Positions 1 to 64,000 of a stretch of DNA of 64,000 bases are shown here, piece by piece; positions within the stretch are counted from its first letter, which is position 1; every line of letters starts with the position of its first letter. The stretch lies in assembly GCF_015686655.1 (NCBI RefSeq), contig NZ_JADPMP010000011.1:1-64000 (forward strand), in the 5' to 3' direction. The notes beneath the pieces were generated by a model. It was not told where the DNA came from, did no database searches, and saw nothing but the letters and a program-made list of their open reading frames with translations. Both the position numbers and the translations under genes were made by a program. The stretch is from Pontibacter sp. FD36 (GTDB lineage Bacteria; Bacteroidota; Bacteroidia; Cytophagales; Hymenobacteraceae).

Positions 1-1
1 G

Positions 2-1426
2 CTGGCCTGCTACATCTTCGCAGACTTCTTTTACAACTTTGCAGACAGTCCGCTGCTGGTAATCGACTATACTGATGTAGGTTTCCTGCTGCTGGCTATG
101 TTCTTTGTGGCGCTGTATACCTTCGCCGCCTTCCTGGTAGCACTCTTCAGCTTACCTACCTCGAGTGTGTTTGAGCAAAAGAGCGAAGACCTGCTCAACT
201 TCCAGCGCCTGAGCCAGTCTATACAGCAGGGCCAGAGCGAGAAACAGGTATACGACATGCTTTTTGAGAGCACCGTGAAGGCGGCCGATGCCAGCGCTGC
301 CTGGCTCGAGATATTCAAAGGAGAGAAAAAAGATGAAATAGAGTTGTGCCATCAGCTCACCATAGAAGAAGAACAGATCAAGCGTATACGGCACTTGCTG
401 CTGGCCTACAACATCCAGCACATCGACTACATCAACAATAACCTCGACCGTAACCCTGGCTTCCGGGACCTGACGCTGCCTTGGAAATCGCTGATCATTC
501 TGCCGATCAAATCGAAGAAGCACCTCTTTGGGGTGCTATACCTGCTGAAGGACATTGAGCAAGGCTTTGACAGGGAAACGGTGAACGTACTGCGCACCTT
601 CACCAACCAGACCATTCTCACGATCGAAAACCTGCGCCTTGTACATGAGTCACTGCAAAACGAGCGTTACAAAGAGGAGCTCAAAATTGCCTCGCTCGTA
701 CAGGATAGCCTTATCCCGAAAAAATTCCCGAGTGACAGCTGGTTCGAGATTTCCACGCATGCGAAAGCAGCCAAAGAAGTAGGTGGTGACTTTTATGACT
801 TTCTGCAATTGAGCGAGTCACGCATTGCCATTATCATCGGCGACGTGTCGGGCAAAGGTATTTCGGCGGCCTTCCACATGGCCCAGATGAAGGGTATTTT
901 CCATGGCCTGATGCAGCAGGATATGCCGCCTAGTGAGTTCATGAAACAAGCTAACAGCGCCCTGAGCCGATGCCTTGAGAAAACCTCTTTTATTACTTCT
1001 GCGCTATACATCATTGATTATCGCATGAAGGGCTTTATGTTTGCCCGCGCAGGCCACTGCCATACCCTGTACTACAACTCCATGATGGATGACACTTTCT
1101 ATTTCCAGACGGACGGGTTGGGACTTGGTATCATTCGTGATAAAAGTTATAACAATCACGTTCGGGAAATGTATTATGACTACAACCCGAGCGATGTGAT
1201 GGTGATTTACACAGATGGTATCGTGGAGGCTCGCAGCCCTGCCAACGAGGAGTATGGAGAGGACAGATTGCGCTATATGCTCACCCAGACCTACCACTTG
1301 GAGGCCGAGGATATCAAGTGTGCTATTATTAACGACCTGGAGGATTTTACCGGTCCCACAGAAAACCTATATGATGACCAGACGCTGCTTGTCATCAAGT
1401 TTAAGCCGACTCAACCTAGTGAATAG
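2..1426 (+). CDS. SpoIIE-family PP2C-type serine phosphatase, 5' truncated by window edge
   Basis: The reading frame is open to the window edge, so the N-terminus is missing; the Met at 98 lies inside a hydrophobic segment and is unlikely to be the true start. At least one or two membrane segments precede a coiled stretch, a GAF-like sensor region (about 250-650) and a C-terminal PP2C/SpoIIE domain. Its metal-binding signatures are visible: GGDFYD near 782, GDVSGKG near 840, YTDG near 1210 and YDDQT near 1372. By family knowledge it dephosphorylates a phospho-STAS antagonist, like RsbU or SpoIIE. The STAS and HATPase genes follow within 14 bp, which fits a partner-switching operon. Function is a confident family call; the signal sensed is unknown. 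Confidence 0.9.
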   Translation: MACYIFADFFYNFADSPLLVIDYTDVGFLLLAMFFVALYTFAAFLVALFSLPTSSVFEQKSEDLLNFQRLSQSIQQGQSEKQVYDMLFESTVKAADASAAWLEIFKGEKKDEIELCHQLTIEEEQIKRIRHLLLAYNIQHIDYINNNLDRNPGFRDLTLPWKSLIILPIKSKKHLFGVLYLLKDIEQGFDRETVNVLRTFTNQTILTIENLRLVHESLQNERYKEELKIASLVQDSLIPKKFPSDSWFEISTHAKAAKEVGGDFYDFLQLSESRIAIIIGDVSGKGISAAFHMAQMKGIFHGLMQQDMPPSEFMKQANSALSRCLEKTSFITSALYIIDYRMKGFMFARAGHCHTLYYNSMMDDTFYFQTDGLGLGIIRDKSYNNHVREMYYDYNPSDVMVIYTDGIVEARSPANEEYGEDRLRYMLTQTYHLEAEDIKCAIINDLEDFTGPTENLYDDQTLLVIKFKPTQPSE

Positions 1427-1439
1427 TTATACGTAAAGG

Positions 1440-1784
1440 ATGCCGATGAAAATTACTAACCAAATCAAAGACACGACAATCATCATCACCCTGGATGGTG
1501 AACTGGACGCAAGCTCATCAGTTATGCTCGATGAAGCGCTTTCCGACCCCGAGATCATGACCTACAGCAAGATCCTGGTAGACTGCAAAGACCTGAACTA
1601 CATCTCGTCTGCAGGCCTTGGGGTATTCATTTCGCACCTGCAGCGATTTGAGGATGCACAGATCAAACTCATTTTCTACAACATGCAGGACAAAGTGCGC
1701 AACGTGTTCGAAATCCTGGGCCTTGACCTGCTCATGACTATCGTTTCGGATTACGAGGAAGCCATGACCATTGCTGATGAATAA
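1440..1784 (+). CDS. STAS-domain anti-sigma factor antagonist (RsbV/SpoIIAA-like)
   Basis: A 114-residue single STAS domain, the usual size for anti-sigma antagonists. The phospho-acceptor loop reads LNYISSAGLGVF at residues 52-63, and Ser57 aligns with the serine phosphorylated in RsbV. It should bind the downstream HATPase when unphosphorylated and be released from phosphate by the upstream PP2C protein. ATG at 1440 and ATG at 1446 are both possible starts; 1446 gives the more typical N-terminus MKITNQ. The 3' end overlaps the next gene, which supports translational coupling. Confidence 0.88.
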   Translation: MPMKITNQIKDTTIIITLDGELDASSSVMLDEALSDPEIMTYSKILVDCKDLNYISSAGLGVFISHLQRFEDAQIKLIFYNMQDKVRNVFEILGLDLLMTIVSDYEEAMTIADE

Positions 1785-2187
1785 TAAAATTACAGTTAGC
1801 TGTACTAAAAAAAATCTGAAGCAAATACGGGACTTCGTCACGGAGTATCTGGCAGGTTACAAACTGACAGATATCCTGATGAATCAGATCGTATTGGCTG
1901 TGGATGAGATATGCGCGAACCTCATCATCCACGCCAATCAGGAAGATCCTTCCAAATCCATTTCAATGGCCATAACGGAGAAGAGCGGGATGCTCAAATT
2001 CGAGATTACCGATAATGGCGTGGCTTTTCGCCGCTCAGAATACAAAGAGCCTAACATCGAAGAACATATCCGGATCGGCAAAAAGGGGGGCGTCGGCATC
2101 GCCCTCGTCAACCGCATCATGGATCGCGTGGAGTTCGAGTCAGACGATAGGCAGAACACCTGCCTCCTCTACAAAAAAATTAAATAG
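1777..2187 (+). CDS. Anti-sigma regulatory factor, HATPase_c serine kinase (RsbW-like)
   Basis: A GHKL ATP-binding protein of about 136 residues with the N-box DEICANLIIHAN, a G1 box ITDNGVAF and a G2 box GKKGGVGIALV. By family it phosphorylates the STAS antagonist on serine and otherwise sequesters a target, classically a sigma factor. No SigB-type sigma factor lies nearby, so the real partner is unknown. The start could be 1771 (MLMNNK) or 1777 (MNNK); both overlap the STAS gene. A single-domain kinase with no receiver or histidine-kinase parts. Confidence 0.88.
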   Translation: MNNKITVSCTKKNLKQIRDFVTEYLAGYKLTDILMNQIVLAVDEICANLIIHANQEDPSKSISMAITEKSGMLKFEITDNGVAFRRSEYKEPNIEEHIRIGKKGGVGIALVNRIMDRVEFESDDRQNTCLLYKKIK

Positions 2188-2266
2188 GGCTGAGCTGCAC
2201 ACTTTTAGCGCCCCTTGTCCGTTATCCGGAACGAAATCGCATGCAATAGGATTATAGTGGTACTTT

Positions 2267-2300
2267 TTGACTAATCTGTCAGAAAAATTAACTAAAATTG
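2267..2300 (+). promoter_or_regulatory. Possible Bacteroidota promoter for the PPIase operon
   Basis: TTG at 2267-2269 is followed after 23 bp by TAAAATTG at 2293-2300, one mismatch from the TAnnTTTG -7 consensus. It lies about 50 bp upstream of the PPIase ATG at 2352. Inference from spacing and consensus only. Confidence 0.35.
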
Positions 2301-2351
2301 CATGATCTGACCTCGTCAGGACAAAACCAAGCGTTAGTTTATCATCTATTT

Positions 2352-4661
2352 ATGCGCAGCAATCAACTACTTGTTGCGGCAGCGGCCCTCCTAATGGCTG
2401 GCTGTACCGCAACCAGGAAGAATGACAAGCAGGAACCTATCATTGCGACCATTGGCTCCCAACCTATTTACACATCCGAGTTTCAGTATGTGTATGAGAA
2501 GAACAACGGAGGCAATGAAGACGCCTATACTCGCCAGAGTGTAAGCGAGTACCTCGATCTCTATACCCGTTTCAAGCTGAAGGTGATGGAAGGCGAAAGC
2601 CGTGGCCTGGACACCACCACCGCTTTTAAGCGCGAACTGGAGGGCTATAAGGAACAACTCGCCCAACCTTACCTCACCGAAAAAAGTGTGACCGACCAGC
2701 TGGTGCAGGAGGCTTACGAGCGCCTGAAACAGGAGGTGAACGCATCGCACATACTTCTCGGTCTACCCAACGATCCAAGCCCGCAGGACACACTGGCAGC
2801 CTACAACCAGGCCCTGGAGTTGCGCAAGCGATTGGAGGCTGGAGAGGCCTTTGAAAAGCTTGCCCGTGAGTTTTCACACGACCCATCGGCAGCTGAAAAC
2901 GGCGGTAACTTAGGCTACTTTACGGCCATGCAGATGGTATATCGCTTCGAAGACGCCGCCTACAAAACACCAGTTGGTCAGATCTCGATGCCGGTTCGCA
3001 CCCGATTCGGCTATCACCTGATCAAGGTAAACGACAAGCGTGCCGCACAGGGCGAAGTAAAAGTAGCTCATATCATGGTACGTGCCACACCGGGTATGCC
3101 GAAGGCAGACTCGCTGGCAGCCAAGCAGCGCATCGATGCTATCTACAAGCGAGTGCAGCGCAACGAGAGCTGGGACCGCCTGGCCGCTGAGTTTTCAGAG
3201 GACGCCAACTCTGCCGCCAACGGCGGGGAGCTGCCCTGGTTCGGTACCGGCCGCATGATCCCTTCGTTTGAGGAGGTATCATTTGCCTTGAAAAAAGAGG
3301 GTGAAGTGGCCCCTCCGGTGCTGACGCCTTATGGCTGGCACATTATCAAGCTTGTCGGCAAGCAATCGCTTCCTCCGTTTGAGGACATGGAGCAGAACCT
3401 ACGCAACAAGATTGCCAAAGACTCCCGCTCCGAGCTGAACAAAGCAGCCTTCCTGAAGCGCATCAAAACAGAAAACAACTTCAGCGAAGATGCCACTGTG
3501 AAAGCCGCTGCCTTGGGTAAGGCTACTGATGCCCTGATGCAAGGCAAATGGGACTATGATGCCGCTGATAGATCACTGAAGAACACACTGTTCACGATAC
3601 AGGGCAAGCCTTATACCGTGGCCGACTTCTATAGCTATGTGAAGGCTGAGCAACGTCCGCGTATGGCGGGCACCCCACAGCACCACATGAGCTCGTTTTA
3701 TGACAACTTCGTGCAGAAGAGCTTGTTGGCCTACGAGCGTGCCAACCTGGAGAACAAGTATCCGGATTACCGCATGCTGGTGCGTGAGTACCACGACGGC
3801 ATCCTGCTGTTCCAGTTGATGGACGAGAAGGTATGGTCAAAGGCTGTAGAAGACACAGCTGGCCTCCAGGCGTACTTTGAGCAGAACCGTGATAAGTACC
3901 AGTGGAAAGAGCGTGCACAGGCCACCGTGATCAGCGCTGCCAATGCGGAGTTACTCTCTAAAGCACAGCAGCAGTTGAGTGAGCGCCGCTACGAGGTACG
4001 CAACGGCAAACCAGCCGATATTACTTTCGAAACGAACAGCGCCACCCCGGATCAGGCAAGTATAGCCCGACTGAACGAACTGGCTGACCGGTTAAGCAAC
4101 AACCCGAACCTGACGCTGGAAGTGAATGGTCATGCCGATGCACGTGAAGCAGCTGGCAAGCGTGACCTTTCCGCAGAGCGCTCGCAGGCTGTAATGGCTT
4201 ACCTGACTGCCCGTGGCGTAGCAGCAGACCAGCTCAGCGCCAAAGCACTGGGCAAAACCAAGCAAGCCGCCGCTGACAATACCGAAACAGGCCGCCGCCG
4301 CAACAGACGCGTGTCGTTCACGCTTTACTCTTCAGAGTTGAGTGCACTGGCTGACAACCTGAATGCTGGCAACCCGCTGGGTGTACAGATCGTCGAGAAA
4401 AAATTCCAGAAAGGCGAAAACAAAGCTGTGGACGCTGTGAAGTGGGAAAAAGGCTCTTACAACACCGAACTGAACGGACGCAAGTACCTGGTGATCGTGC
4501 ACGATGTACTGGCTCCTGCTCCCAAGCAGCTGTCTGAAGTGAGAGGTCAGGTAACGGCTGACTACCAGAACTACCTGGACGAGCAGTGGGTAAAGCAGCT
4601 GCAGGAAAAGAACCCGGTTAGCGTTAACCAGACAGAGGTCGATAAAATTATCAGAAAATAA
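2352..4661 (+). CDS. Peptidylprolyl isomerase lipoprotein, two parvulin domains plus inserted OmpA-like domain
   Basis: The chosen start at 2352 begins a lipoprotein signal peptide (MRSNQLLVAAAALLMAGC); an earlier in-frame start at 2298 would bury it. A PpiC/SurA-like helical N-terminus is followed by two parvulin rotamase domains (first around VNASHILLG, second around VKVAHIMV, each with a SxxNGGxLxxF-type segment). Between the PPIase body and its C-terminal tail, about 4010-4335, sits an OmpA/MotB-like peptidoglycan-binding module with NGHAD and LSAERSQAV motifs. The role is probably periplasmic folding of outer-membrane proteins. It precedes another parvulin gene and moxR on the same strand. 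The inserted OmpA module is unusual for the family. Confidence 0.88.
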   Translation: MRSNQLLVAAAALLMAGCTATRKNDKQEPIIATIGSQPIYTSEFQYVYEKNNGGNEDAYTRQSVSEYLDLYTRFKLKVMEGESRGLDTTTAFKRELEGYKEQLAQPYLTEKSVTDQLVQEAYERLKQEVNASHILLGLPNDPSPQDTLAAYNQALELRKRLEAGEAFEKLAREFSHDPSAAENGGNLGYFTAMQMVYRFEDAAYKTPVGQISMPVRTRFGYHLIKVNDKRAAQGEVKVAHIMVRATPGMPKADSLAAKQRIDAIYKRVQRNESWDRLAAEFSEDANSAANGGELPWFGTGRMIPSFEEVSFALKKEGEVAPPVLTPYGWHIIKLVGKQSLPPFEDMEQNLRNKIAKDSRSELNKAAFLKRIKTENNFSEDATVKAAALGKATDALMQGKWDYDAADRSLKNTLFTIQGKPYTVADFYSYVKAEQRPRMAGTPQHHMSSFYDNFVQKSLLAYERANLENKYPDYRMLVREYHDGILLFQLMDEKVWSKAVEDTAGLQAYFEQNRDKYQWKERAQATVISAANAELLSKAQQQLSERRYEVRNGKPADITFETNSATPDQASIARLNELADRLSNNPNLTLEVNGHADAREAAGKRDLSAERSQAVMAYLTARGVAADQLSAKALGKTKQAAADNTETGRRRNRRVSFTLYSSELSALADNLNAGNPLGVQIVEKKFQKGENKAVDAVKWEKGSYNTELNGRKYLVIVHDVLAPAPKQLSEVRGQVTADYQNYLDEQWVKQLQEKNPVSVNQTEVDKIIRK

Positions 4662-4697
4662 AGCGGGTCCGCAACGAGAGAACCGATAGAAGCCAAC

Positions 4698-6071
4698 ATG
4701 CATAACACAATCTATAAAACGAAAAACCTGGCCCTGCTACTGCTCAGCCTGATTACGGTATTTACAGCTACGGCACAGGCACCTACCCAGAAAAAACTGG
4801 ACGGCATTATTGCCAAGGTAGACAACCATGTGATCCTGCGTTCCGAACTTGAATTCAGCTACCTGCAGTACCTGGCCCAGAACAAACAGCAGCCAAGCGA
4901 ACAGAACGAGCCGTTGAAGTGCGAGATACTTAAGTCGATGGTACAGGAGAAGCTATTGCTGGCCCGTGCCGAGATTGACTCAGTTGTAGTGGAGGAAGCT
5001 GCCGTAACCGGTGAGCTGAACCGCCGAATTGATTATCTGGCCTCACAAGTGGGTGGTACCGAGCGTCTTGAGCAGTACTACAAAAAGAGCATTAAGCAGC
5101 TGCGCGACGAACTGCGCCGCACTGTTCGCAACCAGATGGTGTCTGAAAAGATGCAGCGTGATATCACTGAGAAAGTAACCGTTACCCCGAAAGAGGTGCG
5201 CCGTTACTTCAACCAGATCCCGGCTGACAGCTTGCCTTACTTCTCCAGCGAAGTACAGTTGAGCCACATCGTGAAGTATGCAGAGGTAAGCCGCCAGCAG
5301 AAGCAGGCTGCCCGCCAGCAACTGGAAGCTCTACGTGAGCGCATTGTGGCCGGAGAAGACTTTGCCACACTGGCACGCGAGTATTCGCAAGACCCGGGTT
5401 CAGCAGAAGCTGGTGGAGAACTGGGCTTCTTCAAGAAGAAAGAACTGGTACCAGAGTATGAAGCCGCTGCGCTGCGCCTCGAGCCAGGCCAGATGTCTAA
5501 TGTCATAGAGTCCATGTTCGGCTTCCACCTGATCCAGATGATCGAGCGCAAAGGCCAGGAGTTCAACACACGTCATATCCTTATCAAGCCTGCCACCGCC
5601 CGTGTAGATGTGCAGGATGCCATCGCCGCCCTGGACAGTGTGCGTACGCTGATCGTGAATGACAGCATCAGCTTTGCCAAGGCTGCCAAAGATTTTTCGG
5701 ACGACAAGAACACAAAAGACAACGGTGGTACCCTGATGAGCCGTATGACTGGTAGCTCTTACATCCCGATGGATGAAGTGGAACCAGGTATATTCTTCGT
5801 GATCGACACCATGAAAGTTGGTGACGTATCGAAGCCGGTTAGCTTCACAACGCCTGACGGTAGAGAAGCAGCCCGCATCATCCAGCTTCGTTACAAATCG
5901 TCTCCTCACCTCGCCAACCTGCGCGACGACTACCAGAAGATCGCCGCCGCCGCCCTGGCACAGAAAAGAGACAAAGCTGTGGATGAGTGGTTCCGAAAAA
6001 ACATTGACACCGTATTCATTGAGATCGATCCGGACTACGATCGATGCAAAGTGCTTGACTTAACGCAATAG
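4698..6071 (+). CDS. SurA-like periplasmic peptidylprolyl isomerase
   Basis: 457 residues with an N-terminal signal segment (LALLLLSLITVFTATAQA), a SurA_N-like chaperone region beginning DGIIAKVDNHVILRSELE, and two parvulin domains (around VQLSHIVKYA and FNTRHILIKP). This matches SurA architecture: a chaperone and proline isomerase for unfolded outer-membrane proteins in the periplasm. It lies 36 bp downstream of the first PPIase gene and 6 bp upstream of moxR, so the three are probably co-transcribed. No missing domain is evident. Confidence 0.88.
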   Translation: MHNTIYKTKNLALLLLSLITVFTATAQAPTQKKLDGIIAKVDNHVILRSELEFSYLQYLAQNKQQPSEQNEPLKCEILKSMVQEKLLLARAEIDSVVVEEAAVTGELNRRIDYLASQVGGTERLEQYYKKSIKQLRDELRRTVRNQMVSEKMQRDITEKVTVTPKEVRRYFNQIPADSLPYFSSEVQLSHIVKYAEVSRQQKQAARQQLEALRERIVAGEDFATLAREYSQDPGSAEAGGELGFFKKKELVPEYEAAALRLEPGQMSNVIESMFGFHLIQMIERKGQEFNTRHILIKPATARVDVQDAIAALDSVRTLIVNDSISFAKAAKDFSDDKNTKDNGGTLMSRMTGSSYIPMDEVEPGIFFVIDTMKVGDVSKPVSFTTPDGREAARIIQLRYKSSPHLANLRDDYQKIAAAALAQKRDKAVDEWFRKNIDTVFIEIDPDYDRCKVLDLTQ

Positions 6072-6077
6072 ACACCC

Positions 6078-7043
6078 ATGAAGCAGTATACCTCTGACAA
6101 AGAAGCAGCTGATGCGCTGCACCGCTCCTACCAGGACCTCACTTCCGAAATATCTAAAGTCATAGTAGGACAGGAAGAGGTCGTGCGCCTGGTGCTCACA
6201 GCCGTTTTTTGTCAGGGGCACTGCCTTCTGGTCGGTGTTCCCGGTCTTGCCAAAACCCTCCTCATCCAGACCATCGCCTCTTCGCTTGACATGTCCTTCA
6301 GTCGGGTACAGTTTACCCCGGATTTGATGCCAAGCGATATTGTAGGAGCCGAGACGCTGGACAAGGACCGCAACTTCAACTTTGTGACGGGCCCAATCTT
6401 CGCCAACATTATTCTGGCTGACGAGATCAACCGTACTCCCCCCAAAACACAGGCAGCCCTGCTGGAAGCCATGCAGGAGTATGCCGTGACAGTTGCCGGC
6501 AAGCGCTACGAGCTTCCACGCCCGTTCTTCGTACTTGCCACCCAAAACCCGATCGAGCAGGAAGGCACCTACCCCCTGCCTGAGGCACAGCTCGACCGCT
6601 TCATGTTCAACATCACGCTGGGCTACCCGAGCTACGAGTCGGAGCTGCAGATTGTGAAGAACACAACCGGCGCTGCCCGTGTGGCACTTGACAAGATCTT
6701 GCACGCTGATGACATCATGGCTTTCCAGCAACTGGTGCGCCGCGTACCTGTGGTGGACAATGTGGTGGAGTATGCTGTGAAGCTTGTTCACAAAACCCGC
6801 CCTAATACAGCGATAGGGTCAGAACGGGCCAGTCAATACCTGGAGTGGGGTGCCGGTCCGCGTGCCTCCCAGCATTTGATTATCGGAGCGAAGTGCAATG
6901 CCCTGCTCAATGGCAAGTACTCGCCTGATATAGAAGATGTGCAGGCTGTTGCACTCCCTATTCTGCGTCACCGCATCGTGCGCAACTTCAAAGCCGAGGC
7001 CGAGGGCATTACGGTTGAGCAGCTGATTCAGGAGTTGCTTTAA
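6078..7043 (+). CDS. MoxR-family AAA+ ATPase
   Basis: 321 residues with Walker A GVPGLAKT (residues 53-60), Walker B IILADEINR, sensor-type ATQNPIEQEGTYPLPEAQLDR and a C-terminal lid domain, all typical of MoxR proteins. MoxR ATPases act as chaperone-like remodellers and are usually followed by a DUF58 gene; none follows here, since the next stretch is a repeat-rich intergenic region. Linkage to two parvulin genes upstream suggests an envelope-protein maturation role, which is inference. The TAA stop at 7041-7043 abuts the downstream repeat element. Confidence 0.92.
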   Translation: MKQYTSDKEAADALHRSYQDLTSEISKVIVGQEEVVRLVLTAVFCQGHCLLVGVPGLAKTLLIQTIASSLDMSFSRVQFTPDLMPSDIVGAETLDKDRNFNFVTGPIFANIILADEINRTPPKTQAALLEAMQEYAVTVAGKRYELPRPFFVLATQNPIEQEGTYPLPEAQLDRFMFNITLGYPSYESELQIVKNTTGAARVALDKILHADDIMAFQQLVRRVPVVDNVVEYAVKLVHKTRPNTAIGSERASQYLEWGAGPRASQHLIIGAKCNALLNGKYSPDIEDVQAVALPILRHRIVRNFKAEAEGITVEQLIQELL

Positions 7044-7231
7044 TTGTTGATTGCTTATTGTTGATTATTTAAAATTTCTCAGGTATAGCTCAAGCCGACT
7101 AGATATTGTTTTCTAGTAAGATTGGAGGAGTGAACTTAACAAATTTTCAGTCATATAGGACGTCAACAATTCAGCAATTGAACAATTCAACCATTCAAGA
7201 GACAACAATTAACAACCAGCAATCAACAATT
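7042..7231 (+). repeat. Repeat-rich intergenic element with inverted A/C-word ends
   Basis: Low-complexity words dominate: TTGTTGATT on the left, CAACAATT/AACAATTCA on the right. AATTGTTGATTGCT at 7042-7055 is the exact reverse complement of AGCAATCAACAATT at 7218-7231, and the match continues imperfectly inward, so the segment could fold into one long hairpin or be a MITE-like relic. The 13-mer CAACAATTAACAA at 7203-7215 recurs at 14935-14947. No coding capacity is seen. Confidence 0.5.
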
Positions 7232-7265
7232 TACTGAACAATTTAGCAATCTAAGCTTATTGGTG

Positions 7266-7273
7266 TAATTTTG
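7266..7273 (+). promoter_or_regulatory. Bacteroidota -7 element TAATTTTG
   Basis: An exact TAnnTTTG match 38 bp upstream of the ATG at 7311. No good TTG -33 element is visible 17-23 bp upstream. Confidence 0.4.
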
Positions 7274-7310
7274 CGGCTGTACTGATTTTTGACACATTAC
7301 CCTGAAACTT

Positions 7311-7742
7311 ATGGAGGCGGCAGCGCTATACGTTCGCTTTAAAGACAACCTGGCCACTATCATTGGAGCCCTGAACAGCAGACTGGAAGTTCGCTCCATG
7401 CCTTACAATGTATCTATTCCGCTGGAGGTAGACCTGCTGGCTGACATCCTGCGCCTGCACGGCCTTGACTTCAAATCTGAAATAGCAGGTGCTGCTCGTC
7501 TGGAGGATTTTACCCGCTGGTTTGAGCAGAACGAGAACGCCGTAATGGATACTTTGCAGCGTGTACTGGAAGAAAAGCGAGCCTACATGAAAACAGCAGG
7601 CGGCGTTGTACTGCAAAAAGAAATGCTGATCCGAAGACTGGAGTATTTCAATGAAACGGCCCATACCCTGGAGGTGATGATGCGCCAGCAGCAACTTAAC
7701 AGCCCGAAACACTTCAAGTACCCTTTCCTACTGAACCAATAG
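7311..7742 (+). CDS. Small conserved-looking protein of unknown function
   Basis: 143 residues, no signal peptide, no membrane segment, mostly predicted helical with a charged C-terminal half ending KYPFLLNQ. I do not recognise a domain. It has its own candidate -7 element upstream and a strong bidirectional terminator downstream, which supports a real transcription unit. Base composition and codon use match the neighbours. Function cannot be assigned. Confidence 0.75.
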   Translation: MEAAALYVRFKDNLATIIGALNSRLEVRSMPYNVSIPLEVDLLADILRLHGLDFKSEIAGAARLEDFTRWFEQNENAVMDTLQRVLEEKRAYMKTAGGVVLQKEMLIRRLEYFNETAHTLEVMMRQQQLNSPKHFKYPFLLNQ

Positions 7743-7764
7743 CCAGCGGCTATACCTGATAAAA

Positions 7765-7804
7765 CAAAGCGCCCGCATACCTATACCTGCGGGCGCTTTG
7801 TTTT
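7765..7804 (+). terminator. Bidirectional terminator
   Basis: A perfect 13-bp GC-rich stem (7765-7777 with 7788-7800) with T-runs on both sides, lying between convergent genes. The 10-nt loop contains the window-wide motif CTATACC. Confidence 0.85.
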
Positions 7805-7820
7805 CTATATCAATCGAAGC

Positions 7821-8687
7821 TTACTTATTCCGGATGGAGGTATGCCCCTCTTTGGAGTGATCCAGGTCCAGGTCGCCTTTTGGCTGCTTCTTCATGCTGG
7901 AGTCCGCCTCCTCACCTACAGGGCCTTTGGCGACCGTGATGCCTCCATCAACCATATAAAGTGCACCCGTCACATACGAAGCCTCGTCCGAGGCCAGGAA
8001 GCAGTAGACGTTCGCTACCTCTTCCGGGCTGCCTCTGCGCCCCATGGGTGTGGCTACCTTCATGGTCTTCACCATCTTCTTATCCATCGGTCCGGTGCTT
8101 TTGTGCGTCCAGGCGGTGTCGATTGGACCCGGGCCTACAATATTGACTCGCACACCAAACTGTGCCTGCTCTACGGCCAGCCCTTTCATGAAGGCATGTA
8201 TAAATCCTTTGGTTCCACCGTAGGGCGCATTCTGCGCTATACCGATCACACCGGCCTCCGATCCGGCCGACACGATGTTTCCTTTTGTTTTGTGCAGTTC
8301 AGGCAGCGCGGCCTTGCTCATGGCAAAAGCTGACTTAATATTGTTCTTGATCATGTAGTCCAGCGCCTCCTCTGTATAGTCCTGCAGCATATTCACCTCC
8401 GGAAAAACACCGGCATTGTTAATAAGGATGTCAAGTTGTCCATACTCCTTTACAGCCAATTTAACGCATTCCTTGGCATTGACTTCTGTGGAGATATCAC
8501 CATTATAAGCGATTGCTTCTCCTCCTTCCTTCTGTATCTCCTTTACTACATCGTCTACGGGGTCCTCCGGAAAGCCTGCTACCACCACACGGGCACCTTC
8601 CTGCGCAAATTTCTTGCAGATGGCCTCTCCTATACCTGTACCGCCGCCTGTCACAATAGCGACCTTGCCTTCTAATCTGTTTTTCAT
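7821..8687 (-). CDS. SDR-family NAD(P)-dependent oxidoreductase
   Basis: A classical short-chain dehydrogenase of about 288 residues: Rossmann motif TGGGTGIG near residues 13-20, NNAG motif, and the catalytic Ser/Tyr/Lys set in GNIVSAGSEAG...YGGTK. Glucose-1-dehydrogenase-like SDRs look similar, but the substrate cannot be read from sequence. The start at 8687 (MKNRLEGKVAIVTGG) is preferred over 8714 because the family begins just before the Rossmann strand. The C-terminal tail is charged and His/Asp-rich (about 25 residues). It is alone between a shared terminator and a divergent GNAT gene. Confidence 0.88.
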   Translation of the reverse strand: MKNRLEGKVAIVTGGGTGIGEAICKKFAQEGARVVVAGFPEDPVDDVVKEIQKEGGEAIAYNGDISTEVNAKECVKLAVKEYGQLDILINNAGVFPEVNMLQDYTEEALDYMIKNNIKSAFAMSKAALPELHKTKGNIVSAGSEAGVIGIAQNAPYGGTKGFIHAFMKGLAVEQAQFGVRVNIVGPGPIDTAWTHKSTGPMDKKMVKTMKVATPMGRRGSPEEVANVYCFLASDEASYVTGALYMVDGGITVAKGPVGEEADSSMKKQPKGDLDLDHSKEGHTSIRNK

Positions 8688-8867
8688 AGTCAATTGATTA
8701 ATGTTAAAGCACATGTATTGTATAAGCTTGTAACGGCCATGACCGCTGGTCGGTTAGCTCGTGACAGGACAAGGAAGATAATTTCCACATTTTTAGCTGG
8801 ATAGCGTATGACAAACAAAGCAGGCGGAACAACGTCACATCTGATTCATTATAACTACACCATCGCT

Positions 8868-9497
8868 ATGAGCTATTTATACAATACCTTGCCCGACGCC
8901 TTTGAAGAACAGCTGGAAACAGAACACCTGGTACTGAGGCCCTACGCAGAAGGAGACGAGCAGGAGTTTATGAGCCTTATTCAGGAGAACACAGCAGCCC
9001 TGAGTCCCGCCTTTACAGGTAGAGTGGCCCGGGTACGCGCACTCGAAGATGCACGCATACAGCTAGCCCAGTTGCGCAGCGACTGGGACAACCGCAAGCA
9101 GTTCGACTTTGGGGTCTGGCTTCGGGAGAGCAATACATACATTGGCGACATCACGCTCAAAAACATAGACCGTTCTGTGCCAAAAGCAGAGGCAGCCTTA
9201 TACTTTACGAGTTGGTCTGAAATGCTGGACCTGGCACAGGAGGCGTTCAAAGCGGTGTTGCATTTTGCATTTGAGGACGTGAAACTCAATAAGGTATACA
9301 TGCGCTGCACACACTATAATAATGTATGCTCACAGTTGGCCGAGAATTGCGGCTTCTTAAAGGAAGGGGTGCTGCGAAGCGACTTCAAGGGTGCTGACTC
9401 AGAAGAGTTGCTGGACCTGCGCTACTATGGCATGACCCGCGACGATTACGAGCAGGCAACGCAGCTCAAAGAGCGCGACACCCAGACTGCCGTGTAA
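8868..9497 (+). CDS. GNAT N-acetyltransferase (RimJ/RimL type)
   Basis: About 209 residues from the ATG at 8868 (MSYLYNTLPDAFEEQLETEHLVLRPY); an upstream start at 8808 is also open but begins with an atypical polar leader. The LVLRPYAEGDEQEF opening, the central strand with GDITLKN, and a C-terminal NNVCSQLAENCGF helix-strand match the RimJ/RimL acetyltransferase fold. By family it transfers acetyl from acetyl-CoA to an amine, often a ribosomal-protein N-terminus or a small molecule. The substrate is unknown. It converges with the gene at 9518. Confidence 0.82.
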   Translation: MSYLYNTLPDAFEEQLETEHLVLRPYAEGDEQEFMSLIQENTAALSPAFTGRVARVRALEDARIQLAQLRSDWDNRKQFDFGVWLRESNTYIGDITLKNIDRSVPKAEAALYFTSWSEMLDLAQEAFKAVLHFAFEDVKLNKVYMRCTHYNNVCSQLAENCGFLKEGVLRSDFKGADSEELLDLRYYGMTRDDYEQATQLKERDTQTAV

Positions 9498-9500
9498 ACC

Positions 9501-9525
9501 GCTTTACTTACAGGGCTTTACTTAC
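9501..9525. repeat. 14-bp tandem duplication at convergent gene ends
   Basis: GCTTTACTTAC occurs at 9501-9511 and 9515-9525. On the minus strand each unit carries a TAA; the 9518 stop of the minus-strand gene lies in it. Confidence 0.6.
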
Positions 9526-10666
9526 GGGGCTTCGCTACAAAAAAATCAGTGTCGAAAGTCAGGTATAGCGCATTCGAAAACTCCAGCTTTGGATTGTCAA
9601 GGTCGACCACAGGCTCTAACCGGAGTGTCAGGTATAGGTCTTCCATGATTTCGATGTCCTTCATCAGTCGCAGGATCAGCAGATGGCGGTCCTCCTGGAT
9701 GTAGTCAGGATCTTTGTAAGTCGTGGACGCTGACTGAAAAAGCTTCCCCCCTAGCTCGGTGATATACCCGTCACCGCGCCAGTAGCTCAGCATCACATCC
9801 TGGTACTTGGTGTCTATACCTGCGTTGAGGTAGATAGCGCCTCCCTTAGTAAACGGAAGCTGGAATGTATTGGAGTAGTCGTTAAAACCCAGCAGATAAT
9901 TCCTGGTGTATACCCGGTGGAGTACACGATGCGGCAGCATCCGTTCCAGCTCTATCCCCACTGCCGCATTGACCACGGTAAGCAAAGGCAACGGCGAACT
10001 ATCGATCTGCCCGCCTTTGTGCTGCGCCGTAAACTGCACAGGTATAGCCAGGCGCAGGGTATCCCCTTCTGTCCTGCCAGGCCGGTTGAGCAGGCGTATG
10101 GCAGAGCTGACACCCCCAGCCACTTCTTCCCGCACAGGATCAGCCCGGTAGATCATTTTGCTCCAGTCAATCCAGGCATCCAGTTTGACACGATGCGTGT
10201 TCAGCAAAAACTGCAGCCCGTTCTCCAGCCTGTCGTTGATCACACGCTCAAAATCATAGAGCGGCTCTACATAATCGTGACTGACGTTACCTTCTAAAGT
10301 ACCGAACACAAATGCCCAGTTTTCGCGCTGCCATTTTACGGTGAAGGTTGGCTGAAAGTCCTGGTAGCCCGAGCTGCCAAAGTCTTTCCATAGAAAAGCA
10401 CCGGCATCTATACGCACCGAGGCAGACGGATAATAGCTTACCCGCGGCATCAGGTGGTAACCAAACAAGGTATAGCCATCGGCTATCCTGTTGAAGTACT
10501 CATTGTTTTTAGAAAAGCCAAAAGCATGCAGCCCAATTCTAATTTGATTAGCATTTTCAGGTTTGACGGGTATGGTTAGCTTGAGTGCGTCGTTGTTGAG
10601 CTGACTGTAGGCTAAAGGGCTGTAAAGCACAGCAAAGGCACAAAATAAAAGCCTGAAATATCTCAT
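9518..10666 (-). CDS. Secreted, probable outer-membrane beta-barrel protein of unknown function
   Basis: From the ATG at 10666 the protein begins with a signal peptide ending at LAYSQ; the start at 10747 would add an unnatural leader. The remaining 360 residues are rich in alternating aromatic/polar strands (YHLMPRVSYYPSASVRIDAGAFLW and similar), as in outer-membrane barrels. I do not recognise a named family. It holds at least five copies of the GGTATAG/CTATACC motif. It is divergent from recA with a short AT-rich spacer. Function unknown. Confidence 0.72.
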   Translation of the reverse strand: MRYFRLLFCAFAVLYSPLAYSQLNNDALKLTIPVKPENANQIRIGLHAFGFSKNNEYFNRIADGYTLFGYHLMPRVSYYPSASVRIDAGAFLWKDFGSSGYQDFQPTFTVKWQRENWAFVFGTLEGNVSHDYVEPLYDFERVINDRLENGLQFLLNTHRVKLDAWIDWSKMIYRADPVREEVAGGVSSAIRLLNRPGRTEGDTLRLAIPVQFTAQHKGGQIDSSPLPLLTVVNAAVGIELERMLPHRVLHRVYTRNYLLGFNDYSNTFQLPFTKGGAIYLNAGIDTKYQDVMLSYWRGDGYITELGGKLFQSASTTYKDPDYIQEDRHLLILRLMKDIEIMEDLYLTLRLEPVVDLDNPKLEFSNALYLTFDTDFFVAKPRK

Positions 10667-10763
10667 AAAAAAGGGAATAATATGGCACAAAAGCCTATCG
10701 ATATATGTTGTAACAAGACGGCCATACTCAACTAAAATATTTAGCAAAATACCTGTTACTTTT

Positions 10764-10794
10764 TTTGCAAATTGATTTTGAACGTCGTAATTTC
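10764..10794 (+). promoter_or_regulatory. Candidate recA promoter
   Basis: TTTG at 10764-10767 and TAATTTC at 10788-10794, 20 bp apart, approximate the TTG-N17-23-TAnnTTTG Bacteroidota promoter about 33 bp upstream of the recA ATG. I see no clear LexA-box palindrome. Confidence 0.45.
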
Positions 10795-10826
10795 ACATCA
10801 ATATAAAGCTATTTAATTAAACACAC

Positions 10827-11870
10827 ATGAGCGTAAGCAACGAAAAACTAAAAGCCCTGCAGCTGACGATAGACAAGCTTGACAAGACTTACGGTAAAGG
10901 CACCGTAATGAAGCTAAGCGATAACAAAGTGGAAGACATTCCGGCTATCTCTACCGGCTCGCTTGGACTTGACATTGCTTTAGGAATTGGCGGTTTACCG
11001 CGCGGCCGTGTCATTGAGATCTACGGTCCTGAATCCTCTGGTAAAACCACGCTTACCATGCATGCTATTGCAGAGGCGCAGCGCGCCGGTGGCCTGGCTG
11101 CCTTCATTGACGCAGAGCACGCATTTGACAAGGTATATGCCGAGAAACTCGGAATCGATACAGAAAACCTGCTGATCTCTCAGCCTGACAATGGTGAGCA
11201 GGCCCTGGAGATCGCTGATCACCTGATCCGCTCCGGTGCGATCGACATTATTGTAATTGACTCTGTTGCCGCACTGGTACCGAAAGGCGAACTGGAAGGC
11301 GACATGGGTGACAGCAAGATGGGCCTTCAGGCTCGTTTGATGTCACAGGCACTGCGTAAGCTGACCGGTACGATCAACAAGACCGGCTGCTGCTGTATCT
11401 TCATCAACCAGCTTCGTGAGAAGATCGGCGTGATGTTCGGTAACCCGGAAACCACTACGGGTGGTAACGCCCTTAAGTTCTACGCCTCTGTGCGTCTGGA
11501 CATCCGTCGTGTTGGTCAGATCAAAGAGTCTGCTGATAACATTACTGGTAACCGTACCCGTGTGAAGGTAGTGAAGAACAAAGTAGCGCCTCCGTTCAAA
11601 GTAGTAGAATTTGACATCATGTACGGCGAGGGTATCTCTAAAGTAGGTGAGATCCTTGACCTGGGCGTAGAGCTTGGCGTGGTGCAGAAGTCTGGCTCTT
11701 GGTTCTCTTACAACGGCGACAAGCTGGGTCAGGGCCGCGATGGCGTGAAGCAGATTCTGCTTGACAACCCAGAGCTGCAGGAAGAGATCGAAGCGAAGAT
11801 CAGAGCGATCGTAAAAGGCGAGCCTGAAAAAGTGGCTGCTGCGCTGGAAGATCCAAGTGGCGCGGAATGA
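10827..11870 (+). CDS. recA: Recombinase RecA
   Basis: 347 residues of canonical RecA: Walker A GPESSGKT at residues 67-74, the [10 protein letters not shown] segment, the L1/L2 DNA-binding loops ([15 protein letters not shown] and [13 protein letters not shown]), and the acidic C-terminal tail. It forms ATP-dependent filaments on single-stranded DNA for homologous recombination and SOS co-protease activity. Monocistronic, with its own terminator. The start context has no Shine-Dalgarno but an A-rich leader, as elsewhere in this window. The coding region lacks the GGTATAG motif. Confidence 0.98.
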
Positions 11871-11896
11871 ACATTATTCCCAGTTAACAAGTAATC

Positions 11897-11932
11897 AAAA
11901 AGGTGCTATGCTACATAGCACCTTTTTGCGTT
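11897..11932 (+). terminator. recA terminator
   Basis: A perfect 14-bp stem, 11897-11910 with 11914-11927, 3-nt loop, U-rich 3' arm. Confidence 0.85.
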
Positions 11933-12041
11933 TTAAGTTGTTGGTAGTGTGAATATAAGATATTACCTTAGTGTAAAGGCCTGAATTTGGTATAATAGTT
12001 GGATACAAACTGTAAACGACACCAGCCTTACCCGTTAGCTT

Positions 12042-12854
12042 ATGAAAAGGATATTACCAATTATTGTGTTAGTGTTAGTTGCTCTCTCTGGCTTTGTGGC
12101 CAAGGAGTCGCTACGCACTGTCCCAAATGAAAGCTTCACAGCAGGAGAGCTGCTTAAATACAAAGTACACTACGGCCCCATCACAGCGGCCGAAGCTGTG
12201 ATTGACATAGCGCCTGGCCTGCATCGCATTAACGACAGACCTACTTACAAGGCCACTGTGTACGGCAAAACAACCAGTTCATTCGACCTCTTCATCAGGA
12301 TCCGTGACACCTGGCAGTCTTACATTGATACGGCTGCTATTTTGCCTCATCGCTCTTTCCGTAATATAGAGGAAGGCAGTTACCGCAAGCGTGAGACAGT
12401 GGATTTTAACCACTTCACAAACACGGCGCAGGTAGAGATGAAGAAAAAAAATAAGGACAAGAAGCAAAGCACGCATAAAATTCCAGCCGGCGCCCAAGAT
12501 ATCGTGAGTGGCTTCTATTACCTCCGCACACTGGATTATGACCGCTTCAAGCCGGGCGACAAGTTCACCATCAAAGGCTTTTTTGATGAGGAGGCTTTTG
12601 ACATGGTGGTAACGTACCAGGGCCGCGAAACAGTTAACACTAAGGCCGGTTCTTTCAGAGCCATCAAACTGGTGCCTCGAATGCCTAAGAACAAGCTCTT
12701 TAAGGGAGAGGATGCGATCACGGTATACCTGTCAGATGACCGAAACAAGGTGCCGGTGCTGATATCGGCTGATATGTTTGTGGGCGCTGTAAAAGTGGAC
12801 CTGTACGAACACAAGAACCTGAAGCATAAACCTGCCCTCGTGGCACAGAAATAA
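12042..12854 (+). CDS. DUF3108-domain exported protein
   Basis: 270 residues with an N-terminal signal or anchor (RILPIIVLVLVALSGFVA) and the DUF3108 pattern: FTAGELLKYKVHYGPITAAEAVIDI at the start, DIVSGFYYLRTLDYDRFKPGDKF in the middle and a late AITVYLSDDRNKVPVLI. The family is periplasmic or lipid-associated and of unknown role in Bacteroidota. A downstream hairpin ends the unit, so it is probably monocistronic. Length is normal for the family. Confidence 0.8.
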   Translation: MKRILPIIVLVLVALSGFVAKESLRTVPNESFTAGELLKYKVHYGPITAAEAVIDIAPGLHRINDRPTYKATVYGKTTSSFDLFIRIRDTWQSYIDTAAILPHRSFRNIEEGSYRKRETVDFNHFTNTAQVEMKKKNKDKKQSTHKIPAGAQDIVSGFYYLRTLDYDRFKPGDKFTIKGFFDEEAFDMVVTYQGRETVNTKAGSFRAIKLVPRMPKNKLFKGEDAITVYLSDDRNKVPVLISADMFVGAVKVDLYEHKNLKHKPALVAQK

Positions 12855-12859
12855 AGGAC

Positions 12860-12887
12860 AAGCCAGCTCTAGTAGCTGGCTTTTTTT
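12860..12887 (+). terminator. Terminator after DUF3108 gene
   Basis: A 9-bp stem 12860-12868/12874-12882 followed by seven T. Confidence 0.85.
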
Positions 12888-12958
12888 GTACATGAGCTGC
12901 CAATGTTAAGAAAATATTATGATTTGGTTATCTACGCATTCCATACCTGCCGAAATAA

Positions 12959-12966
12959 TATCTTTG
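12959..12966 (+). promoter_or_regulatory. -7 element TATCTTTG upstream of the response regulator
   Basis: An exact TAnnTTTG match about 84 bp upstream of the GTG start. The intervening leader holds one CTATACC motif (13005) and a 6-bp hairpin (13013-13018/13026-13031). No convincing -33 element. Confidence 0.45.
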
Positions 12967-13049
12967 TCATGAAATGGATGCAGCCAAATGGCTTCCAACA
13001 ATAGCTATACCTGCCTGTTCTGCTGACAGGCAACTCTAATCATAAACAC

Positions 13050-13745
13050 GTGCAGACACCAACCCAAGCCCATTACAAAATACTGGTAGTTGACGATGAC
13101 CCGGATATCGTGGAGCTACTGCAGTACAACCTGGCTCGCGAAGGCTACGACGTAGCCCAGGCCGAGAACGGCAAGAAGGCCATAGAGGTAGCGCATACCT
13201 TTAAGCCGAATGTGATTCTGATGGATGTGATGATGCCGGTACTGGACGGTATCGCCGCCTGCCGTCAGCTGCGCGAAGAGCAGGACTTCCGCCAGACACA
13301 CATTATCTTCCTGACTGCCCGGTCAGAGGAGTTCTCCGAAGTTGCCGCTTTTGATGCCGGCGCTGACGACTTCATTACAAAACCCATTAAACCCCGTGCC
13401 CTGCTCAGCCGCCTGGCAGCCTACGCCCGACGCGATGCGCAGCAGGAAGAGCAGGAACAGGTGATCGAGATCGGGGGTTTGCGTATAGACCGCACCAGCT
13501 TCGCCGTGTACAAAGGCGAAGAAAAGATCACACTCCCAAAAAAGGAGTTTGAACTCCTGTCCTTTCTGGCAGCCACTCCCAACAAAGTATTTACACGCGA
13601 AGAACTGCTCAACAACGTATGGGGCAGTGATGTATATGTGATCGCCCGAACTGTGGACGTTCACATTCGCAAAGTGCGTGAGAAGATTGGGGAAGATCAG
13701 ATCAGAACCATCAAGGGTGTTGGCTATAAGTTTAACACTGACTGA
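13050..13745 (+). CDS. OmpR/PhoB-family DNA-binding response regulator
   Basis: 231 residues: a receiver domain with acidic pocket DDD (residues 15-17), phospho-acceptor Asp59 in ILMDVMMP and conserved Lys in ITKPIKP, then a winged-helix Trans_reg_C domain ending IRTIKGVGYKF. The start is GTG at 13050; no in-frame ATG gives a full receiver. It is followed after 3 bp by a histidine kinase, so the two form a PhoB/PhoR-like pair. No phosphate-transport genes are adjacent, so the phosphate link is not shown. Confidence 0.92.
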   Translation: MQTPTQAHYKILVVDDDPDIVELLQYNLAREGYDVAQAENGKKAIEVAHTFKPNVILMDVMMPVLDGIAACRQLREEQDFRQTHIIFLTARSEEFSEVAAFDAGADDFITKPIKPRALLSRLAAYARRDAQQEEQEQVIEIGGLRIDRTSFAVYKGEEKITLPKKEFELLSFLAATPNKVFTREELLNNVWGSDVYVIARTVDVHIRKVREKIGEDQIRTIKGVGYKFNTD

Positions 13746-13748
13746 TAT

Positions 13749-14789
13749 ATGAATTTAAACTCCCGTACGCTTGCCCTTTTGGTATCCCTGGCAGTGGCCC
13801 TTGTGCTTACTGCTTTTTTGGCTTTAGCCAGCTACTTTTCATCAAGGGGCCTAATGGCAGCGCTTGTACTGGTGTTCATCTGCTGCTTTCTGCTGATCTA
13901 TTTCTCGTATGAGGCACTGGTGTTCCGTGAGATCAAAAACGTGTATTCCAGCCTGGAGAAAATCAAAAAACAGGAATACCGCAAAGCAGAGGGCCGTTCT
14001 CTGTTTACGGCTGACCCGCTCCGGAAAATAAAAGACGACATCTACCAGATTGCTGAGCGCAAGCAGCAGGAAATTGACGAACTCAGGCACCTGCAGGTCA
14101 TGCGCCGCGAGTTTTTGGCTGATGTGTCGCACGAACTCAAGACTCCTATTTTCGCTGCGCAAGGCTTTATCCATACCTTGCTCGACGGCGCCATGGACGA
14201 CCCCAACGTGCGCGATAAGTTTCTACAGAAAGCAGCCAATAGCCTTGATGGCCTTGACACCCTGGTGCAGGACCTGATCAGCATCTCGCAGTTCGAAAAG
14301 GGCGTTGTGAAAATGGAGAAGCAAGACTTTGACGCTGTGCAGCTGGTACGGGAGGTGTTTGAGCAGCTGGAGCAAAAAGCCAGTAACAGCCAGATAAAAC
14401 TGCACCTGCTGGACCTGGAGCCAAACGAAAAGGTCATGCTGCACGCCGATCCCAACCGAATACGGCAAGTGTTTATCAACCTCGTGGACAATGCCATCAA
14501 GTATGGCAGGACTGGCGGTAACATCTGGGTTTCGTTTACAGAAGGTCGCAAGCGCTATACTATTACCGTAAAAGACGATGGTACAGGTATAGCCCAGGAG
14601 CATATCAACCGCATATTCGAACGCTTCTACCGCATCGACAAGAGCCGCTCCCGCGACAAAGGAGGCTCAGGCCTCGGCTTGGCCATCTCCAAACACATCA
14701 TCGAAGCCCATCGCTCATTCATCGCTGTAAAAAGCGAGCTCGGAAAAGGAACTACGCTCCGCTTTAAACTACTCAAGGCGAGGGGATAG
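13749..14789 (+). CDS. Membrane sensor histidine kinase (PhoR-like)
   Basis: 346 residues: two close membrane helices (about 8-28 and 36-53), a short cytoplasmic linker, the HisKA H-box FLADVSHELKTPI with phospho-acceptor His128, and a HATPase domain with N-box NLVDNAIKYG, G1 DDGTGIA and G2 GGSGLGLAI. The periplasmic loop is only a few residues, so it probably senses within the membrane or through a partner. It is coupled to the response regulator upstream. The stop codon is closely followed by a repeat-like intergenic sequence. Confidence 0.93.
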   Translation: MNLNSRTLALLVSLAVALVLTAFLALASYFSSRGLMAALVLVFICCFLLIYFSYEALVFREIKNVYSSLEKIKKQEYRKAEGRSLFTADPLRKIKDDIYQIAERKQQEIDELRHLQVMRREFLADVSHELKTPIFAAQGFIHTLLDGAMDDPNVRDKFLQKAANSLDGLDTLVQDLISISQFEKGVVKMEKQDFDAVQLVREVFEQLEQKASNSQIKLHLLDLEPNEKVMLHADPNRIRQVFINLVDNAIKYGRTGGNIWVSFTEGRKRYTITVKDDGTGIAQEHINRIFERFYRIDKSRSRDKGGSGLGLAISKHIIEAHRSFIAVKSELGKGTTLRFKLLKARG

Positions 14790-14796
14790 TTAGTGG

Positions 14797-14960
14797 TTAA
14801 ATTGTTGATTTTTTTAAATAAATCAGGCATATCCTTAACTGCCTCAATAGTTAGAAAACTGCCTCAGAAGCCGCACCTTTATTCAGCATTATAAAGGAGT
14901 TTCAACAACTTAACCATTTAGCAATTCAGCTATTCAACAATTAACAATAAGTTACCAACA
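14797..14960 (+). repeat. Second copy-like A/C-word intergenic region
   Basis: The layout resembles that at 7042-7231: TTGTTGATT, an A/T run with TTTAAA and TCAGGCATA on the left, CAACAATTAACAA (14935-14947) on the right. The inverted-repeat ends are weaker here. Confidence 0.4.
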
Positions 14961-14982
14961 ATCAGCTACCACCAAATTTGCG

Positions 14983-14990
14983 TATCTTTG
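14983..14990 (+). promoter_or_regulatory. -7 element TATCTTTG for the pseudouridine synthase gene
   Basis: An exact TAnnTTTG match 51 bp upstream of the ATG at 15041. Confidence 0.45.
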
Positions 14991-15040
14991 CATGCTGTGT
15001 GGCTAAGGTATAGCCGCGCTTGTTAATGATACAGTTACGC

Positions 15041-15754
15041 ATGAAATACCCGGTTTTTAAAGACCTGATCATATTTGAGAACGAGGACTTTCTGGTGGTG
15101 AATAAGCCGCCGTTTTTGTCCACTCTCGAAGACCGCACTCCCAATACCACCAACCTGCTTAAGCTCGCCAAGCAGCATAACCCGGATCTGCAAGCCTGCC
15201 ACCGCCTTGATAAAGACACTTCCGGCTGCCTGGTGTTTGCCAAAAACCCGGAGGCTTACCGCCACATGTCCATGCAGTTTGAGCACCGCGAGGTGTATAA
15301 GGTATACCATGCCGTAGCCTGGGGCGTGCATAAGTTTGAAGACCAACTCGTGAACCGCTCAATACTGGCGGGTGCCAAAGGCGTAGCTAAACTTACCCCG
15401 CAGGGCAAACCAGCCGAAACATATTTCACGACGCTGGAAAGCTACAGTCGCCATACCTTGCTGGAGTGTATGCCGGTAACAGGCCGCTTGCACCAGATTC
15501 GCATTCACCTGGCTTTCCTGGGAGCACCGATTGTGGGTGATAAACTGTACGGCGGCGAGGACCTATACCTGAGCACGTTGAAACGTAAATTCAACCTCAA
15601 ACAACAAACCGAAGAGCAACCGCTCATCAAACGATTTGCTCTGCACTCGCACACGATTGGCTTCAGACTCATGAACGAGGAGCCGATCAAAGTTGAAGCG
15701 CCATACCCGAAAGACATGGCCGTGCTGATCAAGCAACTACGGCAGTACAACTAG
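15041..15754 (+). CDS. RluA-family RNA pseudouridine synthase
   Basis: About 237 residues from the ATG at 15041 (MKYPVFKDLIIFENEDFLVVNKP). The catalytic motif HRLDKDTSG carries the nucleophilic Asp57, and the later RLHQIRIHL and GDKLYGG motifs are standard for RluA-type enzymes that isomerise uridine in rRNA or tRNA. No S4 domain is present. The target position cannot be assigned. The more upstream start at 15020 is less likely. Confidence 0.9.
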   Translation: MKYPVFKDLIIFENEDFLVVNKPPFLSTLEDRTPNTTNLLKLAKQHNPDLQACHRLDKDTSGCLVFAKNPEAYRHMSMQFEHREVYKVYHAVAWGVHKFEDQLVNRSILAGAKGVAKLTPQGKPAETYFTTLESYSRHTLLECMPVTGRLHQIRIHLAFLGAPIVGDKLYGGEDLYLSTLKRKFNLKQQTEEQPLIKRFALHSHTIGFRLMNEEPIKVEAPYPKDMAVLIKQLRQYN

Positions 15755-15764
15755 CGTAAAAAAC

Positions 15765-15796
15765 AAAGGGGCCTGATGCGACATCAGTCCCTTTTT
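15765..15796 (+). terminator. Terminator after RluA-type gene
   Basis: AAAGGG/CCCTTT and CTGAT/ATCAG stems with a small bulge, then five T. Confidence 0.7.
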
Positions 15797-15818
15797 GCTT
15801 GTATAAGGTATAGCCTTT

Positions 15819-16799
15819 CTAACTCACCCGCAGCACAATCTTGCCGATATTCTTGTTGGCCTCCATGTAGCGGTGCGCCTCAGCCACATCAGACCAGTCA
15901 AATATAGAATCAACAACTGGCTTAATCGTGCCGTTCTCAAATAAAGGCATCGCAAAAGCAGCCATGTCCTGTGTGAGTTTGATCTGGTAGTCGCGGGTGC
16001 GGGAACGAAGCGTAGAGCCTATTACCTGCAGGCGCTTTACAAGTATCTGGCGCAGGTCAAACTCTTCTACCTTGCCACCGCCCAAGCTAGCCAACAGCAC
16101 CATCCTGCCATCCAGGCGGAGACAGGCAATGTTTTGCTTAAAGTAAGGCCCGGCGATAAAGTCCACGATCACATCTACCCCCTCAGAATTGGTAAAGGCC
16201 AGTACCTCGTCCTCAAAAGGCACCTCCTTATAATCGATCGCTTTGTGAGCGCCTAAGTCCAGACAGGCCTTTACTTTCTTTTCAGAAGCAGTTACCAGCA
16301 CCTGGGCTTGTAGGGCACGGGCCAGTTGTATACCTGCCGTACCTACCCCACTGGCTCCGGCGTGTATCAGTATGCGCTCACCTGCCTGCAACTTGCCTAA
16401 CCAGGAGATCGCTTGCCAAGCTGTGAGGAATACCTCAGGTATAGCGGCGGCTTCTTCCATGCTCAGATTGCCAGGTATAGCCATGGCCATTTCTTCGTGT
16501 ATCACGGCATACTCAGAATAGCCACCACCCGGTAGCAGACCCATGATTTTATCGCCTTTTTTGAAGCGGGTGCAGTTTATACCTGCTTCTACTACCTCTC
16601 CGGCTATTTCGAGGCCCAGCAGTGGACTTTCTCCCTTCGGAGGCGGGTATTTACCCTGTCGCTGCAAGGTGTCGGCACGGTTGAGCGCAGTGGCATGCAC
16701 GCGCACCAGCAGTTCGTTAGGTTTAGGCAACGGCTGTTCGTATTCTCCCAGCATTAGTTGCTCTGGTCCGCCGGGCTGTTTTACAAGTATGGCTTTCAT
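15819..16799 (-). CDS. NAD(P)H:quinone oxidoreductase, zinc-less MDR family (PIG3-like)
   Basis: 326 residues starting MKAILVKQPGGPEQL at 16799; the longer frame to 16919 lacks homology-like sequence. The GroES-like N-domain (LLVRVHATALNRADTLQRQG) and Rossmann motif GASGVGTAGIQLAR mark a medium-chain quinone reductase. The structural and catalytic zinc ligands of alcohol dehydrogenases are absent, as expected for PIG3/crystallin-type enzymes. It reduces quinones or enones with NAD(P)H; the substrate is unknown. Several GGTATAG motifs lie in the gene and an inverted motif pair lies just upstream. Confidence 0.9.
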   Translation of the reverse strand: MKAILVKQPGGPEQLMLGEYEQPLPKPNELLVRVHATALNRADTLQRQGKYPPPKGESPLLGLEIAGEVVEAGINCTRFKKGDKIMGLLPGGGYSEYAVIHEEMAMAIPGNLSMEEAAAIPEVFLTAWQAISWLGKLQAGERILIHAGASGVGTAGIQLARALQAQVLVTASEKKVKACLDLGAHKAIDYKEVPFEDEVLAFTNSEGVDVIVDFIAGPYFKQNIACLRLDGRMVLLASLGGGKVEEFDLRQILVKRLQVIGSTLRSRTRDYQIKLTQDMAAFAMPLFENGTIKPVVDSIFDWSDVAEAHRYMEANKNIGKIVLRVS

Positions 16800-16983
16800 G
16801 TTGGTCAGTTTAGATAAATGGATGGCTATACCTGTAACAGGTATACCGCTACACTTTAAGACGCCTCTTAAAATTAGATGTTTCCGCATTATTCCCAAAA
16901 CCGTGTCTACGGGTGGCATTAGCAGGATTGTGGAGCATTCAGAAAAATATTCAAAGAATTATATTACAAATACTTGACCTTTC

Positions 16984-17017
16984 TACGAAACCTTCGTAAA
17001 TATACGAAAACATCGTA
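16984..17017. promoter_or_regulatory. Two tandem BlaI-type operators
   Basis: TACGA-N5-TCGTA occurs at 16984-16998 and again at 17003-17017, with centres 19 bp apart. The first is extended to TACGAA-N3-TTCGTA. They end 5 bp before the blaI-like ATG, so a bound repressor would block both initiation and leader transcription. This resembles the tandem dyads of staphylococcal BlaI/MecI operators in form, not in sequence. Confidence 0.75.
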
Positions 17018-17022
17018 GAATT

Positions 17023-17388
17023 ATGGAAAAGCTGACACAACAGGAAGAAGAAGCTATGCAGGCCATCTGGTCGCTTGATGGCGGTTTTATCAAAGAGTTT
17101 CTGGAGAAACTCGACGAGCCGAAGCCACCTTATACTACGCTGGCCTCTACGGTGAAGAACCTCGAGAAGAAAGGCTTTCTGCAGAGCGAGAAGTTTGGTA
17201 ACACCTACTGCTATACCCCGAGCATCAAAGAAGAGGATTACAAGAAACGCTTCATGAAAGGCTTTGTGGGCGACTATTTTAAAAACTCCTACAAAGAGCT
17301 GGTGGCCTTTTTTGCCAAGGAAAAGCAGATCAGCGCCGAGGAGTTGAAAGAGATTATCGATATGATTGAGAACAAAAAGTCGAAATGA
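17023..17388 (+). CDS. BlaI/MecI-family transcriptional repressor
   Basis: 121 residues: an N-terminal winged helix (LTQQEEEAMQAIWSLDGGFIKEFLEKL... YTTLASTVKNLEKKGFL) and a C-terminal dimerisation helix region with DYFKNSYKELVAFFAKEKQISAEEL. The family represses its own operon until cleaved by a BlaR1-type peptidase. The peptidase gene starts 1 bp after the stop codon. Two palindromic operators sit directly upstream of the start. No beta-lactamase gene is adjacent, so the regulated function is open. Confidence 0.93.
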   Translation: MEKLTQQEEEAMQAIWSLDGGFIKEFLEKLDEPKPPYTTLASTVKNLEKKGFLQSEKFGNTYCYTPSIKEEDYKKRFMKGFVGDYFKNSYKELVAFFAKEKQISAEELKEIIDMIENKKSK

Positions 17389-17389
17389 T

Positions 17390-19870
17390 ATGCCAGACTT
17401 GCTCCTATACCTGCTGAAAGCGAACGTGGCCCTGGTGCTCTTTTACCTGGCCTACTACTTGGTGCTGCGCAAACTCACGTTCTACCACCTCAACCGGCTT
17501 TTCCTGGTGTTCGGCATCTTGTTCTCTGCTGTATATCCATTGGTGGACCTTACCGAGTTATTCAGTAAGCACGAAGAGCTGGCCGTGGTGCAAAGCTATG
17601 CCGTGGTTATACCTGCCTGGACACCCTCCGCTATACCTCAGGAGGCTTCTGCATTCGACTACTGGCTTATACCTGTCGGGCTGTTTTGGCTCGGCTGCGG
17701 ACTGATGCTGCTGCGGCTGCTCGTGCAATTTGTGTCGCTCTACAAGATTCACCGCGCCTCAGTACCCGCCTCGTATCAGGGCGTGGACTTCCGCAAAGTG
17801 TCAGGTATAAGTGAAGCCTTTTCGTTCTGGAAAACCATTTACCTGAACCCAGCACAACACCAGTCGCCCGAACTGGAGTCCATACTGCGGCACGAGCAGA
17901 TACACGTGAACGGCTGGCATACTCTGGATGTGCTGCTGGCCGAGTTGAGCACCGTGTTTTACTGGTTCAACCCGGGCGTGTGGCTGATGAAAAAGGCCAT
18001 GAAAGAAAACCTTGAATTTATAGCCGACCAGCATGTTGTAAATGCTGGCGTCGATAGAGTAGCATACCAATATCTCTTACTGAAAGTTGTGGGCGCCACA
18101 CAACCTCAGCTTGCTAATCAGTTTAATTTCCCATTACTTAAACGACGAATTGCCATGATGAATAAAATGCCCACAAGCAAAGCCAACCGGCTCAGACTGC
18201 TGGTTGTGTTGCCCCTCGTAACTGTGTTGTTGGTTGCTTTTAGAAGCGCCTCGCAGGAGGGTATTACCACATTAACCGATGCTATACTTCCAACAGAGGA
18301 AACAGCACAGAATGAAGCAAGCCCGACTGACGAATATGCAGCCTTTTACACTCGCAATCCAGAAGTAAGCAAGTTTTCCTGGAAGTCAAACAATAAGATT
18401 GTCATAGCACTAAAGTCTGGTGACGAAGAGACCTATACCTTTGGAGACAAGCAAAGCATGGCGGCGGCTGAGAAGAAGTACGGAAAACTACCAAGCACAC
18501 CGCCAGTTGTAAAACGTGATGCTCCAGACCAGGAAGCAAGAGCCAAGAAAGTAGCTGAAGAGCACAAAGCTTTCTATGCCCGCAACCCGCAGGTAAGAAA
18601 GCTCGAATGGGTGTCCAGCAAAGAGATCAGAGTACGCCTGGAGTCAACGGAAGAGATCTACAACATGGCTGATAAGAACAGCCGAGCTGCTGCTGAAAAG
18701 AAGTACGGCCCTCTCCCGTCAGGCCCTGGCCCAGCACAAGTTGTTACTAGGGCCGAGTTCGATTCTCAAAAAAATGACGCTGTACAACAACAGGATGGAG
18801 AGCGCATTTTTTCGCCGACGGACATTGGCTATTACCAGGACCGCAACAACCTGCCTGTGGAGTACACCAACTTTTTGAAAAGAAACCCAACTATCGACAA
18901 AGTGGGCTGGAAGATTCATCCAGAGAAAGGGCCACAAGCAGTAGTCTTGTTTTTGAAATCGGGGGCTACTGAAATGTATAACCTGAAGGACCAAAAAAGC
19001 ATGGACAAAGCGAGAAGCAAGTACGGAGAATTCCCAGGATTGCTGCCTCCCCCACCGCCTGTGATGATAAAAGATGAATTACCTGCGCCACCGGTGAGAG
19101 CACCAGAAGCGCTACAAGCAGGCGACAATCTTCCTGACGCTGCCATGTATTTTGTTGACGGAGTAAAAACCAGCAGAGAGGCTGCTCGTAAAATTGATCC
19201 ACAAACGATTCATAGCGTCCATGTAGTTAAAGGTAAAACGGCAGAGAAGACCTTTGGCAAAGGGGCTGCAAAGGGCGTGGTTTCGATCGTAACTGAGAAA
19301 AATAAAGACTCTAAACAGGTTCAGGAGTTCAACAAAAAGCTGCCAACACCACCAGCACCACCAGCTCCAGGAACACCTGCACCACCACCAGCACCAGAAG
19401 CGCCAGGTACACCACCACCGCCCCCTGCACCTGCCAAAGACGCCATACCTCCTGTGCCACCAGCACCTCCAGGAGAGCAATTGCCTCCCCCGCCACCGCC
19501 TGGTAAACCTAGCAAATACGAAGGTCCGGCTATACCTAAAGCTGGTGGTGCCCGCTTGGTAGAGAATGAAGATTACATAGTATATACTTTGTGGCCGGAA
19601 GAGATTACTAAGCGGGAGCTTGAAGTAGCAAAGCAAGCATTTAAGTCTAGCGGCTTCGATTTAAAATTCACAGAAAAGTACGTCGGCGGCAAAATAAATA
19701 GCTTAAGCATTGACTTGGCGTCTAAAAATAACGGCAACAATGCCCGTGCTACTCATACCTACAGTGCCGAAGCATTAAAAAGTGTGCAGGACGCTGATAA
19801 CATTGTACTGGTAATTGGCAACAAGAAAACAGGCGAGGTTAGAATTGCAACTACACTAGCGCCGAGATAA
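17390..19870 (+). CDS. BlaR1-like M56 metallopeptidase with triplicate C-terminal repeat
   Basis: 826 residues from the ATG at 17390. About four membrane helices enclose the M56 zinc site HEQIH (168-172) with a probable third ligand Glu209 in ENLEFIAD. After the last helix (near 275-290) come three related units of about 55 residues, starting near residues 316, 392 and 492 (FYxRNPxVxK-W ... KKYGxLP). Next is a TonB-plug-like stretch (MYFVDGVKTSREAARKI ... VVSIVTEKN), a proline-rich linker and a final alpha/beta segment. By family it senses a signal and cleaves the BlaI repressor. No penicillin-binding sensor domain is seen; the repeats may take that role. Confidence 0.88.
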   Translation: MPDLLLYLLKANVALVLFYLAYYLVLRKLTFYHLNRLFLVFGILFSAVYPLVDLTELFSKHEELAVVQSYAVVIPAWTPSAIPQEASAFDYWLIPVGLFWLGCGLMLLRLLVQFVSLYKIHRASVPASYQGVDFRKVSGISEAFSFWKTIYLNPAQHQSPELESILRHEQIHVNGWHTLDVLLAELSTVFYWFNPGVWLMKKAMKENLEFIADQHVVNAGVDRVAYQYLLLKVVGATQPQLANQFNFPLLKRRIAMMNKMPTSKANRLRLLVVLPLVTVLLVAFRSASQEGITTLTDAILPTEETAQNEASPTDEYAAFYTRNPEVSKFSWKSNNKIVIALKSGDEETYTFGDKQSMAAAEKKYGKLPSTPPVVKRDAPDQEARAKKVAEEHKAFYARNPQVRKLEWVSSKEIRVRLESTEEIYNMADKNSRAAAEKKYGPLPSGPGPAQVVTRAEFDSQKNDAVQQQDGERIFSPTDIGYYQDRNNLPVEYTNFLKRNPTIDKVGWKIHPEKGPQAVVLFLKSGATEMYNLKDQKSMDKARSKYGEFPGLLPPPPPVMIKDELPAPPVRAPEALQAGDNLPDAAMYFVDGVKTSREAARKIDPQTIHSVHVVKGKTAEKTFGKGAAKGVVSIVTEKNKDSKQVQEFNKKLPTPPAPPAPGTPAPPPAPEAPGTPPPPPAPAKDAIPPVPPAPPGEQLPPPPPPGKPSKYEGPAIPKAGGARLVENEDYIVYTLWPEEITKRELEVAKQAFKSSGFDLKFTEKYVGGKINSLSIDLASKNNGNNARATHTYSAEALKSVQDADNIVLVIGNKKTGEVRIATTLAPR

Positions 19871-19897
19871 ACACAGGTATAGATAACAAACTAATTA

Positions 19898-19937
19898 ACA
19901 GGCGGCGGTGCAGCTTTGTGCCGCTGCCTGTTTTTTT
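19898..19937 (+). terminator. Terminator after the BlaR1-like gene
   Basis: Nested stem ACAGGC/GCCTGT with an inner GGC/GCC pairing, followed by seven T. A GGTATAG motif lies just before it at 19876. Confidence 0.75.
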
Positions 19938-19977
19938 CAGTATTCCTCTGTGTTCCAGCATATTTCTACATCAAGTA

Positions 19978-20008
19978 TTGCATATCAAATAAAGAGTTTC
20001 TATCTTTG
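19978..20008 (+). promoter_or_regulatory. rplM operon promoter
   Basis: TTG (19978-19980), 20-bp spacer, exact TATCTTTG (20001-20008): the best match in the window to the TTG-N17-23-TAnnTTTG consensus. It gives a leader of about 60 nt before rplM. Confidence 0.75.
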
Positions 20009-20074
20009 TGACCATTTTTCAAGAACCCTCGAGAAAAAATTAATTGTTAAATAAATCGCTTACAACCACCAAAA

Positions 20075-20524
20075 ATGGATCATTTAAGTTATAAGACCCT
20101 TACTGTCAATAAGAAGACAGCCAACAAAGGCTGGGTGATTATTGATGCAGGGCAAGGAAGCTTGGGTCGCGTGGCGTCTGAAATCGCCAAGATCCTGAAA
20201 GGCAAGAACAAGCCTTCGTACACGCCAAACGCTGACTGCGGCGACAACGTGATCGTTATCAACTCTGATAATGTACGTTTCACTGGTCGCAAGTGGGATC
20301 AGAAGTATTACCTGTCACACACTGGTTACCCAGGTGGTCAGCGCAAGACTTCTCCACGTGAGCTTAAGGCTAAATCCTCTACACTGCTTGTAGAGCGTGC
20401 TGTTCGTGGCATGTTGCCAAAAGGCCCACTAGGTCGCGAGCTATTCCGTAATCTTCATGTTTTTGCAGGAAGCGAGCATCCATTTGCAGCTCAGCAGCCT
20501 AAAGAATTAACCCTCAACATCTAA
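20075..20524 (+). CDS. rplM: 50S ribosomal protein L13
   Basis: 149 residues matching L13 throughout: WVIIDAGQGSLGRVASEIAKILKGK, DCGDNVIVINSDNVRFTGRKW, HTGYPGG, RAVRGMLPKGPLGRELFRNLHVFAGSEHPFAAQQP. First gene of the rplM-rpsI-rpsB group; rpsI begins 6 bp after its stop. The start context is A-rich without Shine-Dalgarno. Confidence 0.97.
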   Translation: MDHLSYKTLTVNKKTANKGWVIIDAGQGSLGRVASEIAKILKGKNKPSYTPNADCGDNVIVINSDNVRFTGRKWDQKYYLSHTGYPGGQRKTSPRELKAKSSTLLVERAVRGMLPKGPLGRELFRNLHVFAGSEHPFAAQQPKELTLNI

Positions 20525-20530
20525 TAATTA

Positions 20531-20917
20531 ATGGAAGTTATCAATACATCTGGTAGAAGAAAAACCTCGGTGGCTCGTATCTACATGACGGCCGGGCAAG
20601 GGAATATCACTATTAACGGTAAAGATATCAAGGCGTACTTCCCTGACGAAGTACTGCAAACTATTGTGAATCAGCCGTTTCAAACCTTAGAAGTAATTGG
20701 CAAGTACGATGTTACTGCTAATCTAAAAGGTGGTGGTGTAAGCGGCCAGGCTGAAGCACTTAGACTTGCTATCGCGAAAGCACTGGTAGTAGAAAACGCC
20801 GAGACTAAATCTGCACTCCGCAAAGAAGGATTCGTAACCAGAGATCCTCGTATGGTGGAGCGTAAGAAGTTCGGTAAGCGCAAAGCGCGTCGTTCATTCC
20901 AGTTCAGTAAACGTTAA
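20531..20917 (+). CDS. rpsI: 30S ribosomal protein S9
   Basis: 128 residues: NTSGRRKTSVARIYMTAGQGNITINGKD at the N-terminus, GGGVSGQAEALRLAIAKAL in the middle, and the basic tail RKKFGKRKARRSFQFSKR whose terminal residues reach the P-site in ribosomes. It is 6 bp behind rplM and 21 bp ahead of rpsB. Full length. Confidence 0.97.
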   Translation: MEVINTSGRRKTSVARIYMTAGQGNITINGKDIKAYFPDEVLQTIVNQPFQTLEVIGKYDVTANLKGGGVSGQAEALRLAIAKALVVENAETKSALRKEGFVTRDPRMVERKKFGKRKARRSFQFSKR

Positions 20918-20938
20918 TATTAAAGGTGTATCAACAAC

Positions 20939-21706
20939 ATGGCAAGTACTAATTATAAAGAATTACTTGAGGCAGGTGTTCACTTCGGTCACCTTACCCG
21001 CAAGTGGGATCCGAAAATGGCTCCGTACATCTTCATGGAGAAGAACGGTATCCACATCATTGACCTGAACAAGACACTGGTTGCCCTTGAGGAAGCTACT
21101 TCAGCTATCAAGAACATCGCCAAGTCTGGTCGCAAAATCCTTTTCGTAGCTACCAAGAAGCAGGCACAGGACATCGTAGCTGAAGAAGCTCGTCGTCTTA
21201 AAATGCCTTATGTAACTGACCGTTGGTTAGGTGGTATGCTTACAAACTTCGCTACTGTGCGTAAGTCGCTTAAGAAAATGTCTACTATCGATAAGATGGT
21301 GAAAGACAACACAGCTTATGCAGCTATCGCAAAGCGTGAGCGTCTGATGCTTTCTCGTGAGCGTGAGAAATTGGAGCGTGTACTGGGTGGTATCGCCGAC
21401 CTGTCTCGTCTGCCAGCTGCTCTGTTCATCGTGGACGTGAAGCGTGAGCACATCGCAGTAAAAGAAGCACAGAAGTTGAACCTGCCTGTATTCGCAGTTT
21501 GCGATACAAACTCAAACCCTGAGACGGTAGACTTCCCAATCCCAGCAAACGATGACGCTTCTAAGTCTATCGCCCTGATCGTTTCTATCATGGGTAAGGC
21601 TATTGAAGAAGGTCTGTCTGAGCGTAAAGTGGACAAAGAAGAGACTGAGCGCAAGCGTTCTGAAGAAGAAGGCATCAAAGCCAAGCAGGAAGCTGACGAG
21701 CAATAA
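20939..21706 (+). CDS. rpsB: 30S ribosomal protein S2
   Basis: 255 residues: [35 protein letters not shown], the [13 protein letters not shown] motif and [17 protein letters not shown], all S2 hallmarks. A charged C-terminal tail ([18 protein letters not shown]) is species-variable. It is followed by a terminator-like hairpin and a 213-bp gap before tsf, longer than in many genomes. Confidence 0.97.
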
Positions 21707-21732
21707 TCTCGAATGCATATAGCATAGTAAAT

Positions 21733-21776
21733 AAACTGAACATTGGGCCTTCAAGCTTCAATGTTCAGTTTGTTTT
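21733..21776 (+). terminator. Terminator-like hairpin between rpsB and tsf
   Basis: A perfect 13-bp stem 21733-21745/21759-21771 with a T-rich tail. It would end or attenuate the rplM-rpsB transcript. Confidence 0.65.
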
Positions 21777-21879
21777 AGGGGAATCAGGAAGGAGAAAAGG
21801 AAATTCTGTCATAGAATTAAAGACTGCGAAAGTAATAGACCAGTTCCAGTTCTTCTCTTTGAAAAACCTCACAGTAGAT

Positions 21880-21913
21880 AATTCTTAATTATTAATTCAT
21901 AATTCTTAATTAT
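21880..21913 (+). repeat. AT-rich direct repeat upstream of tsf
   Basis: AATTCTTAATTAT at 21880-21892 and 21901-21913 (period 21), ending 7 bp before the tsf ATG. Confidence 0.6.
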
Positions 21914-21919
21914 AAAATC

Positions 21920-22753
21920 ATGGCTATTACAGCACAAGACGTTAACAGACTTCGCCAGGAAACTGGTGCAGGTATGATGGATTGCAAAAAAGCACTTACT
22001 GAAGCCAACGGCGACTTCGAAGCTGCTAAAGATATTCTGCGTAAGCAAGGTCAGAAAATTGCCAGTAAGCGTGCTGACAACGCTACTTCTGAAGGTATCG
22101 TGCTGACGCAGGTGAGCGAAGATGGTGCTACTGGTGTAGCAGTTGCGCTGGCTTGCGAGACTGAGCCAGTATCTAAAGTTGAAGACTTCAAAAACCTGGC
22201 TAACGCCGTTCTGCAGACTGCTGTTTCTACAGGCGCATCTTCTAAAGAAGAATTGCTGGCAGCTCCTCAGGCTGACGGTCGTTCACTGCAGGACCACATC
22301 ACTGACCTGATGGGTAAAATCGGTGAGAAGATCGACGTAGTTTCTTACGAGACTGTGAAGGCTGAGAAAGTTGTTGCTTACAACCACTCTAATGGTAAAT
22401 TAGGTGTATTGGTAGCGATGAACAACACCAACGGTACTGATGTAACTGAAGTTGGCAAAGACATCGCGATGCAGATTGCTGCCATGAAGCCAATCGCTCT
22501 TGACAAAGACGGTGTTGATGCGGCTACCATCGAGCGTGAAATCGAGATCGGTAAAGAGCAGGCACGTCAGGAAGGCAAGCCAGAGCAAATGCTGGAGAAA
22601 ATCGCTCAAGGTAAACTGAACAAGTTCTACAAGGAGAGCACTCTGCTGAACCAGGAGTTCGTAAAAGACTCTTCACTTACAATCTCTCAGCTGCTTGAGA
22701 AAACAAGCAAAGGTTTGACTGTATCTGAGTTCAAGCGTGTAGCTATCGGTTAA
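21920..22753 (+). CDS. tsf: Translation elongation factor Ts
   Basis: 277 residues with the EF-Ts signature VNRLRQETGAGMMDCKKALTEANGDFEAA, the core dimerisation region with GKLGVLVAMN, and the KFYKESTLLNQEFVKD motif near the C-terminus. It recycles EF-Tu by nucleotide exchange. It is separated from rpsB by a hairpin and AT repeats, so it may have its own promoter. A strong terminator follows. Confidence 0.97.
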   Translation: MAITAQDVNRLRQETGAGMMDCKKALTEANGDFEAAKDILRKQGQKIASKRADNATSEGIVLTQVSEDGATGVAVALACETEPVSKVEDFKNLANAVLQTAVSTGASSKEELLAAPQADGRSLQDHITDLMGKIGEKIDVVSYETVKAEKVVAYNHSNGKLGVLVAMNNTNGTDVTEVGKDIAMQIAAMKPIALDKDGVDAATIEREIEIGKEQARQEGKPEQMLEKIAQGKLNKFYKESTLLNQEFVKDSSLTISQLLEKTSKGLTVSEFKRVAIG

Positions 22754-22773
22754 TCCGCATTGCAACCATATTG

Positions 22774-22806
22774 AAAAAGGCGCTGAGTGATCAGCGCCTT
22801 TTTTTG
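22774..22806 (+). terminator. tsf terminator, likely bidirectional
   Basis: A 13-bp stem 22774-22786/22791-22803, loop GTGA, T-run after and A-run before, so it also suits the minus-strand gene ending at 22904. Confidence 0.88.
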
Positions 22807-22835
22807 TTCTGCCTATACCTAGAAGGTACTTCTAC

Positions 22836-22874
22836 AACGATAAAGCCTGTTACCATACAGGCTTTATCGTTTTC
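22836..22874 (+). terminator. Second hairpin downstream of tsf
   Basis: A perfect 14-bp stem 22836-22849/22858-22871, then TTTTC. It follows the first terminator by 30 bp. Confidence 0.6.
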
Positions 22875-22903
22875 ATACAGCTCGAAGTCAATGCGGCTAT
22901 ACC

Positions 22904-23146
22904 TTAATCATTGCGTCTAACTGTCGACACGAAGGCATCACGCATGTCCTGAAAACGGTTGACAACAGCTTCGATAAACTCTTCGTCCAGCAGGGCGATG
23001 GCGCCCTCGTCGCCCGCCACTTCAGTTTCTTCTATTTTATAAATCTGCTCCAGGTTGGCTTTCTCTAGCTTCAGAATATACTTGCCGTTATAGGAGTGCA
23101 TCGTGATTTTCACGTGCGGGTTAGGTATGTCGGCTACTACTCTCAT
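22904..23146 (-). CDS. Small conserved-looking protein of unknown function
   Basis: 80 residues, soluble, beta-rich N-terminus (VKITMHSYNGKYILKLEKANLEQIYKIEE) and helical C-terminus (DEEFIEAVVNRFQDMRDAFVSTVRR). I do not recognise a named domain. It ends near the tsf terminators and lies 69 bp after the MutS-like gene end on the other flank. Real-gene status is supported by coding-like codon use and placement. Function unknown. Confidence 0.7.
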   Translation of the reverse strand: MRVVADIPNPHVKITMHSYNGKYILKLEKANLEQIYKIEETEVAGDEGAIALLDEEFIEAVVNRFQDMRDAFVSTVRRND

Positions 23147-23215
23147 AGGTTTATTTACTGGTTGGTTTAAATGTGTTGCTATGCTAACGTAAAATCAGAC
23201 TTTAGGTACATGCCC

Positions 23216-25036
23216 CTACCCTGCCGCATCGGTGCGCTCCATCTCAATGCCCATCAGTTGCATAAGCTTGCTAGCATTGAAGCTGCGGCAGATGCCCCGC
23301 TGCAAGGTATAGTCGAACAGGATCTTGTCACCCTCGATGGTACTGTTAAAGCTAAAGTTCTCGACACTGCCCGGCAGTTCCTGCTCCATGGCGCCCAGTT
23401 CCAGGTCGTGCGTGGAGATGAGGCCAGAAGCGTTGCGGCGGTGCAATTGCCGAATCAGGGCCATGGCCCCGGCGTGGCGATCGCGAGAGTTGGTGCCTTT
23501 GAGTATCTCGTCGAGCAGGTAGAAGACCGGCTCCTCCCCTTCTGTCATATTCAGCAGGATGCGCAGGCGCTTGAGCTCCGCGTAGAAAGAAGAAGTATTC
23601 TCGGCCAGATTATCAGCAGTGCGCATGGCGGTGTATACCTGTGCCGGGGCTACTGTCAGGCGGCGGGCACAAACGGCTGCTCCCATAAAGGCGAGTACCA
23701 TGTTGATGCCCACCGTGCGCAGGAAGGTCGTCTTGCCGGACATATTGGAACCCGTCACCACAATGGTTTTGCCTGCTCCCTGCATCTGGAAATCATTGGC
23801 GATTCGTTCTACTGTAAAGATAAGTGGGTGCGCCAGCCTTTCAGCATCAAACTGAAATGGTGTGCTGCTCAGCTCAGGTATAGCAAAGTGTGGCTGGGCA
23901 TATTGGTAAGCTGCCATGCTGGTTAGAGCTTCAAAGTCTGCCAATAGCTTCAGCGCCTCTTCCACCTGATCCAGGTGCTCAGCTTTCCAGGACTCGATCC
24001 GGTAAATCCACACAAAATCCCACATCAAAATAGTGTTCAGGAAGAAGCTCATCAGCGTACTCAGTCGCCAGGAGAAATAATCGATGATGGTAGCTACTTT
24101 GCCAATAGCAGCGGAAGCGGGCGTATTGCCTCGGTAGAGCTTTGTTCGAATCTCCTCCAACATCGAAGCTTTGAAGGTATGGGGCTCAAGGTGGCGCAGC
24201 TGGTCAGTATAACTTTGCATAGCCTCGTACATGCCGATGCTCTTGTCATAGTAGTCGTCGCGTACTTTCTGGAATTTGAGCCCCAGCAAGTACTGGATAG
24301 CCAAAAAGCCCAATGCGATATAACCCGAATAGCCATAGAACCAGGCTGCAATCGATGCTAAGGTCAGCACAGGCAGTACAAACACCAACAACTTCAGCCA
24401 GGGATGCTCCTTATAAAAATGCTGTGCCCGTAGCCAATCGAAAAACTCTTTTGTGTTTTCGTTGAGGTGCTTGTAGTGCATCGGCTTCACGATCGCCTGC
24501 TGCAGCCATTCCTGCTGCTCGGGTTGGGCTAGTTCCGCCACTGCCTCCTGCCTACGCTTCACTTCCGAAGCGGGCGCTGCCTGTCGAAACCACTGTGCCA
24601 GCCGAAGCTTGCCAATGCTGGTTACGGAGCGGTTCATGAGTTGAAAGAGCGAGTCCGGACCAAAAATATCCAGGTCGGAAGTATAGGGATGATGGTCGTC
24701 TCTGAAGGCATCGCCGCCATCGAAGTTATGGAGCTTGCCATGTAGCCGGTCGATTTCCTGCAAGTTGAGCTTGCCGAGCAACTGCAACTGCTTATACCTG
24801 TAGTCGAGCCGGCTGTGCCAGCGCATGACCAGCACAAACAGAATATAAAACCCAACGATACTGATGATGCCTGCGCTGGTGTTGCCATCTCTGAAAAAGA
24901 GCCAGGCCGTAATAGCTCCCGCCACAAATACCACCACACGCAGCCACGAAACTGTTTTCGATTTACCGGCTGCTTTCTGCTCTTGTTCAGCGTAGGCTGC
25001 GGCCCGCTGCTTAAACTCGTTTTCTCTATTGTTCAC
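23216..25036 (-). CDS. Membrane-anchored MutS-family ATPase
   Basis: 606 residues. Two hydrophobic helices near residues 31-48 and 55-71 and a second pair near 212-250 indicate membrane insertion. The C-terminal third is a MutS domain V: Walker A GSNMSGKTTFLRT (near 430), FYLLDEILKGTNSRDRHAGA (Walker B/signature) and LISTHDLELG. Mismatch-recognition domain I and the MutS2 Smr nuclease are absent. Canonical MutS works on DNA in the cytosol; a membrane-anchored member with unknown substrate is a known but uncharacterised Bacteroidota type as far as I recall. It sits 28 bp downstream of the RidA gene. Confidence 0.87.
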   Translation of the reverse strand: MNNRENEFKQRAAAYAEQEQKAAGKSKTVSWLRVVVFVAGAITAWLFFRDGNTSAGIISIVGFYILFVLVMRWHSRLDYRYKQLQLLGKLNLQEIDRLHGKLHNFDGGDAFRDDHHPYTSDLDIFGPDSLFQLMNRSVTSIGKLRLAQWFRQAAPASEVKRRQEAVAELAQPEQQEWLQQAIVKPMHYKHLNENTKEFFDWLRAQHFYKEHPWLKLLVFVLPVLTLASIAAWFYGYSGYIALGFLAIQYLLGLKFQKVRDDYYDKSIGMYEAMQSYTDQLRHLEPHTFKASMLEEIRTKLYRGNTPASAAIGKVATIIDYFSWRLSTLMSFFLNTILMWDFVWIYRIESWKAEHLDQVEEALKLLADFEALTSMAAYQYAQPHFAIPELSSTPFQFDAERLAHPLIFTVERIANDFQMQGAGKTIVVTGSNMSGKTTFLRTVGINMVLAFMGAAVCARRLTVAPAQVYTAMRTADNLAENTSSFYAELKRLRILLNMTEGEEPVFYLLDEILKGTNSRDRHAGAMALIRQLHRRNASGLISTHDLELGAMEQELPGSVENFSFNSTIEGDKILFDYTLQRGICRSFNASKLMQLMGIEMERTDAAG

Positions 25037-25064
25037 GTATAGCTCTTCTGTTTGCAGGTATAGC

Positions 25065-25490
25065 TTAGTCGATCGTGGCGATGCACTTCAACTCAATGGC
25101 AATGGGCGTCGGCAGTTTGTTTATCTCCACCGTAGTGCGGCAAGGCTGGTTATCCTTAAAATACTCGGCATAGATGCGGTTGTAAGTGGCAAAGTCGTCT
25201 TTCATGTTCGTCAGGAAAACGGTCACGTCCACCAGGTTTGACCAGCTTGAGCCGGCATCCTCCAGGATGTAACGCACATTCTGGAACACGGAATGGCACT
25301 GCGTCTCAATGTCGTACGACGTAATGTTACCCGCCTCGTCCAGCTCTACACCCGGAATTTTCTTAGTGCCACGTTCTCTTGGTCCAACGCCGGACAGAAA
25401 CAAAAGATTGCCCACACGGCGGGCATGCGGGTATAGCCCCACCGGCTCAGGGGCTTTCGATGAATTGAGTAGCTCTTTGTCGTTTGTCAT
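25065..25490 (-). CDS. RidA/YjgF-family deaminase
   Basis: 141 residues from the ATG at 25490 (MTNDKELLNSSKAPEPVGLYPHARRVGNLLFLSG). The Rid fold is clear: GNLLFLSGVGPR, the trimer-interface strand and CRTTVEINKLPTPIAIELKCIATI, with the conserved Arg of the active site. Rid proteins hydrolyse reactive enamines/imines from PLP enzymes; the extended N-terminus and GxELDEAGNI insert also resemble 2-aminomuconate deaminases. The exact substrate is uncertain. The -7 element lies only 4 bp before the ATG. Confidence 0.88.
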   Translation of the reverse strand: MTNDKELLNSSKAPEPVGLYPHARRVGNLLFLSGVGPRERGTKKIPGVELDEAGNITSYDIETQCHSVFQNVRYILEDAGSSWSNLVDVTVFLTNMKDDFATYNRIYAEYFKDNQPCRTTVEINKLPTPIAIELKCIATID

Positions 25491-25493
25491 ACT

Positions 25494-25501
25494 CAAATAT
25501 A
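25494..25501 (-). promoter_or_regulatory. -7 element TATATTTG adjoining the RidA start codon
   Basis: The plus strand reads CAAATATA. Its distance of 4 bp from the ATG implies a leaderless or nearly leaderless mRNA. Confidence 0.45.
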
Positions 25502-25555
25502 AAACATTCTTGCCAGCATTCTGCGGTAAGCAGCTTCTTCCATACCTCTTAAACA

Positions 25556-25583
25556 AAAGAGCCGGCCTATAAACAGGCCGGCT
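25556..25583 (-). terminator. Terminator of the sigma/anti-sigma/DUF4097 operon
   Basis: A 9-bp GC-rich stem 25560-25568/25575-25583 with a minus-strand T-rich tail. Confidence 0.8.
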
Positions 25584-25648
25584 TCTCTTATCTTAAACAA
25601 ACTCTATTATTCAACCCAATCGGCGATAATAGGTTATAAATCAATTTG

Positions 25649-26776
25649 TTATTTTGTAAACTTCACATCGTTATACTTGGATGTGATGTTGATAGAACCT
25701 TTGGAAGTCGAGTTACCATACTTGCCCTTATACTCCGCTGAAGTATGGCCCTTCTCCAGGGTGGTAAACTTCACGAGGTTGCGATCCACTTTGAAGTCGG
25801 CAAACTGTACGTTCACATTAAAATCGAAGGCTGAATCATCCTCAAAGTGAAGCTGAATCGGAGCGAAACCGCCACTCACAGAAATGGTCTTGAAGTTTTT
25901 CTTCACATTGTCCACTCTAAACGAGCCGTATTTTATATCCATCTCCAATGCCTCAGAGAGATTGCCAATCTTCAGATCGCTGAACTTGGAGGAGCCATTT
26001 ACACCATTGGTGTTGCCTAGATTTAAGGTAGAGTAAGCTAAATCTACACTGCCTTTGTTGAGGTAACCGATCGTATTCGGTGTGCTTTGGCAAAACGAGG
26101 CTTTAATGGAATTTGATGCATTCGCCAGGTTACCCACTTTAAATGCTCCATGACGCACATTCAGGTCTACTTTGCCTTTCATGTCTGGCAGGTATACGTT
26201 GCCGAAGCTGTTCTTTACCACCAGATGGTTATCTTCTGGCATGTTCACCGTGTAGTTGATCTCGAAGCTCTGGTGTCCGCTTTTGGAGTTAACAGACCCC
26301 ATTTCGGTTTTAACCATGATTGTATTGCCACTACGGCTGTCGGTTACGTTGATCTTGTTGAGCATCTCCTGGGCGGTTTGCTCTGAGTTGGCACGGCTGA
26401 TGATGTCTACCTTCACCTGTATCTCGTTGCGATTCCAGGTATTCACGTGCACGTTGCCGAACTTGTTGTCGATGTTCAGCACATCCGACTTGCTAACCTT
26501 ATAGGTCTTGTCGAAGCTTTTACGCTTTTCTGAACTGTAGGTATAAACCTCAGCTTCCTGCCAGCCTGACTGATGCGGATGCTCCACCAGAGGAGGCGCT
26601 GGTGGCAAAGGAGGAGCAGGTGGCAGTGTCTGCTGCGCAGCTAGGGCTGGTGGCGCAGGCGGCATTTGGCTTGGACAAGGCTCTGGCGCATAAGGCTGTG
26701 CCATGGCCAGGGCTGGTAGTATCACCAAAAGCGTGGCTAGATGGTAGCGCAATGATTTAAATAGTTGTCGTTCCAT
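25649..26776 (-). CDS. Exported DUF4097-like beta-solenoid protein
   Basis: 375 residues: a signal peptide (LATLLVILPALAMAQ), a proline-rich segment (PPAPPALAAQQTLPPAPP and on), then repeated short beta units with FGNVHVNTWNRNEI, KNSFGNVYLPDMKGKV, GSFRVDNVKK and a closing NITSKYNDVKF. This is typical of DUF4097/adhesin-like envelope proteins in Bacteroidota. The start overlaps the anti-sigma-like gene by 20 bp, so it is part of an ECF sigma operon and probably a target or output of that system. Precise role unknown. Confidence 0.78.
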   Translation of the reverse strand: MERQLFKSLRYHLATLLVILPALAMAQPYAPEPCPSQMPPAPPALAAQQTLPPAPPLPPAPPLVEHPHQSGWQEAEVYTYSSEKRKSFDKTYKVSKSDVLNIDNKFGNVHVNTWNRNEIQVKVDIISRANSEQTAQEMLNKINVTDSRSGNTIMVKTEMGSVNSKSGHQSFEINYTVNMPEDNHLVVKNSFGNVYLPDMKGKVDLNVRHGAFKVGNLANASNSIKASFCQSTPNTIGYLNKGSVDLAYSTLNLGNTNGVNGSSKFSDLKIGNLSEALEMDIKYGSFRVDNVKKNFKTISVSGGFAPIQLHFEDDSAFDFNVNVQFADFKVDRNLVKFTTLEKGHTSAEYKGKYGNSTSKGSINITSKYNDVKFTK

Positions 26777-27422
26777 TGTTCTGTGGTTCAGTAGTATCCT
26801 GTTCTTTTATAGCTTCTATTTTCTTGAGTACTTCCAACTGACGGTTCAGCACTTCGATCCGGATCTGCAGGTTCTGGATCATGGCCGCCATCACCTGGTC
26901 GGTGTTCGGCGTGGTATGTAATTGATTCTTGAGTCGGGTATAGCTGCTGTCGAGGCGGGCCAGTTCGCGGTCAATTTCACGTGTTTCGTCCAATCCGAGC
27001 ACTTTCAGGTCGTATTCGCTCAGCTCTTCCCGCTTACTGTTGATTTGGCTGGTGTAGAATACCTCCACCTCGGCCAGTTCCGGCGCTACCTGGTACACTG
27101 AAGGCTGCTCACCCGCTGCGGCATTCGCAGCGATGGCGTTTGTTGCAGTCGGGCTATTCTGTTTCACTGTCCAGAGGGTAATGCCGCAAGCCAGCAAGAG
27201 CACGATGGTAGCGGCAACCCGCATGAACATGAAGTCAGCCGTGAAGTTGAGGCGCTCCCCGAAGTTGATGCTGATCACCTTCGCTTCTTTGCGGGGCTTC
27301 TCCTCTAGTGCCTTTTGTGTATTCAGCTCGGAACAGATCTCCTGCCAAAGCTCCGGTCTGGGCTCGAATACATCGAAGTCCTCCCGGTTTTCATTCACAA
27401 ATTCCTTTAATCTATCTTTCAT
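26757..27422 (-). CDS. Single-pass membrane anti-sigma-factor-like protein
   Basis: 221 residues: a cytoplasmic N-terminus with FEPRPELWQEICSEL, one transmembrane helix (FMRVAATIVLLLACGITLWTV) near the middle and a helical periplasmic part with coiled-coil propensity (IQNLQIRIEVLNRQLEVLKKIEAIKEQ). No zinc-type HxxxCxxC anti-sigma motif is seen. Its position immediately downstream of an ECF sigma gene (27 bp) is the main reason to infer that it restrains this sigma factor. It overlaps the DUF4097 gene. Confidence 0.7.
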   Translation of the reverse strand: MKDRLKEFVNENREDFDVFEPRPELWQEICSELNTQKALEEKPRKEAKVISINFGERLNFTADFMFMRVAATIVLLLACGITLWTVKQNSPTATNAIAANAAAGEQPSVYQVAPELAEVEVFYTSQINSKREELSEYDLKVLGLDETREIDRELARLDSSYTRLKNQLHTTPNTDQVMAAMIQNLQIRIEVLNRQLEVLKKIEAIKEQDTTEPQNNGTTTI

Positions 27423-27449
27423 CTCTCTCTACTTTATCATTACCCATGG

Positions 27450-28007
27450 CTAGGCCATGGAATGTGTGTCTTTCATAATCTCCAGAAGCTTTTTGCGGGC
27501 CCGGCTATACTGCGACTTCGAAGTGGACTCGCTTATACCCAGTACCTCCCCAATCTCGGCATGATCGAAGCCTTCCAGCAGGTATAAACTCAGCACCACT
27601 CTGTAGCCGTCTGGCAGACGCTGTATGGCGCGGCGCACCTGCTCTACCTGCCACTCGGTGTCGTCATCATACTCCTCGTCAGGTATGTCACCGGCGATGC
27701 GGTCTTCGAGCGGCACCAGTTCCGAGCGACGCTTGCGCACCGCGTTAACTGAGGCATTGATCACGATCCTTTTGAGCCAGCTCCCGAATGAAGCTTCTGC
27801 TTTATAAGAATGCAGGTTTTTGAAGGCGCTGATGAAGGCTTCCTGCAGCACGTCCTCAGACTCGGCATAGTCGTTGGTGATGCGCATACTCACGTTAAAC
27901 ATGGCCTTGGAGTACAGTTTGTACAGTTCGTACTGGGCACGGTTATCCCCTTCCCTGCAGCGCTGCACCACCTGTGCATTTACATCCTGAAAAGTGCCTT
28001 TTTCCAA
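27450..28007 (-). CDS. ECF RNA polymerase sigma factor
   Basis: 185 residues with sigma region 2 (YELYKLYSKAMFNVSMRITNDYAESEDVLQEAFISAFKNLHSYKAEASFGSWLKRI) and region 4 (AIQRLPDGYRVVLSLYLLEGFDHAEIGEVLGISESTSKSQYSRARKKL), no region 1 or 3, hence group 4/ECF. First gene of a sigma, membrane anti-sigma-like, DUF4097 operon, which points to envelope-stress control. Phased GTTGC repeats lie 117-168 bp upstream and may be its promoter or a regulator site. Confidence 0.93.
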   Translation of the reverse strand: MEKGTFQDVNAQVVQRCREGDNRAQYELYKLYSKAMFNVSMRITNDYAESEDVLQEAFISAFKNLHSYKAEASFGSWLKRIVINASVNAVRKRRSELVPLEDRIAGDIPDEEYDDDTEWQVEQVRRAIQRLPDGYRVVLSLYLLEGFDHAEIGEVLGISESTSKSQYSRARKKLLEIMKDTHSMA

Positions 28008-28123
28008 AATCGCCTCGTTTATCGTGTTCTTTGCCTTGTTAGTCGACTTATTCTCTTATTTCATCTTATATCTTTGCCTCCCCTTCCTACTTTCTGCACT
28101 AAAGACACAAGTGAATCCGTTGG

Positions 28124-28175
28124 GTTGCATCAAGTTGCAAAATATTTTCAAAAATTATCCGTTGCTCCCAGTTGC
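28124..28175 (-). promoter_or_regulatory. Four phased GTTGC sites upstream of the ECF sigma gene
   Basis: GTTGC at 28124, 28134, 28161 and 28171 on the plus strand (GCAAC toward the gene), in two pairs with 10-bp period and 37 bp between pairs. One helical turn within each pair fits a DNA-binding site or an ECF -35-like element. Confidence 0.5.
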
Positions 28176-28211
28176 ATTACAGCACTTCACTTATTTGTCA
28201 GGTATGGCCAC

Positions 28212-28242
28212 AAAAAAAGCCAGCTCTGGATGGAGCTGGCTT
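28212..28242 (-). terminator. ALDH7 gene terminator
   Basis: A 10-bp stem 28217-28226/28233-28242 with seven T on the minus strand. It lies about 160 bp past the stop codon. Confidence 0.75.
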
Positions 28243-28245
28243 CCT

Positions 28246-28289
28246 TGTCTGAATCAGGATTTTCTGGATTCCTTAGGATGAGCATGATT
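28246..28289 (-). repeat. Dispersed extragenic repeat, copy 1
   Basis: Read on the minus strand it begins AATCATGC and ends ATCCTGATTCAGACA, blocks shared exactly with 40019-40056. The middle differs. Confidence 0.65.
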
Positions 28290-28399
28290 AGATTACCTTT
28301 TGTGGTAGATGTAACACTTATTTAATCATGAAGCAGTAATCTATCTTAGAAGACATACTCAATCCTGTCTATCTTTCGTAATCCTTGAAATCCTGATCC

Positions 28400-29974
<1,575 letters not shown>

Positions 29975-30088
29975 AATTTTACCTGTGTTTTGGGTTAAAG
30001 GTGTTGTAACTGTGATCTACAGCAGCGAGCTGACAGGCAGACCGCTCTGCTGCATGAAGATAGGCCTTTTTTCTCTTCTATTAAAACA

Positions 30089-30122
30089 AAAAAGCTTCTG
30101 CCATGCATGGCAGAAGCTTTTT
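30089..30122 (-). terminator. Perfect 34-bp palindromic terminator after the Do protease gene
   Basis: Two 17-nt arms with no spacer, flanked by A5 and T5 so it works in either direction. It lies 17 bp past the protease stop. Confidence 0.85.
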
Positions 30123-30138
30123 ATGTCGTGGTTAGGTC

Positions 30139-31632
30139 TTAGCGCTTCCCGATCGGGTAGTAGGCTTTCAGACCGTCAGGGTATACACCCTCAATATAAA
30201 CAATGCCGGTCTCAAAGTTCTTCAGGTGGCGCTCCACATCGGAAGGCACGTTCACCGCATACTTATCGATACGGGTAATGATGAAGCCGTCTTTCATTCC
30301 AGTGTCACGGAACTTGCTTTTGGCTACATTCGCGATCTTGGCGCCACCGTCTATACCTAGTTTGTTCATTTCCTGCTTGCTTACTGCCTCAAATGTAGCA
30401 CCGTCAAATGTTACGGAGTTAGCTGTGCTACGCTTCGAAATCTCGGTACTGTTATTCAGGTTCTTCAGGGTTACATTGGCTGTGCGACTCTTGCCATCAC
30501 GCAGGTATTCCACCTTCACTTTATCACCAGGACGGTAGCGGGCCACCTGCTCCAGCAACTGCGAAGAGCGAGCTACTTTCACATCGTTGATCGCTGTAAT
30601 TACGTCACCATTACGAAGACCGGCTTCTTTGGCACCACCTTCTTCTACTTCAGCCAGGTACACACCATTGAGCGTGCTCAGGTTTTTCTCTTTCGCCAGG
30701 GCAGCATCAATTTCCTGAATGCGGGCACCTAACAGGGCACGCTGCACTTCGCCAAACTTGAGCAGGTCGTCTACTACCTTGCTTACAATAGCTGAAGGCA
30801 CAGCAAAAGAGTAACCGGCAAAAGAGCCTGTCTGCGATGCAATGGCGGTGTTTATACCCACCAGGTCACCGTTCAGGTTTACCAGAGCTCCCCCACTATT
30901 ACCCGGGTTCACAGCCGCATCTGTCTGGATAAATGACTCGATGCTCAGGTCGCGGTTTTGGGTAGTGCGCAGGATGTTAATGTTACGCCCCTTGGCACTC
31001 ACGATACCTGCTGTTACTGTGGAGGTCAGGTTCATCGGGTTACCTACGGCCAGCACCCACTCCCCTACCTGCAGGTCGTCTGAGTTACCGTAGCGTATTA
31101 CAGGCAATTTATCCGCGTTGATCTTTAACAGAGCCAAATCAGTGGTAGGATCGGTACCAACAAGCGTGGCTTCAAACTTACGCTTGTCGTCCAGTGTCAC
31201 TTCTATCTTGTCGGCACGGTCGATTACGTGGTTGTTGGTCACGATGTAGCCGTTCGAGGCGATGATCACGCCGGAGCCGGAACCCATCTGAGGGCCACGT
31301 GGCACGCGCTCTCCAAAGCCGTCGCCAAAGAACTCACGCAGAAACGGGTCCATGGGCGTATTGCTGCGTTGTGCCGTGCGTGCACTGTACTCGGTCATCA
31401 CGTGTACCACGGCAGGTGTAGTTACCTGGGCTGCTTTTATAAAATTAAGACCTTCCGGCACGATCACATCGCTGCTGCGCATATCGCTCGTGTAGCGTAC
31501 GGTTGGGTACTGCTGTTGAGTCTCTACTCCCTGCGGACTATCATTCTCCAGCAACTTATAGCTGCCTACTGCCACACCGCCGCCCATCAGCGCCGAAAGT
31601 GTGAGGCCAACAATAAACTGTTTCGTCTTCAT
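30139..31632 (-). CDS. Do/DegP-family periplasmic serine protease
   Basis: 497 residues: an N-terminal signal anchor (IVGLTLSALMGGGVAVGSY), a trypsin-like domain with catalytic His135 (TNNHVID), Asp165 (TTDLALLK) and Ser246 (NPGNSGGAL), then two PDZ-like regions (NGVYLAEVEEGGAKEAGLRNGDVI and a shorter second). It degrades or refolds misfolded envelope proteins. A strong Shine-Dalgarno (AGGAGGAG, plus-strand 31641-31648) sits 8 nt before the ATG, rare in this window. It is next to hsp20, so it likely belongs to a stress response. Confidence 0.93.
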   Translation of the reverse strand: MKTKQFIVGLTLSALMGGGVAVGSYKLLENDSPQGVETQQQYPTVRYTSDMRSSDVIVPEGLNFIKAAQVTTPAVVHVMTEYSARTAQRSNTPMDPFLREFFGDGFGERVPRGPQMGSGSGVIIASNGYIVTNNHVIDRADKIEVTLDDKRKFEATLVGTDPTTDLALLKINADKLPVIRYGNSDDLQVGEWVLAVGNPMNLTSTVTAGIVSAKGRNINILRTTQNRDLSIESFIQTDAAVNPGNSGGALVNLNGDLVGINTAIASQTGSFAGYSFAVPSAIVSKVVDDLLKFGEVQRALLGARIQEIDAALAKEKNLSTLNGVYLAEVEEGGAKEAGLRNGDVITAINDVKVARSSQLLEQVARYRPGDKVKVEYLRDGKSRTANVTLKNLNNSTEISKRSTANSVTFDGATFEAVSKQEMNKLGIDGGAKIANVAKSKFRDTGMKDGFIITRIDKYAVNVPSDVERHLKNFETGIVYIEGVYPDGLKAYYPIGKR

Positions 31633-31640
31633 GTATTGAA

Positions 31641-31648
31641 CTCCTCCT
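31641..31648 (-). promoter_or_regulatory. Strong Shine-Dalgarno of the Do protease gene
   Basis: AGGAGGAG on the minus strand, 8 nt from the ATG. Most other genes here have A/T-rich leaders without it. Confidence 0.8.
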
Positions 31649-31686
31649 GATTGGTGAATATCTAATATTAAGAATTATATATATAA

Positions 31687-31694
31687 CAAACCTA
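31687..31694 (-). promoter_or_regulatory. -7 element TAGGTTTG upstream of the Do protease gene
   Basis: An exact TAnnTTTG on the minus strand, about 55 bp before the ATG; no well-spaced -33 element. Confidence 0.4.
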
Positions 31695-31762
31695 TAACGC
31701 TAATATACTATACGGTGGTATACAAGGTCAAGGCAATTCGCATTCTTTAACATTTCTATAAC

Positions 31763-31793
31763 AAAAAAGAGGCCAGTTTAGGTGGCCTCTTTT
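31763..31793 (-). terminator. hsp20 terminator
   Basis: An 11-bp stem 31765-31775/31783-31793 with a T-run on the minus strand. Confidence 0.8.
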
Positions 31794-31808
31794 CTGTGTG
31801 ATGTTCTC

Positions 31809-32315
31809 TTATTTATCTTTGCCGTTCTCAGAGGCTGTGGCTGCCACACGCTTTTGTTTCGCTGGCTGCTTCGCTTCTTCCCCGCCTGAGATCGTGATCT
31901 GGCGCTTCATAGTTTTCTGCTCGTCTTTTGGCACGTTCACCACGAGCACGCCGTCCTGCAGTTGTGCAGAGATCTTGTCTGCGTCTACATTGTCAGGCAG
32001 ATAGAAAGAGCGGGAGAAAGTACCATACTGGGTTTCCAGCATCTGGTAGCGACGGCCTTCTTCTTTCTTCTCGAAGCGGCGCTCACCTGAAATGGTCAGC
32101 TTGCCTTCCTGAAAATCAATGGCAATGTCCTCTTTGCGAATACCAGGCAGGGCTACTTCAATTTCATAACCGTTCTCAGTTTCGCAGGCATCAACATGTG
32201 GCGTAAAACCAGCGAAGCCCCTGGAGTTTACAGACTCGTTGAAGAATCTGTCTAGCATTGAGCTGAAAGTCTGAGGCATGTCATCCTGCATGCCATTATA
32301 TTTTCTAAGTACCAT
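31809..32315 (-). CDS. Small heat-shock protein, Hsp20/alpha-crystallin family
   Basis: 168 residues. The alpha-crystallin domain spans about residues 38-140 with VDACETENGYEIEVALPGIRKEDIAIDF, the KLTISGERR strand, the YGTFSRSFYLPDNVD segment and the DGVLVVNVPK motif near its end. A lysine/alanine-rich tail follows. It holds denatured proteins as an ATP-independent chaperone. A strong Shine-Dalgarno AAGGAGG lies 4 nt before the ATG. Own terminator downstream, so probably monocistronic and stress-induced. Confidence 0.93.
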   Translation of the reverse strand: MVLRKYNGMQDDMPQTFSSMLDRFFNESVNSRGFAGFTPHVDACETENGYEIEVALPGIRKEDIAIDFQEGKLTISGERRFEKKEEGRRYQMLETQYGTFSRSFYLPDNVDADKISAQLQDGVLVVNVPKDEQKTMKRQITISGGEEAKQPAKQKRVAATASENGKDK

Positions 32316-32319
32316 AAAA

Positions 32320-32326
32320 CCTCCTT
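32320..32326 (-). promoter_or_regulatory. Strong Shine-Dalgarno of hsp20
   Basis: AAGGAGG on the minus strand, 4 nt from the ATG. Confidence 0.75.
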
Positions 32327-32460
32327 TTTTTAAGTTTTTGTTTTCACTTACAATCAGGATATAGCCAAAAGTTTGCCAAGCGTTTTATTTTATAAAATCA
32401 TGAAATAATGTCATTTAATAAGTCGCTTAAAACTGACGTGCCTGTCAATTTTTCAGAGAT

Positions 32461-33237
32461 CTAATAGGTATAGCTGCCTGTAGAAACTGCTCTATTGATA
32501 GTGTACTTCAGTTCTAAACCAAAGACGGGTGAAATGCGGTTGCGCTTCGTGGTATAACCCGGCTCAACCAAAACCCCGTCTTCGTCATATTTTGGCCCTA
32601 ACTCTACAAAGTAGTAATCGGTCTGACGGAGGAAGTAAGGCGTGACACGAAACCGCTCGCTAATCTCGTAAGTGGCGTCCAATCTGAGACGGGTGCGGTC
32701 GATGGTGCGTATCAACAATTCGTTTGTTTCTTCGCCGAACTCCTTCACCACAAACATCTCGTAAGAAAGTGACGGCGTGATGAAGCGCTGCCCCAGCGGA
32801 AGGCGCTTGCCCAACTCTGCCATCAGCCTGAACCGTGCGAAAGGGTCGCGCCGCTCCTGGTTCACGTAATCGAGCATCAGCTGTTTGTTGAAATATAAGC
32901 CCTTGATGTTACCGGCATGGCGGATAAAAGCCGAGGTAAAGTTACTTGTAGGCATATCTTCTTTGGCATAGCGGAACATGGCACCTGCCAACCAATGGTC
33001 GTTAAAGGCATGCTCATAGCCCAACGTGAACTCAATCCGCTCAAAACTGCCCACGCCATTGTAGCGCTCGTCGGTGTTGATGCGGTACTGGTTCTGAAGA
33101 AACAGCAGACCGCTCTCCCCTAGCCCATAACTCAGTTGCAATTCAGGCCAGATGGCGGTAGGCGCTTTTATTTTGCTTTGGGCCTTGCTCAGAATCGGCA
33201 GTGCTGCCAATGCAAGTATCAGGTATAGCTTTCTCAT
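32461..33237 (-). CDS. DUF2490-like outer-membrane protein
   Basis: 258 residues: a signal peptide (LYLILALAALPILSKAQ), then a barrel-like series of amphipathic strands with WPELQLSYGLGESGLLFLQNQYR, EFTLGYEHAFNDHWLAGAMFRY and a C-terminal GLELKYTINRA. The pattern fits the DUF2490 family of uncharacterised outer-membrane proteins. It starts 5 bp after the M20 gene, so the two are probably co-transcribed. Function unknown. Confidence 0.72.
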   Translation of the reverse strand: MRKLYLILALAALPILSKAQSKIKAPTAIWPELQLSYGLGESGLLFLQNQYRINTDERYNGVGSFERIEFTLGYEHAFNDHWLAGAMFRYAKEDMPTSNFTSAFIRHAGNIKGLYFNKQLMLDYVNQERRDPFARFRLMAELGKRLPLGQRFITPSLSYEMFVVKEFGEETNELLIRTIDRTRLRLDATYEISERFRVTPYFLRQTDYYFVELGPKYDEDGVLVEPGYTTKRNRISPVFGLELKYTINRAVSTGSYTY

Positions 33238-33242
33238 AAATA

Positions 33243-34442
33243 TTATAGATTATCAGCTGCCAGTTCCTGCACGGCTATCCAGGCCATCAGCCCGATGCCG
33301 GTTTCCAGTGCTGCTTCGTCAATGTCAAATGTTGGGGTATGCACACCCGAAGTGATGCCTCGCTCCTCATTGCGGGTACCCAATCGGTAGAAGCAGGCAG
33401 CCACTTCCTGTGAGTAATAGGCAAAGTCCTCGGCTCCCATCCACAGGTCAAGGTCTACGACATTATCCGCTCCCAGGTATAGCGCTGCTGCCTCACGGGC
33501 ACGACCGGTCAGGTCAGGGTCGTTCTTCAGGAAAGGGTAGCCAAACTTGATGTCGATGTCGCAACTGCCTCCCATGCTTTCGCAGAGTCCCTCGGCCAGT
33601 TTGCGTATACGGCTGTGCGCCTCTTTGCGCCATACCTCATCCATCGTCCGGAAAGTACCTTCCACCTTCACTTCATTCGGAATCACATTCGTTGCTCCCA
33701 AGGCCTCTACTTTGCCAAAGGAAAGCACCGTTGGCACCTTAGGGCTGGCATGCCGGCTCACGATTTGCTGCAGCGCCACGATCAGGTGCGAGGTGATCAG
33801 CACAGGATCTACGTTGAGTTCCGGAAGCGCCGCATGGCCGCCTTTGCCTTTTACCGTGATGTAGATTTCGTCGGCACTGGCCATGTACATACCTGACCGG
33901 AAGCCAACTTTGCCGGCCGGCAGCATCGGGAAAACGTGCTGGCCGATTATACCTGCTGGTGCTGGTTGTTGCAGCACACCTTCTTTGATCATAATGGAAG
34001 CACCTCCAGGGAATTTCTCTTCTCCCGGTTGGAAAATCAATTTTACGGTGCCTTCAAATTCATTGCGTACCTCCTGCAGAATACGGGCAGCTCCCAACAA
34101 AGAAGCCGTGTGTACATCGTGCCCGCAGGCATGCATCACACCCTCGTTCTTCGATTTGTAATCTACGGCATTCTGCTCAGTGATCGGAAGCGCATCCAGG
34201 TCTGCCCGCAGGGCGATTGTTTTGCTCTCTGGGTTTCGTCCTTCGATCATGGCTACCACTCCGGTGTTAGCCATGCGGGTAGTTTCCAGCCCATAGCTTT
34301 GCAGCACCTGCTCCACATAAGCAGCCGTATTGTGCTCTTCAAAAGAAAGCTCCGGGTTGGCATGGATATGCCGGCGTATACCTACTGTGTCCTGGGTATA
34401 GGTTGTGGCCAGCTCTTTTATTTTCTGTGCTAATTGATTCAT
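33243..34442 (-). CDS. M20-family amidohydrolase
   Basis: 399 residues from the ATG at 34442 (MNQLAQKIKELATTYTQDTVGIRRHIHANPELSFEE). Motifs of IAA-amino-acid/hippurate hydrolase-type M20D enzymes are present: RADLDALPI, MHACGHDVHTASLLG, FQPGEEKFPGG and IIGQHVFP. It probably cleaves N-acyl amino acids or similar amides in the cytosol using two metal ions. The substrate is not predictable. It lies upstream of the DUF2490 gene and downstream of its own -7 element. Confidence 0.92.
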   Translation of the reverse strand: MNQLAQKIKELATTYTQDTVGIRRHIHANPELSFEEHNTAAYVEQVLQSYGLETTRMANTGVVAMIEGRNPESKTIALRADLDALPITEQNAVDYKSKNEGVMHACGHDVHTASLLGAARILQEVRNEFEGTVKLIFQPGEEKFPGGASIMIKEGVLQQPAPAGIIGQHVFPMLPAGKVGFRSGMYMASADEIYITVKGKGGHAALPELNVDPVLITSHLIVALQQIVSRHASPKVPTVLSFGKVEALGATNVIPNEVKVEGTFRTMDEVWRKEAHSRIRKLAEGLCESMGGSCDIDIKFGYPFLKNDPDLTGRAREAAALYLGADNVVDLDLWMGAEDFAYYSQEVAACFYRLGTRNEERGITSGVHTPTFDIDEAALETGIGLMAWIAVQELAADNL

Positions 34443-34488
34443 GTAAGTAATAGGGCAACAGACCATTGGCGGTCCTGGTATCTTCTGT

Positions 34489-34496
34489 CAAATATA
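34489..34496 (-). promoter_or_regulatory. -7 element TATATTTG for the M20 gene
   Basis: An exact TAnnTTTG on the minus strand, 46 bp before the ATG and just past the preceding terminator. Confidence 0.45.
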
Positions 34497-34501
34497 AAAA
34501 G

Positions 34502-34534
34502 AAAAACGTTGCAGCCGCCTGAGCAACTGCAACG
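34502..34534 (-). terminator. Terminator after the deoC-SPOR operon
   Basis: An 8-bp stem 34507-34514/34527-34534 with a minus-strand T-run. Confidence 0.65.
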
Positions 34535-34562
34535 CTGTATACCTGTAGCGGGTCGCTATACC

Positions 34563-35072
34563 TTAGTTTTTAGGAATATTGATCTGCTCCTGCACAATGT
34601 GGGCGTTGGGTATCAGGTCACTGATCTGATTGAGCACCTGCTGCGCCTCCATACGGGTGAAATAGTCGCCTATCTTGAGTCTGAAGTTTGGCTGCTGATA
34701 GGTCAGGTAGTCCTTCTCCTCCGGCACGCGGGCGATGATCGCTTTGCGCAGGTCCATCACGGTCTGGCGCTCTGAACCATTGTAGGCTAGTATGCGATAG
34801 CCCTGTGCATAGCGTATGTTCTTGTTCACGCTGGCCACCGAATCCATCAACACGGCTACCTTGGCATTGGCGTGGTTAGTCGGTTCTACCCTGGCAGCTG
34901 CCGGGGCATTGGCCGCATCGGCCGGGTAAGTCGGACGGTATACGCTGATGTCATCTACTACACGGGCACTGGTGGTTCTGTCAGGTGAGCTGGTGCGGGC
35001 CTCTGCTGACGGCTTGCAGGCCGATGATACTATCAGGGCAATAATAAAAAGAAAACTAAGCGCTCTGTTCAT
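34563..35072 (-). CDS. SPOR-domain lipoprotein
   Basis: 169 residues with a lipoprotein signal ending SSAC (FLFIIALIVSSAC), a low-complexity linker and a C-terminal SPOR-like repeat domain (YRILAYNGSERQTVMDLRKAI, then YQQPNFRLKIGDYFTRMEAQQVLNQI). SPOR domains bind denuded septal peptidoglycan. The gene starts inside the end of deoC (17-bp overlap), so it is translated from the same mRNA, although the functions look unrelated. Confidence 0.82.
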   Translation of the reverse strand: MNRALSFLFIIALIVSSACKPSAEARTSSPDRTTSARVVDDISVYRPTYPADAANAPAAARVEPTNHANAKVAVLMDSVASVNKNIRYAQGYRILAYNGSERQTVMDLRKAIIARVPEEKDYLTYQQPNFRLKIGDYFTRMEAQQVLNQISDLIPNAHIVQEQINIPKN

Positions 35073-35727
35073 GCTTCACAATTTGGATACTGGCAGAGCA
35101 ACCTAACCGGTCGGCTCCCGCCTCAATTAACGCCAGGGCATCGGCGTATGTTTTAATGCCACCCGATGCTTTTATTTTGATATGGCTCGGCAGCACGCGG
35201 CGCATCAGCTGCACGTCTTCCACCCGGGCACCACCTGATGCAAAACCTGTTGAGGTTTTCACGAAGTCCACACCTGCCGCCGCGCATATCTCACAGGCTT
35301 TGGTGATTTCGTCCTGCGAAAGTAAGGCCGTCTCGATGATCACTTTCAGTTCCGCCTCTTTCAGGTGGCAGAAGTTCGCCAGGTCACTCAGCTCGTTCTG
35401 TATCTCGCTATACCTGCCAGATTTAAAGAACGAGACATTCATCACGACATCAATCTCGTTGGCTCCATCGGCTATAGCCTGGTGCGTTTCCAGAAACTTT
35501 ACTTTCGGATGCTGGTAACCCAACGGAAAGCCTACCACTGTGGCCACTTTCACTCTTGCGCCTGGTCCCAGTTGCTCGGCAGCTGCCTGCACATAGCATG
35601 GTGGCACGCACACTGCCGCAAAACCGTAGCTGCGGGCCTCGTCACACAATTGCATCACCTGCTCGGCTGTTGCATCAGGTCGCAGAATGGTGTGGTCTAT
35701 ATAAGTAGCTAATTCTTCTCCTGACAT
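35056..35727 (-). CDS. deoC: Deoxyribose-phosphate aldolase
   Basis: 223 residues from the ATG at 35727; a TTG at 35739 is the only extension. A class I aldolase TIM barrel: Schiff-base Lys157 in VDFVKTSTGF, Asp93 in EIDVVMN and Lys186 in IKASGG, matching the E. coli DeoC catalytic set. It splits 2-deoxyribose 5-phosphate to glyceraldehyde 3-phosphate and acetaldehyde in deoxynucleoside salvage. Its 3' end overlaps the SPOR lipoprotein gene. It follows secA after a two-hairpin spacer. Confidence 0.95.
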   Translation of the reverse strand: MSGEELATYIDHTILRPDATAEQVMQLCDEARSYGFAAVCVPPCYVQAAAEQLGPGARVKVATVVGFPLGYQHPKVKFLETHQAIADGANEIDVVMNVSFFKSGRYSEIQNELSDLANFCHLKEAELKVIIETALLSQDEITKACEICAAAGVDFVKTSTGFASGGARVEDVQLMRRVLPSHIKIKASGGIKTYADALALIEAGADRLGCSASIQIVKHEQSA

Positions 35728-35758
35728 AATTCTTGACAAAAGATGTTTTAAACAAAGA

Positions 35759-35803
35759 CAAAGGATATAAAGCCGGGCTATGCACCCGCTCTTATATCCT
35801 TTG
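35759..35803. other. Long hairpin in the deoC leader
   Basis: 12-bp arms 35759-35770/35792-35803 with an inner CGGG/CCCG pairing. It sits between the secA terminator and the deoC ATG, so it may be a second terminator or a leader structure. Confidence 0.5.
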
Positions 35804-35826
35804 CTTTCAGATGATCATATAAAAGA

Positions 35827-35857
35827 ATAGCCGCCAGACTTTTCAGAAGGCGGCTAT
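35827..35857 (-). terminator. secA terminator
   Basis: A 9-bp stem ATAGCCGCC/GGCGGCTAT (35827-35835/35849-35857) followed by a T-rich stretch on the minus strand. Confidence 0.7.
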
Positions 35858-35863
35858 CTGGGA

Positions 35864-38800
35864 TTAGTCTTCAATCAGTACGCAGCGGTTGTGGAGCAAA
35901 TCCTCCTCTACCGTTTTGAACTTCACGTCCTTTAGCACACGGCCATCGTTGTACTGCACACTTACGCGGTCGTTACGACCGGCCACTTTTTGTGAGTGGG
36001 CAGGCATCACCTTCTCTGGTTCCGGTGCGTGCATCGGGCTGCTGTTTTGCTCCAGCGAAGAGTGTACTTCCTCTTTCTGCTCATGCAATACCGGCGGCTT
36101 TGGCATTTGCGGCGGGCGCGGCTCTTGCACTTGCTCCGGCGCCTGTACTGGTATGTAAGCATGGAACAGGAAGGATACCGTCTCCTCGTTTACCTTGCCG
36201 ATCATACGCTTGAACAACTCAAAAGACTCAAACTTGTAAATCAAGAGCGGGTCTTTCTGTTCGTACACGGCGTTCTGCACTACTTGCTTTAGGTCGTCCA
36301 TCTGGCGCAGGTGGTCGGTCCAGGCCTGGTCGATCGTACCCAGCGTAATGATCTTCTCCATGGCACGGATCAGCTCCATGGCATGCGACTCGTACGTCTT
36401 GGTCAGGTTCGCCACGGCGGCCAACTGGCGCTTGCCGTCTGTAAATGGCACGGCTACGTTCTCGATCATCGGTCCGCGGTTCAGGTGGATGTTCTCGATA
36501 ATCGGGAATGCCTGCTCGGCTATCTGCTTGTTCTTAGTCAGGTAATGGTTCAGGGCCTCGTTGTATAGACGCTCTGCCAATTGATTGGCCTGACCAGACT
36601 TAAACTCATCTTCTGTGATGCTGGTATTGATACCGAATACACGGATGATGTTCAGCTGGAAGTTGTCGTAGTCAGCGGTGTTCTTGTAGTTCACCACCAT
36701 GTCTTCGCTGATATCATAGATCATGTTCCAGATATCGAGCTCCAGACGCTCTCCGTACAGAGCATTGCGGCGGCGCTTGTACACCACTTCACGCTGGGCG
36801 TTCATCACGTCGTCGTACTCGAGCAGGCGCTTACGCTGTCCGAAGTTGTTTTCTTCCACTTTCTTCTGCGCACGCTCAATCGAGTTGGTAATCATCGAGT
36901 GCTGAATCACTTCGCCTTCTTCCAGACCCATGCGGTCCATGAGGCGGGCGATACGGTCAGAACCGAACAGACGCATCAGGTTATCCTCGAGCGACACGAA
37001 GAACTGCGAAGAACCTGGGTCACCCTGACGACCGGCACGACCACGCAACTGGCGGTCAACGCGGCGGGACTCGTGGCGCTCTGTACCGATGATGGCCAGA
37101 CCACCCGCTGCTTTCGATTCAGGAGCCAACTTGATGTCGGTACCGCGACCTGCCATGTTCGTAGCAATGGTTACTGTGCCTGGCTTACCAGCCTCAGCTA
37201 CAATCTCGGCTTCGCGCTGGTGCTGTTTGGCGTTCAGCACTTGGTGCTTAATCTTACGCAGTGTGAGCATACGGCTCAGGAGCTCAGATATTTCCACTGA
37301 TGTGGTACCCACCAGCACAGGGCGTCCAGCTTCTGTGAGCTGCACAATCTCATCAGCTACGGCGTTGTATTTCTCACGCGTGGTTTTGTATACCTTGTCG
37401 TGCTCGTCTTTTCTGGCGATTACACGGTTGGTAGGTATAACTACCACGTCCAGTTTGTAGATGTCCCAGAATTCGCCTGCTTCAGTCTCGGCTGTACCCG
37501 TCATACCTGACAGTTTGTGGTACATACGGAAGTAGTTCTGCAGCGTCACGGTGGCGTAGGTCTGCGTGGCATCCTCTACTTTCACGTTCTCTTTCGCTTC
37601 GATGGCCTGGTGCAGACCATCCGAGTAGCGACGTCCTTCCATCACACGACCTGTTTGCTCATCAACGATCTTCACCTTGTTGTCCGGCGTCACAATGTAT
37701 TCCGTGTCTTTCTCGAACAAGGTATAGGCCTTGAGTAACTGGTTAATGGTATGCACACGCTTGGTCTTCTCCTGGAAGTCAGCGATCAGTTTTTCTTTGG
37801 CGTGAAGCGTTTCTTCTTCGTTCAGCGAGGTGTTGTTCTCGATGTTGGCGATTTCCGTTCCGATATCCGGGAGGATAAACAGCTGCGGATCTTCGCCCTG
37901 ACCAGTGATCAGGTCAATGCCCTTTTCAGTCAGTTCGATCTGGTTGTGCTTCTCGTCAATGGTGAAGTAAAGCGGCTCGTCGGCCTCTGGCATCATGCGC
38001 GAGTTGTCCTGCAGGTAGTAGTTCTCTACCTTCTGCATGATAGCGCGGTTACCCGTTTCGCTCAGGAACTTGATCAATGGCTTGCTCTTAGGCAAACCAC
38101 GGTAGGCGCGGAACAAAGCCAGACCACCGTCCTGTGTATTTCCTTCTTTGATCAGGCGTTTAGCCTCTGTCAGGAAGTTCATCACTACTTTGCGCTGTGC
38201 GTCTACGAGTGTAGCGATGCGTGGCTTCAGCTGGTAGAACTCGTGCTCATCGCCACGTGGCACCGGACCGGAAATGATCAATGGTGTACGGGCATCGTCA
38301 ATCAACACGGAGTCCACCTCATCGACCATGGCGTAGTGGTGCTTGCGCTGTACGAGGTCTTTGGTTTCGCGTGACATGTTGTCGCGCAGGTAGTCGAAGC
38401 CGAATTCGTTGTTGGTACCGTAGGTGATGTCCGCACGATAGGCGTTGCGGCGGGCTTCAGAGTTAGGCTGGTGCTTGTCGATGCAGTCGATGGTGATACC
38501 ATGGAACTCGAACAAAGGCGCCATCCACTCAGAGTCACGACGGGCCAGGTAGTCGTTTACGGTTACCACGTGCACACCGCGCTTCGAAAGGGCATTCAGG
38601 AAGGCAGGCAGCGTTGCTACCAGTGTTTTACCTTCACCTGTGGCCATCTCGGCGATTTTACCCTGGTGCAGCACGATACCACCAATCAACTGCACATCAT
38701 AATGCAGCATTTCCCATGTGATCTCGTTGCCGGCAGCCATCCACTTATTAGCCCATATAGCTTTGTCGCCGTCGATCTGCACGTTTGGTTTGCGGGCTGA

Positions 38801-39229
38801 CAGTTCGCGGTCCATGTCGTTGGCGGTTACCACCAACTGACCGTTCTCTTTCCAGCGACGGGCAGTTTCTTTAACAATGGCAAAACCGACAGGCAGTACT
38901 TCCATCAGCACTACCTCCAGTTCTTTATTGCGGTCCTTTTCCAGTTCGTCGATCTCTGAGAAAATATTCTCTTTCTGCACGATGTTCAGCTCCGGCTCAT
39001 CGGCCACACGCTTGTGCAGAGCAGCTATCTTTTCGTCGATCGGCTTAAGGCGCTCGTCAATGATCCCCTTGATCTCGAGTGTCTTCTGACGAAGCTGGTC
39101 GTCGGTGAGGCTATTAAGCTTTGCGTACTCCTCGTTAATTTTGGATACGTAAGGCACTACCTCCTTTATATCTCTGTCGGACTTGGTTCCGAATAGTTTC
39201 GCAACGGTTTTACCGAAAAAATCAAACAT
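35864..39229 (-). CDS. secA: Preprotein translocase ATPase SecA
   Basis: 1121 residues, the long Bacteroidota form. Seen: Walker A in EMATGEGKT, the DEAD-like Walker B region [47 protein letters not shown], the [11 protein letters not shown] and [31 protein letters not shown] motifs. The C-terminal zinc-binding CxCxSGxxxxxCH of E. coli SecA is absent; a proline/glutamate linker and a terminal [18 protein letters not shown] segment replace it, which I take to be normal for the phylum. It powers Sec export with SecY (encoded at 59.3 kb). Confidence 0.97.
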
Positions 39230-39274
39230 CTGTATTTGTTATTCTTAAATGAAATCCTGCGTTTGCAATATCGT

Positions 39275-39282
39275 CAAAAATA
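39275..39282 (-). promoter_or_regulatory. -7 element TATTTTTG of secA
   Basis: An exact TAnnTTTG on the minus strand, 45 bp before the secA ATG. Confidence 0.45.
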
Positions 39283-39620
39283 AGCTGTTTTTCTGATATA
39301 TCTAAGGCAATGCACTAAAACAATACCAGAATGACAGCTGCATGGCGTTTCTGCCATATTTGCCGATAGGCTATACATATTTCCTCAACAAAGCTCAGGC
39401 AGTGTAAATTCCTGTGTCAGAAAGGGAAAGTAGTAAGATGAGTTGTGGCATTGTGACAGGATGAAGGTTGTTTCGTTTAGTCAATCGAGTAAGCCTCCGC
39501 GCTTTTGTCTGCTATTATAAGGGCGTGGAGCCTATGGTCCGGGTATAGCTATGGCACTATTGCAGGTATAGCAACCCGCTTTGTAGCTTCGCCTGTGCGG
39601 CTGGCACCGTATGTCCTGGC

Positions 39621-39726
39621 CGGACGGGCCTTACTTTTTTCCTTGATGAAAAAAGTAAGCAAAAAAATCAAGACGCTCCAAACTCGCTGAACGCTCGAAC
39701 AGTGGAGCGCCGCAAAGCGCACATGG
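39621..39726. repeat. Structured extragenic palindromic element
   Basis: Hairpin 1 is CTTACTTTTTT/AAAAAAGTAAG (39630-39640/39649-39659). Its loop contains CTTGAT (39642-39647), which can pair with ATCAAG at 39667-39672, a pseudoknot-like or switching arrangement. Hairpin 2 is CGCTCCA/TGGAGCG (39674-39680/39703-39709). Similar sequences are, from memory, common between genes in Bacteroidota. Confidence 0.6.
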
Positions 39727-39925
39727 CACCTTTGTTTATTGCATAGTTTAACGTGAGTTAGTCTTGCTATACCTGTCAATGTTATGTGACAGATACTACA
39801 AGGCTTATACTTGAAAATTAGTAATGGCAGAAATTCCCCTCTCGGGGTAGGGGCCCTCGAAAAGGAAGCAGCAGGGGTGGGTTAACAGTATACATTTACA
39901 GCTACTATAGTTATACCTACCGGCT

Positions 39926-39955
39926 AGTAGTTATTTACTCCAGTAGTTATTTACT
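39926..39955 (+). repeat. Direct repeat AGTAGTTATTTACT
   Basis: Exact 14-mers at 39926-39939 and 39942-39955, period 16. Confidence 0.7.
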
Positions 39956-40018
39956 ACATCGCTTACACCTGAGGATTGGTATTGGCTGCAAAGTCCTCCT
40001 TGGGGGCAGGGGGATGAC

Positions 40019-40056
40019 AATCATGCACGAAAATCCTGTTGATCCTGATTCAGACA
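40019..40056 (+). repeat. Dispersed extragenic repeat, copy 2, supplying a stop codon
   Basis: AATCATGC at 40019-40026 and ATCCTGATTCAGACA at 40042-40056 are shared with the minus-strand copy at 28246-28289. The TGA stop of the GNAT gene (40050-40052, minus strand) lies inside it. Confidence 0.65.
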
Positions 40057-40574
40057 GGAAACACCCGCTGCATCTCAACCACATTATCCCAAGTCCCATC
40101 GGACCTATGCAGCCAATCCCGGCGCATACCTACCTCCTCGAAACCGGCATTTTTGAAAAGCTTGATGCTGCTATGGTTGCTGGCGGTAATGCTGCAGTAT
40201 ACCTGATGCAGTTGCAGGGTGTGCTGGCAGTAATCAAGCAAGAGATTTAACGCTTCGGAGGCGTGGCCTTTGCCGCGATACTGGGCCGACACTACAATGC
40301 CTATACCTGCGCGGCTGTGCAGTGGGTCGAAGTCGAAGAGGTCGATGGCGCCGATGGGCTCCTGTGCCTGGTTGCAGATGACCAGTCGGAGCTGCTTGAC
40401 GGTATAGATATCGAGGGTGGCATTCTCGAGGTATTGCTCCAGCACAAACTTACTGTAGGGAGTAAGCGTGTTGCCCACATGCCATGTGGAGGTATCGTTT
40501 TCTAAGGTATAGAGAAAATCCAGGTCGGTGGGCTCGAGCGCCCGTAGGTAGGTATGTTCGGAACGGAGAAACAT
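40050..40574 (-). CDS. GNAT N-acetyltransferase (RimJ/RimL type)
   Basis: 174 residues: LRSEHTYLRALEPTDLDFLYTLEND, the acetyl-CoA loop SAQYRGKGHASEALNLLL (R/QxxGxG/A type) and SNHSSIKLFKNAGFEEVG. The fold and order match RimJ/RimL or SpeG-like acetyltransferases; the substrate is unknown. It starts 3 bp after the dapF stop, so they are co-transcribed. The last codons and stop fall in a dispersed repeat, which may have changed the original C-terminus. Confidence 0.85.
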   Translation of the reverse strand: MFLRSEHTYLRALEPTDLDFLYTLENDTSTWHVGNTLTPYSKFVLEQYLENATLDIYTVKQLRLVICNQAQEPIGAIDLFDFDPLHSRAGIGIVVSAQYRGKGHASEALNLLLDYCQHTLQLHQVYCSITASNHSSIKLFKNAGFEEVGMRRDWLHRSDGTWDNVVEMQRVFPV

Positions 40575-40577
40575 CTA

Positions 40578-41363
40578 TTATACCTTCTCCGGAACCGGCA
40601 CCGTACCTGTGAACACCAATTTAGCGGGGCCGATCAGGTAAATGTAGCGGAAACCCATACCGTCCTGCTCAAAAGCTACTTTCAGATTACCACCAGGTGT
40701 CTTAACCGAAACAGGGCTTCCCATACCTGTCAATCCGGCCACAAGCGCGCAAGCCGTTACGCCGGTGCCGCAAGACAGAGTTTCGTCTTCCACGCCACGT
40801 TCATAGGTACGCACATAGATTTCATTATCAGAAAGGCGCTGCACAAAGTTAACGTTGGTGCCTACTGCGTTGAAGCGGGGGCTATACCTAACCAGATGGC
40901 CTTCGGCATACACATCCAGGTTATCGACATTCTCCACGAAACGCACATAATGCGGCGAACCGGTATTGAGGTAAAAGTCATCTTCGATGCGCTCTACTCC
41001 TACCACATCAGTCATCTTTAGCTGAATTTCTTCGCGCTCGATCGTAGCCTGGTGCTCACCATCGGCAGCCAGAAAATAAGCCACGTCTTCGATTACACCC
41101 AACTGTTTGGCAAAGCGAACCGTGCAACGGGCACCGTTTCCGCACATAGATCCCAGTCGACCATCGGCATTGTAGTACACCATCTCGAAGTCGTAGTCGT
41201 CGTGGTTTTGCAGCAGGATCAGACCGTCAGCGCCTATACCTGTGCGGCGGTTGCAGAGGCTTTTGATCAGTTGCTCGTCAGTTGCCGGGAAGGTCAGCTT
41301 CCGGTTGTCGATCATCACGAAATCGTTGCCAGTGCCCTGGTATTTGTAAAAGCTAAGTGCCAT
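40578..41363 (-). CDS. dapF: Diaminopimelate epimerase
   Basis: 261 residues from the ATG at 41363 (MALSFYKYQGTGNDFVMIDN). The two catalytic cysteines are Cys74 (MCGNGARC) and Cys198 (LSCGTGVTAC). It converts LL- to meso-diaminopimelate for lysine and peptidoglycan synthesis. The longer frame to 41414 adds a basic leader not typical for the enzyme. It is divergent from the methyltransferase gene at 41465, with about 100 bp of shared upstream DNA. Confidence 0.96.
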   Translation of the reverse strand: MALSFYKYQGTGNDFVMIDNRKLTFPATDEQLIKSLCNRRTGIGADGLILLQNHDDYDFEMVYYNADGRLGSMCGNGARCTVRFAKQLGVIEDVAYFLAADGEHQATIEREEIQLKMTDVVGVERIEDDFYLNTGSPHYVRFVENVDNLDVYAEGHLVRYSPRFNAVGTNVNFVQRLSDNEIYVRTYERGVEDETLSCGTGVTACALVAGLTGMGSPVSVKTPGGNLKVAFEQDGMGFRYIYLIGPAKLVFTGTVPVPEKV

Positions 41364-41464
41364 ATAGTAGAAACATTTAATCCGGCGCTTGCGTGCAATT
41401 TTCAGGCACGGCATATAATTCGTAATTTGCCAACCTTACACAGCCGGATATAAACAGCAAATAT

Positions 41465-42355
41465 ATGTATTCCTTTTTAACAACAGAAAACTGGTCTGAC
41501 TACGAACTCGTTGACTCAGGTAATTTTGAAAAGCTGGAGCGCTTTGGCCAGTACTATGTGGCACGCCCCGAGCCGCAGGCCATCTGGGACAAACACCTGC
41601 CCGAATCGGAGTGGCAGCGCATGGCGAATGCCGTATTTACCCGCGATAAAGGTAGCCAGGAAAAAGGTCAGTGGAAGCTCAAAAAAGGAATGCCGGAGCA
41701 GTGGTATATCGATTACCAGTACAGCGACATGAAGCTGCGCTTTCGCCTGGGCCTGTCTTCGTTTAAGCACGTGGGCCTGTTTCCGGAGCAGGATAGCAAT
41801 TGGAAATTCATCTACAACAAAACCCGCTCACTGAAGACTAAAACGCCAAAGGTGCTCAACATGTTTGCCTATACCGGTGCTGCTACTCTAGCTGCCAAAG
41901 CCGCCGGTGCCGATGTCACTCACCTCGACTCGGTGAAGCAAGTGAACTTCTGGGCACGCGACAACATGGAGGCCAGCGGCCTCGACAATGTGCGTTGGAT
42001 CGTGGAAGACGCCATGAAGTACGCTCGCCGTGAAGTGAAGCGCGGCAACACCTACAACGGCATCATTCTCGACCCTCCCGCCTACGGCCGTGGCCCAAAC
42101 GGTGAGAAGTGGCAACTGGAAAATGAGCTGAACGATCTCATCAAACTCTGCCACCAGATGCTCGACAAAACCGACTACTTTCTTGTGATCAACCTCTACT
42201 CCCTCGGCTTCTCGGCCTTGATTCTGGATAACCTGATGCGTTTGACTTTTGGGGAGCAGATTAAGAATGAAGAGTTAGGCGAGATATACCTGCACGACAG
42301 AGGTGAGCGGAAATTACCTCTAGGGACTTTCTTTCGGTTTAGTTCGGAGGGGTAG
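41465..42355 (+). CDS. Class I SAM-dependent methyltransferase (RlmI-like)
   Basis: 296 residues: a SAM-binding domain beginning VLNMFAYTGAATLAAKAAGADVTHLDSVKQVNFWARDNMEASG, and the catalytic-type DPPAYGRGPNGEKW motif. This matches the C-terminal methyltransferase half of RlmI/RlmK-type 23S rRNA enzymes, without the PUA domain. Probably an rRNA methyltransferase; the exact base is unknown. Last gene before the AT-rich islet. Confidence 0.86.
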   Translation: MYSFLTTENWSDYELVDSGNFEKLERFGQYYVARPEPQAIWDKHLPESEWQRMANAVFTRDKGSQEKGQWKLKKGMPEQWYIDYQYSDMKLRFRLGLSSFKHVGLFPEQDSNWKFIYNKTRSLKTKTPKVLNMFAYTGAATLAAKAAGADVTHLDSVKQVNFWARDNMEASGLDNVRWIVEDAMKYARREVKRGNTYNGIILDPPAYGRGPNGEKWQLENELNDLIKLCHQMLDKTDYFLVINLYSLGFSALILDNLMRLTFGEQIKNEELGEIYLHDRGERKLPLGTFFRFSSEG

Positions 42356-42373
42356 TAGGTAAAGACTTTGAAT

Positions 42374-42994
42374 ATGCTTACGAAAAGATTCAATTTCTCC
42401 TTCTTGTTAGTCCTAGTAGTGCTATTAAATAGCAGATGTAGTAACAATGAACAAAGAGTTGTTACATACTATTTTGATGATGGGAATATTGAAGCAGAGG
42501 TGCATATAAAAGGTAATAAATTAAATGGCCCAGCTAAATACTACTATCCAAATGGTAAGCAAAAGGAGCTAATACCTTATGTTAATGGAAAATTAGAAGG
42601 CGAAGGCCGTGAATACTTTGAGGATGGCAGTTTGAAATCAGCAAGAAATTACATGAATGATGAATTGCACGGTTGGGTAATGGATTATGACGAAGTGGAA
42701 ATTTTAAGAAACAGGACGAAGTATAGCAACGGAAGAATAGTATTTAATGTCTCTTTCTATCCAAATGGAGATACCTCAGCTATACATGAGAACGGACGAA
42801 CATTCATATTCTTTGAAACCGGAAAGGTAAAACACGTTCTTTGTGCTACTGAAACGGAAGTTTTTAGTGCGGTACAGTTTAACGATAATGGAGATATTAT
42901 AAAGAGAGAGGGCCAACTAGATTGCCTTACCAGTAGAGATTCTCTACTAATAGAAACCCATTACCCGGGCTGGTGTAAAAAGGAAGCTATTTAG
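42374..42994 (+). CDS. YwqK/MORN-repeat lipoprotein
   Basis: About 206 residues from the ATG at 42374; a TTG 6 bp upstream is possible. A lipoprotein-like signal (FSFLLVLVVLLNSRC) is followed by repeats of the YYFDDGNIEAEVHIKGNKLNGPAKYYYPNGKQK type, as in MORN/YwqK proteins. YwqK members are sometimes listed as antitoxins, but a secreted lipoprotein makes that unlikely here. The gene is markedly AT-rich against its neighbours and lacks the GGTATAG motif, suggesting recent acquisition. Confidence 0.75.
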   Translation: MLTKRFNFSFLLVLVVLLNSRCSNNEQRVVTYYFDDGNIEAEVHIKGNKLNGPAKYYYPNGKQKELIPYVNGKLEGEGREYFEDGSLKSARNYMNDELHGWVMDYDEVEILRNRTKYSNGRIVFNVSFYPNGDTSAIHENGRTFIFFETGKVKHVLCATETEVFSAVQFNDNGDIIKREGQLDCLTSRDSLLIETHYPGWCKKEAI

Positions 42995-43118
42995 CTTCAC
43001 TAAAATAATTTTACTTCAAACTGAAAAACACTTTATTAGCACATCGCTAAATGGTGAGCCGATTTATATTATCATTTACGAGGTTTCCTTAAATACATAC
43101 TCGCTACCTATAACAAAT

Positions 43119-43385
43119 ATGATTCTACTAAAAGGGGGATTATCGATCGGCATGCTGTCTGCTTTTCTAGGGGCATTCGTAGGCGCAGTGGCAGTTTTCA
43201 TTTGGTCACACATCTATGCGACCAAAACCCCATTTTATTATATGAGTTATACTAGCTACTCGGTGATACAGAAAGTTCTCGTATATCTGTTCTTTCTGCT
43301 ATTTGCTCTTATATCCGCAATAGTAGCTTTTTATATTCTTTTGTTCTCGATTGCGGCCATTTTCGCCTCTTTTGATAATATTTAA
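43119..43385 (+). CDS. Small two-helix membrane protein, AT-rich
   Basis: 88 residues with hydrophobic helices at about 8-30 (GMLSAFLGAFVGAVAVFIW) and 52-82 (VLVYLFFLLFALISAIVAFYILLFSIAAIFA). No recognised family. It shares the AT-rich composition of the YwqK gene 125 bp upstream and ends at the start of the Ppx/GppA frame. It could be the partner of the YwqK lipoprotein, which is speculation. Confidence 0.55.
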   Translation: MILLKGGLSIGMLSAFLGAFVGAVAVFIWSHIYATKTPFYYMSYTSYSVIQKVLVYLFFLLFALISAIVAFYILLFSIAAIFASFDNI

Positions 43386-43405
43386 TGAGAAACTTACCCT
43401 CCCCT

Positions 43406-44359
43406 ATGACCAAACGCCTCGCACTCATCGACATGGGCACCAACACCTTTCACCTTCTCATTACAGAAGTAGATGAAAATGGGAACCGTACAGACTTTGT
43501 GAAAACCAAGCTGCCGGTACGACTCGGGCAGGGCGGCATCAGCAAAGGCACCATTGCGCCGGAGTCGTACGAGCGGGCTATGAAAACACTGAAGGATTTC
43601 CGCAGGCAGATCGACGAGTACAACGTGGAGACGGTGCGGGCCATGGCGACCAGCATGGTGCGCAACGCCAGCAACGGTGAGGATTTCATCAAAGACATTT
43701 ACAAGCAGACCGATATACAGGTAGAGATAATAGACGGTGGCCGGGAAGCTGAACTGATCTATTACGGTGTGCGCTCGGCCGGTGTGCTCGACGGTCAGAC
43801 CTCTCTGATCATGGATATCGGCGGGGGTAGTGTGGAGTTTATCATCTGCAATGACCAAGAGATCTTCTGGAAACAAAGCTTTGAAGTGGGTGCACAGCGA
43901 CTCATGGATAAGTTCTTCACCGCCGATCCTATACCTGATGCGCAGGTAGCTGCCGAGAAACAATTCCTAGCAGAGCAGCTGCAGCCGCTCACTAAGGCTG
44001 TGGAAAGGTATACGCCTGCCCGACTGGTAGGCGCATCCGGCACTTTCGACACCCTTTGTGACATCGATGCGTTGAGCCGCGGCGACAATGCCCGACAACT
44101 TTCGCAGCCTGCCACTGCTGCCTTGCAGGTCTCTGACTTCTACAAGATATACCAGGAACTGCTGCACAAAACCCACGACGAACGCCTGGCTATACCAGGT
44201 ATGCTGGAGATGCGGGTTGATATGATCGTGCTGGCGAGTATCCTGGTGGATTTCGTGTTGGAGACCTATAATCTGAAAGAGATTAGGGTGTCGGCTTACG
44301 CCCTGAAAGAAGGGGTACTGCAAAAGGTGCTGCAGGAAGAGGGCTTCAACAACGCTTAA
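43406..44359 (+). CDS. Ppx/GppA-family exopolyphosphatase
   Basis: 317 residues from the ATG at 43406 (MTKRLALIDMGTNTFHLLI); an upstream start at 43385 overlaps the preceding stop. The ASKHA motifs DMGTNTFHLL, VEIIDGGREAELIYYG, DIGGGSVEF and GASGTFDTL define a Ppx/GppA phosphatase that removes phosphate from polyphosphate or pppGpp. It is the short, single-module form without the C-terminal HD-like domain of E. coli Ppx. GC content returns to the chromosomal average here. Confidence 0.9.
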   Translation: MTKRLALIDMGTNTFHLLITEVDENGNRTDFVKTKLPVRLGQGGISKGTIAPESYERAMKTLKDFRRQIDEYNVETVRAMATSMVRNASNGEDFIKDIYKQTDIQVEIIDGGREAELIYYGVRSAGVLDGQTSLIMDIGGGSVEFIICNDQEIFWKQSFEVGAQRLMDKFFTADPIPDAQVAAEKQFLAEQLQPLTKAVERYTPARLVGASGTFDTLCDIDALSRGDNARQLSQPATAALQVSDFYKIYQELLHKTHDERLAIPGMLEMRVDMIVLASILVDFVLETYNLKEIRVSAYALKEGVLQKVLQEEGFNNA

Positions 44360-44391
44360 ATAAGAACGCATCTCAGATTATACTTACCACC

Positions 44392-45186
44392 ATGGTTCCT
44401 GAACGATTATTCCAGATCAGCTTCATGCTTTCGCTGGTCATGCTGCTCTCCGGCTGCAACGACCATGACAATGAAACTTCACCTTTGGCTAACCAGACTA
44501 TACATGGCAAGACCATACATGTAGGAGAAGGTACTGCTTACAGTTGGGCTACTTTTGATGAAGCCGGAAATCCCGCTGCTGTCGGGGTACGCATCTCGGA
44601 ACAGGCCGTTAATACGCTCCCTCAACAAGACAACTCCGAAGGGCACGGACACATGATCTACTACGAAATGGAGCTTCCGGAAGAGATCATGCAACAGACG
44701 CCTTTCAAGCATATCGTGATGGACTGGAACCCGATGGGGCACCCGCCTGCGCTGTACGAGTTGCCTCACTTTGATGCGCACTTTTACATGATCTCGTCGG
44801 CAGAGCGCAAGGCAATCGGCGACGAAGCTAGCGATCCTAAACTAATGATAGAACCTGCTCCACGCTACCTGCCAGCAGACTATATTGATGTGCAGGTGAA
44901 CGTACCGCAAATGGGCAAGCACTGGGTAGACCGGTATAGCCCGGAGTTGAATGGTGAGAAATTCACCCAGACCATGATCTATGGCTCTTATGATGGCCGC
45001 GTCATCTTTTTTGAGCCGATGTACACGGTGGAGTACCTGCAGTCGAAGCCTGATGATACTTTTGACCTGAAGCAGCCAGAAGAGTTTCAGCAAAAAGGCC
45101 TCTACTACCCTACCCGCTACGGCTTCCGCTATGATGCAGAAAAGAAGGAGTATGTGATCTGGCTCGATAACATGCAGCTGAAATAA
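44392..45186 (+). CDS. Lipoprotein of unknown function (possibly DUF5602-like)
   Basis: 264 residues with a lipoprotein signal ending LLSGC. The mature part holds HVGEGTAYSWATFDEAGNPAAVGVRISE, MDWNPMGHPPALYELPHFDAHFYM and a C-terminal FYPxxY-like RYGFRYDAEKKEYVIWL. The His-rich HFDAHFYM segment suggests metal binding, and the overall plan reminds me of DUF5602/TTHB210-type proteins, at low certainty. It is 32 bp after ppx and followed by a strong terminator. Confidence 0.7.
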   Translation: MVPERLFQISFMLSLVMLLSGCNDHDNETSPLANQTIHGKTIHVGEGTAYSWATFDEAGNPAAVGVRISEQAVNTLPQQDNSEGHGHMIYYEMELPEEIMQQTPFKHIVMDWNPMGHPPALYELPHFDAHFYMISSAERKAIGDEASDPKLMIEPAPRYLPADYIDVQVNVPQMGKHWVDRYSPELNGEKFTQTMIYGSYDGRVIFFEPMYTVEYLQSKPDDTFDLKQPEEFQQKGLYYPTRYGFRYDAEKKEYVIWLDNMQLK

Positions 45187-45208
45187 GATGCTATACCTCT
45201 CTGGAAAC

Positions 45209-45239
45209 AAAAAAGCCTGCTGTTCAAGCAGGCTTTTTT
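45209..45239. terminator. Bidirectional terminator between convergent genes
   Basis: A perfect 13-bp stem 45209-45221/45227-45239, loop GTTCA, A-run and T-run flanks. Confidence 0.88.
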
Positions 45240-45285
45240 GTTGTTGATGGTACCCTTCGGCTATACATCGAAGCTTATAAGAAGC

Positions 45286-47673
45286 TTAGCCCTTCGCCAG
45301 TTTCTTGCGCTCCTTTTCGTAAGCCTTACCTAGATGCTTCAGTTTTTTGTCACCTTGGGTATAAGAAGCTGCCATCACCTTGGCCGTTTCGGTCTGACCG
45401 CTAGTTACGTCTTTTATAGCTAACTGTATACCTAGCTGTTGCTGTGTTTTCTTGGTTTTGCCTTTAGAATAGCCCCTGTCGAGCAGGTTAGTGAGCAGCT
45501 GCAGAGCCGCTTTTTCTTGCCGGTTGCCCGTGAAATGATCTACTACAGTTGCGGTGAAGGCCAGCTTGCTTTGCTCCCGTGCAAAGTTGTAGAGCGAGAT
45601 GTGATCCAGCCCAAAGCGAGCAATTGACTTGCTCAGGTAGTGCTGCTCGGCATCATTATACCTTTGTATGGCATCGGTATAGCGACCAGTCGCCACCATG
45701 CGATTTGCCTCTTCGAGCATACGCTGGTAAGCAACAGCATCGGCAATAGTGGCACGCCCATCTTCTGCCTTAAACGTGGCGATGGTGCAAGTTGCTTTCG
45801 CACCTGCTGCGTTGAGGGCAGCCTGATAGGCCTGATCGGCTGCGATGAATTTCTTCTCGCTCACCAATGCTTTCGCATTTTGGTAATGACGGTCATAATC
45901 AGCCTGCACATTCAGACATTCCTGCGTAAAAATGCGATCACGTAGCTCGATGTACTTGGCCTGTACCTCGGTGTCACGCTCCAGGGCATAACGGCTGCGC
46001 ATATTTTCAGCTGAACTGGCCACTGCTCTGGCATCGCTCAACCGGTTGCTCATGGCCAGGGTATAACCATCTGCAAGCTGACTTAGCAGCACCGGTTTGG
46101 CAGCCTGCTGCAGCAAGTTACTTAGCTCACGCACAGGCTGAAAGGTATAGCCCTGCTCCAGCGCCAAGGCCAACTCAAATTGCTCCAGTGCATAGCGGTA
46201 GTCTTTTGACTTAATAGCTTGCCGTCCTTTGTCGATGTGCTGCACATAGTACTGGTACTTCACTTGCCCCTGTAACTCGGCAGCTTCAGTGGCATCGTGC
46301 AGCAGGTAGTCGTACTGGCGTTGGAAGGTATAGGCATCATCTGCCATCTGCTCAGCTTGTGCCAGATCGCCACGGCTCAGAGAGCGCTTGCCCTCCTCTA
46401 CCATGCTGCGATAATAGCCATACACGGCGCGGCCTTCTCCGTCATTCAGCGCAGGCATGTTGCAACGCAATCCGCCCAGGGTGCTGCACAGGGCGCGGGC
46501 ATCGGCATAGGCAGCTACGGCACTACGGTAGTCGCCGCGGCTGTTGTGGGCATGGCCTTCTGCCATGAACGAACTGTAGATGTCGTGCGCCAGCCCCAGC
46601 GCCATCTGCTGAGTCTCAGGGTCTACCCGCATCTGGGTAAGGATGTCGCGGGTGCGGCCGGCAGCCTCGTGCACGTTGCCGCTCATAAAGTCCAGACGGG
46701 CCAGTTGCAGGTGTGCAGGTGCAAAACGTGGGTTCACCTCCAACGACTTTACAAAGTAAGTGCTGGCAGCCGCCAGGTTGTTGCGGGCCATCAGACTGAT
46801 GCCTCTGTTATAAAACTGCTGGTCAAGGGTAGCCAGGGTATGGTTCACCGCTTTGCGACGCTCTTTCAATAACTGGTTTACTTGGTTCGCCTTAGCAGTA
46901 TAGCGCTGCGGATCGTACTGGTTCAGGCTCAGTTTATCAGAAAAACGCTTGTTCTGCAGCTTCTTCAGCATTTCTTCCATATCGCTTAGACGCTGATCCT
47001 GCTGCTTAATGCGGTCCACATCGTCGTGCTTGATCAGGGCGACATCCTGCAGCATTTTGTTCAGGGTGGCATCGGCTGCATAATATTCTTTGATCAGACT
47101 GATCCGCTCCTCCAGTTCCTGGACATCGGCATGGGTATACATCAACTCCAGTCCTTCCACTTTCAAGGTATAGCCTTGGCTGTTGGCGGTGTCTGGCACG
47201 GTGGTTCCCAGGGCCACGATGCCATTTGGCTTTAGGTTCAGGGCAGGAAGGCTAAAGCGCTTTACTTCTTTCTGCTGGCTGTTGAGCAAACGTACCGTCA
47301 TCCTGGTCTGCTCCGGCAAGAGCACGCTGCCCAGGTCAAAGCCACGGTAATGCAAATCGCCGCTCACGCCTATTTGCTGCAGCTGTACCTTGATCTGCAA
47401 TTGATCACCGGCTTTGGCAATGCGTGCCTGCTGCTCCAGTCTTACTACAAACTCAGGCTTGCGGCTCGGGCGCCCGCCGGATTTGCTGGTAGTCGTGCCT
47501 CCTTCGGTTAGCAACTGTATCAGCTTGTTGCTGTTTACCTGACTGCTGCTGCCAGCCGCCTCCTGCTTGATCAGGAAAGAGACAGGTATAGCTTCATTAA
47601 ACACGAGCCGGCTCTGTGCCTGTACTGCAACAGTCGCTGTGAGTATCCAGATCAGAAGTAATGCTCTTTTCAT
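45286..47673 (-). CDS. Large exported TPR-like protein of unknown function
   Basis: 795 residues with a signal peptide (LLLIWILTATVAVQAQ). After a beta-rich N-terminal part that ends near VEGLELMYTHAD comes a long helical region with TPR-like units: FYNRGISLMARNNLAAASTYFVKSLEVNPRFAPAHLQLARLDFMSGN, SRGDYRSAVAAYADARALC, KDYRYALEQFELALALEQGY and VATGRYTDAIQRYNDAEQHY. It probably scaffolds a periplasmic assembly. No named family is recognised. It contains several GGTATAG motifs. Confidence 0.75.
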   Translation of the reverse strand: MKRALLLIWILTATVAVQAQSRLVFNEAIPVSFLIKQEAAGSSSQVNSNKLIQLLTEGGTTTSKSGGRPSRKPEFVVRLEQQARIAKAGDQLQIKVQLQQIGVSGDLHYRGFDLGSVLLPEQTRMTVRLLNSQQKEVKRFSLPALNLKPNGIVALGTTVPDTANSQGYTLKVEGLELMYTHADVQELEERISLIKEYYAADATLNKMLQDVALIKHDDVDRIKQQDQRLSDMEEMLKKLQNKRFSDKLSLNQYDPQRYTAKANQVNQLLKERRKAVNHTLATLDQQFYNRGISLMARNNLAAASTYFVKSLEVNPRFAPAHLQLARLDFMSGNVHEAAGRTRDILTQMRVDPETQQMALGLAHDIYSSFMAEGHAHNSRGDYRSAVAAYADARALCSTLGGLRCNMPALNDGEGRAVYGYYRSMVEEGKRSLSRGDLAQAEQMADDAYTFQRQYDYLLHDATEAAELQGQVKYQYYVQHIDKGRQAIKSKDYRYALEQFELALALEQGYTFQPVRELSNLLQQAAKPVLLSQLADGYTLAMSNRLSDARAVASSAENMRSRYALERDTEVQAKYIELRDRIFTQECLNVQADYDRHYQNAKALVSEKKFIAADQAYQAALNAAGAKATCTIATFKAEDGRATIADAVAYQRMLEEANRMVATGRYTDAIQRYNDAEQHYLSKSIARFGLDHISLYNFAREQSKLAFTATVVDHFTGNRQEKAALQLLTNLLDRGYSKGKTKKTQQQLGIQLAIKDVTSGQTETAKVMAASYTQGDKKLKHLGKAYEKERKKLAKG

Positions 47674-47862
47674 AGTCGTATTGTTTTAGCCTGTTTTGGC
47701 CAAGTCAAAATCCATTCCACTTTTCTACCAAACTCCGAAAGTATAGAAAAAAGGGTATATAAATGATGTTCAGAGGTATAATTTCCGTGAAGGACAATCG
47801 CATGAGGAATTGCGAGGCATTGGCCTGATATTTTTTTAATTTGCGGCACTAACAAGATTGCT

Positions 47863-48930
47863 ATGTACCCATACCGACACCTCTTTGATTTCACCCGCGA
47901 GATTTTCCTGAACATCGGCTGCTCTTTGGAAGATGCCCAGCTAGCGACCCAGGTACTGCTGGAGGCTGACCTGCGCGGCGTAGACTCCCACGGCGTAGCC
48001 CGCCTGAGCGGCTACATTCGCCTTTGGGAAGCCGGCCGCATCAATCCGAAGCCAAACATCAGCATTGTCCACGAAACACCCAGCACCGCCACAGTAGACG
48101 GCGACGGCGGATTGGGCCTGGTGGTGGCGCCGCGTGCGATGGAGATTGCCATGAAGAAAGCAGAGAACGTAGGTTCGGGCTGGGTGTCGGTGCGCAACTC
48201 GAACCACTTCGGTATAGCGGGCTACCATGCCATGCAGGCCCTGCAGCACGACATGATCGGGATGGCCATGACCAATGCCAGCCCGCTAGTAGCACCAACG
48301 CACTCAACACAACGCATGCTGGGCACCAACCCGATTGCAGTAGCTGTGCCAACCAATGAGCAGCCTCCTTTTGTAGCTGACCTCGCCACCACCACTGCTG
48401 CTAACGGCAAGCTGGAAATACTCCAACGCAAGCAAAAGCAAACGCCAAGCGGCTGGGTACAGACGGCCATCGGATTGGGCTCTACCAACCCTTTTGAAGT
48501 ACAGGCTGGCGGTGCACTGCTCCCGTTGGGCAGCACCAAAAACCGCGGTAGTCACAAAGGCTATGCGCTTGGCTCTATCGTCGATATTTTCTCAGGTGTG
48601 CTGTCGGGTGCCAACTATGGCCCGTGGGTACCGCCTTTCGTCAGCTTCCTCGCTCCTCCCGCCGACCCGGTGGGCCAAGGTATAGGGCACTTTTTCGGCG
48701 CTATGCGCATCGACGCCTTCCGCCCTGCCGACGAGTTCAAGCACCACATGGACAACTGGATCAATGCCTTCCGCAACGCCCAGGTAAAACGTGGCGAAAA
48801 AGCCGTGCTTATACCTGGCGACCCGGAGCGCATCATGACAGCCAGACGTCTCCAGAAAGGTATACCATTGTTGCCGCCTGTTGAGAAGGATTTGGCAGAG
48901 GTAGGCAAGAAGTTCGGTGTAAAATTCTAA
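47863..48930 (+). CDS. Ldh-family (malate/L-lactate dehydrogenase type 2) oxidoreductase
   Basis: 355 residues: LEADLRGVDSHGVARLSGYI at the N-terminus, VSVRNSNHFGIAGYHAMQAL (catalytic His), NPIAVAVPT and SHKGYALGSIVDIFSGVLSGA, all typical of the MDH2/YlbC NAD(P)-dependent 2-oxoacid reductases. The substrate may be malate, ureidoglycolate, sulfolactate or similar. A small membrane-protein gene begins 3 bp after its stop. No other pathway gene is adjacent. Confidence 0.92.
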   Translation: MYPYRHLFDFTREIFLNIGCSLEDAQLATQVLLEADLRGVDSHGVARLSGYIRLWEAGRINPKPNISIVHETPSTATVDGDGGLGLVVAPRAMEIAMKKAENVGSGWVSVRNSNHFGIAGYHAMQALQHDMIGMAMTNASPLVAPTHSTQRMLGTNPIAVAVPTNEQPPFVADLATTTAANGKLEILQRKQKQTPSGWVQTAIGLGSTNPFEVQAGGALLPLGSTKNRGSHKGYALGSIVDIFSGVLSGANYGPWVPPFVSFLAPPADPVGQGIGHFFGAMRIDAFRPADEFKHHMDNWINAFRNAQVKRGEKAVLIPGDPERIMTARRLQKGIPLLPPVEKDLAEVGKKFGVKF

Positions 48931-48933
48931 GTC

Positions 48934-49272
48934 ATGGCGACGGACAAAGGTATAGCCTTGTTTCGGCTATTAGGCTTAGGCTCCACAAGGCGCAGTATCC
49001 TGATGCTGGTGCTATCCTGGATCCTGAATGTAGCCTGGCTCGGGTTCAACTACTTTTGGCGGCTTGTTCCGGAATCAGTGCTGATTGCTATACCTGTGCT
49101 CCTGTTATTGTATGGACTAACTGCCCTGATCGCCTATGTGTATTGGGGTGTAAAAGGTGTACGGGAACAAGATGAACCATACGCCAGTGTCATGGTGGGG
49201 GTAATTGTCGCAATCACGCTGCTATACCTGAACTATACCTTACTTGACGCGCTGCTTTCGCTTAGTCGCTAA
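48934..49272 (+). CDS. Small three-helix membrane protein of unknown function
   Basis: 112 residues with hydrophobic segments near 18-40 (SILMLVLSWILNVAWLGFNYF), 48-72 (VLIAIPVLLLLYGLTALIAYVYWG) and 86-105 (VMVGVIVAITLLYLNYTLLDALL). It is 3 bp downstream of the Ldh-type gene and so co-transcribed. It carries four GGTATAG/CTATACC motifs in 300 bp, the densest in any gene here. No family recognised. Confidence 0.68.
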   Translation: MATDKGIALFRLLGLGSTRRSILMLVLSWILNVAWLGFNYFWRLVPESVLIAIPVLLLLYGLTALIAYVYWGVKGVREQDEPYASVMVGVIVAITLLYLNYTLLDALLSLSR

Positions 49273-49433
49273 CCCTAATTGCAAAACGTAGGCTTAGTGC
49301 AAGTATAAAACTACCTCTAACCGATGCTGGAGATCAAAATCGAAGATCCAAAGAATATCTGCCAAAACTTCTTGCCTATCTGTCAAGAAACTTAGCTGAA
49401 GGGAGTTTAAGTCTATGCTAAGCTGCTACCAAG

Positions 49434-49446
49434 ATCCTTTCAGGAT
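49434..49446 (+). repeat. Short inverted repeat ATCCT-ttc-AGGAT
   Basis: It lies in the phrase AGATCCTTTCAGGATGACAA between 49432 and 49451, a wording I recall from other Bacteroidota intergenic DNA, unverified. Confidence 0.35.
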
Positions 49447-49473
49447 GACAAAATAGAGAGAAATAGTAACTAC

Positions 49474-49516
49474 AAAAAGAGAAGAGCTGGCCATTACGGT
49501 CAGCTCTTCTCTTTTT
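49474..49516. terminator. HscA-like gene terminator, bidirectional
   Basis: A perfect 16-bp stem 49474-49489/49501-49516. Two GGTATAG motifs (49519, 49532) lie between it and the HscA stop. Confidence 0.88.
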
Positions 49517-49539
49517 ACGGTATAGGCAACAGGTATAGC

Positions 49540-51399
49540 CTACTCTATTTTCTTGCCGGCCATAGCCTGTTTGATGGAGATCTGCATCACACGCTCTGCA
49601 AACGGGCTGGTCTGCTCTTCCAATGTGTCCACTGCTTTCAATATCTGATCTTTGTCGCCGCTTGGCAGCACGTCGCGCAGCTTTTTTAAGTTCTCCTGGG
49701 TCATCTTAATTTCTTCTTCTGTCAGGTGCTGACTGTTCTTCTCCAGGAAGCGTTCCACCTGGTACAGCATCTGCTCAGCCGTGGTGCGGGCTTCGATCAC
49801 CATACGCGCCGACACATCCTCACGTGCGTGCGTAATAGAATCCATCAGCATCTGCTCTACCTGAGAGTCTGTCAAGCCATACTGTGGTTTCACTTCCACC
49901 TCCTGGCGTACTCCTGAGCGCAATTCAATCGCTTCTACTTTCAGAATACCATCTGCATTCAGAATAAAGTTTACGTCTACTTTCGGGAAGCCGGCTGGCA
50001 TGGCCGGTATTCCTTTCAGGTCGAACTCAGCCAGTTTGCGGTTCTCCTTCACCAGATCACGCTCGCCCTGGTACACTGATATCTTCATGTTCACCTGACC
50101 GTCAATGGAAGTTGTGTACTGACGGCCGGCTTTGGTTGGGATCTTGGAGTTACGCGGGATAATGGAGTCCATCAGTCCGCCCATAGTCTCTATACCTAAC
50201 GTAAGCGGCGTTACGTCTAGCAGCAGGATGTCTTTGCGGTTACCCGACAAGATATCGGCTTGAATGGCAGCACCGAGGGCCACTACTTCATCCGGGTTGA
50301 GGGTATTGTTGGCAGGCTTTCCGAAGAACTCCGACACCGTTTCGTATACCATCGGCACGCGTGTAGAGCCACCTACCATGATCACGGCATCGATCTGCTC
50401 CGGCTTCAGCTTGGCATCACCCATCGCCTGGCGGCAACTGTCAATAGTCTTGGCTACGATCGGGGCAATCAATTCCTCGAACTTGTGACGCGTAATACCG
50501 CATTCGATATCATTTACTTTGCTGGTATAGATCTGCTGCTGGCTCAATGCCTTTTTGGCCTCCTCTGCCTTCAAACGCAGCTCCTGCTGCAGGTTCTTGT
50601 CCTCGTTCAGCGTGTCTGCTACCAATTGGTTTTCCTGAATCCAGTAGTTGATGATAGCGCGATCCATGTCGTCGCCACCTAGATAGGTATCGCCGTGCGT
50701 TGAGAGCACTTCAAATATACCCTGGTGCAGACTCAGAATAGAAATATCAAATGTGCCACCACCCAGGTCGTAGACAGCGATCGTCTTTTCTTCAGAAGGA
50801 TCTATACCTATACCGTAGGCAAGCGAAGCTGCTGTCGGCTCGTTCACGATGCGTAGCACTTCCAGTCCGGCAAGTTTACCCGCGTCACGCGTTGCTTGGC
50901 GCTGGGAATCGTTGAAGTAAGCTGGTACGGTGATCACTGCTCTATTCACAGGAGTTTTCAGAGCATGCTCGGCACGCTCACGGAGCTCTTTCAAAATCTC
51001 TGCCGACAACTCGATAGGCGAATAGAATTTATCTCCCGCCCTGATTTTCACCAGTCCTTCGCTGTCATCGTCGATGATTTTGTAACCAAAGTAATCTTTG
51101 TGCTCTCCAAGGTCTTTGTAAGATTTGCCCAGCAGGCGTTTCACTGAGTAAATGGTATTGGCCGGATCAGTAGTGAGGTATTCTTTTGCCTCATTGCCTA
51201 CAATCGTCTCGCCGTTCTGGGTGAAGTGCACCACAGATGGCACAATGGTACCGCGACCGAGGTCGTTTATAGCTACCGGCTTTTTGGTTTCGGGATGTAT
51301 ATAGGCTACCAGGCTGTTGGTAGTCCCAAGGTCTATACCTACGATCACCTCTTCCTGCTGAAGGGCTCCCGTAGAAAGGTTTATCGCAACTTTTGCCAT
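49540..51399 (-). CDS. hscA: HscA-like Hsp70 chaperone
   Basis: 619 residues of Hsp70: nucleotide-binding GIDLGTTNSLVAYI, AVYDLGGGTFDISIL, VGGSTRVPMV and a substrate-binding domain from LDVTPLTLGIETMGG on. The N-terminal extension VAINLSTGALQQEEV before GIDLGTTNS and the HscA-like middle (GVRQEVEVKPQYGLTDSQVEQML) favour the iron-sulfur chaperone HscA over DnaK. No isc genes are adjacent, so the Fe-S role is by family resemblance. Own promoter-like element and terminator, hence monocistronic. Confidence 0.85.
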   Translation of the reverse strand: MAKVAINLSTGALQQEEVIVGIDLGTTNSLVAYIHPETKKPVAINDLGRGTIVPSVVHFTQNGETIVGNEAKEYLTTDPANTIYSVKRLLGKSYKDLGEHKDYFGYKIIDDDSEGLVKIRAGDKFYSPIELSAEILKELRERAEHALKTPVNRAVITVPAYFNDSQRQATRDAGKLAGLEVLRIVNEPTAASLAYGIGIDPSEEKTIAVYDLGGGTFDISILSLHQGIFEVLSTHGDTYLGGDDMDRAIINYWIQENQLVADTLNEDKNLQQELRLKAEEAKKALSQQQIYTSKVNDIECGITRHKFEELIAPIVAKTIDSCRQAMGDAKLKPEQIDAVIMVGGSTRVPMVYETVSEFFGKPANNTLNPDEVVALGAAIQADILSGNRKDILLLDVTPLTLGIETMGGLMDSIIPRNSKIPTKAGRQYTTSIDGQVNMKISVYQGERDLVKENRKLAEFDLKGIPAMPAGFPKVDVNFILNADGILKVEAIELRSGVRQEVEVKPQYGLTDSQVEQMLMDSITHAREDVSARMVIEARTTAEQMLYQVERFLEKNSQHLTEEEIKMTQENLKKLRDVLPSGDKDQILKAVDTLEEQTSPFAERVMQISIKQAMAGKKIE

Positions 51400-51446
51400 G
51401 TTCTTATACGTTAGTGAGGCCGCCCTCTACTGGGCAACGCTATACG

Positions 51447-51454
51447 CAAAGTTA
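51447..51454 (-). promoter_or_regulatory. -7 element TAACTTTG of the HscA-like gene
   Basis: An exact TAnnTTTG on the minus strand, 47 bp before the ATG. Confidence 0.45.
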
Positions 51455-51509
51455 CGAAAAAATAAGGGGAGGTATGGGAATGGGCGTGCTTTATACCTGG
51501 TACATGGGC

Positions 51510-52076
51510 TTATACCTTTAATACAGCCAACGAAACAGGGTACGGATCGTGTGTAGCGTCTTTGCTAACCAGCCAGCAAACCCTGATCACGTGCAGTGCA
51601 TTTAGGAAGTATAGAACCAGATAGACACCCAATACATACCACGAACCAGGAAAATGCATGATTTTCATCCAGGCAAAAAGCATGACCAGTGGATAGGTAA
51701 CCAACGACCAGGTGATCTGAAAGTTTAGCAGGCTTATACCTTGCTCGTGCACGTGAAGCACTTTCTTTTTCTGTGTTATCCAGATGATCAGTGGGAAAAT
51801 GAGATTCCCCAGCGGCATCAACAAGTAAGAAAGCACCGATAGATGCATTAGTAGTAATACACCTTTGTCTGGTTCCTTGCCGTAGTCATACACTTCCTCC
51901 ACATCTACGTCTAGTGCCTGGCAGATGGACTGCAAGGTATAGCCGCGTGGTTCGCTTTCATTTTTCTCTATACGCTGCAAAGTGCGCAGGCTTATTCCCG
52001 CCTGCTCTGATAGTTCCTCTTGGCTCAGTCCTTTTCGCTTACGGATGTCCAGTATTTTCTGTCCCAACTGTTTCAT
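51510..52076 (-). CDS. XRE-family regulator fused to a DUF4870-like membrane domain
   Basis: 188 residues: an N-terminal HTH_3 domain (LGQKILDIRKRKGLSQEELSEQAGISLRTLQRIEKNESEPRGYTLQSICQALDV, residues 3-57) followed by about four membrane helices in DUF4870-like order (LLLMHLSVLSYLLMPLGNLIFPLIIWI and on). Such one-component membrane regulators are common in Bacteroidota; signal and targets are unknown. An inverted repeat ATGTCAT-N4-ATGACAT lies about 62 bp upstream and may be its own operator. Confidence 0.85.
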   Translation of the reverse strand: MKQLGQKILDIRKRKGLSQEELSEQAGISLRTLQRIEKNESEPRGYTLQSICQALDVDVEEVYDYGKEPDKGVLLLMHLSVLSYLLMPLGNLIFPLIIWITQKKKVLHVHEQGISLLNFQITWSLVTYPLVMLFAWMKIMHFPGSWYVLGVYLVLYFLNALHVIRVCWLVSKDATHDPYPVSLAVLKV

Positions 52077-52137
52077 AGTGTTTCTGTTTTTTGCTCAATG
52101 TTACAGCAAAAGTTGCTTTCGGGATAGCGGTATTACT

Positions 52138-52155
52138 ATGTCATTCATATGACAT
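52138..52155. promoter_or_regulatory. Inverted repeat upstream of the XRE gene
   Basis: ATGTCAT (52138-52144), spacer TCAT, ATGACAT (52149-52155): a perfect 7-bp dyad of operator size. Confidence 0.5.
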
Positions 52156-52189
52156 TTGTGTCTAATGTACCTCAATGGGCTATATACAG

Positions 52190-52217
52190 AGAAAGCTGTT
52201 CGTCAAAACAGCTTTCT
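52190..52217. other. Hairpin downstream of the DivIC gene
   Basis: A perfect 11-bp stem 52190-52200/52207-52217, but no T-run on the minus strand, so it is a weak terminator or an mRNA-stabilising end. Confidence 0.45.
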
Positions 52218-52243
52218 GCACATCCATCATTGGATCTGTATTC

Positions 52244-52543
52244 TTACTTCTCTTTCTTCGGCACAACGATAAACACATCCTCGCCCGGACGCTTCATCAG
52301 GTATTTCTCTCTGGCAAATTTTTCAAGCAGTTCCGGATTACCCATCAGTTCCTCACGATCCTGCTGTACCTCGGCCATTTTTTCCAGGTAGTACTCCTTA
52401 TCCTTTTCTTTATCGCGCAACTCCCTGCTCATACGGTACTGCGTGATAAAGTCGTTGGAATCAAAGAAAAGCATCCATACCAGGAAGAGCATACCTGTAA
52501 TGAAATAAAAACTGCGAACAAACTTAGGTATACGTTGAAGCAT
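52244..52543 (-). CDS. FtsB/DivIC-type septum formation protein
   Basis: 99 residues: a short cytoplasmic N-terminus, one membrane helix (SFYFITGMLFLVWMLFF) and an extracytoplasmic coiled coil (RELRDKEKDKEYYLEKMAEVQQDREEL) ending in the NPELLEKFAREKYLMKRPGEDVFIV motif typical of DivIC/FtsB. It bridges FtsL and FtsQ/DivIB in the divisome. It lies downstream of eno, an arrangement also known in other bacteria. Confidence 0.87.
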   Translation of the reverse strand: MLQRIPKFVRSFYFITGMLFLVWMLFFDSNDFITQYRMSRELRDKEKDKEYYLEKMAEVQQDREELMGNPELLEKFAREKYLMKRPGEDVFIVVPKKEK

Positions 52544-52582
52544 ATATAGGAAACTATAGATATTATTCTGAGGGCTTTACAC

Positions 52583-52619
52583 AAAAATAAGGGTGTGAGT
52601 CATAAACCCACACCCTTAT
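52583..52619 (-). terminator. eno terminator
   Basis: An 11-bp stem 52587-52597/52609-52619 with a T-run on the minus strand. Confidence 0.8.
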
Positions 52620-52644
52620 CGGTAAAATATTTTCCAGATGTTCT

Positions 52645-55049
<2,405 letters not shown>

Positions 55050-55064
55050 TTTAATAATTTGATA

Positions 55065-55072
55065 CAAAAATA
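55065..55072 (-). promoter_or_regulatory. -7 element TATTTTTG of carA, overlapping a terminator tail
   Basis: An exact TAnnTTTG on the minus strand, 15 bp before the carA ATG, embedded in the T-rich tail of the rplQ terminator. Confidence 0.45.
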
Positions 55073-55104
55073 AAAAAGGGACACGACTTACGTCATGTCC
55101 CTTT
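55070..55104 (-). terminator. rplQ terminator ending the ribosomal operon
   Basis: A 9-bp stem 55075-55083/55096-55104 with inner GAC/GTC pairing and a T-rich tail on the minus strand. Confidence 0.8.
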
Positions 55105-55125
55105 GCAATATTTCACAAATGAAGC

Positions 55126-55638
55126 TTATTCAGCATCTTTTGTTTCATCTTTAGTGCCCTCTGCTTCTGGAGTTGCTGGAGCTGAAGCCTCAGTAGACTC
55201 AGCACCTTTTTTCTTAGAAGAAGAACGACGACGAGTTTTCTTAGCACCACCGGCAGCACCAGTTGTAGTCAGCATATCCTCGTTGTAGTCAACAAGTTCG
55301 ATAACGCACATTTCAGCGTTGTCACCAAGTCTGTAACCAGTCTTCAGGATACGAGTGTAACCACCCGGTCTGTTAGCGATCTTTACAGATACTTCGTCGA
55401 ACAACTCTTTCACAGACTCCTTGTCTTGCAGGTAAGCAAAAACAGTTCTTCTGGAGTGAGTTGTGTCGTTTTTAGATTTTGTCAGTAGAGGCTCAACATA
55501 CTTGCGTAGTGCTTTCGCTTTGGCTACTGTTGTAGAAAGACGCTTGTGCATGATAAGCGAAGCAGCCATGTTTGACAGCATTGCTTTACGGTGCGAAGCG
55601 GTTCTTCCTAAGTGATTGATTTTTTTACCGTGTCTCAT
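55126..55638 (-). CDS. rplQ: 50S ribosomal protein L17
   Basis: 170 residues: [56 protein letters not shown] is the L17 core, followed by a basic [15 protein letters not shown] segment and an acidic Ala/Glu-rich tail, longer than the E. coli protein as usual in Bacteroidota. Last gene of the spc-alpha operon, followed by a terminator. Confidence 0.97.
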
Positions 55639-55708
55639 TATTTTGAATTGTGCACGTGCATACCGTCGATCAACCCACCCGGGGATCGGGAATTATGCCG
55701 TAGGATTA

Positions 55709-56698
55709 TTAATCTTCTTCTAATTTATACTTAGAAAGGTCCATGCCAAAAGTCAGGCCTTTCTCTTGCACCAGGTTCTCAAGCTCTGTCAAAGACTTCT
55801 TACCGAAGTTACGGAACTTCATCATGTCAGAGATGTCAAGCTGTACCAGGTCGCCAAGCGTTTTAATGTCGGCAGCCTTAAGGCAGTTGTAAGCTCTAAC
55901 TGAAAGATCCATATCCTGAAGTGAAGTCTTCAGTACTTTGCGCATGTGCAGCAGTTCTTCATCCACAGCTTCTTCTTCTTCAGGCTTAGCTGTTTCGAAA
56001 GTCATTGTGTTATCAGAGAAGAGCATGAAGTGCTGGATCAAAATATTGGCAGCGCCTTTCAAGGCATCTTCAGGATGTATAGAACCATCAGTCTGTATGT
56101 CAAGCAATAGCTTTTCATAGTCAGTCTTCTGCTCAACACGTGTATTTTCAACGCTGAACTTTACATTCTTGATTGGCGTGAAAATGGCATCAATTGGAAT
56201 AAGACCAAAAACCTGATCAGCTGGCTTATTTTCTTCAGCAGGAACGTAACCACGTCCTTTCTGAATAGTAAGCTCTACTTCCAGAGTCATGTTCTTGTCC
56301 AGGTTGCAGATTACCAGCTCAGGGTTTAGAACCTCAAAGCTTGTAGAAAATTTGCTGATGTCTCCAGCTACAAATTTATCCTGACCTGAGATAGATACAG
56401 TGACCTTATCATCAATAACTTCGCTTACTTTCTTAAAGCGAACCATTTTCAAGTTGAGGATTATATCAGATACATCCTCTACAACGCCTTCAACAGACGA
56501 GAACTCGTGCAGTACACCAGGTATGCGAACGCTAGTAATTGCGTAACCTTCCAAAGAAGAAAGCAAAATTCTTCGCAAAGCATTACCGATGGTTACTCCG
56601 TAACCTTTTTCAAGCGGCTTGAATTCAAATAAACCATGAAAGTCGTCGGCTTTTTCCATTACAACTTTCTCTGGCATTTGAAATGCTAATATTGACAT
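55709..56698 (-). CDS. rpoA: RNA polymerase alpha subunit
   Basis: 329 residues: the N-terminal assembly domain with [36 protein letters not shown] and the C-terminal domain with [26 protein letters not shown]...[25 protein letters not shown]. Both the dimerisation part and the alpha-CTD for UP-element and regulator contact are intact. It lies between rpsD and rplQ in the standard alpha-operon order. Confidence 0.98.
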
Positions 56699-56735
56699 AC
56701 TTGCAGTGTTAAAGGTTAAAAATTGATTAAGCGGC

Positions 56736-57341
56736 TTACTTAGAGTAAAGCTCGACGATCAGCTGCTCCTGAATTTTCTCAGGGATCTGGTCACGCTGTG
56801 GCGCAGACACAAATTTACCAACCATCTCAGCTGCATCCCACTCTAACCAGCTGAAAGCACGTGCATTACGTACAGTCAAGCTAGTAGTAATTGCCTCAAG
56901 AGATTTTGACTTCTCTCTAACGGCTACCGTATCACCAACTTTTAAGCTATATGATGGAATGTTAACGATCTCACCGTTAACAGTGATATGCTTGTGTAGA
57001 ACAAGCTGACGAGCAGCTCTTCTTGTTGGAGCAATACCTAGTCTGTAAACTGTGTTGTCAAGTCTAGACTCAAGAAGGATCAATAGGTTTTCACCAGTGA
57101 TACCGCCTTTACGAGCTGCCTTGTCAAACAGGTTAGCAAACTGCTTCTCCAGCATACCATAGATATATTTTGCTTTCTGCTTTTCAGCAAGCTGAATTGC
57201 ATATTCAGACTGCTTCTTACGACGGCCACGGCCGTGCTGTCCTGGAGGATAGCTTTTCTTTTTTAATGCTTTGCTTGGGCCAAAAATCTCCTCGTTGAAT
57301 TTTCTGGAGATTTTGCTTTTAGGACCAGTATATCTTGCCAT
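56736..57341 (-). CDS. rpsD: 30S ribosomal protein S4
   Basis: 201 residues: [62 protein letters not shown], then an S4 RNA-binding domain ([41 protein letters not shown]). A 16S rRNA-binding assembly protein and possible autoregulator of the alpha operon. No N-terminal zinc cysteines. Confidence 0.97.
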
Positions 57342-57363
57342 TGTATTTAATCTAATTTACTAA

Positions 57364-57756
57364 TTAAACTCTTCTGCGTTTAGGAGGACGACATCCGTTG
57401 TGAGGAAGTGGTGTAACATCCTTGATAGTTGTTACTTCGATACCAGTGTTCTGTACAGTACGGATGGCGGACTCTCTACCTGCACCAGGGCCTTTAACAA
57501 ATACTTCAGCTTTACGCATACCCAGGTCATAAGCAACCTTTGCGCAATCTGCAGCAGCCATTTGTGCAGCGTAAGGAGTGTTCTTTTTAGAACCTTTAAA
57601 ACCCATTTTACCAGCAGAAGCCCAAGAGATAACTTGTCCTGCGTTGTTGGTTACTGAGATAATGATATTGTTGAAAGAAGCTTTGATGTGTACCTGGCCT
57701 GTTGATTCAACAACTACAACACGCTTCTTAGCTTTGTCTTTTCTTTTCTGAGCCAT
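57364..57756 (-). CDS. rpsK: 30S ribosomal protein S11
   Basis: 130 residues from the ATG at 57756 ([12 protein letters not shown]). Core [47 protein letters not shown] and the C-terminal [18 protein letters not shown] are diagnostic of S11. Between rpsM and rpsD. Confidence 0.97.
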
Positions 57757-57765
57757 GATCAAAAA

Positions 57766-58143
57766 TTATTTAGAAGCTTTCTTCTTGTTTGCTACTGTCT
57801 TACGCTTACCTTTTCTTGTGCGCGAGTTATTCTTCGTGCGCTGACCTCGTACAGGTAGACCTTTACGGTGTCTCAAACCACGGTAGCAGCCAATATCAAG
57901 AAGACGCTTGATATGCAATTGCACTTCTGATCTCAAAACACCTTCAGTTTTGATCTCAGCTGCGATCACATTTCTGATCTCATTAGCTTCATCTTCGGTC
58001 CAGTCTTTCACCTTTTTGTCAAGATCCACCCCGGCTTTGTTTAGGATTTGCACAGAGAGATTACGACCTATACCATAGATGTACGTCAAAGAGATCTCTC
58101 CTCTTTTGTTGTCCGGAATATCAACTCCTGCTATTCTTGCCAT
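57766..58143 (-). CDS. rpsM: 30S ribosomal protein S13
   Basis: 125 residues: [72 protein letters not shown]. Full-length S13 at the 30S head, contacting 23S rRNA and P-site tRNA. First gene of the alpha operon block after rpmJ. Confidence 0.97.
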
Positions 58144-58152
58144 AATTAATAA

Positions 58153-58269
58153 TTATCCTTGTCTTTGTTTATATCTTGGATTTTTTTTGTTGATCACATA
58201 AAGCTTCCCCTTGCGGCGGATAACTTTACATTCAGCACTTCTCTTTTTTACTGATGCTTTGACTTTCAT
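58153..58269 (-). CDS. rpmJ: 50S ribosomal protein L36
   Basis: 38 codons read directly: [21 protein letters not shown] at the start and [12 protein letters not shown] at the end, with a TAA stop at 58153-58155. Only one cysteine remains, so this is the zinc-independent form of L36. It lies 5 bp after infA and 9 bp before rpsM, the normal position. Confidence 0.95.
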
Positions 58270-58274
58270 TGTAG

Positions 58275-58493
58275 TTATTTATATCGATAAACAATTCTTC
58301 CTTTAGTTAAATCATAAGGAGACATCTCCAATTTAACTCGGTCACCTGGCAGAATCTTGATGTAATTCATTCTCATTTTACCTGAGATATGTGCGATCAC
58401 CTGATGACCATTTTCTAACTCTACCCGGAACATTGCATTTGATAATGCTTCGATGATAGTACCGTCTTGCTCGATAGAGGACTGCTTCGCCAT
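58275..58493 (-). CDS. infA: Translation initiation factor IF-1
   Basis: 72 residues of the S1/OB fold: [64 protein letters not shown]. Directly after map (stop at 58494) and before rpmJ. Full length. Confidence 0.97.
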
Positions 58494-59267
58494 TTATTGT
58501 TGTTTAGCTTTATCTATATAATCAAAAGTTGTTAATACTTCTGCTTGATCTTTTCTTATTACAACTGTATGCTCAAAATGAGCAGATGGTTTATTATCAC
58601 GGGTCCGGATTGTCCATCCATCCTCCTCTTGAATAATATACCTGGTACCAAGGTTTACCATTGGCTCAATCGCAAGTACCAGCCCATTCTGAAGCTTTAA
58701 TCCCTGTCCACGTTTTCCGTAGTTTGGCACTTCAGGAGCCTCATGTAGGTTACGCCCTATACCGTGCCCTACCAATTCTCGTACAACACCATATTTAGAA
58801 GCTTCAGCATGTGTCTGTATAGCATGGCTAACATCTCCAAGCCTATTTCCTACTACTGCTTTTTCAATACCTTTATACAAGGACTCTTTTGTAACATCTA
58901 ACAGATGAGAAACCTCTTCTGAAACATTACCAACAGCATGGGTATAAGCACAGTCGCTGTGGAAACCGTTATAATAGACTCCACAGTCAACAGAAATTAC
59001 GTCTCCATCGTTCAAAACGTAATTACTTGGCATCCCATGAACTACAGTCGAGTTTACCGAGATACAGAGGCTAAAAGGAAACCCATTGTAGTTCTTAAAA
59101 GATGGAACAGCTCCATGATCTTTGATAAACTCTTCAGCTCTTTTATCCAGTACCAGGGTTGACACCCCTTCCTTTATAAGAAGAGCTATTTCGCCATGTG
59201 CTTTACTTAATATTAAAGCACTCTGGCGAATTAGCTCTATTTCTTCTTCAGTCTTGTAAAAAACCAT
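58494..59267 (-). CDS. map: Methionine aminopeptidase, type I
   Basis: 257 residues: metal-binding residues in VISVDCGVYYNGFHSDCAYTHAVG, GHGIGRNLHEAPEVPNYG, and the late EPMVNLG and TVVIRKDQAEVLT. It removes the initiator Met from nascent proteins. No N-terminal zinc finger, so class Ia/b core. Placed between secY and infA, 3 bp after secY and 1 bp before infA, as in many spc operons. Confidence 0.97.
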   Translation of the reverse strand: MVFYKTEEEIELIRQSALILSKAHGEIALLIKEGVSTLVLDKRAEEFIKDHGAVPSFKNYNGFPFSLCISVNSTVVHGMPSNYVLNDGDVISVDCGVYYNGFHSDCAYTHAVGNVSEEVSHLLDVTKESLYKGIEKAVVGNRLGDVSHAIQTHAEASKYGVVRELVGHGIGRNLHEAPEVPNYGKRGQGLKLQNGLVLAIEPMVNLGTRYIIQEEDGWTIRTRDNKPSAHFEHTVVIRKDQAEVLTTFDYIDKAKQQ

Positions 59268-59270
59268 TTA

Positions 59271-60587
59271 TTAGGATACCATGGCAATATTCTCTGTTCG
59301 GCCTCTAAGCTTACCAGATTTCATCATGCCATCATAATGACGCATTAGTAAATAACTTTCAATCTGCTGCAATGTGTCGAGAACAACACCCACCATGATG
59401 ATCAGTGAAGTGCCTCCATAGAACTGAGCAAACTCTCTAGTTACTCCAAATAGCATGGCGATAGCAGGAAAGATTGCAACAAGCGCTAGATAAATAGCAC
59501 CAGGCAGCGTGATTTTTGTAAGAATATTATCAATATACTCTGAGGTAGAACGACCTGGTTTAACACCCGGTACAAAACCACCACTACGCTTCAAGTCATC
59601 AGCAATTTGATTTGGATTAACAGTGATCGCTGTGTAGAAGTATGTAAATATCAGGATCATCAATCCAAACACTACATTGTACTGCCACGAAGTGAAGTCA
59701 GAGAATGTCGCTCCTATATAACTCGCTGTTTCATTTGAATCTGCCCAGATTGAAGCAATCATAGAGGGTAGAAACATTAATGATTGAGCGAAGATGATAG
59801 GCATAACACCTGCCGCATTTACTTTCAAAGGAATAAACTGGCGCTGTCCGCTGTATAGCGAGCTACCGCCAACCTGCTTGGCATATTGTACAGGGATTCT
59901 TCTTACTGCCTGAGTAAGCATTACTACAGACATTACTACAAAGAAGAGAACCACTAACTCAAATATAAACAGCAATGCACCATTTAATTCTTTAGATAAG
60001 GCTTCAGCAACAATAGCACCTGGGAAACGAGAGATAATGCCAATCATAATCAGCATTGATATACCGTTACCTATACCTTTATCTGTAATTCTTTCACCAA
60101 GCCACATACAGAAGATTGTGCCTGATGTCAACACAATCATGGAGCTTATGGTAAACAGCGTAGTATTTATTACAATTGCTTCACTGTTAATAGTCGCAAC
60201 AAAGCCTACTGCTTGAGCAAGCGTAATGATAATAGTAAGAACTCGGGTGATTTGGTTGATTTTCTTTCTACCAGACTCACCCTCCTTCTGCATTTTTTGA
60301 AAATACGGAACGGCTATAGTAAGTAGCTGTAATACGATAGAAGCTGAAATGTATGGCATGATCCCTAACGCAAAGATGGAAGCATTGCTAAATGCTCCAC
60401 CTAAGAACGTATCCAAAAGGCCAAATATACCTTCGGTGTTGGCCTTGAGCTGGTTAGGATCTATACCAGGAAGAACAACATAAGAACCTAATCTAAAAAT
60501 AGCTATAAAACCTAAGGTATTGAGTATTCGTACTCTTAGATCATCAATAGCAAAAATGTTCTTAATTGTTGTTATAAACTTCTTCAT
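59271..60587 (-). CDS. secY: Preprotein translocase channel subunit SecY
   Basis: 438 residues with ten transmembrane helices. Seen: DLRVRILNTLGFIAIFRLGSYVVLPGID at the N-terminus, the plug-region GGAFSNASIFALGIMPYISASIVLQLL and the cytoplasmic loop FVPGVKPGRSTSEYIDNIL that contacts SecA and the ribosome. Follows rplO by 5 bp. It forms the SecYE pore with SecE (not in window) and works with SecA at 35.9-39.2 kb. Confidence 0.97.
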   Translation of the reverse strand: MKKFITTIKNIFAIDDLRVRILNTLGFIAIFRLGSYVVLPGIDPNQLKANTEGIFGLLDTFLGGAFSNASIFALGIMPYISASIVLQLLTIAVPYFQKMQKEGESGRKKINQITRVLTIIITLAQAVGFVATINSEAIVINTTLFTISSMIVLTSGTIFCMWLGERITDKGIGNGISMLIMIGIISRFPGAIVAEALSKELNGALLFIFELVVLFFVVMSVVMLTQAVRRIPVQYAKQVGGSSLYSGQRQFIPLKVNAAGVMPIIFAQSLMFLPSMIASIWADSNETASYIGATFSDFTSWQYNVVFGLMILIFTYFYTAITVNPNQIADDLKRSGGFVPGVKPGRSTSEYIDNILTKITLPGAIYLALVAIFPAIAMLFGVTREFAQFYGGTSLIIMVGVVLDTLQQIESYLLMRHYDGMMKSGKLRGRTENIAMVS

Positions 60588-60592
60588 AAAAA

Positions 60593-61039
60593 TTAAAGGG
60601 CTACTGTTTTACCGCCTGCTTTTTCGATGGATGAAATGGCAGTCTGAGAAAAAGCATGAGCGTGTACTTCTACAGCTTTAGATATCTCTCCTCTACCTAA
60701 GATCTTAACTTTGTCATTCTTGGACACTAAACCGTGTGCCTTGAAGAAATCAAAGTTAAAAACTTTTTCATTAGTTTCTGCAGCCAAAGACTCCAGAACA
60801 TCTAAATTTATTCCTTTATACTCTACTCTGTTGAAGTTTTTGAAACCAAACTTAGGTACACGTCTCTGAAGTGGCATCTGACCACCTTCAAAGCCTGACT
60901 TCTGAGAGTAGCCTGAACGAGACTTGGCACCTTTGTGACCTCTAGTAGAAGTTCCACCTCTACCTGAGCCAGTTCCTCTGCCTATTCTCTTTCTAGTCTT
61001 AACAGACCCTTCTGCAGGTTTTAATGAATTCAAATACAT
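60593..61039 (-). CDS. rplO: 50S ribosomal protein L15
   Basis: 148 residues: LKPAEGSVKTRKRIGRGTGSGRGGTSTRGHKGAKSRSGYSQKSGFEGGQMPLQRRVPKFGF is the L15 signature. Between rpmD (1 bp upstream) and secY. Confidence 0.97.
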   Translation of the reverse strand: MYLNSLKPAEGSVKTRKRIGRGTGSGRGGTSTRGHKGAKSRSGYSQKSGFEGGQMPLQRRVPKFGFKNFNRVEYKGINLDVLESLAAETNEKVFNFDFFKAHGLVSKNDKVKILGRGEISKAVEVHAHAFSQTAISSIEKAGGKTVAL

Positions 61040-61040
61040 A

Positions 61041-61220
61041 TTAAATGTCCTTTACTTCTACTAAATTGTGAACCTTGTTAATCATACCAGCAATCTGAGG
61101 TGTTTTCTCAACAGTTACTGATTTATTGATCTTACCAAGACCTAACGCTTGAATTGTAAGCTTTTGGTTCTTAGGTCTGTCAATAATGCTTTTAACCTGT
61201 GTGATTGTTACTTTAGCCAT
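61041..61220 (-). CDS. rpmD: 50S ribosomal protein L30
   Basis: 59 codons read directly: MAKVTITQVKSIIDRPKNQK, then IQALGLGKINKSVTVEKTPQ, ending HNLVEVKDI and a TAA stop at 61041-61043. This is the compact bacterial L30. It fits exactly between rpsE (start 61226 side) and rplO. Confidence 0.94.
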   Translation of the reverse strand: MAKVTITQVKSIIDRPKNQKLTIQALGLGKINKSVTVEKTPQIAGMINKVHNLVEVKDI

Positions 61221-61225
61221 CTCAA

Positions 61226-61744
61226 TTAACCGTTAAATACTTTCTGCAAATTAACACCACGCTGCTGAGCTACGGCCAAAGGATCACGCATTTTTGACAG
61301 CGCATCAAAAGTTGCTTTTACCACGTTGTGCGGGTTAGAAGAACCTTTAGACTTGCAAAGTACGTCTTTGATACCTGCACTTTCCAATACAGCACGCATT
61401 GCACCACCGGCAATTACACCTGTACCTGGTGCAGCAGGCTTCACAAGAACGAAACCACCTGAGTATTTACCTTCCATTGCATGCGGTACAGTGTGATGGT
61501 AAAGAGGAACTTTAACCAAGTTCTTTTTCGCATCATCGATACCTTTCGCAATTGCATCAGTTACCTCATTTGCTTTACCAAGGCCGTATCCAACTACTCC
61601 ATTGCCATCACCAACTACGACGATAGCAGCGAAGCTAAATCTTCTACCACCTTTTACAACTTTGGCTACACGATTGATCGCAACAACTTTTTCTTTCAGT
61701 TCGATCTCGCTAGCCTTTACACTACGAATATTATTTTTCAACAT
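61226..61744 (-). CDS. rpsE: 30S ribosomal protein S5
   Basis: 172 residues: [51 protein letters not shown], the double-stranded-RNA-binding part, and [44 protein letters not shown] helicase-like fidelity protein at the mRNA entry tunnel. Full length. Confidence 0.97.
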
Positions 61745-61749
61745 AATTC

Positions 61750-62100
61750 TTAGAATTTAAGGCCTGCTTCGCGAGCGCCTTCAGCCAATGATTTTACATT
61801 ACCATGGTAAAGGTATCCAGAACGGTCAAACACCACTTGTGAAATACCCATCTCGATAGCTTTTGCTCCTATTTCTTTACCAACCTGATTGGACACAGAA
61901 ATATTAGCGTTAGTTGCACCATCAAGCTTCACAGAAGAGGCAGCCGCCAAAGTTTTTCCTGTAGTGTCATCGATCAACTGCGCATAGATAGCTTTGTTGC
62001 TTCTAAAAACAGATAATCTTGGTCTGGCGGAAGTACCAGAAATCTTGTTTCTGATACTTCTCTTAATTCTAAGTCTTCTTGATACTTTATTAACAGACAT
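61750..62100 (-). CDS. rplR: 50S ribosomal protein L18
   Basis: 116 residues: [48 protein letters not shown] and [41 protein letters not shown] 5S rRNA-binding protein. Between rplF and rpsE. Confidence 0.97.
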
Positions 62101-62108
62101 GATGATGA

Positions 62109-62663
62109 TTATTTAGACGCTGTCTTACCAGCTTTTCTTCGTACAACTTCACCCACAAAACGGATACCTTTACCTTTATAAGGCTCTACTTTACGGAGTG
62201 ATCTGATTTTAGCAGCTACTTGACCGATCAGTTGCTTGTCATTGCTTTCAAGCGTGATAACTGGTGCTTTACCTTTCTCAGTTACTGCTGTAGCAGAAAC
62301 TTCTTCAGGCATAGTCATGAAGATATTGTGTGAGTATCCAAGAGCAAGTTCCAAAACGTTACCTTGAACGGTTGCTTTGTAACCTACACCTACTAACTCC
62401 AGCTGCTCCTTATAACCTTCACTTACACCTACAACCATGTTGTTGATCAGTGAACGGTAAAGACCGTGCATAGCTTTATGACGCTTCTGCTCAGTAGGAC
62501 GCTCAACCACAATCTGATTGTCTTCCTGCTTCACAATAATGTCTTTATCTACTGGGGTTGTTAGGGATCCCTTAGGACCTTTTACAGTAACAACGTTGTC
62601 TTTTGCAACAGACATTTCTACGTTGTTAGGCAGAGTGATTGGCAATTTTCCTATACGTGACAT
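62109..62663 (-). CDS. rplF: 50S ribosomal protein L6
   Basis: 184 residues: [27 protein letters not shown], and the C-terminal [32 protein letters not shown] signature. Unusually for this window it has a strong Shine-Dalgarno AGGAGG (plus-strand 62671-62676) 7 nt before the ATG. Confidence 0.97.
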
Positions 62664-62670
62664 TGTCTAT

Positions 62671-62676
62671 CCTCCT
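62671..62676 (-). promoter_or_regulatory. Strong Shine-Dalgarno of rplF
   Basis: AGGAGG on the minus strand, 7 nt from the rplF ATG and directly after the rpsH stop. Confidence 0.75.
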
Positions 62677-62677
62677 A

Positions 62678-63076
62678 TTAGTAAACGTAACACAATACCT
62701 CACCACCTACATTCAGTGATTTGGCTTCTTTTTCAGTCATTACACCTTTGGAAGTTGACAGAATAGCAATGCCTAACCCGTTCAATACGCGTGGCAAGCT
62801 GTCATTTCCGGTATACTTACGAAGCCCTGGCTTACTTACCCTCTCAAGTTTCACAATAGCAGATTGCTTAGTGGTAGGGTTGTATTTCAGAGCGATCTTA
62901 ATAGTACCTTGTACAGAGGAATCATCAAACTTATAGCTTTGAATGTATCCTTTTTCGTACAATACTTTTGTAATCTCTTTCTTGATATTGCTAGATGGTA
63001 TTTCAACTACTCTGTGGTTTGCCTTGATGGCATTACGCACTCTAGTTAAATAATCTGCTATTGGATCTGAGTTCAT
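62678..63076 (-). CDS. rpsH: 30S ribosomal protein S8
   Basis: 132 residues: DPIADYLTRVRNAIKANHRVVEIPSSNIKKEITKVLYEKGYI and the C-terminal GLGIAILSTSKGVMTEKEAKSLNVGGEVLCYVY. S8 binds 16S rRNA helix 21 and represses the spc operon in E. coli; here an internal -7 element lies upstream of its gene. Confidence 0.97.
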   Translation of the reverse strand: MNSDPIADYLTRVRNAIKANHRVVEIPSSNIKKEITKVLYEKGYIQSYKFDDSSVQGTIKIALKYNPTTKQSAIVKLERVSKPGLRKYTGNDSLPRVLNGLGIAILSTSKGVMTEKEAKSLNVGGEVLCYVY

Positions 63077-63118
63077 TATGAATCACTTAAATCTTGAACG
63101 CTTTTTCTAAGCGAGCGG

Positions 63119-63126
63119 CAAAGATA
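63119..63126 (-). promoter_or_regulatory. Internal -7 element TATCTTTG between rpsN and rpsH
   Basis: An exact TAnnTTTG on the minus strand within an 89-bp AT-rich spacer, 43 bp before the rpsH ATG. A small hairpin (CGCTT/AAGCG) lies in the leader. No clear -33 element. Confidence 0.45.
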
Positions 63127-63165
63127 AGAATATCTTTTCTTCTTTCTTAATATGTTAAGAAAAAA

Positions 63166-63435
63166 TTACCAGCTCGATTTTGTTACACCAGGAATTTTAC
63201 CCATAACAGCCAGTTCTCTGAACACTACACGTGAGATACCGAATTTTCTCATGTAACCACGTGGTCTTCCAGACAGCTTGCAACGGTTATGTAACCTTAC
63301 TGGAGATGAATTCTTAGGAAGCTTATCAAGTCCTTCGTAATCTCCTTTAGCTTTAAGTTCAGCACGCTTCGCAGCGTACTTTGCTACTAACTTCTGTCTT
63401 TTAAGCTCTCTCGCTTTTACTGCTTCTTTAGCCAT
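63166..63435 (-). CDS. rpsN: 30S ribosomal protein S14
   Basis: 89 residues, the long zinc-independent form: [36 protein letters not shown], then [43 protein letters not shown]. The CxxC pairs of the zinc form are absent. Five bp after rplE. Confidence 0.97.
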
Positions 63436-63440
63436 TTTTC

Positions 63441-63995
63441 TTATTTCTTAATATTAGTGAAAGGCATACCAAACGCTTTAAGCAACTCGTAGCTCTCCTC
63501 ATCAGTCTGAGCAGTCGTTACGAAGGTAATATCCATACCACTAATGGCCTTAATTTTATCAATGCTGATCTCTGGGAAGATGATCTGCTCTTTTACACCA
63601 AGTGTATAGTTGCCACGACCATCAAAACCTTTATCACTAACACCTCTGAAGTCACGTACACGTGGTAGAGCAATTGTTAACAAACGGTCCATGAATTCGT
63701 ACATACGCTCGCCTCTTAGTGTCACACGTGCACCAATTGGCATGCCTTCACGAAGCTTGAAGTTCGAAACTGACTTCTTAGCGATAGTTGCAACAGCTTT
63801 CTGACCTGTAATAGTAGTAAGCTCTTCAACGCCGATGTCAACAAGTTTCTTGTCAGCTACTGCAGCACCGATACCTTTGTTAATAGAGATCTTTGTGATC
63901 TTAGGCACCTGCATTACGTTCTTGTACTGGAACTTCTCCTTCAGGGCAGGTATAACCTCCTTCTGATATTTTTCTTTAAATCTTGCAGTTGCCAT
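63441..63995 (-). CDS. rplE: 50S ribosomal protein L5
   Basis: 184 residues: [70 protein letters not shown] and [28 protein letters not shown] complete 5S rRNA-binding protein whose start is 5 bp from the window edge; the operon continues beyond it. Confidence 0.97.
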
Positions 63996-64000
63996 ATTAG

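Follow-up and report, generated by a model that had tools for sequence, protein, structure and literature searches.

What does the heptamer GGTATAG, repeated dozens of times in the window (the whole 64-kb stretch of Pontibacter DNA analysed here), stand for, and what keeps it there? The window contained 81 copies, 39 on the plus strand and 42 on the minus strand (Table 1). Dinucleotide shuffles gave 4.96 ± 2.26 copies, and none of 100 shuffles reached 81. The tenfold excess reported in a preliminary description (about 80 copies against about 8) was thus confirmed, with 5 copies expected by shuffling. An order-3 Markov model led to an expectation of 16.1 copies. A maximal-order model yielded 69.7 but is circular rather than an independent null, because the window's own 5- and 6-mers on which it was built contain the motif and are inflated by it (GGTATA, 153; AGGTAT, 164). 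Two outcomes had been named beforehand as fatal to the motif, a near-random count in the rest of the genome and its prediction by a codon-aware model, and neither was found. In the 4.84-Mb genome, AGGTATAGC occurred 2,148 times (1,087 forward, 1,061 reverse) and its reversed word 31 times (21 forward, 10 reverse). Synonymous-codon shuffling within 196 genes of genome G000 predicted 31.1 ± 4.8 GGTATAG copies versus 220 observed, a seven-fold excess; for AGGTATAG the excess was 17-fold. These counts uphold a genome-wide, non-palindromic and strand-balanced signal that acts at the level of DNA. Uptake sequences are words of this kind: short, non-palindromic, present in many hundreds to thousands of copies on both strands and above what composition and codon usage predict.

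Table 1. Copies of GGTATAG in the window, with position and strand.
Feature	Position	Strand
81 dispersed GGTATAG copies (dialect 1), in genes and spacers	536..60467	
GGTATAG	536..542	-
GGTATAG	2561..2567	-
GGTATAG	7082..7088	+
GGTATAG	7750..7756	-
GGTATAG	7781..7787	-
GGTATAG	8237..8243	-
GGTATAG	8630..8636	-
GGTATAG	9562..9568	+
GGTATAG	9631..9637	+
GGTATAG	9814..9820	-
GGTATAG	10041..10047	+
GGTATAG	10469..10475	+
GGTATAG	13005..13011	-
GGTATAG	14586..14592	+
GGTATAG	15007..15013	+
GGTATAG	15563..15569	-
GGTATAG	15807..15813	+
GGTATAG	16438..16444	+
GGTATAG	16474..16480	+
GGTATAG, inverted pair with second AGGTATA (TATACCTGTTACAGGTATA on - strand)	16826..16832	-
GGTATAG	17211..17217	-
GGTATAG	17405..17411	-
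GGTATAG	17631..17637	-
GGTATAG	18433..18439	-
GGTATAG	19530..19536	-
GGTATAG	19876..19882	+
GGTATAG	22813..22819	-
GGTATAG	22897..22903	-
GGTATAG	23306..23312	+
GGTATAG	23877..23883	+
GGTATAG	25057..25063	+
GGTATAG	25430..25436	+
GGTATAG	26937..26943	+
GGTATAG, inverted pair with second AGGTATA (TATACCTGATCAGGTATA)	28716..28722	-
GGTATAG	30351..30357	-
GGTATAG	32467..32473	+
GGTATAG	33222..33228	+
GGTATAG	33476..33482	+
GGTATAG	34395..34401	+
GGTATAG	34556..34562	-
GGTATAG	35408..35414	-
GGTATAG	37721..37727	+
GGTATAG	39542..39548	+
GGTATAG	39565..39571	+
GGTATAG	39767..39773	-
GGTATAG	40301..40307	-
GGTATAG	40401..40407	+
GGTATAG	40506..40512	+
GGTATAG	40882..40888	-
GGTATAG	41234..41240	-
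GGTATAG	41869..41875	-
GGTATAG	43929..43935	-
GGTATAG	44190..44196	-
GGTATAG	44933..44939	+
GGTATAG	45191..45197	-
GGTATAG	45676..45682	+
GGTATAG	46144..46150	+
GGTATAG	46327..46333	+
GGTATAG	47167..47173	+
GGTATAG	47585..47591	+
GGTATAG	48211..48217	+
GGTATAG	48679..48685	+
GGTATAG	48949..48955	+
GGTATAG	49088..49094	-
GGTATAG	49222..49228	-
GGTATAG	49233..49239	-
GGTATAG	49519..49525	+
GGTATAG	49532..49538	+
GGTATAG	50190..50196	-
GGTATAG	50524..50530	+
GGTATAG	50802..50808	-
GGTATAG	50808..50814	-
GGTATAG	51333..51339	-
GGTATAG	51936..51942	+
GGTATAG	52935..52941	-
GGTATAG	53152..53158	+
GGTATAG	54716..54722	-
GGTATAG	58068..58074	-
GGTATAG	58757..58763	-
GGTATAG	60071..60077	-
GGTATAG	60461..60467	-

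The consensus around the 81 copies was (C/A)-A-GGTATAG-(C>G), with A at position −1 in 62, C at +1 in 45 and C at −2 in 42 of them; beyond 2 bases from the word the flanks carried almost no information. Copies were somewhat clustered (coefficient of variation of the gaps, 1.17–1.5), and their density in spacers exceeded that in genes 1.9- to 2.8-fold (GGTATAG: 1.91 versus 1.01 per kb). Inverted AGGTATA pairs within 20 bp, part of them overlapping palindromes, were not in strong excess in G000 (10 and 3 versus 3.8 expected per class) or in G105 (10 and 4 versus 5.0), so that the frequent terminator-type pairs typical of the uptake sequences of Neisseriaceae (DUS) and Pasteurellaceae (USS), although not strictly defining for them, were not found. 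The word had been proposed to force the rare isoleucine codon ATA. This held for 101 (65 + 36) of the 232 coding copies in 264 kb, fewer than half, whereas the most frequent frame (81 copies) was xxC-TAT-ACC, encoding Tyr-Thr; 96 of 916 ATA codons fell inside the motif. Orientation relative to genes was uneven (sense versus antisense, 83 versus 149 in G000 and 420 versus 239 in G085), in part owing to a stop in one of the frames.

Comparison across the genus revealed that the spelling of the word varies by clade. Among 50 Pontibacter genomes, AGGTATAG was the spelling in 12 species (with 1,365–2,768 copies of AGGTATAGC per genome), AAGTATA in 20 (4,114–11,818 copies each) and AACTATA in 5 (11,674–13,168 copies each). 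Two genomes had both AAGTATA and AACTATA in abundance, and in 11 the word was weak or missing. The highest density, in G085, was one copy every 0.33 kb. Outside the genus AGGTATAGC was scarce, with 5–62 copies in each of 150 genomes from five other genera. In a tree of 41 of the 50 genomes, the AGGTATA genomes were monophyletic (12/12, support 1.0), as were the 5 AACTATA and mixed genomes included (support 1.0), so that each of these two spellings characterises a single supported clade. AAGTATA genomes were placed on either side of the midpoint root, and AAGTATA is probably the ancestral dialect. For the genomes in this tree, the spellings thus resemble the clade-specific, phylogeny-congruent dialects of uptake sequences. 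Single mismatches at positions 1–6 were no more frequent in the AGGTATA and AAGTATA dialects than in motif-less genomes.

Switching between dialects was also visible at orthologous sites. AAGTATA (counted when present in at least 4 genomes) was the commonest form among AAGTATA genomes at 30 sites, and at 8 of these, 6 or more genomes of the AGGTATA dialect read AGGTATA; of the control words with A at position 2, 119 of 5,785 switched likewise (p = 1.6e-7). The copy at 10469..10475 read AAGTATA in 10 of 17 aligned AAGTATA-dialect genomes. Switching was weaker wherever the AACTATA dialect took part, and retention within that dialect (0.669) was not above the controls (0.35–0.71, n = 32–40). Third-codon-position identity at AGGTATAG sites was higher than in the 20-bp flanks (0.961 versus 0.733 for G000/G091, 0.937 versus 0.598 for G000/G046), as was spacer identity (0.75–0.97 versus 0.61–0.86, seven pairs). 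The balance of change on young branches is a point against maintenance by uptake drive: polarised losses exceeded gains for AGGTATA (14 versus 3 in G000/G091, 10 versus 4 in G105/G111) and for GGTATAG (7 versus 0 and 9 versus 7). A first count, with a motif loss rate of 0.077 (0.0815 on average over all 7-mers) and a gain per near-miss of 0.0028 versus 0.0036 (GGTATAG, 0.0058), was given less weight because its outgroup filter drops fast-evolving columns of ordinary words; it still speaks against drive.

Chi is likewise an over-represented, short, non-palindromic chromosomal word, and it has a polarity, being commoner on the leading strand. The Pontibacter word, by contrast, has several spellings in one genus and showed no leading-strand bias (551 leading versus 525 lagging copies, p = 0.45) when 20 segments of 20 kb were sampled from the single-contig genome G085, the leading strand being taken from GC skew. 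With the balance between strands in the window, this agrees with the earlier view that the signal is not polar in the manner of KOPS or Chi. Depletion in highly expressed or foreign segments had also been suggested. Segments of the window chosen after the fact were indeed poor (1–7 kb, 1 copy; recA, 20–22.7 kb and 42.4–43.4 kb, none; 55–64 kb, 4), which for highly expressed genes concerns this window only. The foreign DNA sampled was poor as well, as is usual for uptake sequences. This small set comprised three second replicons, just one of them shown to be conjugative, whose first 20 kb had 0.10–0.55 copies per kb (versus 0.82–1.74), and one segment encoding HipA, AbiEii and RadC, with 11 copies over 20 kb.

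The core transformation genes expected in a host of uptake sequences were present: comEC, dprA and recA in 50/50 Pontibacter genomes, motif-less species included, and a multi-HHH protein (304–346 aa) in 49/50, with remnants in the remaining one. Internal stops in comEC and dprA occurred in the same two genomes only, with intact neighbours, and the two genes therefore behave as one dispensable pathway; no clear extra decay of the motif was seen in these two genomes. None of the genes tested tracked the motif. Both comEC and dprA were intact in all 11 genomes with a weak or missing word, and the DUF5689 family (22/50) and the presumed Riemerella barrel (16/50, and 0/12 AGGTATA genomes) were patchy. 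A search of the 50 genomes for a type IV pilus ATPase (PF00437), with 31 of the candidates from a first look scored in most genomes, gave no convincing match (18.8–25.9 bits over 38–66 of 370 positions; 3/50 genomes just over the cut-off of 24.9). Among the candidates scored there was thus no convincing ATPase for reading through a type IV pilus with a minor pilin receptor.

This gene set resembles that of Riemerella, a transformable member of the Bacteroidota that prefers its own DNA (PMC7965970, PMC8459023), as described for R. columbina (PMC7965970). Transformation there requires comEC, dprA, recA and an HHH protein (PMC8459023); ComF and DUF1343 are likewise essential. In Pontibacter, DUF5689 and the presumed barrel have a patchy distribution. 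The k-mer table published for Riemerella and Flavobacterium lists A- or T-rich words only, with their function left open by its authors (PMC7965970). In Neisseriaceae, DUS variants are termed dialects and are congruent with phylogeny, and N. meningitidis and N. gonorrhoeae carry AT-DUS about 1,900 times (PMC3630211). The Pontibacter word is similar to DUS, which is read by the minor pilin ComP, in being short, non-palindromic and present in thousands of copies with phylogeny-congruent dialects. It differs in that its host belongs to the Bacteroidota, not the Betaproteobacteria, and showed neither a convincing type IV pilus ATPase among the candidates scored nor a strong excess of inverted pairs; its spelling is unrelated, and it reaches about three copies per kb. 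USS comes in two types split between Pasteurellaceae subclades, uses pilus-based machinery and is flanked by AT-rich tracts, which the Pontibacter word lacks. H. influenzae has the 9-bp USS 1,471 times, for which uptake bias together with recombination is the explanation given (PMC1939737). HIP1 of cyanobacteria is an octamer present in very many copies; its function is debated, and its abundance varies between species. It is the palindrome GCGATCGC, and its few exceptional variant words are described as sporadic, not grouped in clades (PMC4390886). The Pontibacter words (AGGTATAG, AAGTATA, AACTATA) are not palindromic octamers, and their spellings mark clades.

Several other explanations have to be weighed. 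That the word is a by-product of base composition, codon usage, protein motifs or a repeat family is almost certainly wrong: only the circular maximal-order model approaches the count (69.7 versus 81), and the idea is contradicted by the dinucleotide, order-3 and synonymous-codon nulls, all exceeded, by the whole-genome count, by flanks nearly free of information past 2 bases and by the scarcity of AGGTATAGC in other genera. A repair or methylation ratchet after the model proposed for HIP1 seems unlikely to us. In it, mismatch repair would be biased from near-misses toward the word by an orphan methyltransferase (or Vsr-like enzyme) that recognises a non-palindromic site, and spelling would follow enzyme specificity. 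It has a precedent in an over-represented word tied to methyltransferases (PMC4390886), and both the density in G085 and the motif-less level of single mismatches, as for an enzyme site, point its way. The non-palindromic form of the word does not, and the inferred gains (2 AGGTATA, 4 GGTATAG) are scattered over several positions and base changes, although too few to decide.

If a Chi-like word were recognised by an AddAB/RecBCD-type nuclease acting on linear DNA that comes in, and word-bearing fragments were integrated more often by any entry route, then drive, dialects and low counts in foreign DNA would follow as well, with no need of an uptake receptor. The balance of leading and lagging copies and an AT-rich core unlike the Chi words known to us make such a recombination hotspot unlikely. 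It is also unlikely that each copy is selected as the binding site of an abundant protein for nucleoid organisation, strand marking or transcription pausing. Conserved sites, denser spacers and uneven orientation to genes, the last partly owed to the stop-containing frame, are consistent with it; however, it would require simultaneous selection at 2,000–13,000 sites and the re-spelling of many of them in two clades, other species do without the word and no order by replication strand was seen in the sampled segments.

An uptake-like, a nucleoid-protein and a self-propagating motif had all been considered possible from the window, and the uptake-sequence-like reading matches the dialect data best. 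We therefore hypothesize, giving it about an even chance, that the word serves in DNA uptake as a signal of self-recognition and is kept by transformation-driven drive, as are DUS and USS. Against this stand the excess of losses on young branches, competence genes that do not follow the motif, the weaker switching with AACTATA, the lack of clear extra decay where comEC and dprA are broken, the clustering of copies and the inverted pairs that are not in strong excess. We infer that transformation is the driver and that a receptor sets the spelling. A putative surface or periplasmic receptor, presumably not a type IV pilus protein since no convincing pilus ATPase was found, would prefer double-stranded DNA with (C/A)A-[AG]-[GC]-TATA-R. 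Word-bearing DNA would enter more frequently via ComEC, pass to DprA and RecA and recombine with the resident homologue, so that copies arising by point mutation would spread in the population and lost copies be restored, a molecular drive. A shift in the receptor's base preference, at position 2 or at position 3, would gradually rewrite the genome into a new dialect; in this way one clade would have gone from AAGTATA to AGGTATAG and another from AAGTATA to AACTATA. The clade-dependent spelling, invisible from the window alone, is the main feature of this word, and a spelling that changes between groups of species is the behaviour expected of a self-recognition tag for DNA uptake.

GGTATAG occurred 81 times in the window compared with 5.0 times in dinucleotide shuffles, which bore out the over-representation noted in the preliminary description. 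As had been proposed there, the signal was genome-wide: the two strands of the 4.84-Mb genome of Pontibacter sp. FD36 held 1,087 and 1,061 copies of AGGTATAGC, versus 21 and 10 of the reversed word. The informative positions were (C/A)-A-GGTATAG-(C>G). A longer repeat was ruled out, since the flanks on either side carried almost no information more than two bases from the word. In 264 kb of G000, an AGGTATA genome, the word density was 1.91 per kb in spacers and 1.01 per kb in genes. Synonymous codons were then shuffled within each gene, a codon-aware null that had been called for earlier. The 196 genes of G000 contained 220 copies of GGTATAG versus 31.1 after shuffling and 164 of AGGTATAG versus 9.7, so codons do not account for the excess; the reversed word gave 20 versus 27.9. 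The same shuffling gave 201 versus 26.1 in G105, another AGGTATA genome, and 618 versus 95.9 for the spelling AACTATA in genome G085. Gly-Ile was encoded as GGT-ATA in 132 of 386 codon pairs (26.8 expected), Tyr-Thr as TAT-ACC in 117 of 223 (35.3 expected) and Leu-Tyr as CTA-TAC in 42 of 250 (9.1 expected). Because several codon pairs containing the word were raised, the DNA word itself appears to be favoured rather than the protein, as previously suggested, although the frames named at the time were too few and Tyr-Thr and Leu-Tyr have to be added. A maximal-order Markov model derived from the window itself predicted 69.7 GGTATAG, a value that is circular as a null. Chance, dinucleotide composition, an order-3 Markov model and codon effects were all rejected as the cause of the excess.

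The SecA protein matched that of Pontibacter fetidus at 91% identity and the next hit at 72%, and genus g1 was accordingly taken to be Pontibacter. A comparison of 80 Bacteroidota SecA loci singled out the Pontibacter locus alone for AGGTATA, AAGTATA or AACTATA. The words that scored high in Galbibacter, Winogradskyella and Tamlana were rejected as mostly local tandem repeats, and such short repeats mimic genome-wide words in small samples. Loci L048 and L053 also contained high-scoring words. Segments of the genera g4 and g2, of the same family, showed 11 copies of ACCTAGGG (0.3 expected) and 12 of the palindrome CGCATGCG (0.4 expected).

Coordinates of repeat loci and of segments with unusual word content
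Locus	Positions	Feature
L014	19681-19918	short tandem/local repeat (Galbibacter/Winogradskyella/Tamlana loci)
L020	5671-5695	short tandem/local repeat (same set of loci)
L020	13588-13636	short tandem/local repeat (same set of loci)
L037	4739-4816	short tandem/local repeat (same set of loci)
L313	1-16000	segment of genus g4
L311	1-16000	segment of genus g2
L162	1-20000	motif-poor segment of G085

Within Pontibacter, AGGTATAGC was abundant (1,365–2,768 copies) in 12 of 50 genomes and numbered 57–297 in the other 38; 150 genomes of five other genera had 5–62 each. According to k-mer counts in the 20-kb recA regions of 40 Pontibacter genomes, AAGTATA or AACTATA was the word of many genomes low in AGGTATAGC. 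Whole-genome counts reached 4,114–11,818 for AAGTATA in 20 genomes (reversed word 276–623) and 11,674–13,168 for AACTATA in five (reversed word 626–833). Two genomes had both AAGTATA and AACTATA (9,116 and 6,094 in G058; 7,552 and 8,118 in G033). One frame, A-[AG]-[GC]-TAT-A-R, was common to all spellings. The sorting into dialects is our own and its boundaries are not sharp, as G018, sorted as AACTATA, also has 5,110 AAGTATA, and G043, sorted as AAGTATA, has 3,531 AACTATA. Judged by the ratio of AAGTATA to its reversed word, 11 genomes had a weak motif or none. The ratio was 0.8–1.5-fold in G002, G028, G125 and G127, 1.8–2.6-fold in G013, G075, G097, G109, G113 and G115, and 4-fold in G131. 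It was approximately 2.4–2.8-fold in the 12 AGGTATA genomes (1,363 versus 559 in G000) and 1.3–2.5-fold in genus g3, a surplus that may be either a residue or an effect of base composition.

In a midpoint-rooted tree of eleven recA-region proteins from 41 genomes (nine of the 50 are absent from it), the 12 AGGTATA genomes formed one clade with a support of 1.0. The five AACTATA and mixed genomes in the tree formed another, also with a support of 1.0. AAGTATA is probably the ancestral spelling, since its genomes occupied both sides of the midpoint root. Weak or motif-less genomes branched off at three or more points of the tree (G002/G115/G013/G113; G125; G075/G131).

Spelling switches were visible at orthologous sites. 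In pair-counted comparisons, in which genome pairs share history and are not independent, AGGTATA sites had AAGTATA as their counterpart in 19.2% of cases in AAGTATA-dialect genomes and AGGTATA in 9.0% (n = 4,367); in the reverse direction, AAGTATA sites were switched in 20.1% and retained the word in 5.1% (n = 4,173). Switching was weaker where the AACTATA dialect was involved: the counterpart of an AACTATA site was AAGTATA in 7.7% and AACTATA in 6.8% in AAGTATA genomes (n = 1,330), and AGGTATA in 5.9% versus AACTATA in 2.7% in AGGTATA genomes (n = 982). Most control words with the matching substitution gave 0–5%, and a few with small n were higher. With D1, D2 and D3 denoting the AGGTATA, AAGTATA and AACTATA dialects, these were AGGCATA (D1 to D3 0.364, n = 44; D1 to none 0.125, n = 88), TGGTATT (D1 to D3 0.19, n = 42) and TAGTATC (D2 to D1 0.091, n = 88; D2 to D2 0.094, n = 127; D2 to D3 0.083, n = 24; D2 to none 0.171, n = 41). 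We therefore relied on unique sites, at which AAGTATA was the commonest word among at least four AAGTATA-dialect genomes and AGGTATA was counted if present in at least six AGGTATA genomes. The AGGTATA genomes read AGGTATA at 8 of 30 such sites, compared with 119 of 5,785 for other words (p = 1.6e-7). The other direction, requiring at least three AAGTATA genomes, was weaker (5 of 22 versus 252 of 3,037, p = 0.03). The same word was kept at 1 of 30 and 4 of 22 sites, whereas other words were kept at 25% and 54%.

Third codon positions inside AGGTATAG were 96.1% identical between G000 and G091 (flanks 73.3%), 93.7% in G046 (flanks 59.8%) and 78.9% in G121, the most distant genome (flanks 58.5%), with p from 8e-16 to 0.018 in five of seven pairs. 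Ranked by conservation among 7-mers in ten pairs, the last three of which rest on 87–89 words only, AGGTATA was in the top 1–7% and GGTATAG in the top 3–19%. Retention of AACTATA within its own dialect was not above small controls. On young branches, polarised discordance revealed more losses than gains. For G000/G091, 83 AGGTATA sites were shared, 14 had been lost, 3 gained and 10 were mixed, with 66, 7, 0 and 13 for GGTATAG; for the AGGTATA genomes G105/G111, the values were 78, 10, 4 and 17 for AGGTATA and 63, 9, 7 and 13 for GGTATAG. This pattern does not prove drive. An initial gain and loss count, biased by its outgroup filter, had placed the word near the average for 7-mers. Any change at positions 1–6 lowered the frequency to at most 19% of that of the word; position 7 tolerated G weakly, and position 8 was A, G or C rather than T. 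Relative to a motif-less sample of five genomes (20 kb each), single mismatches summed over positions 1–6 numbered 786 versus 802 per Mb for AGGTATAG, 884 versus 830 for AAGTATAA and 1,516 versus 320 for AACTATAG. The AACTATA dialect alone thus has a clear mismatch halo.

In the single-contig genome G085, 551 copies of AACTATA were leading and 525 lagging, based on the GC skew of 20 sampled segments. A polar signal of the KOPS or Chi type was rejected on these counts, in agreement with the earlier argument from strand balance. Copies were clustered (gap CV 1.17–1.5), and pairs at most 120 bp apart numbered 96 versus 83 expected in G000, 151 versus 108 in G105 and 467 versus 305 in G085. Terminator hairpins were rejected as the main role of the word, as inverted pairs showed no strong excess. 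Segments L151-L170 of G085 contained 87 inverted AACTATA pairs within 20 bp with the plus copy first (14.6 expected), and most of those displayed were the overlapping palindrome AACTATAGTT. Same-direction copies within 20 bp numbered 28 versus 10.1 expected in L181-L190 of G105, where one stretch had the word in tandem, and 77 versus 29.2 in L151-L170. The motif-poor segment of G085 had 11 copies, versus a mean of approximately 54; it encodes HipA, AbiEii and RadC family proteins along with ordinary ones and is probably an island. The first 20 kb of three second replicons contained 0.55, 0.10 and 0.20 copies per kb, compared with 1.74, 1.27 and 0.82 in the whole genomes. Genes for relaxase, TraG and TraM proteins lie on the first, and genes for AbiEii and DUF6088 on the second (two frames scanned).

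Natural transformation in Riemerella requires ComEC, DprA, ComF, RecA, HHH, DUF5689, barrel and DUF1343 proteins (PMC8459023). All 50 Pontibacter genomes had comEC and dprA, and 49 had a multi-HHH protein of 304–346 amino acids, which its domains suggest is ComEA-like; G089 retained remnants. Internal stops in both comEC and dprA were confined to two unrelated genomes with intact neighbours, G089 (L328, L329, L330) and G046 (L331, L332). The multi-HHH gene was also broken in G089, and a DDE transposase gene adjoined the comEC remains in G046. This joint breakage suggests that comEC and dprA form one dispensable pathway. In G119, comEC had a shorter open frame (561 amino acids). Neither gene was tied to the motif, both being intact in all 11 weak or motif-less genomes. 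Both broken genomes carried the word, and no clear extra decay of it after competence loss was seen in the small numbers available (G089 12/20 versus G052 12/21; G046 25/28). DUF5689 and the presumed Riemerella barrel, chosen by position near recA/comEC and the description in the paper rather than by locus tag, were patchy (22 and 16 of 50 genomes). Among the candidates scored in the 50 genomes, none was a convincing ATPase of the pilus or type II kind. ComEC, DprA, the multi-HHH protein, DUF5689, the presumed barrel and a pilus ATPase were rejected as motif determinants, as none tracked the motif across the 50 genomes.

We infer from this pattern a step of DNA uptake. Biased uptake with homologous recombination would let the word accumulate by molecular drive without selection at each site, and would leave it scarce in foreign DNA. 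A change of receptor would shift the dialect, and loss of specificity would lead to loss of the word. A methylation or repair ratchet, or a drive acting at the recombination stage, could also lie behind the word, each of which we consider unlikely. For biased uptake, we tentatively propose, at somewhat less than an even chance, that Pontibacter recognizes its own DNA through three or more genome-wide dialects, which an uptake machine other than a type IV pilus would read. The word looks like the DUS and USS of Neisseriaceae and Pasteurellaceae and may work like them, but the pilus feature was tested for and not found, and for this reason it was not filed under those families. To our knowledge, uptake sequences come from two proteobacterial families only, both pilus-based.

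The matches listed from the open-licence literature, as far as their text extended, contained no working uptake sequence in Bacteroidota and no such word in Pontibacter. One paper lists A- or T-rich repeats that could be candidates in Riemerella and Flavobacterium but reports no test of them (PMC7965970).

If the proposal is true, uptake sequences would have an independently evolved origin in Bacteroidota, and an ancestral spelling would have been rewritten twice inside one genus and lost several times. If uptake is not involved, a genome-wide word reaching a density of three copies per kb still stands. Another phylum, dialects within a genus and motif-less sisters would together allow a direct test of genome rewriting upon receptor change. 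The phylogeny of such a case would help in tracking down a DNA receptor in Bacteroidota, and the motif-bearing and motif-less Pontibacter species are ready material for that comparison.
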